From contig CP136064.1 in NCBI GenBank assembly GCA_032622095.1, forward strand, positions 129,941,605 to 130,005,604: a stretch of DNA of 64,000 nt, read 5' to 3'. This document shows positions 1-64,000 of this stretch, piece by piece. Position numbers and translations under genes: made by a program. The notes below the pieces were generated by a model, which saw only the letters and a list, made by a program, of their open reading frames with translations, was not told where the DNA came from and made no database searches. Every line of letters starts with the position of its first letter. Positions within the stretch are counted from its first letter, which is position 1. This stretch comes from Siphonodentalium dalli (lineage: Eukaryota; Mollusca; Scaphopoda; Gadilida; Siphonodentaliidae).

Positions 1-1656
1 GCTTATCGTACACTTCCAATGCGCTGTATCAGTAAATGAACAAATACTAAGATACATGTAACACAAAGAGAGTTTAATGTATTTAATATATGATAAAGTT
101 TGGTAAAGCCATAGTTAAAAAATTATTCTCCATTCGCATCTATGCGTCAACAAGTCAATGGCATTGCCTGATCACCAGACCCATTTTAATGTAGAATTTC
201 GCTAATATGGTTTCCAGTTATGGATGAGGTTATTTCCTAGCAAAGCGGAAATGGCCGAATTGCTCAGAATGATAACCACACATGTAGCCAGACATGTTTT
301 GATAAGAACATGAAGCATATGGACATTGGAATGGTCTACGTATGTCCATGTATATATAGAGCTAAGCTCTAATTGACCCGACCCCCCCCCCCCCTGAAGA
401 ACATTGGCCACCGATATTACCAGTAGTTGCGAATGTCGGTCAGTGACCAACTTTGAATGTTAATTAAACCGTAAACAAATTATTAATTGAAATATTGTTT
501 TGTGTATAGTTAATATGGTGCATGGCACTGACGAAAAGCTGGACTGGGTGTTTACAAGGTGTCCATGTGAAAAAGTAGTGCAGAGTACAGTGGTCGCAAA
601 ATATTATTATTTAAATAAGACTGTATAAAGATTATCTGCGCCTCTGCGGTTGCCACATATCAACCACTTGACCATGGTTGAACGGCGGTATGGTATAACC
701 AGTGTCATTAACGCCCTACAACCTTGTTAAAGGGGGATGATTAATTAGAGCGTAGCTGTAGTACGTTACTAAAAGCTTGCGATTGATTCAGTTATAACAT
801 GTGTCCCAGAATTGGATCCGTATCTCTGAGATTATCCACCATTCCATAAATATATCAGAACAAAATCACAGCATCGCAGGCGTTTCGATCAAAAGAATAG
901 CAGATCGACTCCGTAACTGGGCGACATGTCATGGCGACATGGTTCTCAAATCACGTTTCGATGAAAATTGAAGAATATGATCAATCGTCCTTTCCACAGG
1001 TACTTGTACGTTGTAGCCATCAAACTTGTTACTGACTCATGACTGATCTGTGACGTCATAACTCTGACTAATTTCTACTGAATTGGATGTCTCGTAATCA
1101 AAGTCACCAGTGTAACTGTGTTTGACTGTTGTGAATTAATTGGGCGGTTTATAATGATGTGAAATTTAAGTATCTGTCTTTTGTAATTCACAATACTGTT
1201 GTGCATGCAACATGTAACCACACTGCACTCAATGACTTTTGAACTTGGTCTTCTCAGTTCACCGAAAATTTCTGCTTTCAAATTCAATAATGTTATCGCC
1301 CGTTATTTTTTCGGAGGTTATATATCAACTTGTCCCGTCCATGTACAACCATAATCCACACAGTGCTGGCAATATTCCAGGTTATTGAGAAGCCAGTTAG
1401 GTCCAATTATTAGCTAAAACAATCTAAAACAAGAAACGTTTCCTTGAACAACAAAACGCACATGGGTCGTAAACCGGAAGCACAATTTCGGGATCCCACA
1501 ATTTCGTACTATTAACCTCGTACCATAATGCCTTATTTAAGTTGTTTTCTTTGGTGTGTTTTTTGCTTGCGTTCTCTCTCCCTCTTTATCTCCCCCTTTC
1601 TCTCTATCTCTCTAAGGGTGGCCATGATAGAGATTGGATAGTTGGGTAGTAGTGAT
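1..1656. other. No gene recognised
   Basis: I see no exon, RNA gene or transposon end here. The stretch is AT-rich with a run of about 14 C near 381-394 and a CT-rich simple repeat near 1570-1615. Open frames are short and have no recognisable protein features. Confidence 0.5.
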
Positions 1657-1664
1657 AATTATTT

Positions 1665-1850
1665 ATTTCGTTGATAACAAGAATAAAAACATAAGAACAT
1701 TAACATGAACTTGAATGAATATGAGAAATTACGATGACTAAATGTGACGAACGGAGTGACGGAATGAATATGATGAATGAATATGACGAACGAATATGGC
1801 GGCATGAATATGACGGAATGAATATGATGAATGAATATGACTCTATTGCA
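1665..1850. repeat. Degenerate GAATATGA minisatellite
   Basis: Words of the type 'gaatatgacg' and 'gaatgaatatgatgaat' recur about ten times with small changes between 1710 and 1845. This is a short degenerate minisatellite. Any open frame across it is a by-product of the repeat. Confidence 0.6.
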
Positions 1851-1939
1851 TGTAAGGACATACGCACCGCCAATAAACACTGTTAAAATATATTTCGGCC
1901 AGTTTGACCGAAGTTGAATTTTACAAAAAATGAGCATAT

Positions 1940-2705
1940 TATATCATCACTATTGAAACAGGTATTCCACGAAGCACCAGATCAGATATGGACTCCAGGA
2001 GGACAATGCGAGCCCATGTAAACCTTCCGGGAAATTAATAACGTATTTGTGTACCGTATCTTAGATTTTCAAACCAGAGCTGTTTTTCTCCGAAAAGAGT
2101 CATAATTGTGGAAATATCTAAAATACGTAATTGTGAGATGTAAATTGTACATATTGATAAATATTGCCTGTTGTGTTGGAAGCAAACAGTACTAAATTAT
2201 AACATTATAAAAGATGTATTAAAGGTAAACAAAGTCTTCCAAACAACTCCATTCAGTTTGTATATTTATTCCATAATAAAACATATTCATATTAATTATT
2301 ACATTATATACGTTTGTTCGTTAAAAGTTATAACTGAGATATCATTTATAATTATAATTAATAATATCTTCCTCGATCGATCTAAACATTCTTATATTAT
2401 GAGATACAGCATTACATATACAACTATTGACAATGCAGTAGAATAGGAATGTGCTGTAGTATGTAAACCTGCTACATGTATACTATGACAAGCTACGTAC
2501 ATTGGTACAATATGGCAGCATATTATAAACAATGACTCACCATATACCATTGTATATATTGTAAATAATAAATTAATCGAAGTATGTAAATACCATTGTA
2601 GATGCGCATGCACGAGACCCACAACATGGTAAATAGCATTGTGGTTGAAGGTCAAAGTGAAATGTAATAGTGGTACCTTGATTGAAAACTTCACTGGTGC
2701 TGTGA
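1940..2705. other. AT-rich stretch, nothing recognised
   Basis: Very AT-rich sequence with short chance open frames on both strands. I see no coding bias, RNA gene or transposon terminus. Confidence 0.45.
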
Positions 2706-3064
2706 TACCACCGTGGTTATACTTGGTGATACCATATGGTTCACCTTGGTAGAAAAACTTTACTGTGCTACCACCGTGGTGATACCTTGGTGTCACCTTG
2801 GTAGAAAAACCATACTGTGCTACCACCATGGTGATACCTTGGTCGGGTTTGGTGCCACCATGGTTTTACCTTGGTACAAAGACTTTAGTGTGCTACCACC
2901 GTGGTACCACCTTGGTGCCACCATGGTTTCACCTTGTACAAAAACTTTACTGTGCTACCACCGTGATACCACCTTGGTACCACCGTGGTGTTTTCACCGT
3001 GATGCCACTTTACTGTGCTACCACCATGGTGAACCAAGATGTCACCATGGTGAACCAAGGTGGT
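2706..3064. repeat. Array of ACCNNGGT words
   Basis: The stretch is built from short words ACCATGGT, ACCGTGGT, ACCTTGGT and their near forms, packed a few bases apart, on a loose higher-order unit of roughly 55-75 bp marked by 'tttactgtgctaccacc' (about five times from 2757 to 3025). The DNA at 7533-7585 has the same words (accttggt, accatggt, accaaggt), so the array was continuous before the transposon at 3065-7532 inserted in it. The frequent ATG and GGT triplets create chance open frames on both strands. Confidence 0.75.
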
Positions 3065-4083
3065 GGCCTAAAATTCCTTAAATCGACATGTAGTTTGCAA
3101 TAAAATCGAAAAATAAATTTTCGATATGCCGGTTATCATCATCATAATATGAAAATATAGTATGTGTGGAATGTGTCACGTTAAAATGAGCACCGGAGGA
3201 TCATGTTCCTATTTTTCAGCTGCCCTGAAAACGGTAGGCACTTTTATGCATGTTTTCTCCGTTACCAACCCGAAAAGGTAGCATATGGGTACGTACAGTC
3301 CATTTAAACATGTGGCAACAGTTTTATATTGTCACAATCAATACACAACGGTGGCTATAGTCAAATGCATGCAATTTTATAAAATACTCATGATTCGAGC
3401 TGTCACTAGCCAGATGTTTAGGGTCAATGGCTACCCGTATATCTTAGGATTACCGTGCAATTAAAAATTCATTCCGAATCGAACACTCTCTGTCACTCTA
3501 TATGGTGTATAGACAGACGAAATGGACCAATTTCTTATGTGGGGATATATACCTTTTCGAAAACAAAACATGTGGAAAATATTGATGTGGCGTTTGTGAT
3601 ATGCGACACACATATACTACAGTGGGCGTGGTAACGGAGAAAACACATTTTGTGTCTTTATATTCCTAAATATTGCGAATCGTTGAAACACATTAAATTT
3701 TTAATAATATGTGACACAAACGTGTTTGGTTGAATTTCTAACTTCGCTAGAAACATATTAACTATTATTTGAAACTACATGCAGTCCCATGTACTTTGAA
3801 TGTGTATGTGTTTCCAGTAAACCCATATCATTGATCTATGCTGGTGCACACAATTCTGTGCATCTAAAAATAAGACCTGCGTAATCATGCCATTCAATTT
3901 TATTTGATTACATAAATATAAGAATGTGTTAATATATGTCGAACAAGGAATACCTGACAATTCAAACGCCCGGTGTAATATTAGCATGGACATGATGGTA
4001 ACGGAGAAAAAACCTATATATAGTTATATACGACATGTATGCAAGTTTATGAATGAGGGATATTTTGCTAATGAACGAGGAGT

Positions 4084-4710
4084 GGTGACTTTCGATCCAC
4101 CGGAGACTTCGTCCCAGGTGAGCTAAAAATTAACGGTCAAAATGCAAAAATGTAATTTTTTGTTTTTAGAGTTATGTCCCTGGCTCCGCCCCTATTTGAC
4201 CCAGTGACCCCATTTGAACAAATCTGAACCCCAATCACCCAAGGTCCCTCCGTATCAAATATGAATCCATTCGACTCGGTGGTACAGGAGAAGAAGTCGT
4301 TTTAAGAAATACTATGGAGGGAAAGAGTTATGGCCCAGGCTTCGCAACTATTTGACACAGTGACCTCATTTGAACAAATCTGAATGTGAGTCACCTAGGG
4401 AACATCCACACCAAATATGAACCCATTTGGCCTGCCGGTATTTGAGAAGATGCTTAAAAGAATTACTATGGAGGGAAAGAGTTATGGCCCTGGCTTCGCA
4501 ACTATTTGACACAGTGACCTCATTTGAACAAATCTAAACGAGAGTCACATAGGGAACAGCCACACCAAATGTGAACTCATTCGGTCTATAGGTTCCAGAG
4601 GAGAAGATGTTTAAAGAATTGTTGACGGATGGACGGACTGACGGACGGACGACGGACGAGAAGTGATGACTATAGCTCCACTAGAGACTTCGTCTCAGGT
4701 GAGCTAAAAA
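4084..4710. repeat. Nested molluscan-type repeat inside copy 1
   Basis: This segment is absent at the matching place in copy 2. It holds about three degenerate units of roughly 150-160 bp, each with 'gagttatggccc', 'cagtgacctcatttgaacaaatct' and 'ccaaatatgaacccatt' type phrases, then a GACGGACGGAC tract. Both ends carry 'gagacttcgtc(c/t)caggtgagct'. I know these phrases from interspersed repeats of molluscan genomes. It is therefore a secondary insertion in the transposon. Confidence 0.65.
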
Positions 4711-4872
4711 CTACCAAAACAAAATGCATTGTTTTATTCATGGATTGGTACTAGTATGCAATATGATTAAAATTCGAAATTAATTTTAAATAGCTAGTAG
4801 CCTTCAATTAATTTCCTGCCCATATAAATCAATTTAATAAATGTCATCGTTACTAGTGTCATCACATTGAGT

Positions 4873-5621
4873 CTATATGTCTAAACATGACAAACACGTG
4901 AAATTATCACCGTCGTCAAAGACACCGTAATCCTCTCCGCAACCTTCATGAAACCACTTGCCACAATCTGAGCACAACGCCCATTCGTCGCGTTTACTGG
5001 GGTCGAGTGGATCACCATAAACACATCCACACTTCCCACAAGAATACGCATCTTGACAGTTATTTTCCGCACTCTTTTTTGAAGCTCGCTTGCCTTTGAT
5101 GACCGTTGGCCGAGAACCATTAGACTCGCGAACATGTGGTGCAGACATCGTTGTGAACTTCCAATTGCATTTCAGGTCGGATTCACCATTTGAAGTTAGA
5201 AACTTTAAACAATTGGCGCAAAAACATGACGTTTCTCTGGTAGCGATGCCGTTTGCGTGTTTAGTAGGAATAACCGCGTGTACCTTGAGTGTCCAGGAAC
5301 GGGTAGGACATCGGGAAAACTAATTTCACGGCGCTTTCATTGAGGTGAATAAATGCGACATTAACAATCACAAAATGTGGCGGCGTTCTGTATCACACAT
5401 TTACCGGTCTTCACTGCAACGTCAGCCAACCTCTTGGAGGTCCCTCCAACTCCACCACACGGACCCTTTCCATGGCCTGCTTCCAAATATTGCCAGGTAG
5501 CTTTCACGCCCATCTTAGAATGATTACTGACAAGGTTGAAGATATGTCTGTCGATATTGGCTGGTGGGTGAATCCGAAATGTATAGTGGATGTATTTGAC
5601 ACCAGGAACAATATATAACAC
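4873..5621 (-). pseudogene. Transposon protein remnant: HGKG-motif region and C-terminal PHD finger
   Basis: Read on the minus strand from about 5621 down to 4873. The first part (5621-5361) is open and contains a conserved-looking HGKG...GGVGGTSKRLAD block. A frame change and a stop near 5310 then break the gene. The reading frame recovers through a CFCANC cysteine group (near 5220) into a 91-codon stretch from an ATG at 5148. That stretch ends in a PHD-type zinc finger: C37-x2-C40, C59-x2-C62, H67-x2-C70, C85-x2-C88 (Cys4-His-Cys3). I recall the HGKGxxDGxGGxxKR pattern from repetitive proteins of invertebrate genomes, and PHD fingers are common at the C-end of transposases. The catalytic part of a transposase was not found, so the element looks non-autonomous or decayed. 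Copy 2 keeps the same gene at 9560-10300. Confidence 0.65.
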
Positions 5622-6185
5622 CCTTTGTTTGACCTAAATCGGCCAAGGGGTTGAGAGATAGCATGGGTGTCCTATTTGGAACCCCTCTGGACAGCGACAA
5701 TTTTGGATCATGCAGGTTGAGGTGTGTGATGTGTTCGGAAAGAGTGCCTGGGGAGGCGCACCATACAACACCATTTGTTTGACCTAAATCGGTCAACGGG
5801 ACGAGAAATGGCATGGATGTCCTATTTGAACCCTTCTGGTCGGCGGCCATTTTGGATCGGGGTGGTGTGAAAGGGGTGAATATTTAGATTATCTTGGGGC
5901 ACCCTTTGTTTTACCTAAATCGTCCAAGGGGTCGAGAAATGCCATGGGTGCCCTATTTGAACATCTCTGGATGGTGTTCATTTTAGATCGTGGTGTGGTG
6001 AAGGGGGCGTATTTAGATTGGCTTCCTACACACACCTTTTGTTTGACCTAAATCGGCTGAGAAAAGGCATGGCGCCATATTTGAACCCTTCTGAACGGCG
6101 GCCACTTTGGATCTGGATGGGTGCGTGGATAGAATATCTGTTGGGGGGGGACCATATACAAAACCCTTTGTTTGACATAATTATA
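5590..6185. repeat. 130-150-bp tandem units in copy 1
   Basis: The phrase 'ctttgtttgacctaaatcg' recurs near 5622, 5772, 5902, 6035 and 6164 (spacing 130-150 bp). Each is followed by 'caagggg(t)cgagaaatggcatggatgtcctatttgaaccc' and 'gccattttggatc' variants. These are five degenerate direct repeats. The mirror image is at 8960-9540 in copy 2. No function is visible. Confidence 0.75.
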
Positions 6186-6393
6186 AAAAATTCGAATAAG
6201 TAATAAGGAATGGAAGTCACCTTCGTTTTAATCGGTACTGTAACGGGGTGAATATATTGTTAAGATAGATAACTCTGGTCGCCAGACAAGAAATCCATCC
6301 TACATAACCCAACAGAAACTCATCTGCCACTCAGAGCCCATCTGTCTTTAGCAGTGTGGGCAATGGCAACCCGCACTGTCTCTTTGATTTTGC

Positions 6394-6646
6394 TGTCCCA
6401 TTTTGCCCGGATAGCATGGCACATTGTCCCACTTTTCCCATTGCGGTGTCCCGATTTGCCCAAAGGCACGGGCAAAGTGGGACAAAACAAGACGTTCCAA
6501 AAGGGACATACCGAGATGGTGTTTGGTATCAATGATCACCCGATTATATGCGCCGATGAATTATATACCAATCAACGGCTTTCCATTTTTTCCGGCGAAA
6601 ATCCTATCTAAATTTCCTTGAAAACATTTGGTATCCCGCTTTGCCC
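6394..6646. repeat. GGGCAAAGTGGGACA word cluster in copy 1
   Basis: A second word family, with consensus GGGCAAAGTGGGACA (reverse TGTCCCACTTTGCCC), occurs at 6394-6408, 6425-6439, 6447-6461, 6470-6484 (forward, exact) and 6631-6646 with one to three changes each. It is confined to about 250 bp. An unrelated block separates the last copy from the rest. The mirrored cluster is at 8539-8792 in copy 2. Confidence 0.75.
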
Positions 6647-7532
6647 GGGTTTCCCCTATTTGTAATTAAACTGGTTAGTTTTTTGTGTTGATCTGAGTCA
6701 AACAAACCCAGACTGCCGATATAGTATCGCCAAGGGGTTCATATGTGCCTAAAGAATGACCTTCTGATGTTCGCTGGTAACGGAGAAAACGGTAACGGAG
6801 AAAACCGCATATTGTTTACAACCATATACAAAAGTCTTGTGATATTAATTTCAACATGCTCACGTGATATTTTGGGCTTGATAGACGTTCCGTCAGATGA
6901 GATTAGCAGTTGGAGTTAAATCGTCGATTTTCTATGTTTTATGGTGGTAACGGAGAAAACATCCTTAAATAAACTGTTTTGGGAGTGGCAACTCATCTCT
7001 CGTTATTTCTACATATGATTCATTTGCATTTAGAGCTATATGTTCCCCAGATTACACGTGATATTGCGTTTCGTTGTATAAAATTAGGCACGTACAGCAA
7101 GTTGTATCTGTCAGTTATGACGATTTAAATTGATGGTAACGGAGAAAACACCGTTTTCACGGACAACATACCATGGTGGACTGCTTCCAAATATAGTAAC
7201 GTTATAGAATAATGGGTTTTTAATGCGAGAATCGGTCATACAAGTGAGATAATTACATAGGACTTGTATAATATAGTAACGGATTACTCAAGTTTCTGAG
7301 CTCATGAAATCGGATACCCAATAACGGACATCACAAAAACAGCCAATTTTGTCACTCAAACCTCCCATTTGTGAAATATAAGGAAGCCAACCGGATTTTT
7401 CTATGTGATATATATTCGTCATAAGACCCCTGTTTAATGGTGTGTTGCCATTGAGATGGCGGTCGAGACATGCATGAGATACACCCCTCGGACACGTATT
7501 TGCCATTTTTTCGCTATAAGGAATTTTGGGCC

Positions 7533-7653
7533 TGGTACCTTGGTGAAACCATGGTTTCACCAAGGTGACACCAAGGGGGATTTTTATATGGGGCGCCACA
7601 GCAATGGGTAGTTCATGGGTTAATCGCGTGATAGTTAAAGAGCGTTCGTATCC
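7533..7653. other. Spacer between two head-to-head transposons
   Basis: About 120 bp separates the two copies. The left half (7533-7585) continues the ACCNNGGT array that copy 1 split. The right half carries TAAAGAGCGTT (7636-7646) and ends with ATCC (7650-7653), the target duplication of copy 2. Confidence 0.75.
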
Positions 7654-8538
7654 GGCCCAAAATTCCTTATAGCGCAAAAATGGCAAATACGTGTCCGAGG
7701 GGTGTATCTCATGCATGTCCCGACCGCCATCTCAATGGCAACATATCATTAAACAGGGGTCTTATGGCAGATATATATCACATAGAAAAATCCGGTTGGC
7801 TTCCTTATATTTCACAAATGGGAGGTTTGAGTGACAAAATTGGCTGTTTTTGAGATGTCCGTTATTGGGTATCCGATTTCATGAGCTCAGAAACTTGAGT
7901 AATCCGTTACTATATTATACAAGTGCTATGTAATTATCTCACTTGTATGACCGATTCTCGCATTAAAAACCGAGTATTCTATAACGTTACTATATTTGGA
8001 AGCAGTCCACCATGGTATGTTGTCCGTGAAAACGGTGTTTTCTCCGTTACCATCAATTTAAATCGTTATAACTGACAGACACAACTTGCTGTATGTGCCT
8101 AATTTTATACAAAGAAACGCAGTATCACATGTAACCTGGGGAACATATAGCTCTAAATACAAATGAATCATATGTAGAAATAACAAGAGATGAGTTGCCA
8201 CTCCCAAAACAGTTTATTTAAGGATGTTTTCTCCGTTACCACCATAAAACATAGAAAATCGACGAGTTAACTACAACTGCTAATCTCATCTGACGGAACG
8301 TCTATCAAGCCCAAAATATCACGTGAGCATGTTGAAATTAATATCACAAGACTTTTGTATATGGTTGTAAACAATATGCGGTTTTCTCCGTTACCGTTTT
8401 CTCCGTTACCAGCGAACATCAGAAGGTCATTCTTTAGGCACATTTGAACCCTTGGTGATACTATATCGGCAGTCTGGGTTTGTTTGACCCAGTTCAACAC
8501 AAAAAACTAAACCGGTTAATTGCAAATAGGGGAGACCC

Positions 8539-8792
8539 GGGCAAAGCGGGACACCAAATGTTTTCAAGGAATTTTAGATAGGATTTTCGCCGGAAAAATC
8601 TGGAAAGCCGTTGATTGGTATATAATTCATTGGCGCATATAATCGGGTGATTATTGATATCAAACACCATTTAGGTATGTCCCTTTTGGAACCTCTTGTG
8701 TTGTCCCACCTTGACCGTGCCTTTGGGCAAATCAGGACACCGCACTGGGCAAAGTGGGACACTGTTCCAGGCTATCCGGGCAAAATGGGATA
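8539..8792. repeat. GGGCAAAGTGGGACA word cluster in copy 2
   Basis: Words at 8539-8553, 8702-8716 (reverse, degenerate), 8725-8739 (degenerate), 8747-8761 (exact) and 8778-8792. They mirror the cluster at 6394-6646. The first copy is preceded by 'ggggagacccg'. Confidence 0.75.
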
Positions 8793-8959
8793 GCAAAATC
8801 AAAGAGACAGTGCGGGTTGCCATTGCTCACACTGCTACAGACAGACGGGCTCTGAGTTGCAGATGAGTTTCTGTTGGGTTATGTATGATGGATTTCTTGT
8901 CTGGCGACCAGAGTTATCTATCTTAACGATATATTCACCCCGTTACAGTACCGATTAAA

Positions 8960-9545
8960 AGGTTACTTCCATTCCTTATTCGAATTTTTTATAATTATCA
9001 AACAAAGGGTTTTGTGTGGTGCCCCCCCCCCCCACACATATTCTATCCACGCACCCATCCAGATCCAAAGTGGCCGCCGTCCAGAAGGGTACAAATAGGG
9101 CACCATGCCTTTTCTCAGCCGATTTAGGTCAAACAAAAGGTGTGTGTAGGGAGCCAATCTAAATACCGCCCCCCCCCCCTTCACCACACCACGATCCAAA
9201 ATGGACACCAGAGACGTTCAAATAGGGCACCCATGGCATTTCTCGACCCCTTGGTCGATATTGGTAAAACAAAGGATGCCCCAAGATAATCTAAATATTC
9301 ACCCCTTTCACACCACCCCGGGGCATAAGGGTTCAAATAGGACATCCATGCCATTTCGCGTCCCGTTGACCGATTTAGGTTAAACAAAGGGTGTTGTAGG
9401 GTGCGCCTCCCCAGGCACTCTTTCCAATTACCTCACACACCTCAACCTGATCCAGAATTGTCGCTGTCCAGAGGGGTTCAAAATAGGACACCCATGCTAT
9501 CTCTCAGCCCCTTGGCCGATTTAGGTCAAACAAAGGGTGTTATAT
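8960..9545. repeat. 130-150-bp tandem units in copy 2
   Basis: Mirror copy of the tandem units at 5590-6185, with the phrase 'cgatttaggtcaaacaaagg' repeated about five times. It contains runs of C at 9023-9034 and 9170-9179 that are shorter or missing in copy 1. Confidence 0.7.
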
Positions 9546-9559
9546 ATTGTTCCTGGTGT

Positions 9560-10300
9560 CAAATACATCCACTATACATTTCGGATTCACCCACCAGCCA
9601 ATATCGAAACAGACATATCTTCTTCCTTGTCAGTAATCATTCTAAGATGGGCGTGAAAGCTACCTGGCAATAATTGGAAGCAGGTCATGGAAAGGGGCCG
9701 TGTGATGGAGTTGGAGGGACATCCAAGAGGTTGGTTGACGTTGCAGTGAAGACCGGTAAATGTGTGATACAGAACACCGCCGCATTTTGTGATTGGGGCA
9801 ATCACACCAAGGTTAATGTCGCATTTATTCACCTCAACGAAAGCGCCCTGTAATTGGTTTTCCCGATGTCCTACCCGTTCCTAGAACACTCAAGGTACAC
9901 GCGGTTATTCCTACCAAACACGCAAACGGCACCGCTACCAGAGAAACGTCATGTTTCTGCGCCAATTGTTTAAAGTTTCTAGCTTCAAATGGTGAATCCG
10001 ATCTGAAATGCAATTGGAAGTTTACAACGATGTCTGCACCACATGTTCGCGAGTCTATAATGGCCCACGGTCATCAAAGGCAAGCGAGCTTCAAAAAAGA
10101 GTGCGGAAAATAACTGTCAAGATGCGTATCCTTGTGGGAAGTGAGGATGGGTTTATGATGATCCACTCGACCCCAGTAAACGCGACGAATGGGTGTTGTG
10201 CTCTCATTGTGGCAAGTGGTTTCATGAATGTTGCGGAGAGGATTACGGTGTCTTTGACAACGGTGATAATTTCACGTGTTTGTCATGTTTAGACATATAG
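9560..10300 (+). pseudogene. Transposon protein remnant in copy 2 (HGKG region, broken PHD finger)
   Basis: Homologue of the remnant at 4873-5621, read on the plus strand. The HGKG region is damaged: copy 1 reads HGKG where this copy reads a near form, and there are in-frame stops near 9672 and 9890. The PHD finger can still be read at about 10105-10300, but the codon for its second zinc ligand is a stop (TGA near 10141) and small indels disturb the linker before it. Because each copy is broken at different places, neither can make the full protein, and the ancestral gene was intact when the copies parted. Confidence 0.6.
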
Positions 10301-11740
10301 ACTCAATGTGATGACACTAGTAACGATGACATTTATTATATTGATTTATATAGGCAGGAATTAATTGAAGGCTACTAGCTATTTAAAATTAATTTCGAAT
10401 TGTCGGTTGTTAAATTCCAACCTAAGACTTGGGAGTCTGAAGCCCAGTCGGGATGGGACTTGTTGAGCTGGAGGAGGGGGTGATCAGTAGTGTACAGTTG
10501 GTAATTTCAAGGTGGATTTTCACCAATATACATACGCGAAGTCTCTCTAGCCACATATCCTGTTTAGATCTACTTCTTTTAACGTGATTATGAAAAGTTC
10601 TGACTGTTGTGATCTCCAGAGTCCCAGTCTTATCATTCTTTGCAGTCTGGTGAGCGACCACACAGTCATTGACTGTCTTGTTTTGGAAACTTGTCCAAAA
10701 CCGGTTTGAGTATAGCAAAATATTCCTCATTCATAAACTTGCATACATGTCGTATATAACTATATATAGGTTTTTTCTCCGTTACCATCATGTCCATGCT
10801 AATATTACATCGGGCGTTTGAATTGTCAGGTATTCCTTGTTCGACATATATTAACACATTCTTATATTTATGTAATTAAATAAAATTGAATGACATGATT
10901 ATGCAGGTCTTATTTTTAGATGCACATAATTGTGTGCACCAGCATAGATCAATGATATGGGTTTACTGGAAACACATACACATTCAAAGTACATGGGACT
11001 GCATGCATGTAGTTTCAAATAATAGTTAATATGTTTCCAGCGAAGTTAGAAATTCAACCGAACACGTTTGTGTCACATATTATTCAAAATTTAGTGTGTA
11101 TCAACGATTCGCTATATTTAGGAACATAAAGACCCAAAATGTGTTTTCTCCGTTACCACGCCCACTGTAATATATGTGTGTCGCATATCACAAACGCCAC
11201 ATCAATATTTTCCACATGTTTTGTTTTCGAAAACGTATATATCCCCACATAAGAAATTGGCCAATTTTGTCTGTTTATAAACCATATAGAGTGATAGAGA
11301 GTGTTCGATTCGGAATGAATTTTTAATTGCACGGTAATCCTAAGATATACGGGTAGCCATTGACCCTAAATATATGGCTAGTGACAGCTAGAATCAAGAG
11401 TATTTTATAAAATTGCATGCATGTGACTATAGCCACCATTGTGTATTGATTCTGACAATATAAAACTGTTGCCACATGTTTAAATGGACTGCACGTAACC
11501 ATATGCTACCTTTTCGGGTTGGTAACGGAGAAAACATGCATAAAAATGCCTACCGTTTTCATGGCATCTGAAAAATAGGAACATGATCCTCCGGTGCTCA
11601 TTTTAACGTGACACATTCCACACATACTATATTTTCATATTATGATGATGATAACCGGCATATCGAAAATTTATTTTTTCGATTTGATTGCAAACTACAT
11701 GTCGATTTAAGGAATTTTAGGCCATCCGCAGTGTCGTTGA

Positions 11741-12035
11741 TAAAGAGCGTTTAGACACTGTTAAACCGCGTTACATAGGAAATATGCATGCATTTCCATT
11801 GCATAGAACTCGCTTCTACGAATCTCCCAAAGGCTGGCAAAATTGTTAATAAATGCGTTTATGTCTCTTCGATAATTGCCTAATACAATTAAAGCGTGGA
11901 GTCTGTCCATTTCCCCATGAAAAATCGAATTCTACGACCACTGGTTTGATTCCATCGATCGTCTTATGTTTACGTTTCGACGCATAATGTACTTGCACTA
12001 AATCGTACCTCTTGACTCATCGCCGAGAGGCTTTA
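11741..12035. other. No gene recognised
   Basis: The flank of copy 2 holds a TAAAGAGCGTT word at 11741-11751. Nothing else was recognised before the tandem units of the Helitron. Confidence 0.4.
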
Positions 12036-12044
12036 TCTGTATGA

Positions 12045-12524
12045 CATCATTAGGGTGCTGCTTTGTTTTTGGACGGGTCAAACCCGTCAAATCGTTACCC
12101 CGACCTGACCTTGACCTTCAAAATGGTCAATTCAAGGTCAAATCTGGTAAAACGGACGGATTTCGACGAAATTTGATACCTACGGCTACTTTTGTCCCGG
12201 GAGTCTTTTGGACGGGTCAAATCGTGACCCCGACCTGACCTTGACATTCAAAATGGTCAATTCAAGGTCAAATCGGGTAAAACGGACGGATTTCGACGAA
12301 ATGTTATACCTATGAATACTTTTATATGTAGGGGTACTTTTGTCCGGGGAGTGATTTGGACGGGTCAGATCATGACCCCGACCTGACCTTGACCTTAAAA
12401 AATGTCAATTCAAGATCAAATCTGGTAAAATACGGATTTTAACGAAATTTTATACCTATGGGTACTTTTGTCTGGATGAAAGCAGAGGTAAAACAGCCCG
12501 GACGAAGTCGGGCCCACCAGCTAG
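12045..12524 (+). mobile_element. Helitron 3' part with ~130-bp tandem units
   Basis: The right end has the Helitron signature: a hairpin GCCCG(8-nt loop)CGGGC at 12496-12513, then CCACCAG and CTAG (12521-12524) followed by T. Inside are about three tandem units of roughly 130-160 bp, each starting near 'ggacgggtca' and containing 'cctgaccttgacctt' and 'caattcaaggtcaaat'. The 5' end (A|TC) was not located, so the start given is only where the repeats begin. No Rep/helicase coding is present, so this copy is non-autonomous. Confidence 0.7.
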
Positions 12525-13020
12525 TTGCCATATATTTTTCTTAGATATGGACTTCGTGTTTGTTGAATTCGGGTTCGAAAAAATATATTTTAAAAACCTC
12601 TATAAATTTCACATTTAGTATTTCTAACATACTCCACTATGAAATATACTCTTAAAATTTGGCATCAATGGGTTTGGTTACTGTGACGACTAATAAAAGT
12701 AAACATAATCCTTTATTTTGACTGCATCAAATTTGGGAAAAATTGGGTTTGGAAAGTCCTTAAATACTTAATTTTATACCCAAATGGTTGCAATCTGGTC
12801 GGTGAAAATTTAAACACGGGAATAGATTGCCGTTGACATCAGACGATTTAAAGGAGCAAACAAGAGCAATAAAGAGCGTTCCTTATGCAGGAAAATTTAT
12901 ACAGATGGGTCTCCTTACCATGTAGGGGAATGGCATGGGATAGGAGTATCTTCTCATGTTCCATCCATGAATACTGGCTGAGAGTAAAACATTACCTATA
13001 CATTTGAACTCAAATTAGGA
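12525..13020. other. No gene recognised
   Basis: AT-rich DNA without recognised features except one TAAAGAGCGTT word at 12870-12880. Confidence 0.4.
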
Positions 13021-13029
13021 GTAATAGCA

Positions 13030-13790
13030 AGGATGTGGCTAGATGGGGGTGTGGGGTGTGTCTCACCCCCCAACTTTGGTCAATTTTTTCAACCTTAGGG
13101 GGGTGACAGGTTGGAAATTTCCAACACATGGAAAGCTTGTGTCCTGGTCCTCCCCCGTGGCTAGTCAAAACTGCTACTAAATTTAAGAAAACAATATTGT
13201 CATACATTTGGTTAACATTGTCATTGGAATTGTCATCATTTGGAAATTTTCCAACCTAAGTGGGGAGTCAGGTTTGAAATTTCCAACTCTATGAAGACTT
13301 GAGGCCAATCTAGATGCTAGGATTTGCGATTTTCTTGTATAGTTTTCCAAATTTTCTCACACCGGGCTGAACAAACATGGACGGACACAATGTCCTGGTC
13401 TCTTCTCCGTAGCCGTGTGCATTTGTCTGGAGTAGGCTACTAGATGTTAGGATTTATGCAATTCTAAGGTTAAAGTATCTGAATTTTCTTATACCGGGCA
13501 TAGTTTATGAATACATAGGATATTAGGCCTGAGGACTGATGTGCAAGGGGGGGGGGGCAAATGGAATTATGCAAAACTTGTATTTGGTCTGTGATTCTGA
13601 TTCAAGGGGGGGGGGGGGGTGGAAATGGAATTATGCAAAAGTTGTGTTTGGTCTGTGATTCTGATTCAAGGGGGGGGGGGGGGGTGCAAATGGAATTATG
13701 CAAAAGTTGTGTTTGGTGTCTGATTCAAGGGGGTGCAATTGGAATTTCCCAAGGTGGACACCCCCAACGGAGACCCTCTAGCCACTTCCC
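13030..13790. repeat. G-rich tandem repeat region
   Basis: From about 13545 the unit 'gattcaag(G)n tgcaaatggaattatgcaaaagttgtgtttggtctgt' repeats three to four times at 55-70 bp, each with an 8-14-base G run. Further left, 'ccaaccttaggggggtgacaggttggaaatttccaac' and a diverged copy at 13245-13290 form a looser repeat. No gene seen. Confidence 0.65.
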
Positions 13791-13813
13791 TGACTAATAT
13801 ATTTCATTATCAT

Positions 13814-14025
13814 TAAAGAGCGTTTATAATCATTTCAGAAGATATGTGGGGAAATTGGTGGCCGATTTTTAAATAAGAGTCTAACACCTCTATCCTGCAT
13901 GATTCCATTTACGACATGACATATCATCATGTAACATATGACTAACACCCTTCCTATCATACAATGGTTTATCACCAATTTGCCACATATCTTTCTAGAC
14001 AACGATAAACGCTATTTATTTATCA
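13814..14025. mobile_element. Small foldback (MITE-like)
   Basis: The segment 'agcgtttata...agatatgtggggaaattggt' at 13819-13862 is answered by its inverted form 'accaatttgccacatatct...gataaacgct' at about 13974-14013. The arms are imperfect, about 40 bp. Exact ends and target duplication were not resolved. Confidence 0.5.
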
Positions 14026-14039
14026 TATAATAATGTAGT

Positions 14040-14588
14040 ATTATGTAGGCCTATTACACCCCCCCCCCATTTAAAGATGCATAATCCGAATTAACGCTCG
14101 CAAATTACTGTTTCTTTGGCTTCGGGCGTAAATTTTTTTTATTTGATTCGAGTTGATGAACACACCCGTCAAAATTAAGAGTGATCCGATATCGATTTTT
14201 GAAATCTATTGTTTTTCACCACCGGTAGCGTACTTGTTAAGGGCCTGGTAAAAAGTCGACGAGAAGTCGGTCTCGGACCAAAATGCGGATAAAGATAACT
14301 ATAAAATCAAGTGGTTTTTGGGTGTCAGATAATTTACAAACGGTAAAATGTCGTTGAACAAAACATTGATAAATAACAGGTTTTGGGAAATTTAATACTA
14401 TAGTTGATTGTGGTTAGCATTATTTTTGGGCAATTAATCGATTCTGATAACTGAAGCAGCATTTTAAAAAAATGTTGTTGTTGTTGTTTTAATCTATGGG
14501 GACCATCGAATCGCCGTGGGATGAAATTTTATAACAGCATCGTTCTTCTCCGTGGTTTATTTGGATTTGTAGGCCTACTGCTTCACAA
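14040..14588. other. No gene recognised
   Basis: AT-rich, contains a C run near 14059 and a short GTT repeat near 14473. Nothing else seen. Confidence 0.4.
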
Positions 14589-14590
14589 TA

Positions 14591-14984
14591 CGCCCTATCA
14601 CTAACTCGTGTCCATATTGGATCTACCGGGTCCGATTCCGTGGTTTCATAGATTCATCCAGCTCCGGTTCCGTGGTTTTAGTGCTACAGGTCAAAGTTTT
14701 GGAGTAGCATTTCCATATATGGAGCTTTTGAATTATTCATGAATTCCATATATGGAAAGTTAAGTAAAACCACGGAACCGGACATGGTGGATCCAATATG
14801 GCCGCGAGTTAGTGACAGGGCATGATGGATCCATCAGGTCCGGTTCCGTGGTTTTACTTAGCTTTCCATATATGGAAGTCATGAATAATTCAAATGCTCC
14901 ATATATGGAAATGCTACTCCAAAACTTTGACCTGTTACACTAAATCCACTGAACTGGGGCCGCGAGTTAACTAGTGATAGGGCG
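14591..14984. mobile_element. Palindromic MITE with TA flanks
   Basis: The left end CGCCCTATCACTA and the right end TAGTGATAGGGCG are inverted, with TA directly outside both (14589-14590, 14985-14986), as expected for a Tc1/mariner-type insertion. The interior is also palindromic: 'ccggttccgtggtttta', 'aaagttttggagtagcat' and 'ccatatatgga' each appear in both orientations. The short boxes TCCATATATGGA occur four times. It has no coding capacity. Confidence 0.7.
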
Positions 14985-14986
14985 TA

Positions 14987-15690
14987 TTAGAACAAGACGG
15001 GTATCAATCAGACTACATGGCATCGTGGCTCATTTTGTTCAGCATTTACCAATTATGAAAACCACCTGTGTTACCTCTTTTCAACACAAATGCCGTGAAC
15101 AGAACATGCACTATTTTTTGGCCACGAATTAATTTTCCGCAAATAAATTGATTTCGTTTCGTCAATAGCAGTATTCCGAATAATAAAATTCACTCAACAC
15201 ATTGCACGACCTTCACCCTGGCGGGAGAATGACTGTTGCGGACAAAACTTTTGATACCTGGTATTTATATTGAGTTGGCATTCGGCCGAACAGAGGTATA
15301 TGTATACATATATTTAATTATTTAATGACTGTGAAACAATCGTGCCGTTCCGATGGTTTATAGTTATACGGTGGTCGGATGGGACATGAACTTTGAGTCG
15401 GTACATTACGTCACACGAGATGTCGCTCGTAAGATGACTTCCAGTATTCTAAAAAAGGCAATCCCACCATGGATGTGGAGTGGATTGTTTTATTCTATTG
15501 AATCACATCATGACATGCTTATCGATCTTTCGAGATATGTTTGGATTTCGCACTAAAAAGAAAGGCGAATAAATAAGTTGTCCTTTAGTGCTCAAATAAA
15601 CCACCGGAATAAACTGGCTTACGAGTCCATGCATCATTGCATGGTTACATATTATGATGGTATGATCCACACTCTAACTTACTCAAGTTA
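14987..15690. other. No gene recognised
   Basis: Only short open frames without recognisable features. Confidence 0.4.
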
Positions 15691-15694
15691 CTGT

Positions 15695-15968
15695 GCCAAT
15701 GGCAATGTATTCTCTTATATATGCGAGTCGACCATAGTCTAAGTAAATACGGGGCAGAAATATGGGATCCATACTTGCAGAGAAGGACAACGACAACATC
15801 GAAAGGGTACAGAAGAGAAGAGAAAGGATGTCACTGTTTAGGAAGATAGTACTAGTAGAGGGGTCAGTTCCGGCTATCCATACACATGACTTATTAACGC
15901 TGAAGGGGTCACTCTCACCAAAAAAAGTGCTGTTCAAAGGGTACACAGGACAGGGTTTGAAAATGTAA
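15695..15968 (+). pseudogene. LINE reverse-transcriptase C-terminal scrap
   Basis: Around 15730-15830 the plus strand encodes a broken version of the conserved block near the C-end of CR1/Jockey-type non-LTR reverse transcriptases. It reads YGAEIWDPYL in one frame, then (after a one-base shift) an IERVQKRR stretch, the family's usual spacing between the 'WDP' and 'QRRAAR'-like motifs. Stops and the frameshift show it is dead. Only the last part of an RT is present; no polymerase catalytic motif is in the window. Confidence 0.5.
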
Positions 15969-15992
15969 AGGGTACACAGGTGACAGGGTTTG
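15890..15992. repeat. Left arm of an inverted repeat around the MULE
   Basis: The phrases 'ctgaaggggtcactctcaccaaaaaaagtgc' and 'gggtacacaggacagggtttgaaaatgt' reappear inverted at about 21195-21290. The MULE at 16118-21134 therefore sits inside another foldback repeat, or the locus was rearranged around it. Confidence 0.55.
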
Positions 15993-16229
15993 TGATCGGC
16001 ACTAAAACAGTTAGATCGCCACTAACAGTAACATCATTACCGTACTTAAACTGTGTTTCTGAAAGTCTGGCAGCCATTAGCAGTTTGTTTTCAGTTAATT
16101 GTAATGTTCATTGGAACCGGACCTCCTATTTACCGAGAACAACCGAGAACAAGTCCAAACGGTCACTATGAATACCGGACACAACCGAACACAACCGAAA
16201 ACAAGTCCAAATAAGGGTTAAAAGACGGA

Positions 16230-16880
16230 AATATATGAAATAAAGTTTATAATGATGTGTGTGTGTATGTAAGCTAGTGATATGTGAAGTTTGGTGCAAT
16301 TTGGTCGATTAAAAGTTATGTTAATGAAAGTTTTATGTAATTTTACGCCGTCGGCGCATAAGACAGAGTCCGTCGTGATGGCGGCTAGCTCTATGAATAC
16401 CGAACACAAGTTCAAATAAGGCGTATATTAGGGAAATAAATGAAATAAAGTTTATAATCATGTGTGTGTATATGTAAGTTAGTGATATGTGAAGTTTGAT
16501 GCAATTTGGCCTATTAAAAGTTACGTTATTTGTAGGTTTATGTACAATATTAGCTGTCGGCACGTAAACCAGAGTTCGGCAAGATGGCGGCTAACTCTAT
16601 GAATACCGAACACAAGTTCAAATAAGGCGTATATAAGGGAAATATATAAAATAAAGTTTGTACTGATGTGTATTTATATGTAAGTTAGTGATATGTGAAG
16701 TTTGATGCAATTTGGCCTATTGAAAGTTTAGTTATTTGTAGGTTTATGTACAATATTAGCTGTCGGCACGTAAACCAGAGTTCGGCAAGATGGCGTCTAA
16801 TTCTGTGAATACCGAACACAAGTATAAAAGGGAAATATATATAATAAAGATTATAATGATTATGATGTGTATGTATACAT
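16230..16880. repeat. ~190-bp units of the left MULE arm
   Basis: Each unit has 'gtaagttagtgatatgtgaagtttgatgcaatttggcc...', then 'gtacaatattagctgtcggcacgtaaaccagagttcggcaagatggcggctaa'. Units start near 16230, 16430, 16625 and 16830; the last is cut by the hAT at 16889. Inverted copies are at 18810-19420. The AAGATGGCGGC core (16585, mutated at 16380 and 16790) equals the YY1-type recognition sequence. Confidence 0.75.
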
Positions 16881-16888
16881 GTATGTAA

Positions 16889-18164
16889 TAGAGCTGGGAC
16901 GGTTATGGGTTTTTCGTGACCGGTTATGAACGGCAAAAAACCGCGATTAACCGGTTAACCACATATTATAGGTACTATTATGGGTGTGTAAGCCCAGTAT
17001 GCAGAACGGCGATGATTGTGATGCTCACTGACATGGTAAGTTTGAGAACGGCTCCTGCCCATTATACAAAGAAGTTGTCACCCATGACACACATAATCAC
17101 ATATCTAATTAATTACTGTATACACCCCGTCAGTAAGCCCAGGGGGCACGTGCACGTTTTTGTCCAAAAAGTGGGTACTGCATGGGCTTACTCACGGGGA
17201 TCCCCCCCGTGCAAAATCTCAGTTAGCCTTGAGATGCTGGTTTACCATCGTATTTTATACTGATACCAAGAGTAGTTGCGTTATATAAAGAGAATGATGC
17301 GTTTTATTAAGATAAAATCATATAATAATAACAAGATACAGATGTCGACAGGTAAAACAAAAAATACAATTTATACGTTGTAAACATGCGTATGGAACGG
17401 TTAATAGCGCACATAAATAGCACAAAGTTCAAACAACAAAGTTCAGAAGACGACAAGTCCATCGTCGTCGAAACCATCGAACTCCAGGTCGTCGTCAGAA
17501 TCTTCCTCGAAGAAGAAAACATTTATGAATTTCGCGGTAATCGACGAAACGTATTATGTACGTTCTGCAACAAGAACAATAACTCTATAAATTCGAGGTG
17601 GATTAATATTCGAATGGAAAAACTCATTATCTGATACTATTTTAAATGTAATGGTTCAAAAATGATTTAATATAAATATTAGCTGCTCTGATATATATAT
17701 TGCCTCATGTTAAAATGAAATAATCCAAGATTAATTAACGCCAATTGAGCCACAAAGATTGTAAACGAATTAACACCAGAGAACGTGGCAACTTTTATAT
17801 CATAGAAAGCAGGACTGCTCGTGGAAATTATTGCGCTCAATTTATATTTTCTTGGGATCAATTTGAAAACACAATAGTTGTGTAATGAGTTCACACCCAA
17901 ATTTAGTTGGAGTAATGCTAATTAAATGCTAATTAATCAAGCCTTCAAAGAGCCGACACACCGCGTTTGATGTTGTTCCGTCAATCTCGGATTCATTTAA
18001 ATGACGGAGACAGATTAACCCTCTTATAGCCAGTTATAGCTGACCATCACATTGATCATACACTATAATAGTGATGTTACGGTTAACCGACCACGGCAAA
18101 TCCGTGACCGGTCACGGCCATAGTTGGTGGTTAACCGGTTAACCGCATAACCGTCCCAGCTCTA
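16889..18164. mobile_element. hAT-type element, TSD GTATGTAA
   Basis: Ends TAGAGCTGGGACGGTTA and, inverted, TAGAGCTGGGACGGTTA; exact 8-bp duplication GTATGTAA at 16881-16888 and 18165-18172. The ends are rich in 'ggttaaccggttaacc'. At 1276 bp it lacks a full transposase. The minus strand near 17435-17525 encodes a short acidic stretch (FEEDSDDDLEFDG) that could be a leftover of a gene, but it is too short to assign. It interrupts a unit of the MULE arm and so is younger than the MULE. Confidence 0.88.
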
Positions 18165-18569
18165 GTATGTAAGTTAGCGGTATGTGAAGTCGGCATGCAA
18201 GCGAGAGTTCGGCAAGGATTTCTATGAATATCGAACACAAGTCGAAATAAGGGATGATTAAGGCATCAGCGATAGGTGATAATTAATTTTCCTGCACTGC
18301 GCAGTAGAGCCTTTGTTGCTAATTAATTACCGATATGCGATCGCGGATTACTCTGGCTTACCGAACTTCAGGGATGTTTTGACAGTGATATTATAGCAAG
18401 GTTTCACAGGTTTCAGAGAAACCAAAATGGTTGAATAAACAATATATGGGTGATGATTAGTGGGTATGATATTTCATTGTGAAAAGGGCCTCCTCACAAT
18501 AGATAGTAAGTTGGTTTACGAGGAGGTCGAAGCTGACATCATGACGAAAAATAAAATTATATATATATT

Positions 18570-18800
18570 GAGTCTTTCATGCTGAGATTAAGGTCCGAAG
18601 TCTTCGAGGCTCGTCAACAAAATAATGTAATTTCCATAATTTGGACCAATATTAATTGTGAAAGTTTAAACCATATTATCAAATTGTAAAATGAGTGGAA
18701 AATGTTGCGACTGACCGACTTAACAGACAATTTATCAGAAATACTAGTAGTTGACGATCAATTACGGGATGTTAGAGGGGCTTTACATGGCTGTGGTAAA
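18570..18800 (+). pseudogene. Duplicate scrap of the MULE transposase C-terminal region
   Basis: This stretch parallels 20297-20520 at DNA level ('catgctgagatta', 'ttggaccaatattaattgtgaa', 'gacttaacagacaatttatcagaa', 'gatcaattacgggatgttaga'). It encodes a damaged copy of the transposase segment around the ESMNNIIK motif. An inverted arm unit starts right after it. It shows that an older transposase copy was joined to a newer one. Confidence 0.65.
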
Positions 18801-18809
18801 AATATTATA

Positions 18810-19420
18810 AAAACTGCCAATAACATAACTTTTAATCGCCCAAATTGTATCAAACTTCACATATCACTAGCTTACATATACACACACGTCATTATAAACT
18901 TTATTTCATATATTTCCATTATATACGCCTTATTTGAACTTGTGTTCGGTATTCATAGAGTTAGCCGCCATCTTGCATGCCGAACTCTGGTTTACGTGCC
19001 GACAGCTAATATTGTACATAAACCTACCAATAACTAAACTTCTAATCGGTCAAATTGCATCAAACTTCACATATCACTAACTTACATATGCACACACATC
19101 TTTATAAACTTTATTTCATATATTTCCCTCATATACGCCTTATTTGGACTTGTGTTCGGTATTCATAGAGTTACTAGTATATAGCCGCCATCACGCCGGA
19201 CTCTGACTCGGCGTGAAATTACATAAAACTTTCATTAACGTAACTTTTAATCGGCCAAATTGCATCAATCTTCACATATTACTAGTTTACATATACACAC
19301 ACATCATTATAAACTTTATTTCATATATTTCCGTCTTTTAACCCTTATTTGGACTTGTTTTCGGTTGTGTTCGGTTATGTTCAGTTGTGTTCGGTATTCA
19401 TAGTGACCCAGTCCAAAATT
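18810..19420. repeat. ~190-bp units of the right MULE arm (inverted)
   Basis: About three units inverted relative to 16230-16880, with 'gccgccatcttg' at 18966 and 'gccgccatcacgcc' at 19184. The block ends with 'ggacttgttttcggttgtgttcggt' near 19350, which mirrors 16140-16210. Confidence 0.75.
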
Positions 19421-19689
19421 AATAAATAAGTCATAATAATGTCCAAGTATAGTGTATATATCACTCTTGAGTAGATATTGTACCATATTTGACCATTTAA
19501 ATGACATATATGTAGTTATTTTACGTATACCGAGAACTTGAAACGACGCCGCCATGTTCTCGGCTGGCGGTAACACAAAGGCATGAGTCGTGCCTAAGTG
19601 TTAATTAACGGGACCTGGGTCTGTTTGGTGATTAGAATTAATTGAGTTGTGTACACTAATATGTGTTACTGTTAGTTAATCACTGCGAT

Positions 19690-20763
19690 GTTTGAGTGCA
19701 TAACATTGTAGGTGAGAAATATATTAAAGAAATAATTACAACTGATGCAAAAAAACACCTTCTGTAATCTGTCACTTGGAAGAACAAATCCTACTTCTCA
19801 AATCAGCAATTGAAACTGGATCTATAATTGGTATCGATGGAACATTTAATCTTGCATCTTGCTATGTAACAACTATTATTTTTAAAAACCCTAATATAAG
19901 GAAATCAACTTCAGATCCACCAATACTTTTAGGACCTTTATTGTTGCATTGGGATGGTACTTTTTAATCTTCCCATCGGTTTTTATCTTATTTATCAAGT
20001 AAATTAGCAGGCATTTTACAAGATAAAGTAACATTTGGAACTGGTGATGAATTGTAACTTGTGAATGCCATAACATCTTGTTTTCCAAATAGCACGCATA
20101 CACTATGCACACGCCATCTTAAGGACAATCTTCTCCATAAAATAAAGAGACCGACAATGACGAGACTGTGCAAAAAGTAATCAATAAGGTTTTCAATACA
20201 AAGACTGGACTTCTGACGACAATTGACAATGGCAGACATACGATGAGACAGAAGCTGACATACTTACGCAAAACAGACGATATTTGACAAATTCATTCAT
20301 GCCGAGATTACGAACTAAAATATTTGACGCTCGAAAGCAAAATAAAAACATTCCTAAATTTTGGACTAATAACAATTGTGAATCAATGAATAATATTATA
20401 AAATTATCAACCGATTGGAAAATATTAAAACTCCCAGACTTAACAGACAGACTTTATGAAATTGTAAATGATCAACTCAGGGATATTAGAAGTGCGCTGC
20501 ACTCAACTGGTGACTTTCAGTTAGCGGAAAAATTCAAAGTAAGACATCAAATTTGGGTAAACTTGCCACCGGAACGAAGAGATAGACGTCTAAAAAAAAT
20601 TCTACAATTCGTATCAGCTCCTTCGAATGTTTTGCTATCAACAGACGAAAAAAAAAGTCCCAAAGGGCAATGTCACACACTCCCCTTAGATGGGGTAAAT
20701 GTGCCGAGTCTCAAATGGTGGAGCTCGAGTGCTGTAATAAGTGAAACAGCACAAGCACTTTAA
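19690..20763 (+). pseudogene. MULE transposase, broken
   Basis: Three features of MULE transposases are seen in order. First, a GIDGTFNLASCYVTT segment (19830-19875), whose D is the usual first catalytic acid. Second, TFGTGDEL...LVNAITSCFPNSTHTLCTRHLKDNL (about 20033-20130), with the second acid region and the C-x2-H motif. Third, an NNNCESMNNIIK segment (about 20365-20400), typical of the region with the last acid. The frame is interrupted by stops (TAA at about 19964 and within the GDEL-LVN segment) and by frameshifts near 20150-20280. The last 159 codons (20284-20763) are open. The gene cannot make a full enzyme. It belongs to the element 16118-21134. Confidence 0.75.
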
Positions 20764-20835
20764 ACAAAACATAGGGGCACGTTGTCTGCCGGTCCAAAGC
20801 CCGGATAAAAGCTGATGGAAGTTTAAATTCGTGTC

Positions 20836-20920
20836 AAACCGAGAAGACACTACAAACCGAGAACAAGCTTAATTATCAAACCGAGAAGACACTACAAACC
20901 GAGAACAAGCTTAATTAATT
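20836..20920. repeat. 42-bp duplication with ACCGAGAACAA words
   Basis: 'aaaccgagaagacactacaaaccgagaacaagc' is present twice in tandem between the transposase remnant and the right MULE end. It contributes two more ACCGAGAACAA words; three inverted ones follow at 21092-21122. Confidence 0.75.
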
Positions 20921-21194
20921 AAGCCGATATGCTGTGTGTTAAACGAGATCGTCGCTCGGTGGCGCTTACAATTTGTTAACAATATGTCGGTTAAATGCAT
21001 AAAAGTAAACATTTTAATGAAAATATTGATGTCTACTGTAGATATTTCAAATAAAACACTATATTTAATGTATATAAGGCATTTTAAACCTTGTTCTCGG
21101 TTGTTCTCGGTTGTTCTCGGTAATAGGGTGACCCATTGGAACATAATCAATTATTCTCTGACAGAAATCATGGCAGATACGAAAACTAAACGTC

Positions 21195-21290
21195 ATTTAG
21201 AACGACAATTCAAAACCTGTGTAACCTTCAGCACATTTTCAAAACTGGTGTACCCTTCGGCATTTTTTTGGTGAGAGTGACCCCTTCAGG
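21195..21290. repeat. Right arm of the inverted repeat around the MULE
   Basis: Inverted counterpart of 15890-15992 ('ttcaaaactggtgtaccctt', 'ttggtgagagtgaccccttcag'). Confidence 0.55.
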
Positions 21291-21294
21291 CTTA

Positions 21295-22488
21295 TATAAT
21301 TAACACCAAGGAGCAAGCTTGAGAAACAAAAAAATAAAAAATCACTGCTAAAAAATTCCCAGGATTTGAGACAACAAACATTATTGAGTCACATGAGTGT
21401 ACCAACTCACTTTCTTATGAAACAATAAAGACAAATACGGCTCAGTATAAGAACTAATTCTTTGTTAAAACAATCATCGAATGGATCCGAACCACCTGGA
21501 GGACATGGACAGCGCATGTAACATCCACAACAACATTAACAGCTTAAGTCGTCCAATGGTGCACCTACAGCCAAATCAAGGCTTCTACACCGAACAGCAT
21601 ACAGATACAGATAAATTAGAACCTGATTAAATAATTTTTCAAAAATTAGTCGGACACAGTAATTGGTCCAATAATAACCTCCCGTGGATAAAAACTTATA
21701 ATGTTTTAGACAGAACAAATAATAATTTACCTGCCATGCTGTCACTGATTGTCTGGACCAATGCGGAATTAAAAACAAATCAAATTAACTTAATCATGGC
21801 GGCTATAAATAGTAGGCCTACTAATTCTGTCAAGGGGGATAATTATCCAATTGTATTATTTTTGGAGACACCGGTCCTCATTGACGCGATGTTTTGGAAG
21901 CAACAGATGAATTATTTTCCTTATTTCCAATACTTTTTGTCGTTTTATTATGGTGTAGGTGAAACTACACATTAGACAATTATAATTCAAATTGTACGGC
22001 ACCTCGAAACAGTGCGCAGAAGTGCGTGGAACTGCCTGGTACAAATAAAACAGTTATTATGCACGTGGGGGCAGGTGTGGGTTGAACTCAAACATTCATA
22101 TTAATTAGTGAAATATAGTAGTATAATAGAAAATCAACATGGGAATTTCTCCATCTCCGGGTGACACCTACCTCAGCCACAACCCGGTCTATAGTAGAAA
22201 GTATTCAGTTGCGATTTGTAATTTTTTTTTTAACGTTTTATTAGAGAGGGTGTGTGGTAGAATCTTCCGCGTACTGTTTCGAGAAAGCTTACTGCGCGGT
22301 ATCTTCTAGACGAACATAAGATTAGCGGTAGTACAAAGGCTGACACCACGGCCAGGTGTTAATTAACTATGGCTTATACTCTGTCTTTTTGGGAATTACA
22401 CATCATTGAAATGAAAACATGGACTGCGCATATGGCTTAACTGTGTCCGGAAAATCATGGTTAAAAATGGCTTTCAAGACGTATAAGA
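21295..22488. other. No gene recognised
   Basis: Mixed AT-rich DNA with short frames on both strands. No exon or transposon termini identified. Confidence 0.4.
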
Positions 22489-22496
22489 CAACCCGC

Positions 22497-23419
22497 CAGG
22501 GGCGTAGGAAGCTATAATTATTGGGGGGGGGGGTATCAGGGGCATAGGAAAGTCGAATATGAGGGGCCATATTCGATGGCCATAGGCCATCGACGACAGC
22601 TGCCGGCTGGAGATGGAGAGAGCACGAGAGGGGTGTCCCCTCTCGTCGGTGGGGGTCTGGGGAATTTTTCTGAATTTAAAACCCTCAGATCTCATTTTGT
22701 TGCATCTGTGACAGCAATTACATTAAATAACCCATTGAGGGAAAATATGGTATTCTAGTTTTTCACCTGTTGTACAAAATAGTATGGAGATCATTTTTGT
22801 ACAAATGGAGCAGTCTTCCACGAAAACCTGACATATGTTTATACTTACATAATTATATATTCACATTCTCAGCTTCCCCAGCCTAATGCATAGTAGTAGT
22901 GCATGTAACTGAAAGATGGCCCCGATAAAGCAGGCAGATTCGCCATTTAAGCAGTGCCAAAGTACTAGCTGTGATGAAGTGTACTAGTGTAGCTTACCTT
23001 CGATGGTTTGGTTTCCGTATTTACTCTTCAAATAATTTCATATTGAATTCATCTTGGAAATATTGGTGTTGATTTATTTTGGAGCTTTGGACAAATTAGA
23101 TACGGTTTGTGGGATAACACAATGATTTCTGAGAGAGTACTAACAAGAAGGTTTATAAGGAGCAAAGGCCGGTGGATAGCACCATGCATACAGGGAGTTA
23201 TAATTTATTACCCGATAAAATTAACCTAAATGTTTGTACTTGTATGATAACAAAAACCAGTGGTATAGAGTATACTATATATTCTATGTCAAACTGTGCA
23301 GGCGGAGAATGTGATTGGTTAATTTGAATAAATAAGAAATACAGTTTAAGTGTTGAACATTTTCTGGAAATTTTTGGGGGAGTATTTACCCCCCTTACCC
23401 CCCGGTTCCTACGCCCCTG
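22497..23419. mobile_element. hAT-type element, TSD CAACCCGC
   Basis: Starts CAGGGGCGTAGGAA and ends TTCCTACGCCCCTG; exact 8-bp duplication CAACCCGC at 22489-22496 and 23420-23427. CAGGGGCG ends are typical of animal hAT families. A G run lies near 22524. At 923 bp there is no transposase, so this is a non-autonomous copy. Confidence 0.88.
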
Positions 23420-23427
23420 CAACCCGC

Positions 23428-24790
23428 ATAATATAGACCGACAATCATTTTCCAACAAAAGATAACTACCGGTATGCCAGTTCATGGAAAGTTAGTGATA
23501 TTTAGTGAGTTTAACAATTTAGTATCTAATTTTCAGTTTTGCTCCATTGAAAAACTGTTAATAAATATTATATCAGTTTAGTTCAGAGTTCATTTTCAGT
23601 TGAGAAACTAGCAATCTTTACTGTATTGACCGCACCATACTCCATACTCAAAAGCCACACAAGGGCTCGTGGTGGGCAGTCTCACCCCTGGTCAAGTGGT
23701 CCTGCTAATATGCTATAATATTCTGGTGGTCCTGCTGAATTGCCTCGATGCGGTAGGGCAAACTGATGCCGTTATACGAAAAAGTACGGTTGTTTTTTCT
23801 AAAGTTAATTGTCATTTTCGCGGTGTTTGGCTAATCAGAGCGATTTGAAAAAACAGTGTGTGTATGAAACATTCAAGAACACATATATTTTTGAAAAATA
23901 TAATATTGCCTGTGCTAGTGTTTGTGAATTGAAGTGAATAACCGTCGTGATTATGGTCGATTTTCAACAACTAATACAACCAGTTTAAAATATTTCACAA
24001 TAAATATGTATTTTTTTAATGTTTGATACGCATAATGGCTTTTCCTGGATATGTGCAGATTATCGGAACACCACGAAAAAGACAATTCATCATCATCATC
24101 TTCTTTGAGTATTTATCAGTCAGCGATATTCATGACTGATAATTCTTTCGCATCTTGTTGTCTAGCTACAAGTTCCCAATTACATCATCTATCCTCTCTT
24201 GTGTTATTTACAACTATGAAATATTTAAGTAAAATATTTTATTGTACATTTTTGTCCAGATAATCCCAGCTTATACATTCAACTAAATCCCTCAAAGCTT
24301 TCGAGAACGTATGCGCGCGCCCTTTGTGAACATATGGTGTTTATATATTTGAAATTAAACTTTAATTTGGCACGCCCGATTTAAAAAATGTTTTCACATC
24401 CTTTCTCACCAAGTGAACAGTAAACCCATTAATAATTATGCAATAAAAGTTGTGAACTCTCATCTTTTTGCACTGTGGAAGAAGTGATCGGACTGCAGAC
24501 TTACAATATATTATATAGTTGATAAGTACCATACATTTTCACCATTCAATTTCAAACAGTTACATATTTACAGTTGTCAACCCTAGACTAATCAGTGAAA
24601 CTACTTGACTGGATTACTATAATCATGTTCTAGAATATGTCTTGTTTGTTTTGGTAAAATATACCAGTTTATTTTCTAGTCATTCCTCTCGGGGACCATT
24701 GTATGTAAAATGCATGCATTTGGTTTCAATAAATCTATCTATATCTATCTATACACACATGCAAAACATATCACATACAATGAACTACGT
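23428..24790. other. No gene recognised
   Basis: AT-rich. A short run of 'atctatct' near 24735 may be the tail of a retroposon, but no body was recognised. Confidence 0.35.
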
Positions 24791-25904
24791 GTAGTTGGGC
24801 GGATATGTGCAAAATCGTTACTTTTAATGAATAAATTGTTAAATTTGGCCCAGACATTCCTGGTTGTGCCCTTTGAAAATATTTTCGGTAGGCAACTAGA
24901 TCTGACCATTTTTAGGGGGTTTTGGAGGTTTCCATAGCAACGAACCCCATTTCAGCCTACATTTCACACAAACATGTATACAGGATCGGAGAATGTGGGT
25001 AGATCAGAGGTATATTTCCTTCTCAAAATTCCACGCTAGTGACAGAAGTATTATCCGACAACATTTAGGCAACTAAGGCACTAATTGGTTGCTATGGCAA
25101 CAAAATATACACAATCACATGACCAATTTGTAGATGAATGGTGCGAGGGTATTCAAAGAGATGGACTTCAACTCAATTGGCATTTAGAACTAAATCGTGG
25201 TTACTCTTCCGGGAATGTAACTCATATTAAATATTGTTTGACCTTATACTGCTATAATAACGGAAACCATATCAAATTGGGACTACTTAATATACCCAAA
25301 TTACTCTAAAAAAAGTGGGCATTTCTATAAATAAGTTTTCCACCCATATATTTTTATCAACACACATCCGCTAGATTTATGCTGGGTAATGTAACCATCT
25401 GATATCAAATAAAAGTTATGTGATATCTCAGACCTGGCTAATAGTGTGTAGGTTGACATTTCTCGTAATGGATGGATTCCAAGATGGTTGCAAAATTACT
25501 CAAGATGGCTTCCAAGATGGCAACCAAATTCTTTTTTTAAAAGTTAATTTGTCACATATATATCCCGAACATTATTATCCGCTGTTCCGAAAAAAGATAG
25601 CATAGCTTGTAGCTCATTTGGCTATTAACCAAGTTATATAATTAACTGACACTAAATGTTCTATTCTGGTTGTCCCAGTACCTTCTGGGGATGACAAATT
25701 CATTTTAAAGATGCAGTATGGAATTCTGACAAATCGTCTTTTGTGTTATGGTCATATTTCTGAACGGAAATGGGCAAAACTTCGAAACAGAACTGAGAGG
25801 AACCATATTATGTGGCTACTCTTGTCCATTAGCTTTACAATTGATCAAATTACTACATGGTGTAAGTCAAAATGGCAGCCAGGGTATGACTGCATGTGAA
25901 TATG

Positions 25905-26896
25905 TTTAGAGGGAGTTATTGTATGACCATGAACGATGTGAATAGTTATACAAGGAGTGGCTATATGGTCATGGGTGGTGTGGCAATGTGATGCATATGT
26001 ATACAAGGAGTGGTTGTATGGTCATGTGTTAAGTGAATAGGAATACAGGGAGTGGCTGCATAATTGATGTGGTGTATGGGTATAGCGAGAGTAGCTACAT
26101 GGTCATCGGTGTGTTGTTTATGTATATATGAAGAGACTAGATAGCCTTGTGTGGGATTCACAGGTGGCTATATTATGGATGGATGTATATCTATACACGT
26201 GTTGGCTGTATGATCACGGGTGGTTGTATAGATAATTGGGGAGTGGTTGTATGCTTATGGGTAATGTATATAGGTGTACATGGAATGAATGTACGGTCAT
26301 GATTGCTGAAGTGTATATGCATACATGGAGTACATGTATAGCTGGGTAGTCATTGGCGGGCTTGTGTGTATATAGGAAGTGTACTTGTGGGCATGGGTGT
26401 TTATGTTATGTATATGCATATCTGCTGTGTCTTTATTGTCATGGATGTGTGTAACAGTATACAGCGAGTCGATTGGTTGTCATGGGTGATGTGTATATGC
26501 AAGTCTGGAGTGTACAAATGGTCGTATGTGCCGGGTATTGGTATATCTATTGATGAGGTGTACTGTATGTGTATACATGCTGTGGTAATATACGGGTGAA
26601 TATGTATATGTTGAGTGGCTATATGGCCATGGGTGTGGCGAAAGTTATACAATGAGTGGGTAAATAGGTATACAAGTAGTCATAAATTCGGTGTGTGACT
26701 ATACAGCGAGTGTCTAAATTGCCATTCGTGATGTGTATATATATGTAAGTCTGGAGCATATGGATGGTCGTGTGATCAGGGTATTGGTATTATATATATT
26801 GTAGGGCTCCATGGTATTTGGTGAGGTGTAGATGTATACCCGGAGAGACTATATGGCCATGAGTGGGATGTATATGAATATATTGAGTGGCTATAT
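25905..26896. repeat. Degenerate minisatellite, left block
   Basis: Units of about 45-60 bp like 'tatacaaggagtggctatatggtcatgggtg' recur with strong drift. The block continues at 28238-28900 after the hAT, so it was one array of about 1.65 kb. Confidence 0.7.
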
Positions 26897-28237
26897 TAGG
26901 CCCCTGCGAATCAGATTTTTTCGACCGAATCGAATACCGAATCGAATCAGGTAAATGATATTCGATTTTGAATCGAATTCGAATCGAATCGAATCAGACA
27001 CCGTGTTGAAATGTGAGGAGTTCATAAACAAAACGTAAATACCTATAAGAGAATTCATCGTACACCTCGGCAGTAATCCCGTGTGGAGTTGTCAACCGGA
27101 AGCCATTCATTTTATCCACGAAAACAGCCGAATATGGACGATGTAAAACGGAAATAAGTTGGGATTACTCAAAATCGGGAATGATACATCGGAACGAGTC
27201 ATTTACGCTGCTCCTGGTGGTTGTATTTTGTATCTATAAATCTATTATACCACACCTTGTGTACCCAACTAAAACATTCAAGGAACAGGGAGCATAAGAT
27301 TCTACTGGAGCCTGGCGATATGAATTAAAATCTTGAAAGTTGGACTCTTGGAAGCATATTTAATAGCTCAGACTATGCTGACGACTACAGTACGGCCTAT
27401 TAGTAATGTTGAAGGGTCAAGTTCCAACTTCCACCACCTATAAGCATTATGGTACCCGAGTTAGGCACGTGGGAACTAGTTCAACTAGAGTATATGCCTG
27501 CCCGAACTAAACGCGAGAGGACGAATGAAAGATCGTACTCAGCGAAAAAACATAACTTCAAACAGGCAATGTCAACTCAGAAATCTGGTGCCATGTTTGT
27601 TGCAAATTAGTTTCTTTTTAATCTTTTAATACCATAATTTACATTTATTCATTTAAGTACACACTATTAATTAGAAACTATACTGAGTACGTCGACCTCT
27701 CTCATGATCGTTGACTTTTGCGACAATCGGTCAATTTTTTCAAACCACCGGGTATATACTCTAGTTCCCGCGTGCACAAACTCGGGTACCCTAATGCCTA
27801 TATGTGGTGGGACTTGGCCCCTTCACTGGCCTTCAGCCTTAGTAGTCTAATTAATGTTTAGATCGCATAGCTTATATAAAACATGTCGCTGGGAGATAAT
27901 GGTCAGACTCTTTGGGCATAGGCCTACGTCGCGAAAATTAAATTGATTCAACAATACTCATCGTTATTTAGGAGCTCGGAGAAGTGGGTCATTACCTTTT
28001 TTCTAGCATTATAGACCCCTTGTGACGGCACAACAGTGTTTTACCGCCAACGGGCAAGCCACGGAATCGTGTGCGACATTAAACTGGATAAACGCCGACC
28101 GTATACACAACATGATTTTGCCCAACCGTCGGCGAGATATCCGATCTAGGTATTCGTCGACGAGATATTCGAAATCGAATCGAATCGCACAAACGATTCG
28201 AAATTTCGAATCGAATTTGAATATTCGCAGGGGCCTA
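26897..28237. mobile_element. hAT-type element, TSD GGCTATAT
   Basis: Starts TAGGCCCCTGCGAAT and ends ATTCGCAGGGGCCTA; exact duplication GGCTATAT at 26889-26896 and 28238-28245. Subterminal DNA is full of GAATCGAAT words on both sides. At 1341 bp there is no transposase gene. A nested foldback with arms at about 27411-27505 and 27748-27830 lies inside. Confidence 0.88.
27405..27835. mobile_element. Foldback nested in the hAT element
   Basis: 'ggtacccgagtt...cacg(t/c)gggaactag' (left) and its inverted form 'ctagttcccgcgtgcacaaactcgggtacc' (right) form imperfect arms of about 80-90 bp. Ends and duplication not resolved. Confidence 0.55.
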
Positions 28238-28245
28238 GGCTATAT

Positions 28246-28900
28246 GGTAATAGGTGTGGCCAATAGGTATACCAGGAGTGACTGTGTGGCCAATGTTAAT
28301 GTGATATGCGGGGTATTGGTATATCTAGGGTTGTATGGCCATTGGTGAGGTGTTTATGTATACCTAGAGTGACTATATATGCATGGTGGGGTTTATATGT
28401 ATGTCGTGAGTCACGGTGAGTGGCAATATGTCAAAATGTGTGGGCAATACTGTATGACTACGAATGTGATGTGTGAGTATACAGCGAGAGTCTGAATTGC
28501 CATGTGTGAGATGTACATTCAAGTCTGGCCTGTATGAATGGCTGTGTGCAGAGTATGGGGATATATAGAAGGGCTGTATGGCCATTAGGGAGGTGTATAT
28601 GTATACCTGGAGTGACTATGGTTATGGTTGTAGTGTATATGTATATCTTGAGTGGCTATATGGCCATGGGTGTGGCAAGTAAATATACAGGGAGTGATTC
28701 TATGGCCACTGATGTCAGAGGCGAATATGTATACAAGAAGAGACTGTATGATCATCAATGTGGTGAACAAGTACACATGGAGTGACAATAAAGTCATAGT
28801 GATGTGCAGGGTTATACCTGGTGTGCCTGCATGACTGTAGAGTCATGTGTGGATGTACTGGTATACAAGGTGTGGCTGTATGGCCATGCGTGAGGTGTAT
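28246..28900. repeat. Degenerate minisatellite, right block
   Basis: Continuation of the 45-60-bp array at 25905-26896. Confidence 0.7.
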
Positions 28901-31066
28901 GTGTTTTCTGTACAATGGAGGAAACGGTTTTCCTGACATGAGTCAATAAATTTTGATGAATTTTGATGTTGTTGGTCAGAGTAGACGCATAATATGGCCC
29001 ATCTCAGTTCAGTTTCAAAGTTCTGCCCATTTCTGTTCAAAACTGGCCAGAATCCCAAAAGAAGTTTTCGGTAACATTCCATACTGCATCCTTTAACATG
29101 AATGTGACATGCCATATAAAGTACTGAGACATCCAAAATAGAACATATAGTTGTCAGTGAATTATGTTACATATTTAATAACCAAGTATTTGTCACAATT
29201 TGCTACCATTTCGGAACAGCAGAGAATAATGTTCGGGATATATGTGAAAAATAAACTCTTTTTTTTTATCAAATTTGGTTGCTATCTTGGGTAATTTTGT
29301 CTAAAAACACCTCAGTGTCACTCATTTAAGATAGATCAAAACAATAAACAGATTTGATACCAAAGATAGTTCCATTTTACTTGAGAAAATCGTCTAAACC
29401 AGAAAAGTTATTTTTTTGGCCCATTTTGATGTCGAGTTTGTGATGGAAAATTCCAATAATTCTGGTATGTCAGTGGCTATATACAATACTAACATTCAAG
29501 CGAGGTGCATTAACAATGTTAGTATTCAATCTATAAAATACTCAATAGCCAATTTTATAAATTAACCCCAACTTTTAACCGATTGCATGACACGCTGGGG
29601 CGATATTTACCATTTTCCATATTTTGGGTGTCATTTTGGCAGCCACTTTGAGCCAAAGTGACAATTTTGGCTCCATTGAGTCAGATTAAGTTGGAATATT
29701 CATAAGTAATGGTACGCGTTACTTACAGTGCACAGTTCTGCCCATTTATTGTTGAAATATGACTACAATCCCAAAGGTGAATTTTTATCGCGTTCTGTAA
29801 AATCAAACTTTTTATGGATCAGAAGAGACAGGGACCACATGAATGGCATATTTGATTGCTCCAACGATCACTTAAATGAACAGTAGAAAATAAAGTCACA
29901 ATTATCACCCAGTTCCATACAGCAGAAACTGATCAAGAAGTTATTAGTGAAAACACATTAAATTTTCCACTTCCGACTACCATTTTGGCGACCATCTTGA
30001 ACGTGGAGTTCCCATTTTACTATGAAAAGTGGAATTATATCTTAGCTTCACAAAAATATATACATTTGTATACATATGACAAGATTTTCTCACTATAATT
30101 TGCATCAAACTGACTTAGTGACCTGTCTGAAAAAACGATGGCCATGTTGGACGCCATCTGGTCTGGTGTCTACACGACCGCTTTGTTTCGTGTTAACATT
30201 GATTAAATGTTGAGGGACAACATGCGCAGGAAACTGAGTCAGATGAAGTTAAATTCTGGGGGTGCCTGGATACCTATCAGCTCCTGGACTAGTGTACGTA
30301 TTGGCAGAGTTAATTGGGGAAAGCTTGTTCCCATGGCAACTAGGGCCTAAATGTGAGTATGGGGAAACCTGCTTTGATGATATATACATATATATATATC
30401 ATATTTCAGAGCTGCGAAGGTAATCTTATAGCAGGAATTCCCATTCTTAACATGAGCACCAAAGCTACTACCTGAACTTCAATTTGTCAATAACCAGCCA
30501 ATCTTGAAACTGCCAATTTGCGCCAACCAGTGTTCATATAAAACTTCGTTTATTGTGGTCAATCACTAGCTAAATGCGAAAAATCTGTTATATTGTCTTT
30601 ATGGATTACCGAAGATGATATTATCTGAAATTGAAACTTATCACATGAATTTTGTGCTGACAGGTACAAACGAAGTCCAAATTTTAATTTGTTTACTCAG
30701 TTTTTGAAGAAAATCCATTAGTTTCCATGGCAACAAGCTAATTTTGGTGATCTGGGCTCAAAGTTTAGTCTATTTTATATATTGGTCTTTTCTCTATTGG
30801 ATAAAGCAATGCCTACATCGATATGGCTGATACTATTCACATTGCTGGCCGTCAAATAAACTGCCCTATACCGTAAATTATCACAGGGGTTGGTTGGTTG
30901 CTATGGCAACTGCTTAATCACCCTAACTGACCTCGGATTTTTGTGCCTACCGATTTTTAAAACTGAAACATACCAAAGATTAAGTGTGTAAAATTTCGTA
31001 ATTTATTCACAAAGTGTAACGATTCGCCTATTTCTGGCACATATCCTCTCCACTAGTAGTACATAT

Positions 31067-31782
31067 TAGGGATCTGCGAGTCAGGGATTTTGCATCGAAA
31101 CGAATCTCGATATCGAATCTCCTTCCTGATATCGACATCAAATCGAATCGAATCATCTAGTGATTGACATTGTTTACATCATTATACTACTTATTTATGT
31201 TGGCAGTAGCCTCTATACAGGCGCCTGTGGCGCATAAGATACTATGGGTGGCGGGATGGGGTGGTGGGTGGGATCTCATTATACTACTTATTTATGTGGG
31301 CAGTAGCCTCTATACGGGCGCCTGTGGCGCATAAGATACTATGGGTGGCGGGATGGGGTGGTGGGTGGGATCTCATTATACTACTTATTTATGTGGGCAG
31401 TAGCCTCTATACGGGCGCCTGTGGCGCATAAGATACTATTTCGATGTCTCATGACAAAAAACTAGATAATATATAACAATGTTAATATCCTTAAACATCC
31501 GTTGGAACTTGTGTTTTTTTTAAGGAAAATCATGACATAGGTATAAAGTCACTCTCAGTCTCATGGAGGGTTTGGGATACGTTGCATTGAATTTCTATCT
31601 GACACAATGTCATGGCGAACATGTGAGGTCAGGTCATTTGACATGTGTTTGTAGACACAGAAAACGTGACTACACCAAAGCAACACCAATTCGAAAATAT
31701 CCGAATCGTTGATCGATGTTGATCTCGAATCGGGTGCCCGATATCGACATCGAATCGAATCTCAAATATTTGCAGGCCCCTA
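31067..31782. mobile_element. hAT-type element carrying a satellite, TSD GTACATA(T/G)
   Basis: Starts TAGGGATCTGCGA and ends TTTGCAGGCCCCTA, a relative of the element at 26897-28237 (also with GAATCGAAT-rich ends). The duplication GTACATAT / GTACATAG matches at 7 of 8 bases. The interior is a tandem repeat of 97 bp (31181-31439). Confidence 0.8.
31181..31439. repeat. 97-bp tandem repeat, 2.7 copies
   Basis: Units start at 31181, 31278 and 31375 ('attatactacttatttatg'). About 50 bp of the unit, from 'ggcgcctgtggcgcataag' through 'ggatggggtggtgggtggg', is the same as in the 85-bp satellite at 36739-38367. Confidence 0.85.
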
Positions 31783-31790
31783 GTACATAG

Positions 31791-32075
31791 CCGTTACCTA
31801 TATACATATTTTTTGCAATCACTAGATTAAAGCTGCAATATATTTGATATATGCCTAATAATATGATCTTGAGGGCATTACCATTTCTGACTATGGTTTT
31901 CTTGTCACCTCTCGGTGGCAGGGCCCAAGCTAGGGATTGAAAACAGGGAGAGATGAAGTCTCCCTCTGCAGATTTTAGGGAGACATCAACCAAAACAGGG
32001 AGACTTATAAAAAAGATCAATTTTTGGATAAATAATTTTAACTGTCATCCAATTGAATTATATGTTTGAGAATTA
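31791..32075. other. No gene recognised
   Basis: Short stretch between the hAT and the Helitron; contains 'acagggagagatgaagtctccctctgcag', a small local palindrome only. Confidence 0.4.
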
Positions 32076-33907
32076 TCTTCTTCTATCTTCTATATCTATA
32101 TTTCCGACTGTCTGTCTGTGTTCTATAGAAATTCACAGGGGTCACCTAGATAGCACAAAAGGGGTCTGACTTTTTAGAGAAAGATAACGGTGTGGGTTAG
32201 AATTTTCTAAAGTGACGCTGTTGTTGCCAGGGGCAGAAAAGGGGGGGGGGGGGGGGGGGGGGGGCAGAAAACAAATTTGTCGCCGATTGCCACCAAACTT
32301 ATATATAATCATCCCCATGATATGAGGAATCTAATGGTGTGGTTTAAATATGTCAAAAGTCGCGCAGTTCGAGTCAGAGATGCCCGGAAGGGGAGAGGGG
32401 CACCAAAATTGATCAAAATAATTTTAGCCCGACTTCCACCAAATTGATGCACATTCTTCTGAGATCTTCTCCATGATACAAGGAATCTTATTGTGTGATT
32501 TAAAGATGCCAAATTGGTGTCTTTTGGATGAGAGATTTGGGGGGGGGGGGTGGGTACTAAATCTGATAGAATTGGTTTAGTCGCCAATGCCACCAGACTT
32601 GTACAAAATCATCCCCATGGTATGAGGTGTCTAATGGTGTGGCTTAAAGCTGTCAAAAGTTGCATCAATCGAGTCAGGGTGCAATGAAAGGGAGAGGGGC
32701 ACCAAAATTGATACACAATATTTTTAGCGCCAATTTCCACCAAATTGATACACATTCTTATCCATGATATGAGGAATCCAATCGTGTGATTTTAAAGACG
32801 TCATATTGGTGCTGTTTTGGAGAGATGGGGGTGGGGTTGGGCACTAAATTTGATGAAAATTTGTTTAGTCACGGATTAGCACCAAACTTATAAATAATGA
32901 TCTTCATGATATCAGGAGCCTAATTGTGTGGTTAAAAGATGTCAAAAGTGGGCCATTCGAGTCAAGGGTGCCTAAAGGGTGAGCGGGACATAAATATTGA
33001 TAAGCAAAATGTTTAGCGATTTCCACCTGATTGATACATATATGAGAGGGATCTAATTGTGTGGTTTAAATACGCCAATTGAGTGCCGTTTGGGTGACTG
33101 ATATGTAATGGGGAGCCTAAATTTGATACAAATTTGTATACTCACCAATTTTCACCAATTGTATATATATTCATCTCCATAATGAGTTTAAGTGTGTGGG
33201 TTAATGATGTCAAAAGTGGCGCCGCTTGAGTCCGAAATAGGGATGGGAGGGTCACCAAAACTGATAAAAATATGGTTAGTGCCAATTACCATCAAACTGA
33301 TACTCATACACATTCTTTTCAGATGATACAATGAATCAAATACTTGTGAATATCTGTCTGTTCTATATATAATCTTACGGGGTACAATCGAGATGGCACC
33401 AAGGCGGTCTAACATGGATCATTTATTACGAAGAAGATAATGGTGCGGGTTAAAATTTTATAAAATGACGTTGTTGGTGTCAGGGGCAGAAAAGGGGAGG
33501 GGCAGCAAATAAATGAATAAATCATCTCCATTATATTATGCATGCATGAGTCTAATAGACATGGTTTAAATATGTCAAAACGAGGTTCAAGTCATGCATG
33601 AGGGGAGTTGCAACAAAGGTGATACAAATATATTTAGCACTAATTCCGCCAAATTCATGCATGTTCTTCTCTAATGATATGATGAATTAAATCACATTTG
33701 ATGTCTTTGGGTTATGAAATGCGAGAGGAGATGCACAAGCATTGATAAGATCGTTCAATTCGACGATATCCACCAAAGTTATATGTAGTCATCTCCCAGG
33801 CAATCTCCATATCGTTCTAAGGAGTTTTTGGCATTCAACCAAATATCCACAGCATGCAGAGGGTTTCACATCACTTTAACCTGGGCAACGCCGGGTAACC
33901 CTGCTAG
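32076..33907 (+). mobile_element. Non-autonomous Helitron with ~300-bp degenerate tandem units
   Basis: The right end reads 'cctgggcaacgccgggtaac' then CCTGCTAG (CTAG 33904-33907) followed by T, a Helitron-type end with a GC hairpin. The left end begins with TC after A at about 32076 (it could be a few bases later, at 32089) and continues 'tatatctatatttccgactgtctgtctgtg', typical of animal Helitron starts. The body is about five degenerate units of 280-320 bp with 'caccaaattgatacacattctt', 'atgatatgaggaatctaat' and 'gggagaggggcaccaaaattgat'. A 24-base G run is at 32241-32264. No Rep/helicase gene. Confidence 0.7.
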
Positions 33908-33969
33908 TATATTATATAATCATGACAAATAATAAAAAAAATAAAATTCATTTAATCCATTACATAAAT

Positions 33970-35487
33970 GGGTGAATATCTGAAAACTGTACAATTTGAT
34001 GTTACTACCATTGGCCCTATAATTACAGAATTGTGTGCAACGGGAGTAAACCAAATAATATTTTTTCCAGGTGACATCATATTTATAATGAATTTCAGCC
34101 AAAAACCTGGATCAATTTTGAGCTGTTGGATTTTTACAGAGCCAACTTGGTGCCATGTCATGAAATTGCTGAATGTTACTTTTCAACATTCAACACTATA
34201 TAGATAATTTTTTTCCTTAAAATATAAGATAAATTCAACATATTCAAACTTATTTGAGTCCATGAAACATGAACATAACAACTATAGCTGGAAGATGGAC
34301 TTTCTTCTTTCAAACTTTAAAATATAGACCACATTGCACCTGTTACCAATTTTTGTGTCACTCCTGTTACCAAGAGTATAACAAGGCATTACACTAGGGT
34401 GTAGAGTAGCCTTCTTGAGAAACCTGCCACCAGAGAGAAGTTCATTAAATAGGTAATCCCAACAAAAGTTCAAAAGGCGGTGATTTGAAATCATTTCTGC
34501 AGACCGGAGCACATTGCTGAACAAATGAAGAGAGTAGGTTAATTGTTTGTCACTCCTGTTACCGCAATATCATTTCTTTCCATCATTTCCCATTTATCAG
34601 GAATATATGTTTTATATACTATATTGAGTCTTTTGTGCAAATCATAAGTCATTAGTTATCAAATCCTGGAACATTTTTCGAAAATTTCTATAAACTACCA
34701 TATATGTCACTCCTGTTACTGTCACTCCTGTTACTTTTTTGGTAACAGGAGTGACAGTAACAGGAGTGACAGATATGTGCAACAAACGGTTATTGCCACC
34801 ACCCCGTTTTCTGGCCAGTATTTGTCCATGTAGATCAAGAAGATAGGAATTCAATATAAGCCATTTAAAAAAAACAACTTATAACAACATTGTAAAAACC
34901 AGGTGTGTCACTCCTGTTACCAAAATGTCACTCCTGTTACCAATGTCACTCCTGTTACCAGCGCATATTTCCATTTTGCTAAAAAAATACTCGCCCAAAG
35001 AAAACATTTATTATTATAATGGGATTGATACAAAGTTTAGACACTTATGAATATGTGATCAACTGGGAACTCTTGAGTTCATGGCCTACAGAGTAATCAG
35101 TTTTGCACTTTTGTGCAAGAAATATGCGAATTCACCCAGAGTATAGGGATTTTAAACATATTTACTATGATGAGCTTATTCAAGCTTAATTATTTCCTGG
35201 AAGTAACAAAAGGTAATAACAATAAATACATTTTAGTTGGGTGAAATGGCCGCACTTGGTGTAAGCTGATTGTTGTTTGTTAGTAACAGGAGTGACATGT
35301 TTTACTACCTACCTTGAGTGAGTCATGCTGCCATGGCAATGGGAATAAAATTCCAGCATGCCGAAGCAAATCCTAATTCATGGTAAGTCATCAGGTTCAA
35401 CATGGAAATGTTTTTTTCATGTGAATTTGAACTATGAATTTCGAGCAATGCAATTTTCCAAATTGTACAGTTTTCAGATATTCACCC
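33970..35487. mobile_element. DNA transposon with GGGTGAATATCTG ends, TSD AAAT
   Basis: Starts GGGTGAATATCTGAAAACTG and ends with the exact inverted form; the inverted repeat is about 29 bp. AAAT flanks both sides (33966-33969 and 35488-35491), a 4-bp duplication. At 1518 bp it carries no recognisable gene. Its body contains about ten GGTAACAGGAGTGACA words. I group it with 3065-7532 and 36247-39191 because of the GG-type ends, 4-bp duplication and internal word repeats. Confidence 0.85.
34356..35297. repeat. Ten copies of GGTAACAGGAGTGACA
   Basis: Reverse word at 34356-34371, 34548-34563, 34705-34720, 34720-34735, 34906-34921, 34926-34941 and 34944-34959. Forward word at 34741-34756, 34757-34771 (lacks the first G) and 35283-35297 (lacks the first G). 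The block 34705-34771 is an inverted repeat of two reverse and two forward words. The DNA between other copies is unrelated. Confidence 0.9.
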
Positions 35488-35491
35488 AAAT

Positions 35492-36242
35492 ATTTTCCAT
35501 GTGCTATCTCAGTTCACAACAGATCTTCGCTCGGAAAGTGACGTCACATTACAATATGCTCGCAATTACACCACCTCGGTCATAGGTGTAGTGAGCATAG
35601 CCAGGCATATTTACGCCTGGTCATTCCATTCATTGCCCATTGTAATTTCATTACCCATTGTAGCCGAGCTAATGAATGGTATCGTCACCTGGGATCGCAG
35701 CCTGGTCAGGGTTCACCTAAATGCAGAAAGTCCGCTAGAAATGCAGCAAGTCCGCTAGAAATGCAGCAAGTCCCTCTAATGGAGGGTGGTTTATTGGAGT
35801 TGTTGATGAGTTTAATCGGTGTTTTATTTAAATTATTATCCATTTGATTTATGATCTGTGGCAGTTGTTTAGAGATGATTGGAAATCTTTATCCCTTTAT
35901 AATTAAATTATGCAATTTATGGGTATTTGTAGAATTTTAACTGTAAAATAAAAGTTTTTCAAAGTTTTATTAAGATGCTATTTCTTTTATTCTACACACT
36001 ATTTAATATAATTTAATTAATATGATTTATATATTTTTTATTACGTGTTGGTCTATTCCTGATATGGTATAAATAAAGAGTGTTTGTTTTACACCTAATA
36101 ATATTCGCTTTTGAAAAGAGCTTTCAGTGTTAGTCTACTAAGTGTTAGTCTCACTAATTTACCCCCATGTCCACTTTTGCCTGAAAGGATGTCTTGATTG
36201 ACCAATAAAATTATTCGTAATCGTATTTGTCATTTTCATCAT
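35492..36242. other. No gene recognised
   Basis: Contains a short tandem repeat of 'gaaatgcagcaagtccgcta' (three units, 35718-35775). Otherwise AT-rich DNA without features. Confidence 0.45.
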
Positions 36243-36260
36243 AGTAGGGTGATTCTCCAG

Positions 36261-38850
36261 GTGTTGTACGGGACATTTATACTCTTATATGGCCCCTATT
36301 TTATTCAGGAAAATAAACTTGCGATATATAATATACTCTGGCAATGCTGCTAGGCACATATAACAAGCACAATAAAACTTGATTGCTCATAAAGATCTAA
36401 TTTAAAAATAGTAAAAAATATGCGGTGTTGTACGGGACATAATTTGGGAACTGGTTTTGTGGTCAATGACTTTCAACGACATATTCAATCCAACGATGAA
36501 GGTACTTGTCAGGATGTGTCCTTTGTGTGCTCAGAAAGTTAACCCTTTTGCAAAGTTGACATAACTATTGTAATGGGGTTCATTTACATTCCAGATATTG
36601 TTGAAAAAGCTGGTGTTGTACGGGACAACTGGAAAAGTGTTCTACGGGACATAATTTTCCATCAGAGATTATTATTGTATAATTTAAAGAAATGGTTCAA
36701 AGATAAATATTTTTCACTTAAGTATCATACCCATTGATATTACATACATACGATCATGAGTATGTAGGGGTTCCTGCGGCACATAAGATACTATGGGTAG
36801 CGGGATGGGGTGGTGGGTGGGTACTTACATACATACGATCATGAGTATGTAGTGGCGCCTGCGGCGCATAAGATACTATGGGTGGCGGGAATGGGTGGTG
36901 GGTGGGTACTTACATACATACGATCATGAGTATGTAGGGGCGCCTGCGGCGCATAAGATACTATGGATGGCGGGATGGGGTGGTGGGTGGGTACTTACAT
37001 ACATACGATCATGAGTATGTAGTGGCGCCTGCGGCGCATAAGATACTATGGGTGGCGGGAATGGGTGGTGGGTGGGTACTTACATACATACGATCATGAG
37101 TATGTAGGGGCGCCTGCGGCGCATAAGATACTATGGGTGGCGGGATGGGGTGGTGGGTACTTACATATATATGAGCATGAGTATGTAGTGGCGCCTGCGG
37201 CGCATAAGGTACTATGGGTGGCGGGGTAACTTACATACGATCATGAGTATATGGCGGGATGGGGTGGTGGGTGGGTACTTACATACATATGATCAAGATA
37301 CATATGGCGCATAAGATACTATGGGTGGCGGGATGGGGTGGTGGGATGGTACTTACATACATACGATCATGAGTATGTAGTGGCGCCTGCGGCGCATAAG
37401 ATACTATGCATGGCGGGATGGGGTGGTGGGTGTGTACTAGTACTTACATACATACGATCATGGGTATGTAAGGGCGCCTGCGGCGCATAAGATACTATAA
37501 TTGGCGGGATTGGGTGGTGAGTGGGTACTTACATGCATACAATCATGAGTGTGTAGTGGCGCCTGCAGCGCATAAGATACTATGGGTGGCGGGATGGGGT
37601 GGTGGATGGGTACTTACATACATACAATCATGAGTATGTAGGGGCGCCTGCGGCGCATACGATACTATGGGTGGCGGGATGGGGTGGCGGGATGGGGTCA
37701 CTTACATACGATCATGAGTATGCAGTGGCACCTGCGGCGCATAAGATACTATGGGCGGCGGGATGGGATGGTGGGGTCACTTACATACGATCATGAGCGT
37801 GTAGTGGCGCCTGCGGCGCATAAGTTACTATGGGTGGCGGGATGGGGTGGTAGGGTCACTTACATACGATCATGAGTATGTAGTGGCGTCTGCAGCGCAT
37901 AAGATACTATGCATGGCGGGATGGGGTGGTGGGTGGGTACTTACATACATACGATCATGAGTATGTAGTGGCGCCTGCAGCGCATAAGATACTATGGGTG
38001 GCTGGATGGGGTGGTGGATGGGTACTTACATGCATACGATCATGAGTATGTAGGGGCGCCTGCGGCGCATAAGATACTATGTATGGCGGGATGGGGTGGT
38101 GGGTGGGTACTTACATACATACGATCATGGGCATGTAGGGGCCCCTGCGGCGCATAAGATACTATGAGTGGCGGGATTGGGTGGTGGGTGGGTACTTACA
38201 TACATACGATCATGAGTGTGTAGTGGTGCCTGCAGCGCATAAGATACTATGGGTGGCGGGATGGGGTGGTGGGTGGGTACTTACATACACACGATCATGA
38301 GTATCTTGGGGTGCCTGCGGCGCATAAGATACTATGGGTGGCGGGATGGGGTGGTGGGTGGGTACTTTAGTGTACGGTATCGATATTCCAACAAAAGTAG
38401 AGTTATTTGAATATCCGGTATATGCATGACATGGGCACACAGGGTGGTACAAGGGACATAGTCCGTACTTATTATTTTAAAAAATAGTATACTTACTACC
38501 CAAGAGTATATTTATAGTAATATAGACAATATAATTGTGTAACAATTATGTTACTACACAGTATATGTGTGTTTTAGTAATAAATGTCAACCAAATGCAA
38601 TATATTGAACTTTATAAGAGCAGTAAAATTCATCAGTCAAATAGTGTTGTACGGGACATGTCCCGTACAACACCCCAAAGTGTTGTACGGGACAATATCA
38701 ATTTGAGTACTGAGAAAGGACAATGAGTTAGGTCTCATTTCTTGCTTGATGGCTTATATACAGAGGCATTGAAACTGAAATATGGGTGATCATATGGCAA
38801 GTTGGTCTTTCTGGGACAGAAAAATGGTTTAAAAAGTGTTGTACGGGACA
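36261..38850. repeat. Eight copies of GTGTTGTACGGGACA
   Basis: Forward at 36261-36275, 36425-36439, 36613-36627, 36637-36651 (one change), 38644-38658, 38680-38694 and 38836-38850; reverse at 38659-38673. The pair 38644-38673 forms a perfect 30-bp palindrome. A degenerate copy is near 38444-38458. Copies lie only in the non-satellite parts of the element. Confidence 0.9.
36739..38367. repeat. 85-bp satellite, about 19 units
   Basis: The unit begins 'tacttacatacatacgatca', continues 'tgagtatgtagtggcgcctg', 'cggcgcataagatactatgg' and ends 'ggatggggtggtgggtgggt'. Most units are 85 bp; several around 37170-37280 and 37660-37870 are shortened. The GC-rich part is shared with the 97-bp repeat at 31181-31439. 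Open frames found here on either strand are repeat artefacts. Confidence 0.92.
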
Positions 38851-39195
38851 TTGATAAAGGGCCAAATTTTGGGATTGAAAAAATGCGTTTATCGATATAT
38901 AGTGTAATTATTTCATTTCTATTCCATGAAATGTGTTCCCAGGTTACATTTACATAATAACATGTTTAAAAAGTGCTTAATATGCAGGGTATAAAATACA
39001 GGAAAAAGAGAGTAATGTTTGGATTTTCACGTAGGAGATATATGTCGATAAAAATCACACAATCACATTTCAACCAAAACTATTTGAATGTTGGTTAGCC
39101 TTATATCAATACCTTAACTAAATGACAACTGATTTAGTCTAAAATACCTTTTCAATTTTTGGATATTTGACTGTTATCTGGAGAATCGCCCAGTA

Positions 39196-39540
39196 GATCT
39201 TTCTTTTTTGAAACTTTCACTAATCTGTATGGTATGCAGTGTGTTTGTATTTGATATTTACCCACTCAGATATTTACCCCATTCGCAGGGGCCTAACATT
39301 CAAGTATGATATATTCATGTAACACCGGGGACCTAATCAGCATCCTGCTTCAGTTTGAAAACTGTGTTCAGCGTCACTATTAATTAACTTAAAGGTCTCA
39401 TTAATAAATAACTGCTTTTAAAACCCACTTGACAATGCTTCATTATGTGTTAATTATATGTGTTGAACGTGTGTCACATGATGGTAATTGAGCACTCAAT
39501 AGTTTCTTTTATGATGCAAATACATGAATTTTTTTCTTTT
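39196..39540. other. No gene recognised
   Basis: AT-rich DNA between a transposon and a foldback; 'ttcgcaggggcct' at 39284 resembles the terminus of the TAGGCCCCTGCGAA hAT family but has no partner nearby. Confidence 0.4.
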
Positions 39541-39548
39541 TTTGGGGT

Positions 39549-39804
39549 CAAGCCTTGAAATAGTGTGCCTGTCATTTGCAGAATGAGGTCCCCAGAGGGT
39601 GAATTTAGTGCTGCTACCCCCGCATAGTGGGCGAGCATCACCAAATTCACCCTCTGGGAACCTCATTCTGCTGAGATGTAAGCAGAATGAGGTCCCCAGA
39701 GGGTGAATTTGGTTATGCTAGCCCGCTATGCGGGGGTAGCATCACTAAATTCACCCTCTGGGGACCTCATTCTGCAAATGACAGACACACTATTTCAAGG
39801 CTTG
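39549..39804. mobile_element. Nested palindrome (foldback MITE)
   Basis: The ends are 'caagccttgaaatagtgtg' and its inverted form. Inside, the 29-bp word starting 'gcagaatgaggtccccagag' occurs four times in alternating orientation (about 39578, 39644 inverted, 39683, 39750 inverted), making two hairpins inside a larger one. The flanks TTTGGGGT (39541-39548) and TTTGGGTT (39805-39812) agree at 7 of 8 bases and may be a target duplication. Confidence 0.75.
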
Positions 39805-39812
39805 TTTGGGTT

Positions 39813-40210
39813 CACAGTAGTAGCTTGATACACAAGAGGTTCACACTTACATTGGGCGGTGGGCCATGATAGCATGATCCCATGAATTGCATAAACAAAT
39901 ATATTCAGGAGCTATACGCTGGTGTAATCAATGCCCTGTCATCGGAGATCAGTGCTGACATTGCATTATAAAAGATCGCTACACAGTAGTTGGCAATAAT
40001 AAGAATGTTGAATTTGTTATAGCTTATCCTATCGATCCACCCGGCCACATGGGGAAGATAAATATCATTGGGAAAAGTCTTCCATGTGCCAAAAAAAAAA
40101 CAACTTGAGTTTGCTATCTTCCACTGATTGTTCAGTTGACTGAACCATTTATAGACAGTACAATTTGGTATTGAAATAAACTCAAATCATACCATCTTCA
40201 TGTTCGGTAG
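39813..40210. other. No gene recognised
   Basis: No features apart from a run of A near 40091. Confidence 0.4.
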
Positions 40211-40217
40211 TCTCCGT

Positions 40218-40445
40218 GGAGCTCCGTGGTCCGGTGGTTAGCGTGTCAGACTTATGTTCGCTGTAAACACATCGATATGGGTTCGCAGCGCGTCGCCGGC
40301 CATTGAGTCTCCACACAGCAGTGGCTTGGCCACTTTGAGTGACATGCAATTGTCGGATTGCTCGCTGTTTAAAAACCTGCGCCAAGTTGTGACCCTTGAG
40401 CAAGGTCGCTCATACTGTGGCGGCTTCGCATCACTCGTGCGTTAA
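40218..40445 (+). mobile_element. tRNA-derived SINE
   Basis: An RNA polymerase III type promoter is readable: A box TGGTCCGGTGGTTAGCG (near 40227) and B box GGGTTCGCAGC (40279-40289), with tRNA-like spacing but no cloverleaf. The downstream part includes 'cccttgagcaaggtcgct', similar to conserved central parts of some SINEs. It is not a working tRNA gene because no anticodon arm or acceptor pairing can be made. Ends are approximate. Confidence 0.6.
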
Positions 40446-40538
40446 CGAGTACCAGTCAGCTTGTCATTCTGATGAGTATCAATGCGAGTTCTGATCAAAC
40501 TAAAGCAGCGCCTGCAATGGCTGCAGCTGTTTCATTGG

Positions 40539-41292
40539 CAGTGTTCGCGCTGTCGGTAGCCAAATTAGCCAATGGCTAATCTTTTTCGAATTTGGCTAAT
40601 AAAAATTTCATTTGGCTAAACTTTTTTTGAACCCAAATGGAGACTGAAAGCATGGAGCCAGAAAGCTAATTAATAAAAGCGCTCAATAGATCGACATTCA
40701 AGACGAAGTTAGGTGACGAAAGTATTTCATTATTTTCGTACTTATGAAATATCATACAAAGGGAAACCCGATCGACAACTCTATCAATCAAGCGATCACA
40801 AAGTGATATGCAATCATCTTTAGTTTTCACAAGACGGACATTCAAATACGCATGGACATTAAACCGACCATGGTTGAATTATGACAATGTGAAGAAAGCA
40901 ATGTTTTGTAAAGTGCATTGACGCCGGTATATAAGCAATTTCTTCGTAACAGGCTGTTTTAATCTGGCGAAAGATTACGTCACTCTGCACGAAGCAGCAA
41001 AAGGTCATTATTAATTTTTACATTTAATCCCCTAATCCCCCATTCAGCCCATTGTCTGTCTGGTCACCCGCACAATGCATGTTTATGATGACATTGTATT
41101 TATGACGGTCGAGGTTTATGAGGACCAAGTGTAAGACAATAGTCATTAATTGTGAACCGACCAGAAAACGATGATTTAATTTGGCCAAAGTTTTTTTTAA
41201 TTTGGCCAAAAAACATTTGGCTAAAGTTTTTTTCATTTGGCTAATAAAATTTTCATTTGGCTAAACTTTTTTTCGGTCCAGCGCGAACACTG
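40539..41292. mobile_element. hAT-type element, TSD TTCATTGG
   Basis: Starts CAGTGTTCGCGCTG and ends CAGCGCGAACACTG; exact duplication TTCATTGG at 40531-40538 and 41293-41300. Near each end a block 'atttggctaataaaa(a/t)tttcatttggctaaac' is repeated in the same direction, not inverted. Non-autonomous, 754 bp. Confidence 0.88.
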
Positions 41293-41300
41293 TTCATTGG

Positions 41301-41924
41301 TTGGCTTGTAGAAATGACTGGGGTAATATAATTATTGTACCAAGCGTGTTACAGCAAGTAATTGGTTAATCGCTATATAAAACTGGTCATTATTATTAGT
41401 CCAAGAAACAATGATTTAGAACTTAACCTCACACCCAGAGATAGATATATGGGGAACCGAAAATATGGTTAATCCACGGTGGTATTGGTTCAATTATTTG
41501 CTTAGTCCGCACAGTCCACATATATAACAGTAAAACAGCAAGTCTATACCATTTGAGTGATATTACTCTAAGGATGTAAATATATGAAATAAAGAGCAAT
41601 GTGCTCACAGCTTTTTGAATGTGATGTAAATTCAGCAAACACTTGGAGCTGTTCATGCACTTCACTGAATGTTATATGATGATTATATAAATATTCTATG
41701 AATTACATGTACATGTACACATAGTGCTCAAAGTGTGAAATCCAGCAATATTCATATAGAAATTCTTCAGGACCTTTGCCTATGAGGAAAACTACCAACT
41801 GACTGTTTATTTTGACTCAGCATCCATCATTCAGGTTCCTATTTTTATTTCAGTTTTTCTGATGATTGATGGTTCTCAGCATTATTGCTAGAAGACTGAA
41901 TATCTGAGCTACAACTTTCTAAAC
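41301..41924 (+). promoter_or_regulatory. Upstream region of SMC6
   Basis: Between the hAT element and the SMC6 start codon. No TATA box at a convincing place. A possible splice acceptor 'tttttatttcag' ends at 41851, so the first coding exon may begin there and a 5' untranslated exon may lie upstream. The stretch 41429-41700 has chance open frames only. Confidence 0.3.
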
Positions 41925-42050
41925 ATGCCCAAGAGATCAAAACACACACATGAAGGAAGTCAGCCCCTTAACAAGAAAAAAAGGGCAAGATCTGAGATAA
42001 ACAACCATGGAGATCAAGATGGAGGTGGGGATACATATGTTAGTCCAACA
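41925..42050 (+). CDS. SMC6: SMC6 coding exon 1
   Basis: 42 codons from ATG to 'agtccaaca' before donor gtgagt, phase 0. The peptide is Lys/Arg-rich (MPKRSK, NKKKRAR), a likely nuclear localisation segment typical of SMC6 N-termini. No other ATG in frame precedes it before stops. Confidence 0.85.
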
Positions 42051-45000
42051 GTGAGTATTTAAGAGGTATTGATATGTGTAAATGTAAGGCCACATCTTGG
42101 CAAAAAAAATGCTCAAAGACTAACTATGATGTAGATAAACAATCCAAACAATGTGAAAACTGGAGATCTGGAACCCTGAATGCATCATTGAAATTCAGTT
42201 TAGATAATGAGATGCATGCACAGCATATAACGGACCCATAGATGACTTATTTTAAATTATCCAGCCTACACAACTCTAAGAGACTGTAACATCAGTTAGA
42301 ATTTGCTGTCTCAGTTTTATATGGTCTGATCAACATTTCATATTTCAATTTCATATTCAATTTCGTTTTACAGTCAAGAGTTGCTGAGGTGGGAATTATT
42401 GAGCGAGTCTCCTTGAAGAACTTCATGTGTCATAACCAATTAGATGTGAAATTTGGATCGCATGTCAACTTTGTTATTGGACGAAATGGAAGTAAGTCAT
42501 ATTTACCAATTTAAATAGCGAAATACTGTGTTTCATCTGAGACCTCCCCATTACCATTATTTGTATGACATGAGTTATGCGTTAGTGACCAGCTACAAAT
42601 AAATGTAATCAAATATCACAATTATGACAAATTAACAGGTTTATTCCGTAGAAGATATTTGTTCTGAAAACCACATCAGTTCATCAGCATATTCTGTCAA
42701 AAATATTCTAGCAATCGTAAAGTAAACAAACAAAACCACATGGTCGTAAATTGAATTAATTCTTTCACTTATACCTGGTAATTTGTAAATAAAAAATATA
42801 TATTTCGCAAGATGTTCCGTGTCAGAAATGTGTAACTAGTAATATAGGACCAAGTAAAGATAAAATAAACACATAATAGTGGTGGGTGTTGGACTAAAAT
42901 AACAGTGCATGTTGTTGTCGATCTGTTGTGTATGGGTGTACTCAAATTGTTTTATGAGTGATTTTGGGTGTACTGGATTGTTGGCATGGAGGCCGAACTT
43001 AGCCGAGTACATTACGGACATTTCGGCTTTCAGTTAAAACGGTTAAAACGTACACAAACCGATATTAGTCCTAATAAACCTGAATATTCTATGTGTAACT
43101 TAACGTGAAAGTTAGATTATTATACACCATTATGACCATTAGATGTAACTCTTTCCGATATATATAGCATAGGTATTGATTTGTTAGGTAAAATGAAGTA
43201 AAATAGACTACAATTTCCGCGTAACTCATGTCATACAAATGATAATGGGGCGGTCTTGGACGAAAAACAGCATTTAGCTTTCCCAATATCTTAGCTGGAC
43301 ATGGACTATATATGTTCATGAATTTTTCCAACATTATCACTAGATAAATTAAATTTCCTTTTCTCATGTAAACAAATAGTATAGACAGCAGGGTAGCATT
43401 ATTTTCTTCATTCGAATTAGGGGATAACAGTGTGGTGTTTTGTGATTTCGGAAAGGTACATGGCGAATATACTGTGGCAAATTTAGTTAATGGGCGACGG
43501 CGGAGCCGGAGCCCATTAACGGGTATTTGCCACAGTATATTCGCCATGTACCTTTCCGAAATCACAACACACCACACTGTTATCCCCATTCTAATGCTCT
43601 TCGAACTTAAAAACATTATTTAGACAAACAAATGCCTCGTAATTATCAACGAAATGTGCGGCCATAGAAAACACTCAGCCAATTCACGACTTTTTATTTT
43701 AAATTGAATGCGTTAGATAAAATATAGTCCCTCAATTACCATCGCTCTTATCGTTAAAAATGCTGATAAACATGAAAAATGTCCACCTCAAATAGAAATA
43801 AATATGCACAACAATCAGTTCTTGCATGTACTTGATGTCTGTTTCAGATGTTTACCACTTACAAATTGCGGTTTCGATTTTACCGCGAACTTGAAGTTGA
43901 ATTGAAACAATGGCAAATTGTTTACTCAATGCTATGTATTTCACGCCGTGCATGTCTGTCGCGGTTCATGTCAAGAAATTTGTGGTCAAATGATATCGAG
44001 ACACGGACATTTGTGGGATATAACGGTGTGGTCTTTTGTACATGTATACAGGGTGAATGTACTAACTGTCAATTTTCGAAAAAGCGACGTAGCTGGTTTG
44101 TTTATATAGCAACGAGCTAGTAACGGAAGTCAGTAGACTGGGCGCCAACTCTATAATCTACTCCGTAACGTCGCCGGCATGTACTGCGTAAGGGTGACGT
44201 CATGGAGTGAAACGGAACATTGAGCGGGGCTGGATTTGGCATGGTCGAGATTAGGAATTCAGCTAACGGCAATATTGGCGCGTAGGAATATCTAACATTG
44301 AAGCGGTGAACCGGACTATACATTGCGACAGGTTATTGAATGAATAACCCCCCGCAAATATGTGGTGTTTCCGGGGGTATATTGGCCTAAGTGCATTAGA
44401 ATACAACATATATACATACATACACTTCATACATACCTGTATATATATCATAAGTTGATAAAATCTTCACATAAATGTGAACACTAAAATGCAATACAGT
44501 TTATGGTAGAAATTTTTTAATAATATTCCCAGCTCTTAAACACATTCTGTCTGTTCAAAAGGGTGGATGGGAATAGAGCCATGATCTTTACGAAGTGATC
44601 TTTATGCAGAGTGAAGCCTGAAGCGCGATGACTTTAATCCTTTACCACGACAGTTAATTCGTTATGACTTTCACGTGCTTAATCCAGATTAGCTCAACTG
44701 GCAATTACAGGTCTATTCATTAAGTCTTCTTGTGCCACAGTGAATTCTTCATCATACATCAATAGATATATTAGCAAATTATTATCGAAAATTTAATTCA
44801 TACAGATGGTGATTTATTGTTCAAATATGCACCTACCTATTGGCCTTCGTGAAACGTTCAGAAGAATTGGGACCAAGAGCACTCTTCCGAATCTTTGAAA
44901 ATGATGATGTAGCCTGAAGTAATATGCGCAGTTCTTATGTGTATGTTGCACTTGGCTTTCCAATCCACATTTCTCTTCATATATATTAGAACATTAGCTA

Positions 45001-48000
45001 ATAAAGAGTAATCTGGGGTCGATAACACAAGGCGGATGTCCTGCTTATGAGTGGCATCGTTTTTCCAATACTCTGAATGTGCTCATGTTAGCAGAACCGT
45101 CTGCATACTATTTGGGGATATCTAAAACACCCATCATGCACCAGGTACTAATATGTGTGATAAGGGATTCTATGGTGCCAACGGTCACATCTTTAAGTGA
45201 GGTGTTTGTTTTCTCCTTGTTTTTTTTTGGCGAAATTAAACAATTGTCTATATCTCGATGTGGGAGGCCATGGATATAGATGGCATCCATCTGTTGCAGG
45301 CTCTGCTCGGAAACAACATGACGATTCAGTCAGGCGTGTGTCTCATGTGTGGGTCTCACACTATTTTAACGTATGACACGATGGATCCATATATATATAT
45401 CAGATTTATGAAGGCACTGACTCATTATGAGTGTTCATTTTTTCAAATGTGCTTGCTTCGGCGAACTTGAACAAATTCTCATTTCTAGGTATAGTGATTG
45501 ACAATTGACGTTGTCTTTCCTAATCAATTGTCAAAACATATGAACTCAGTTCTTGTCGCAAGAGTACCCCAGACAATCCTCAGAATAAACCAGATAGGCA
45601 GTATGTGGACACTCTCAAACCAGAATGGAATATGTTTCCAATATATACCTTTTAAGAACTCCAGGCTCCAATTCTTATTATTCATATTATGTACTTATTT
45701 CAGGGAATAAAACTGGCAAGTGAGTGCCCAGGCACTTTGCCCACCGAACAAATAAGCATCAACTACAATATTACCGAAAATTCTACCCAGACAGTTGGTA
45801 CTATTTGAGAAAACAACATCAGAACTATGCAGAATTGAAAATATTTACTTCATAATTTGGAACGAATCATCGTCGGCAAACAAATGACAACAATTTGACC
45901 AATGGGAGTCTCTCTATATAATAAATATGTACAAATTGCATTGTGTGCTGCCAATTAGGGCTGGGCGATATTGGCCCCAAAAAATATCGCGATATTATGG
46001 TGAAAACACAGCGATACACGATATTATCGCGATATTTTTTGGTATATAATAGTTGGTAAGTACAATGTATAATATATGCAATATTTCATGAATAAAGTTT
46101 GCACAATACATCCCTACGGTTTTATTTACATTTTGTGGGCTATGCAAAGTCGAGTAAATGTGTATTGAACAATTATCAGTAACATCACAGTATACATATG
46201 TATATAATGACCGCTCGTCTGCAACAATTGACAGTTTGCCGACAGAGAAAACAATAACTTTGAAACAAAGGATGTAATCATATAACAACGCCCACATGCG
46301 TTTTTGCATAAATTTTTAGAGTTATATCCCTTCGACCATAGCGCTCAACACCACACATTAAGCACCGCATTCGGTTTCAAATTTCCATTTTATTTATTCG
46401 TGAGACTATTTATTAGTGTTAGTTGGTAGCACCATGAGACATATACGATAGCCCTTGGAATTAGCGTGGGCAGTGCGGAGGCAAAAGCCGACGTGAAATG
46501 AATTTGCGTTGGCATTTTTTTCGCCGAGGAAAATAAATGTTCAATTAGTTTTGTGAATTTGACGTTTGTTCAAACATGTTCAATTAGTTTTATGAATTTG
46601 ACGTTTGTTGAATGCCATGATCCATACGGCACATGTCCACAAAATCATTTTACTCGCAATTTGCACACGTTGACACGATCAGCTGGTGTGGTCAATATAA
46701 AATCGGACATCGTAATCCGTCTCCAAGCAACCGGTTACAGTTGATAGAGCAAGCTGCACCAACTTGAAAGGAGGTCATTGTGTCAGTCGCATACACGCGA
46801 CATACCAATCTCACAATGTAGCCAACTGATGCTAGCGCTTTGATGTTTCCGACGAAGCATATCCAACTTGACAAGCACTTTTTTCGACTGCGTATTTTTG
46901 GGAATACTTGCTCTAACTTCCCTGTTTGTTGGGACCATATGATGGGTTTCAACCTACATGGAGAATATTACAACTTGGGACGGTATTACAATATTTTTAT
47001 TTCAGACGATATTATTGACGATATCAAAATTCAAACCGGCTATACCCGATATATCGTCATATCGCCCAGCACTACTGCCAATCTGGTTTAATGCCTCACG
47101 TTTAAGTGCATATTTTAACAATAATTCGCCATTTATATGAATTGCAATTTTCGTTAATCGTTTATCACAGTTATAGCCGACTACCGAGGGTGTGGTAAAT
47201 TGGACATTTGGATGGCCATCATGGGTGTTGTGTAAAATCTCGAAATACTCAATTCTATCAGCTTCATAGTTAAGATATTCCTTATAGGGACATTCAAGTC
47301 TATTGTAATCCGTTTAGCAAAAAATTGCCTATGCCAAAACCTGCTCAATTGCCTTGCTGGTTGAACTTTCTGAGGAAATGGGTATTTTAACTTTAAAGAT
47401 TGTCTATTCAGTTATTTGTGTACAAATAATATATGTGCCATTAATTCCCTCTCCGTGTGACACCTTGCCTCAGCGGACGCCTAGACTAATGGGAGACATC
47501 TAATTTTTCTGAAAATTTATTTAAAAACATGGCCACCAGCAGCATACACTCAGCCCATATGTATCACAGAAATGTTTTTAAAATTTACAAATGCTTTCGA
47601 TCAAAAACATGTATAAATTTAACTCTCTCCATGACTGAATAATTAGTTTTTCATTCGATTGATCCCAAACTTCACAAGGATTTTCAGGGTGACCTCTAGA
47701 TGGGAGCTATCAATGTTTTACCCTGAAAAACATGGCTGTATGTGGCAATCTTGAAATTGATCCCTTGGCACACCCTGCAGCCCACATTTATTGGAGAAAT
47801 GTTTTGAAAATATACAGGCTTGTTTAGGATTACTTCTAGATGCGGGCTATTAAATTTGAATGATTTTCAATCAAAAACATTAGTCCAGGAGATATGAGTT
47901 GAATGATTTTCAATCAAAAACATTAGTCCAGGAGATATGAGTCGACCTCTGCACCCCACCCCCCCCCCAAGAATCAACTACATGTACACCCCACTAATTA

Positions 48001-51000
48001 TCTTCCTTAACCCTCTGGCGAGTAGAGCGACATATATGTCGCCGTACGGTTCGCGAGTGGAACATATATGTCGTTTCAGGAAGTGTCATTATACCCCCCG
48101 CAACGAAGTTAGGGGGGGTATACTGGAGTCAGCTCGTCCGTCCGTCCGTCGTCTGTCGTCCGTCGTCCGTCCGTGGACACAAATTTGTCCGGAGTTTTTC
48201 TCAGTCGTTTTTTGATCAATTGTCGTGAAACTTGGCACAGACATCAACCACCATTGGAACCTGTGCACCTGCGATTATGACGTTTGTCGAACTTTTTTTC
48301 GTTGAGTTATCCCCCCTTTTTCGACTTAGAAATTTTTCGCAACATGTATACTTTTGTCCGAGCTTTTATTCCTACATTTTTCAGTCAATTTTTTAAAAAC
48401 GTGGCACAGATATTTAGTATCATGGGAACTTGTGCACCTGCGATTATGACGTCTGTCCGACATTTTTTGGTGGTGTTATTCCCCTTTTTCGACTTAGAAA
48501 TTTTTTCGCAACATACATAATTTTGTCCAAGCTTTTATTCCTACATTTTTCGGTCAATAGGTTTAAGATTAGGGTTATGGTTGTACACCTGCAATGGGAA
48601 CTGTTATTTTATTATTTTAACAAAATGTTTACTGACATGTGAAACATCTTAGTATTTTAAAAACAGGGGGGTATCCGTAGTCCCATTGGGACAGTCACAC
48701 TGCTAGTTTTATGTAGACATAACTTCAATAAATCATCTGATTTATAAATGATTCGTATAGGAGTTATTTTGATTATAAATATAATGTCCCAAATGTATAA
48801 GTGCAATCGATTATGATAACACGTTAACAGAACATGCACATAAATTAAAATGAATTATTGGATTCTTTTGACCCGAACTTGTTAATAATTATTGCTATGA
48901 TGTTGACGTTAAATTTACTCATGACATCATTTTCGCATGTTAGAGAAAAAAGTGGCCGCAGAGACTCCAGACAAAATGGCGGCCAAGATGGCAGCCGGAA
49001 TTGAAATTTGCTATATTTTTTTATATTTCACCACATATCGTTTGTCTCTGTGGGAAAACATGGGCATCTTGGAAGGCTTTTATACATTTATCTTATAGGT
49101 CATTTATGCACACAATGAGACCATAATATACATTCCTGACTGGACATTTTTGTGCAATATCACAATTTTTCCAAATGTCGGTATAATCTGGTCAAAGCCT
49201 AATCGACGCTAATAATGCAATGTCTGTTTCGAATCAGTGGGTGTTATTGTTATTATAACTCCACTTATGCATATATGTGTTGGAGATAGCTGGGGTAGGA
49301 TTCCTTTTATATCTGAGTTGAGGAAAAATTGCCTGTTTTTCACTTTAGTGTTGTGAGTTGGGAACACTGAGGCGAAGTACTGTCCTTATATAAGATCCAA
49401 CAAAATGGCGCCCACAATGGCATACAGAACTTGAAAAATCACTGAAAATCAGGCATAATCATATCGTTGGGCATTATTGTCATGACAACTCCATAAATAC
49501 GTACAGTTCAGTTGGAAATATTGAGATGATGTAATTACCTTACATCTCATGCAAGAATTGGTTTCCCAAATAGAAGATGGCAGACAAAATGGTGACCGGA
49601 ATTTGAAAACACACTTACATTCCTTTACTTTCTTACAATGGGCATTATTGTTACATGAATTTTATCCACAAACAGATTGATTGTATTTACTGTAACCATT
49701 TTCTGATTGCTGTTTATTCAGGTGGTAAGAGCGCCATTCTAACGGCCATTGTGGTTGGGCTCGGTGGTAAAGCAACAGCAACTAATAGAGGAAGTGCAGT
49801 CAGCTCATTTATAAAGAATGGAAAGCAGTGAGTACATAATGTGAGATCTAAGGTAATTTTGAATCTGTTGTATATTGCAGGTATTTAAGGTTTTGATGAG
49901 TAGTATCAGTAAAATCCCACCATGATGCCCATGGACATAGATGTCCATAAAAGATAGCTGATAGATTTCATGTGCTTTATTTCTCCCAATAAAGTGTCAC
50001 TGACACATTTTTAGCTCAACTTGACAGTCAAGTTTGAACTATTGTTATCGGTTGGTGTCTGTGCGTCAATGATCCGTCAACAATTTCCGTTAGCAAATCC
50101 TACAGGTCACATCTCTCATCCGATTGTTACCATATTTCATATGGATCTTCAGGGTGACCTCTAGATGGGAGCCCTAATATTTTCCGAATTCATTAAAAAA
50201 CAATTTGTAATGAAAAAAATGACCTGCGGCAGCCATCTTGGATATTACTCTTTGCATGACTAAATGTCTGATGTGTCATAATTTTCAATCGTTTTTTTCT
50301 GGATTTTCTGTTTTAGAGTTATTCATCTTTGTTTATCTGGAACAATTTGTTTTTTTTTGTCTGTCCGAGCAGTTATTTCAACCACTGGTTGACGAATCTG
50401 AATAAAATTTGGTATTGATGTTCACTACTATGAGGGCAATCAATTGAGTGTTCAATCTTTTTATTGAATTTTCAATCATTTTTTTTTTTCGGTTTTCCAT
50501 TCTATAGTTATTCATGTCTATATATTTGGAAGTGTTGGTTTTATGTCCATATCTCCACCACCGGTTAACTGATATCAATGAAATGTGGTATGGATATTCA
50601 CTATTATGATGGCAATCAATTGAGTCTTTAATCGTTTTGTTCATGTTTTCCCTCTACAGTTATTTATCTTTGTTTATATGAAAATGTTGTGGGTTTTTTT
50701 CCTGTCCAAGCAGATGTCTCACCCATACTTGGTTGGTTTGAATTTGCCACCGTGGGAGTATGCCAGCACCATCGGTATAACTCTTGTTGTAAGAGGGGGG
50801 TGCAGCCAACTTGAAAACTACAGGCTTTCTGAGAATTGGCCCACTGACTATGAATCATGCAGAAACTTTTCTCTTTGAGTTTCATTTCATCTCTCTATAT
50901 ACAAGCTTTCTTCTCATATGATTAATGCATAGATCTGTGGCTGTGTGCAATGCAATAGTGGTCACATCTCTGTCATCCACTGGTCAACATTCAAGTCAAA

Positions 51001-51514
51001 ATCTTTCAGGACAGCAACAGTTGAGATAACATTAAAGAATCATGGCCCAGATGCTTACAAAGCCTCAGAATATGGGGAGTCCATCATCACTGAGAGGAGG
51101 CTATCTATAGATGGATCTAGTCAATACAAAATCAAGTCAGAAAAAGGTAAGACTTTCATTGCTTAACCCTTTCTTTATTGAATACTCATTGATGAGTAGT
51201 TCCCTTAGGAAATATTCAGATAAGTTCAACAATTAGCTATAGGTTGTTTGTTGAACTTATTATCTGAACATTCATACCAATGGAAAAATCCTTCTGTAAT
51301 ACAAGTATCTGTTCATCTGTCACCTGCTTAAATTTCTTAATGAACATCCCTCAAGACGAATTATAGATAATTCCAGGAAATCTTCAGATAATATGTTCAA
51401 AAATTGGTTGAAATTATTACCCCCCCCCCCCCTCAATGAATAGAAATAGGCTGTTTGTTGAACTTTTTATGTAAACATTTCCAACCAATGAATTTAAATC
51501 TTTTGCTCTTTATT

Positions 51515-51550
<36 letters not shown>

Positions 51551-54500
51551 CAAACAAAGTGGGATATAGTGGGCTCCGTCTATGAGTCTGTGCTAACGAA
51601 AGGGTTTTATGGGCATTGGACTTCGGTATATACATGGTTTAGGGGCTATTTGGTTGATGAGCTTAATCCCTTAAGCCTTTTTATACGCCCTTTTGAAAAA
51701 AAGGCCGTATTATAGTATTGGTCCGTCCGTCCGGGCGTCCGGGCGGGCGTCCGGGCAGGCGTCCGTCCGTTAACCTGTTGTCCGGATGATAACTTTAGTT
51801 AGAGTCAACCAAATTTAATAAAATTTGGTATGTGGGTTTATTAGCCGAAAAGTAAGTTCAAGTTCGAATTTGGATTCCGCCCGCCAATTTTCACCGGAGT
51901 TATGCCCCTTATTTGACGTTTTTTGACTTACAAAATCCTTGAAATTGTTGTCCGGATGATAACTTTAGTATAGTTTATCGGAATGAATCCAAATTTGGTA
52001 TATTACTTTCTGACATATTACATGTCAAGTTCGAACTTGGGTTCTGTCCGACCATTTTTGGCAGAGTTATGCCCCTTTTTCGACTCAGAAAATTCAGTTT
52101 TTCTTATGTTTTTTGGTTTCCGGATGATAACTCGATTTTGGAATGTTTATACACAAAACCCGTTTTTTTGTGGATTACATATATCAAAATACAGCTCAAG
52201 TCCGAATTTCGTTTTAGTCCGATAATTTTTGCGAGAGTTATGGCCCCTTTTTTGACGTAATTTGACTTAGAAAATCCCTGAAATTTGTTGTCCGGATGAT
52301 AACTTTAGTTAGAGAACCGATTTCAATCAAATTTGGTAGGTAGGTTTATTAGGGTTTATTTGGGTTCCGTCCGCCAATTTTCACCTGAGTTATGCCCCTT
52401 ATAACTTTAGTTAGAGTGAACCGATTTCAATCAAATTTGGTAGGTAGGTTTATTAGGGTTTATTTGGGTTCCGTCCGCCAATTTTCACCTGAGTTATGCC
52501 CCTTATTTGACGTAATTTGACTTAGAAAATCCCTGAAATTTGTTGTCCGGATGATAACTTTACTAGAGCTTATCGGATTCAATGATAATTTGGTATATTA
52601 CTTTATCCCACCAAAACACAGGTCGAGTTCAAATTTGAGTTCCGTCCGCCAATTTTTACCAGAGTTATGCCCCTTTTTTTGACCAGTTTCCGCCGACCCA
52701 AGAGAGGGCGTATATTGCACGCCCAGCGTAGCTCTTGTTGACCAATAACTGTTGTTTGGGGTCTTTAAATCTTTCAAACACAACTTTCTAAAAAATACGA
52801 AAGGTTGGACCAAGTCTGATGTCCATACTGTCCTTGCATACTGGACAACCTGATTGGGGGCTTAAGTTCATTAACCCTGGACATTCCTAATCATATATCT
52901 ACATATAATCTTTATTTTCCTCCAATAATGAAGAGTTACATAACACAGCTATATACACATTATCTCTTTTGATGCCAAACGCGCATTTATGCAAATTGAC
53001 ATACGCCAAAGGGTGTCCATGGTCTAGGATGTGTCATCGTGGGGGTGTACCAGCACCCGAGGTTCAATGTCTTGTTGTCCGCGTGCATCCGTCCATGGTT
53101 TCCGGATGATAACTTTAGTTTCGGTTATTAGATCAAAAGCAAATTTCATATGTGAGTTTATCAAACCAAAATACAGGTCAAGTTCGAATATGGGGTTGCT
53201 CCGCCCGTTGTTGCGAGAGTTATGACCCTTTTTTTACTTAGAATCTTGTAATTTTCTGGTTTCCGGATGATAACTTTAGTTTGTGTAATCATATCTGAAC
53301 CAAATTTGGTATGTGAGTTTATCAGCCCTATATACAGGTCAAGTTCGAATATGGGTTTGCTCCGCCCATTGTTGCGAGAGTTATGGCCCTTTTTTTACTT
53401 AGAATCTTGTAATTTTCTGGTACCCGGATGATAACTTCAGTTTGTGTGATCATATCTGAACCAAATTTTGTATGAGTTTATCAGCCATATATACAGGTCA
53501 AGTTCGAATACGGGTTTGCTCCGCTCATTTTTGCAAGAGTTATGGCCCTTTTTTTACTTAGAATCTTGTAATTTTCTGGTTTCCGGATGATAACTTCAGT
53601 TTGTGTGATCATATCTGAACCAAATTTTGTATGTGAGTTTATCAGCCCTATATACAGGTCAAGTTCTCGAATATGGGTTTGCTCCGCCCATTTTTGCGAG
53701 AGTTGTGGCCCTTTTTCAACTTGGAATCCTGTCAATTTCTGGTTTCCGGATGATAACTTTAGTTTGTGTGATCATATCTGAACCAAATTTTGTATGTGAG
53801 TTTATCAGCCCTACATACAGGTCAAGTTCGAATATGGGTTTACTCAAATTTAGTATGATAGTTTATCCACCATTTCAGGGGACACTGGTTGGATTGTTCT
53901 GAAATTTAATATCGTATTTAGGGTCCTTGTTATTTTTTTCAGAAAAGCCGATGCCCCCAATGAAGCCACTTTTTCGGGGGACACTGGCCGGATGGCCTTT
54001 TATTATCATAAATATGCTTGTATTAGAGCCCTGGGAATTCAGGAAAATTTGCCAAGGGAATAAAATGTTTTGCCTAGGCAATTTTCACTTTTGCCTAGGC
54101 ATTTTTCAATAAAGTGATTTTTTCATTTAATTTAGTGCTCACAAGGTAAACTAACATGTTTTGATAATTTAATTGTCCAACCGCCTCTTTATTAAATTAA
54201 TACTCTCTGTGTATCATTTAATAGTTTTGTCTTTTTTTCAGGGCATGTATTGTCAACAAAACGTGATGAGCTTTCAACTATTCTTGAACGGTTCAACATC
54301 CAAGTTGATAACCCTGTTGCTATTCTCAATCAAGATACTAGTCGGAATTTCCTGCATTCTGTCAATAACCATGACAAGTATAAGGTAAATCTATGTTCAG
54401 AAAAATATCTCTGGATTGTTCTCAGACTGTTTATTTTTCAAAATAAATGACATAGACTCTAAAAACATAACAATAATTTTCCTCATGGTTTTTGGTGTAT

Positions 54501-55517
54501 TCGTTGACTCTCCAAGTAAGGCTGTCCAGTACTAACAGTGGGTTTAGATATAATTATTATGGAAGTACCACAAATAAGCCATGGAGATGATTATACTTAA
54601 CCAAGAGGAGTACAGATAATCACATTGATACTGATGACGTTGTAAATTTTGTTGGTGTTCATTTCTTTAAATATGGAAGCAAAGGTCAATTAAAAAAAAC
54701 TAAATTCAATGACTATTTATTTTGGTTTCTGCAACAAGCTAAGGCTGTACTGCATTTCCAATTTAAAATATCGTGATAGTTTGGAACTATCACCATTATA
54801 TTCCGGTGTATCGTGCACAGGACTGCTTGTGCAAAAACATAGTTATTCTATGCTGAATTTTTCTATATTCGCATACAATCAGGTAACTTGTGTGTTGTCA
54901 CTGTTGACAATGACAACCACATATAGGTTGTATGATAAACCATATTAAAACATAAAATGTCAGGCTTTTTGTCCTTTTCCTTACACCACCGGTCCCAGGG
55001 CATATACAACAATATGAATTTGCAGGTGAGTATCTCCAATACCTGTTTGCTGGCAACATGGCATTCCATTTTCAGCAGGGGTATCTGTGTATATCAGAAT
55101 GTCCCCAACTGTATTATTGTGATGGAACATTCCAGTGAATCCAGTACTATGCGCTGAAGATTTGAATACAAAATGAAATGTATTCATACTTGTATCAATG
55201 CAAAAGAACAAAAAAGAACTTTGAGACAATGGTGTGGCTCCATGCAGATGTCTACTCAAGTTTAACAAAGCAAGTTTATTATTTTTTATGGTAAAATAAA
55301 ATGGTTTGAGATAATTTGCGTTACTACATTAGATGGTATATCAGTCGGGGAAATAACAAATAAAAATGAAACCTGCCTTTTTTGGCCTTAGCTTATTTTA
55401 CTTCTCTCTCTTTAGTTCTTTTTGAAGGCCACACAACTAGAACAGATGTCAACGCAGTATAACATGGCAGTAAGGAAACTAGCTCATGCCAGAGACATGA
55501 TAGAATACCATGAGAAG
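41925..55517 (+). CDS. SMC6: SMC6, first six coding exons (gene truncated by window edge)
   Basis: SMC6 is the kleisin-pairing ATPase subunit of the SMC5/6 complex, which acts on chromosomes in repair, replication and restriction of extrachromosomal DNA. Six exons join in frame into 244 codons: 41925-42050, 42374-42491, 49722-49827, 51010-51146, 54242-54384, 55416-55517, all with GT-AG introns. The product has a basic N-terminal tail (residues 1-40), the Walker A box GRNGSGKS at residues 78-85, GLGGKA and SFIK segments, a NFMCHNQL block, the FNIQVDNP segment, and the KATQLEQM start of the coiled coil. All align by memory with the N-terminal head of animal SMC6 rather than SMC5. The full protein is about 1,090 residues in vertebrates, so about three quarters lies beyond the window. 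Introns 2, 4 and 6 are swollen by repeats. Confidence 0.93.
42374..42491 (+). CDS. SMC6: SMC6 coding exon 2
   Basis: Acceptor ttttacag, donor gtaagt, ends after one base of a codon. Encodes the first head strands ([18 protein letters not shown]) up to GRNG, the first half of the Walker A box. Confidence 0.93.
42520..43275. mobile_element. Foldback in SMC6 intron 2
   Basis: 'gcgaaatactgtgtttcatc...accattatttgtatgacatgagtta' at 42518-42583 is answered inverted by 43205-43272. Arms are about 65 bp with indels. No target duplication resolved. Confidence 0.6.
43395..43622. mobile_element. Hairpin MITE with ~100-bp arms
   Basis: Nearly perfect inverted arms: 'ggggataacagtgtggtg', 'gatttcggaaaggtacatgg', 'cgaatatactgtggcaaa' and 'ttaatgggc' all reappear inverted after a small loop centred near 43505 (gacggcggagccgga). 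The innermost 60 bp of each arm differ at only a few positions, so this is a recent or gene-converted hairpin. Confidence 0.75.
45956..47074. mobile_element. hAT-type element in SMC6 intron 2, TSD CTGCCAAT
   Basis: Starts TAGGGCTGGGCGATAT and ends ATATCGCCCAGCACTA; exact duplication CTGCCAAT at 45948-45955 and 47075-47082. Subterminal DNA is rich in ATATCG words at both ends. A 36-bp direct duplication (near 46538 and 46577) is inside. No transposase. The GGGCTGGGCGATA end is a common hAT pattern in animals. Confidence 0.88.
47200..48650. repeat. Molluscan-type interspersed repeats in intron 2
   Basis: Contains a direct duplication of 43-45 bp ('ttgaatgattttcaatcaaa', 47854-47941), a 'taccccccgcaacgaagttagg' start near 48093 followed by a TCCGTCCGTC tract, and repeats of 'cccctttttcgacttagaaatttt' (48306, 48480). 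I recognise the phrases from interspersed repeats of molluscs. Confidence 0.65.
49722..49827 (+). CDS. SMC6: SMC6 coding exon 3
   Basis: Acceptor tttattcag, donor gtgagt. Completes the Walker A (SGKS) and adds [20 protein letters not shown], the P-loop helix and following turn. Confidence 0.93.
50010..50700. repeat. Repeat in SMC6 intron 3
   Basis: Phrases 'ttagctcaacttgacagtca', 'ccgattgttaccatatttcatatgg' and two near-copies of 'ggttgacgaatctgaataaaatttggtattgatgttcactactatga' (about 50390 and 50565) mark an interspersed repeat with internal duplication. Confidence 0.55.
51010..51146 (+). CDS. SMC6: SMC6 coding exon 4
   Basis: Acceptor ctttcag, donor gtaaga. Encodes [21 protein letters not shown]...[18 protein letters not shown], the beta-strand part of the head that corresponds to the ITLRN.G.DA..YG..I...I..DG segment of animal SMC6. 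Confidence 0.93.
51516..51549. repeat. Run of 34 C in SMC6 intron 4
   Basis: An uninterrupted C tract (51516-51549), with a shorter one at 51420-51432. The length may not be exact, because homopolymers are hard to sequence. Confidence 0.8.
51670..52735. repeat. Interspersed repeat with 'tacgcccttttgaaaa' start
   Basis: Starts 'tttatacgcccttttgaaaa' followed by a GTCCGTCCG-rich tract and ends near 'gagggcgtatattgcacgcc'. Inside, units with 'ttgtccggatgataacttta', 'aaatttggta' and 'gagttatgcccctt' recur every 150-200 bp. A 105-bp stretch is duplicated almost exactly (52300-52398 and 52404-52503). The pattern is one I know from molluscan genomes. Confidence 0.7.
53095..53860. repeat. ~160-bp tandem units in SMC6 intron 4
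   Basis: Five units from 'ttccggatgataacttt(c)agttt' through 'aggtcaagttcgaatatggg' to 'gcgagagttatggccc'. Starts are near 53100, 53268, 53425, 53580 and 53742. Units are 85-95 percent alike by eye. Open frames on both strands follow the repeat and are not genes. Confidence 0.8.
54242..54384 (+). CDS. SMC6: SMC6 coding exon 5
   Basis: Acceptor tttttttcag, donor gtaaat, ends in phase 0. Encodes [31 protein letters not shown], the most conserved segment of the SMC6 N-terminal head. Confidence 0.95.
55416..55517 (+). CDS. SMC6: SMC6 coding exon 6
   Basis: Acceptor tctttag, donor gtatac. Encodes [11 protein letters not shown]... and a charged helix where the coiled coil begins. The next exon was not found before 64000, so intron 6 is longer than 8.4 kb. 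Confidence 0.92.
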
Positions 55518-56684
55518 GTATACATATATATATATACATATAGCTACAACTTCATTTTCTATGGTAATATATCTTTAGGTTCTAAAATAGCTAATATGTT
55601 TAAATAGAATAGTTTCATTATGATGGAAGTGTTTGGTGAGCAAATTAATTTAATTACAACAGCATGCTATGATTTGGAATATTGCTACCAGTATCGGGTT
55701 GCAAATAATCAACAATATTTCTTACTACAAATGTATTTTTCTGTTGAATTTTCTCACTGAAATGTTTTCTCAAGGAATTATTTTCATTTTCAAATATAAT
55801 GGTGCTGATTGAAAACTGATATAAATTTTTTTGCAATTTATATTTGTGATTCGCCAGCATTGTGCTTCCAGTTAGTTTGTGTATTTTGTTAATTGAGTAT
55901 GATGGTATGTTTCCAGTTCGTTTGTCTATATTGTTAATTGAGTATGATGGTATGTTTCCAGTTAGTTTGTCTTTATTTATAAAGTTAAGGGTTGATTTCG
56001 GTAAATTATGTAATTCACACCTATATATTTTTAAAACAGTCGAAGTCTTCATAATACATTATTGACTATTTTACCGACCCGAATGGTTAAATATATTAGA
56101 TAGATATCATAGGACAAGACCATTCTACTTATTTCGGCATTTGAATGGAGTTTTGGGACAATTTCTCCAAACTTACAGTTTTTATACTATACCTATTCTA
56201 AATCTTTAATTATATAAAACTGTGTTAAATATAATGTGTGTATCTGATTATATCAACAGAATCGAATACAAGTCTCATATTAGTGAGGTATGATCATCAT
56301 ATCTCTAAAAAATAGTACCAAACACGTGGCTTCAGGGGTCGCCATTTTTACGAACATGAGGTCGATCGTTGCCACGAAGATTACACACGTGACTTTCTAT
56401 GGAAGACAGGTGTAGCAATCATACACATGTATCTGAAGCAGCGACACCAACACGTCCCTGTGATATTTTGTTTGATCGAAATAAATCAGTGATTTACCAC
56501 GTCAATCCAAAAGCTTACTTTATAATACAAAGATTAGATAATCGACAAAAGGACTGTGGTAATTTCGCAATTGAGGTGTGGAATTTTATGAAAAATATGT
56601 ATATCATACCGGTACATTAAGTATGAATCAGGCATCAATTATATTAGTGTGAGCCTTTTATTCGCAATGTGCGTGATGCAATAT

Positions 56685-56890
56685 CATTATACGCACCCAT
56701 TTAAACAATGTATCCAGGGTTCCAGACCTCCAGTTACAACAACAACATAAACAATGTGATTTGCATGCTTTGTATAGTGTTGACAAAAAAATGTTGAAAA
56801 CGAAATATTACTTATAAATAGTACAGAGGCCAGGCAAGAAAAAAATAATTTCGTCGACATCAGAATGTATATAACTGAAACTATTTTTTT
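56685..56890. repeat. Left flank repeat of the antisense transposon gene
   Basis: 'cgcacccatttaaacaatgt...acaacaacaacataaac' is repeated in the same direction at 61577-61650. The next part (56815-56890, 'tagtacagaggcc...gtcgacatcagaatgtatat') is repeated inverted at 61478-61555. So the two flanks share DNA in mixed orientation, as after rearrangement of a foldback end. Confidence 0.55.
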
Positions 56891-57604
56891 CTATTAGGCA
56901 GTGTATCTGTGGACCATCCAATACCGGTAGTCAACAGTTTAAGGTGTGCGGCGACTTTTTTTGGTCAAATATGTAGATTTGACGTCCAAAAAACACTATT
57001 TTTAATAAAAAGTTATTTATCCAAATTTTTGAATACTTAGAACATCCAAATTGTTTTCATGTGTAATACTATGGATATTCTACCTGAAAATGCATCCAAA
57101 TAATTTAATAATTTAGTATAAATTTTTTTTTACTAAAAAAGTTCAATTATTTGGAAAAAAATATCAGATATTTGGATATTTTTCAAACTTAAAATTATTT
57201 TTTCCCCAAGAATTTTTTATCCTTACATGGAGTTTATGGTCTCAAAATTTGGCTTGATTTATTCCCTTAATAATAGGATAGAATATAATGTCACACATAC
57301 AATAGTTTGAACATTATTAGAAATATACTACCCCTCCCCCTAAAAAAAATAAAAATCCCGAAATTTTCTATATTTTGGTATAATCCGATAAAACATAAAA
57401 ATATGTATAATAGGTCATTCCTGGAAGTCTGCTTATATTTATATCAGATTGTGGTGGGTTCATTGAATAACAACGTCACTTCAAACAATGTGACTATTCA
57501 CTAAAATATGCAAATTTGATACAAAATTGTTTGAATTTGAGATTCATAATTTATATTTTCATTTTAAAATTTGAATACCAGAATCTCACATTGTTTTAAA
57601 CAGT

Positions 57605-60436
57605 TCAATCATGTGTATCATCCAAAGATGAGTCACTGTCACAATTGTCCACTATATTGTCCAGATTGTATGGGTTTAAACAATTCAGCTCACATTTACA
57701 GGCGAGTGAACAATTCAAGTTGGATTTTCGGCAGCTACATCTGGACGAAGAACACCTGGAACTTGAACATTTACATGTTGTGATTTCTTGAAATGTTTTC
57801 GGTAATGGCTCGACAGTCATGAATGTCGGTGTCATGCCTCCTTCATCTTCTTTCCAACCGTAACTGGTAGGAGATGGTAACTTTGGAACAGGTGTGAGGG
57901 CTGCATACCACACAAATGTTTTATATTGACTGCGGAGTAGATGTTGATGCAAACAATCTTTAGTTGGTGGAAGTTTTGATAAGTCTGCTAGTTGATGGAA
58001 CATTTCAGCCCTGAGTTCATTCACACCACATGCATTTGATGATAGAGAATAAAGTTGCATGATAAACTTTTCTGACAGAATTTTATCAAACTGACCATAC
58101 AGGTCAACAGGTTGTAGCAGAGAAGGGGGTCTTCATGTATTTCTTCCAAGTAGACTTCTTCCCTTTTCCTGTTTGTATCACATCCTGTAACTGCATGGTA
58201 AATTGGCAAACCATTAATTACTGATGCAGGAAAATTCTTTTCTATATCATTAATTGGGAGGTATTTAGGTTTCTTCACAGTCCCTGCACTCATAATAATT
58301 TCCCCATCAAGATTTTGCTGGTGGTAGAGAAACAATACAAGGACATCTGTGTCACGACTTTGGACTATTACTCTAGCATTTCCTTTTGTTGCAGCATCTT
58401 GAACATGTAATAGCATTCTGGTATCAGCTTTTTCGTGAGATGATTTTAGATGATCTAATGGGGAATCCAGTTGATGTCCAGAGATAGCTATCTGATAGTC
58501 AGCACAGCCACCAGCTACAATAACAGTATTTCCGATTGGTAGATCAACACCTTTCTTGAGTAATTCACTGGTCAGGAACTGCAGAAGGCTTTTGTTTTTT
58601 TCTGATGATCCAATGAACATTACTCAGGAATGTGGCAGTGGAAGATCTCTTCTATCAACAAGTTTGTGTATGTATCTGGCTGACTGATTTCTCTTTTGGA
58701 GTGTCCCAAATTTTGTGGAGGCTGCTGAATAATTGTCAAAGACAATATCGACTCGATTACATCCATTTGTCCTGAAGTATTTCAACACTATATTTGTGAA
58801 GACATCTGCAAGATCTCCAAATGTTTCAGAGTGGTTTGGTTTACCAATAGCTTGAACAAGTGCCATACCATCAATTACATAGCATGTTGTCTTAGGAGAA
58901 TCTGGAAGTTCGTTCAATGAGTATTGGTCGGATAGAATGTGAAGTATAATGCAGCTTTATTTGTGGAATGGAGCTGTCCATCTAGTGAAGCGAGTGACGT
59001 ACTGCAACCAGTATTGAAATGTGCTGTTCTCGGAATTTAATTCACAGAATAAATCAAGCTTGTTACGGAAGTTGTTAGATAATTTCCCCATCTTCATTGT
59101 TTCCGATACCTGTCTACAGCTGTCCATGTCCTTCCCTACCTCAAAATATGTAGATAACTTCTTTCCCTCATTATCCAAGACATAAAATCTTGTATCCTCA
59201 TGCTCTCGAAGCCAGCTCTGATATTCCTGGAACAATATTCTGTACACCGCCTCGAACATTAGCTTGTGTGCACGAACAGACCTGTTCCACAACTTTCCCT
59301 TCATTATCTATCTTGCCAGATGTACATTCACTATATATCCCAGAATCTATCCATATGTCAGTCAAGCCAGAAAAAGCAAAATGTTGCCCAATTACTCGAA
59401 GGAAATTTAGAGCTATATGAAAACTTCCCATCCTGATAACGACATTTGAGAATTTTTCTGGCAACAACCAAACAATTTCCTTTACCTTGCAATAAAGTGC
59501 CTGGTCAAATGTAATAATAGTATTTGGTTGTGAGAAATATTTAGAAATATGGCAGCATCGTAGAAGAACGGTAAGAATTGTGTCCATATCATTGGCTGGG
59601 GCAGGTATGATTGGTAAGTACCCGATAACTGATTTCTCTGATTGTACAGTGGACATTTTCTGGTTGTAGCCTGTCTAAGAAGGAACATACTGTTGATCAC
59701 CATGATTCCGTGATATTAAGTAGACTAAATCCTTGTATTTGCTTTCTGATTGCAGGTCATCATTTGGTTTAACATCAATCATGCCAAGACCTCGTGGTGA
59801 AACATGGCATGAAACATTTACATACTCGACACTATTAAATGCTGGTGGTACAGATTTAAGAACTTTATCCCGTTGTATTCTATCTCTCCTCTGTATTTTG
59901 CATGAAGCAGTACTGTCATCCGGTTTGTCTTCGGCTCTCTGAAAAGCTGCCATTTGTGTAACATGGAAGGTTCCTTTTCCATCTAGAGTCTCCTCAATGA
60001 TGTCCTGGTTATCTGCAGCAAATTTAATAAATTGACCTTTCTGTAAATTGTTGGGAATGAAAGTTGAATTGTTTAAATGGAATCTCTCTATCTGAGCATT
60101 TGCTTCCGTAGTGTCAATTCGCTGAACAGTTTCATAAGAAATGCTATGACCACCAGCATGTAGAAAGTTCCCAAGAAACTTTGACCTAGATATATGGTGA
60201 ACAACTAATCCAGTAGCTATATGCTTTGGAGTATTCCGATTACCATTGAACATAGCATATACAATATCTTGGCCAAGATTTAGAATCTTTTGATGAGTAT
60301 CAGACTTCTTCTTGTGACTAAGAGTCAACTCATTTTGATTTGGATCCAGGATTAAGCTAAGAAGAGTATACAAGCTATCAGGAATACAGTCCTCAGCTGC
60401 CTTTGTAGAAATAGAGTAACCTATGTGTTTTGACAA
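57605..60436 (-). pseudogene. Transposon-type gene with FEN1/XPG-like nuclease motifs, frameshifted
   Basis: Antisense in SMC6 intron 6. Open pieces in order: 60436-59675 (253 codons), 59656-59198, 59304-58957, 58917-58624, 58620-58021 and 58060-57605, separated by frameshifts or stops. I recall such proteins as very repetitive uncharacterised entries in coral, Hydra and mollusc genomes. Piece 1 has GQDIVYAMFNG...HHISRSKFLGNFL and ADNQDI; piece 2 has IGYLPIIPAP and RMGSFHIALNFL. Later pieces carry nuclease-like motifs: YVIDGMALVQ, VDIVFDNY, EKADTRMLLH, QSRDTDVLVL and HAVTGCDT. They fall in the order of the FEN1/XPG acids (first Asp, mid Asp, ExD/E, DxD, GCD before the H2TH region). The C-end has a Cys cluster (CKC, CSC, CKC). 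An internal deletion near 58920-58960 is likely. No intact copy is present. Confidence 0.7.
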
Positions 60437-60439
60437 TTA

Positions 60440-61360
60440 TTTCATATCGGAGTGAACTCTCAATGCTACATGGTAGAATTCTTTCATAATAATAGTATCA
60501 CTATCTTGATCCACCGATGCATTGAAAATTACATAGAAGTTCATTGTCTGTTGATTCAAACAAATTGTTCAGCTCCTCGATAATATTATCGTTTGTGCAT
60601 GAAGGCAGAAGTATCCGAAGCCATCACTGATTCATTTTCTTCTGTGGATAATAGAGTACTATATATTATCTGTCGGTTATTTATTTTTCCATGACATCCA
60701 TCCAGATGAATAATGGACTTTTTCAATGTATACATTATAACTGAATGGTGGAGTCCACTTATTTAATAATTGAAATGTTGAACAAAAACAAACTCTTTAT
60801 TTCGGGATTTATTCAATATTATTCAATAATCTGAGCTATGTTTCAAATAATAGTACTGGATTTGAATTTTGTGATATACGTCCGAAAACTAAAACTGTTC
60901 TCTATAAGTGACTGACAGAGAATTATGAAGACACATTTAGCACCTTAGCAAATGTCCCAAAAAAACCCCATTTATTCAAGCATTTTTATTTTTTATTTTT
61001 TTTCCGACCGACCCTACCAAAACAATGTTAAAAAAAATCTGTAAAGCAGAAAAATAAAAAAGTTGGCCTTATCTGACATACCAAAGGCTAATAGTATTTT
61101 TATGGAATACATGTTGCTTTATAATATGTCCTGCAGACAAAAATACATAATTTTGAAGAAATATACAGTAGAAAATGACTAAAAAATGATAATTTTTCCT
61201 ATTAAAATGTCTGAAAATGACATTAATGTTTAAAAATATATAATTTTACAGCTCAATACATATTAGTATATCTTTACTTCTATCTATTTAGAAGAAATCA
61301 GCTAAAAAATCTCATCTTTTAAAAGTGTTGTCAATGGATAGAGACCAATTATGTATTTTT
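60440..61360. other. No gene recognised in intron 6
   Basis: AT-rich DNA beyond the transposon gene; contains 'ccgaccgaccctacc' near 61004, a phrase I know as a repeat end. No SMC6 exon seen. Confidence 0.4.
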
Positions 61361-61477
61361 AGATTTGTTTTCTATGGGCGACAGAGTTATGCCCCTTGTA
61401 TGGCCACGCACACCTGTACGGTTTGACTACCGGGCGTGGAGTGACCCTGAGGTGTCCCTTTATACATTAGAAAAGGT

Positions 61478-61725
61478 TTCAGTTATATACATTCATATGT
61501 CGACAAAAATGACTTCTAGAGGTTTTTTGTGGTTTTGGCCTCTGTACTATTATAAACTAAACCTAAACATATCTCATTTTATGCGCCCATTTAAACAATG
61601 TATTCAGGGTGCCAGACCTCCAATTACAACAACAACATGAAACAAATGTGATTTACCACAGTTTTCTAGCTGCTTCATTCTGTTGAAAAAAATGTTGAAA
61701 TATACGAAATATTACATGTATATAA
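61478..61725. repeat. Right flank repeat of the antisense transposon gene
   Basis: Partner of 56685-56890: 61577-61650 repeats in the same direction, 61478-61555 is inverted. Confidence 0.55.
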
Positions 61726-61739
61726 AGTAAACCTTAAAA

Positions 61740-64000
61740 TATATCTAATAAGATAGTATTGTTATTAACATATTACTTGTATACACTTGAACCTGAATAA
61801 AAACTGAATAATTTCTTAAAATATAGCCTGGTACCCTCAATGCATCTTTATTACATTTTTGATCAGTCCGTATACATAATGAGCCATATACATAATGAGC
61901 CTGTCTGCATCATCTCTATTCATATGCCATATACGGATGATAACTTTACTGAACTAAATGGAATGAAATATGGTATGTAGGTTCAATGCCACAAAATACA
62001 GATCAACTTCAATATTGGAAACGGCTGTTCACTTTTAACAGAGTTGCAACACTTTTATCAGATTGGGCTGATTTGTCCTTTTATTGGTTTTCGGCTGATA
62101 CCTTCTGGTTATGGAAGGTAACATACGTATTATAAGTGTCTTAAGTATAGGTAACATACCTATTATAAGTGTCTAAGTGTAAGTAACGGCCCTGCATGGT
62201 AGAGAGGAACTGGAGTTGAGCTGTGTTATAATGCGTTTACTCGTGAAATGCGACACAGACTCACACATGCATGCGTGGTACGGATCTATACCCTCTCAGA
62301 ACTTCATGCATGCGCACCAGGACTGTATATATACATTTAGTTAAATAACTTAATCACTTGTGTATATATAGTGACATAATTTCCCCTCCAATGTCATTTT
62401 ATTCGCTGCCCCGTGACTTATATAGCAGAATAGGTACCATGCTCTTTATAATTCGATCATTGTTCATTTGTTTTCGAATTTGTAATGTTGGAATGGCAGT
62501 GGGATGTCCATCAATTCAGGCCAACGGTATATATTTGTGGTTGGGATTTCCGTACCGACCATGTATCAACCCATTCATATAGGTATTCTGTAAGATTATT
62601 GTCAATGTCATATAGAATGGGTTCATTTCTCAGATATACGGTATTGTGTTTTATACAGCTTATACATAAATTTGCTAAATTATTTGAAACTTACATGTGT
62701 ATATAGAATATAAGATCAAATAATACATATACAAATTTGTGTTAAAATAATTCATTTTTTTTAATCTTACCTATATAACTATATACTTTGTGTGAATTTT
62801 TTAATTGGAATTTATCATGTTGTGCATGCATGGAGGGTGGGTTCTGGACACATTATGGTGGCCTTATACACACATATATTATGCCATTAAACGTATGATC
62901 AGGAGCGTGCACGCATTGAACATATGTAAATTGAATGGCGTGTTGTATAATATGGCATGTCGTACTATAGTGTATGCACCATGCACCAGCTTACCCGTCC
63001 GCATCCATCCACTGACCTTTGAACTTTTGTTATTCTCCGCAATAGCTTTATCTGAGTTGAGAAGCATCTCAATATACCATTCCGATCGAAACATGAATGG
63101 CCATGAATGTCAATGATAAATAATATATTCTGATATATTTATTATTAGACATCATAATATCAATATCAATATCTAAGATAATAACACTTAAACACTGGTA
63201 CCCATCACAATTTAAGGTTATGGATACGGGGCTTGTGCACATATATACATGTAACTTCCATATATGTTGAGAAAAATAAAAGCGACCACACGATGCCTAT
63301 CCGAAACAAAGACAATTTACGGACCTCACAGCATCACTACCCCTCCCCAAATAATAAATGAATATAAATTAAAAACCATTATGCCGTTGTTGGATATCGC
63401 ACATGTTGGTCAAATGGTCTGTGGGAACGCTAAATATATATGAAATTTCATTTGGGGAAACCACACTTCCTCAAAATTGACTGCAATGACACAACGCGAA
63501 AGTGGTTAAAGGATTTATTCGGTCTAGAAACTACAAAATGCAATCGGAAAGCCCTCCCTGTTGTGATTAAAATGATCCAAGTCTCATTCCGATCGCATAA
63601 TAAATAACCCGTAAAATAAATAAATAATACCACCACCGGTATTCGGAGATTTCCGTGACGTAGTTGTGGGGAGCAAATTAAAAACACAGATTCGGAGCCG
63701 GAGATTCGGAGCCGGAGTTTATTATGCTGACTACGATGACGTAATCGTAAGTCAGCCGATACTAAAATGCGGAGTCGTATGTGCGCGTGTGGTGTATAGA
63801 TTACGTTACGCTTTGGCCTTTTATCTGGAATAGAAGACAATAACTATGTGATTAAAGTAATTAATAGCGCTCGGCCATAGCACAAGTTCACGCACAAATA
63901 TGCAATATACAAGTGGGTCACGTAATAAACATATGCAGAACTAAGAGGCATCACTCTCAGGGACGACGTTTCCATAGTAGAATTCGAAAAGTTCCGATTT
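61740..64000. other. Probably SMC6 intron 6, nothing recognised
   Basis: AT-rich. It has one 'cggatgataacttta' repeat fragment near 61932, a 'taacatacctattataagtgtc' duplication near 62120-62175, and a 15-bp duplication 'ggagattcggagccgga' near 63690. No exon with SMC6 similarity was found on the plus strand. Confidence 0.4.

Follow-up and report, generated by a model that had tools for sequence, protein, structure and literature searches.

Family-specific subterminal words with a similar end layout in Sola-like transposons of the scaphopod Siphonodentalium dalli

Background

Why would neighbouring transposons in one genome each carry repeated copies of a 16-bp word that differs from family to family? 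The question is raised by a 64,000-nt stretch of the Siphonodentalium dalli genome (hereafter the window), located at 129.9 Mb on contig 4 of a 2.23-Gb genome in 9 contigs. Subterminal transposase sites (Ac, piggyBac) and family-specific motifs (CACTA) are already known from the published passages drawn on here. In Ac/Ds elements (hAT), subterminal AAACGG repeats bind the transposase, and some non-autonomous Ds retain little besides their ends (PMC3260210). In piggyBac and piggyBat, several transposase sites lie at the two ends, and motif location and spacing have been compared among relatives (PMC11707139). CACTA elements (En/Spm, Tam1, and soybean Tgm) carry family-specific subterminal motifs, direct and inverted and at both ends, which diverge within one species; soybean Tgmt* combines CACTA ends, a 3-bp duplication, and a tnp2-type transposase with 4 repeats in 159 bp and 24 in 732 bp (PMC2613891). 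It is a puzzle how specificity can change in a transposase whose sites are many and scattered without every site being lost.

Results and discussion

Four elements of three families

A first-pass annotation, made from the letters of the window alone, had described four elements with GG-starting inverted ends, exact 4-bp flanking duplications, and repeated words, all of which we confirmed in the sequence for each of the four.

E1, 3065 to 7532, forward strand: non-autonomous element of 4468 bp, ends GGCCTAAAATTCCTTA / GGCCCAAAATTCCTTA, duplication TGGT
E2, 7654 to 11723, reverse strand: E1 family, inverted, 4070 bp, duplication ATCC
E3, 33970 to 35487, forward strand: element of 1518 bp, ends GGGTGAATATCTGAAAACTGTACAATTTG, duplication AAAT
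E4, 36247 to 39191, forward strand: element of 2945 bp, ends GGGTGATTCTCCAG / GGGCGATTCTCCAG, duplication AGTA
Minisatellite filling the middle of E4, 36740 to 38367, no strand assigned: 85-bp unit, 19 units, without words

E1 and E2, mutually inverted and 121 bp apart, form a single family (blocks at 96% and 93% identity), and E3 and E4 are two separate families, giving three in the window. Genome-wide, E1 has at least 39 matched places (fragments counted), E3 at least 40 scored copies at 96–100% identity, and the left end of E4 at least 42 matched places. Exact 4-bp duplications flank 13 of the 16 fetched E1- and E3-family loci (6/8 and 7/8, respectively, E1 and E3 counted). Of the 20 loci retrieved around E3 words, only 8 showed ends like those of E3 together with an exact 4-bp duplication; an inverted-end pair at another of these loci, L022, was taken as chance.

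Words are confined to the element ends

At up to three mismatches, E1 and E2 contain 7 word copies each, E3 contains 10, and E4 contains 8. They are listed below by start position, with distances running from the outer word edge to the terminus.

E1 end B words (GGTAACGGAGAAAACA), 3251 to 4012, both strands: 3251 (reverse, pointing outward), 3630 and 3997 (forward, pointing inward), at 186, 565, and 932 bp
E1 end A words, 6776 to 7150, forward strand: 6776, 6791, 6946, and 7135, at 741, 726, 571, and 382 bp; 6776 and 6791 form a 15-bp doublet, and every word points toward the terminus
E2 end A words, 8036 to 8410, reverse strand: 8036, 8225, 8380, and 8395, at the same distances as in E1
E2 end B words, 10771 to 11536, both strands: 10771 and 11142 (reverse), 11521 (forward)
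E3 end A words (GGTAACAGGAGTGACA), 34356 to 34735, reverse strand: 34356, 34548, 34705, and 34720, at 386, 578, 735, and 750 bp
E3 extra inverted doublet, 34741 to 34771, forward strand: 34741 and 34756, forming a palindrome with 34705–34735
E3 end B words, 34906 to 35297, both strands: 34906, 34926, and 34944 (reverse, pointing inward), 35282 (forward, pointing outward), at 566, 546, 528, and 190 bp
E4 end A' words (GGTGTTGTACGGGACA), 36260 to 36651, forward strand: 36260, 36424, 36612, and 36636, at 13, 177, 365, and 389 bp
E4 end B' words, 38643 to 38850, both strands: 38643 (forward), 38659 (reverse), 38679 and 38835 (forward), at 533, 517, 497, and 341 bp

Words had been thought to run through the element bodies, but this did not hold: all lie within ~0.95 kb of the ends, the middles of E1, E2, and E4 are word-free (in E1 and E2, the word-free part starts ~0.95 kb in from end B and reaches to 0.76 kb from end A), and only E3, which at 1.5 kb is almost entirely end, appears filled with them. 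The contrast to Ac/Ds that had been drawn from that claim falls with it. The words are subterminal and spread over up to 0.95 kb, while the described Ac/Ds features, an 8-bp duplication and a 6-bp motif within the outer 200 bp, still differ from those seen here.

Homologous transposases adjoin four of the five words

Candidates for the full-length relatives that the first-pass annotation had proposed to seek were recovered: uninterrupted transposase frames of one superfamily sit between the words in three elements elsewhere in the genome (the C6 element, L041, and L042). The RNase H-like core of these transposases is nearest to that of Mos1 and has three invariant aspartates. The strongest transposase match, C6:84812050, lies inside a 9467-bp element (the 9.5-kb C6 element) with its own word; its ends were taken as the 25-bp inverted pair lying on either side of the words, chosen over other inverted pairs that also had duplications, and five exact words recur at unchanged spacings in a second copy (C6:138887173). 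Two transposases, at C2:135750025 and C4:117577402, have flanking E4 words, and copies of the first with 94% and 92% identity, at C3:80256172 and C4:96697815, also have the word beside them. L041 is a complete element that by blastn shares its words and termini with E4 and nothing else. A long E4 copy (6229 bp, C2:135255774-135262002) matches the E4 ends with 95.5% identity over 467 columns and 93.7% over 655, and carries transposase pieces that share 50% and 45% identity with the L041 transposase. E1 words border transposase pieces at two loci, C1:53702847 and C1:78439905, and remnants occur in E1, E2, and eight fetched E1-family loci as well as in the long E4 copy. Homologous transposases thus adjoin the E1, E4, C6, and L042 words. 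The 4-bp duplication is absent from L042 and from the long E4 copy, and since the search required an exact match, the duplications of the C6 element, L041, and the 20 E3-word loci are no independent evidence.

E1 transposase remnant (C-terminal), 4876 to 5633, reverse strand: EAGHGKG block at 5364–5633, Cys-rich PHD-like end in 4876–5319
E2 transposase remnant, 9575 to 10297, forward strand: 56% identical to P0001 over 93 aa; PHD-like piece at 10145–10297 (Pfam PHD E 0.0038, below the Pfam cut-off)

For E3, none of eight transposase loci lay within 6 kb of its words (56 E3-word places used, among the matches listed), and tblastn found no transposase in 28 E3-family or E3-word loci; the interior of one relative, L028, was rejected as a candidate, being another nested repeat. 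The proposal that the window elements belong to one superfamily is supported by the 4-bp duplications, the GG ends, and the homologous transposases at the E1, E4, and two further words. The membership of E3, which may yet prove to have an unrelated transposase, is suggested by its ends, duplication, word frame, and layout. The 7.8 kb retrieved for an 877-aa relative, L038, contained no word, and the ends of L038 possibly lie outside that stretch.

A shared word frame

The expectation that each family has its own word was upheld for the three families in the window, and two further words, GGTAACGTATCTTACA in the C6 element and GGTAACGGACGTACC in L042, bring the number to five. GGTAAC begins four of the five. 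A frame, GGTaac-N7-ACA, was noted before the fifth family (L042) had been fetched, by its transposase alone, and the repeated word of that family kept GGTAAC and not the final ACA; the frame is also not strict in E4, which has GGTGTT. Word repetition is far above chance: exact 16-mers counted genome-wide, with the same pattern read backwards as control, number 628 vs 1 for the E3 word, 523 vs 0 for E1, 168 vs 0 for E4, 42 vs 2 for C6, and 278 vs 5 for L042. Neither the frame nor the kept end distances described below figured in the first-pass annotation.

Different words at similar distances

At end A, where all words point toward the terminus and the innermost two form a tandem doublet of 15 bp, the distances given above for E1, E2, and E3 are approached by those in L031 (388, 580, 737, and 752 bp), L029 (386, 726, and 741 bp, the second word being mostly deleted), and the C6 element (387, 577, 742, and 757 bp), such that three different words in E1, E3, and the C6 element share distances of 382–387, 571–578, 726–742, and 741–757 bp. 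The DNA between words shows no clear alignment among these three, and the earlier description of that DNA as unrelated stands between families and fails within one. At end B, the C6 element has one outward word at 201 bp and inward words at 582 and 750 bp; measured from start to start, the outward word and the next inward one are 379 bp apart in E1 and 381 bp apart in the C6 element, and for these two words among the matches listed the separation is mostly 374–383 bp, the exceptions being one case each of 324 and 359 bp.

A second clade with ATxHGKG transposases (E4, L041, and L042) has a layout of its own, in which end A' words point inward: beside E4, distances are 13, 181, 370, and 393 bp in L041 (plus two words at 560 and 582 bp) and 12, 191, 380, and 402 bp in L042. 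Those at end B' are 361, 526, 548, and 564 bp in L041 and 363, 530, and 553 bp in L042. One 188–192-bp gap between neighbouring words is present in each of E1, E3, the C6 element, E4, L041, and L042, other gaps being more variable (155–168 and 179 bp). As a suggestion only, it may correspond to 18 DNA turns or about one nucleosome repeat. In further copies, among the matches listed, the counterpart gap is 180–194 bp, and spacing varies (170–190 bp for the C6 word, 167–194 bp for the L042 word).

Under a chance model of uniform random positions (0–900 bp; 0–600 bp for the second clade), which covers one end per test and assumes free placement, the observed closeness was matched in 136 (E1–C6), 35 (E1–E3), 6 (E4–L041), 206 (L041–L042), and 707 (E4–L042) of 2,000,000 draws; counting the doublet as one unit gave 446 (E1–C6) and 186 (E1–E3). 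The like distances could also derive from a common ancestor followed by few indels, with the spacing itself unconstrained, a possibility that is compatible with our preferred reading and that we regard as rather unlikely though well worth weighing. Common descent of the ends is itself likely, and some word-masked cross-family alignments exceed shuffles: 38 comparisons gave global z of −1.6 to 2.9 and local z of −0.7 to 4.7, and additional pairs reached a global z of 3.1, so that cross-family ends may retain a weak residual kinship. Against unconstrained spacing, global z was at most 2.5 in 37 of the 38 comparisons (42 to 103 in four within-family ones), because of which substitutions look nearly saturated, while the one neighbour gap stays at 188–192 bp across the six elements.

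Rates of change inside and outside words

Slower change in words than in the intervening DNA had been expected, and this was true between some subfamilies. Across the outer 1 kb of E1 and E2, changes numbered 0/105 in words vs 71/1894 elsewhere (one-sided P 0.02), and variable columns among nine E1-family copies were 1/105 vs 113/1895. E3 and L017 differed at 8/150 vs 215/1364 positions, and words were slower in five of eight divergent E3 relatives (L017, L020, L021, L027, and L031; about 5–7% vs 15–16%). The expectation failed for eight close E3 copies, whose words were no slower (9/150 vs 64/1368 variable columns), for L028, whose words had changed more than the rest (8/150 vs 33/1357), and for L035, with no clear difference (10/69 vs 191/1000). 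L029 showed 0/111 vs 32/1361, and the comparison of E4 with its long copy (0/48 vs 17/415 and 0/64 vs 13/563) was not significant. These pairs are not mutually independent. Divergent relatives were aligned to E3 pairwise since MAFFT misaligned the palindrome; in that multiple alignment (E3 plus eight relatives) no conservation was seen (word cells 116/1256 vs 828/11518). The pattern would fit constraint on still-moving lineages and none on copies that have landed.

That the words of young E3 copies drift normally, and that E4 contains a minisatellite, might suggest repeats arising by chance or by within-family drift with minisatellite-like spread. Against backward controls of 0 to 5 vs 42 to 628, and with five words at similar positions and open transposase frames between the words of three elements, we give such an origin almost no credence.

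Putative binding sites for a cognate transposase

We consider it probable (roughly 78%) that the words of E1–E4 are subterminal sites for the cognate transposase of a Sola-like superfamily in which the geometry is kept and the word is family-specific. E1–E4 would then be non-autonomous cut-and-paste transposons of one superfamily, with 4-bp duplications and a DDD-type RNase H-like transposase, and their 16-bp words putative binding sites for their own family's transposase. Several sites per end, at set distances and orientations, could guide transposase multimers into a defined architecture on the unlike ends A and B, which would then be paired and cut at the GG termini, distance and orientation thereby contributing to synapsis. 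The variable middle of the word might serve as a family address, so that a transposase would act solely on elements bearing its own word.

The words might instead bind a second protein, either encoded by the host or, like TNPA of maize En/Spm, an accessory product of the element. Binding of the subterminal motifs by a separate protein is described for CACTA elements (PMC2613891), and a host factor might recognize the shared GGTAAC, but a single host factor leaves unexplained why the word differs among families of one genome, and the transposase is the sole long frame in a scan of the C6, L041, and L042 stretches for open frames, which may miss a second product made from exons; we hold this to be improbable. 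Still less probable is a regulatory role, in which promoter, silencer, or other expression functions, rather than transposition, would account for the persistence of the words. Words flank the gene on both sides and on both strands, and TNPA of En/Spm also regulates (PMC2613891), but the gene-less derivatives E3 and E4 retain their end words, and the layout at both ends is measured from the terminus.

A broader proposal, for which we see about even odds, is a re-codable address system: some seven site positions, their orientations, and their spacings would be kept while every site of a family was rewritten to a new word together with the transposase, related families of one genome having the machine in common and the address not. 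The preferred reading, too, supposes replacement of the words in concert with the protein. With several families of like layout and different words, in both autonomous-looking and non-autonomous elements, the step from word to word is directly testable.

Relation to known superfamilies

Sola elements are described as having 4-bp duplications, a DDD-type transposase, lengths mostly of 2–9 kb, and variable termini (PMC10741241), with AT-rich 4-bp duplications in Sola2 (PMC3627910). The name Sola-like (Sola1–3) is given for the likeness to this description of the 4-bp duplications in all four window elements and the DDD-type RNase H-like transposase; the published Sola passages drawn on here do not mention family-specific subterminal words. 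CACTA elements are alike in their family-specific motifs and differ in that the source passages describe no fixed few-site layout; the termini here start GGC or GGG, not CACTA/CACTR. Ten transposase relatives gave no Pfam match above the cut-off, a result that speaks neither for nor against a tnp2-type transposase. The 4-bp duplications (TGGT, ATCC, AAAT, AGTA, ATAT, and others) differ from the 3 bp of Tgmt*, the 8 bp of hAT, the TA of Tc1/mariner, where only the catalytic fold resembles Mos1, and the TTAA target of piggyBac/piggyBat, whose ends, as described, are much shorter. The combination of kept layout and changed words seems new: among the matches listed, titles and abstract openings on subterminal repeats, Sola, and conserved spacing contained no such description, most subscription papers lying outside this scope.

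The transposase gave a single weak match in the PDB by sequence (E 0.47) and, with Foldseek alone, nothing in the PDB at E ≤ 0.001; a viral library returned one match, a phage "transactivator/viroplasmin protein". Bacterial/archaeal and viral contig collections yielded 25 and 12 pattern-matching stretches, respectively, and zero relatives. The family, of which 0/10 relatives reach a Pfam cut-off, is common in animal sequence, with 400 proteins at E ≤ 0.001; among the 120 matches listed, the names shown are mostly uncharacterized, hypothetical, or unnamed, and relatives that bear an organism name are mostly from molluscs and lancelets.

Internal sequence of the window elements

Comparison of the aligned blocks of E1 and E2, two non-autonomous transposons of one family, revealed unaligned DNA at one common junction, ~700 bp long in E1 and ~311 bp in E2.

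Features inside the elements (window coordinates)
about 4071-4770: unaligned stretch of E1, with a corresponding site in E2
36740-38367: minisatellite of 19 units of 85 bp, filling the centre of the transposon E4

Separately, the repeats ACCATGGT and CCAAGGT are abundant in the DNA around E1 (window 2900-3060 and 7536-7575).

Nested elements

The 9.5-kb transposase-bearing C6 element is enclosed in a larger structure (G000:C6:84807793-84819480; loci L039/L037/L040), which has 25-bp perfect inverted ends, beginning GGCTTGTTG, and an ATAT duplication. At G000:C1:178252216-178252661 (L026), an E4-type end is flanked by words of the E3 family, an arrangement that probably represents one element nested within the other. 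An E3-type element in L028 holds a 2.55-kb repeat (L028:3800-6350) matching dozens of genome places.

Transposase C-termini

Chromatin-reader-like stretches, possibly with a role in target choice, occur at transposase ends: residues 790-864 of P0008 (a superfamily transposase), the C-terminus of the L038 ORF (an 877-aa relative), and the E1/E2 remnants. The P0008 stretch is Tudor-like in the protein's model, and other transposase ends are of a PHD-like type.
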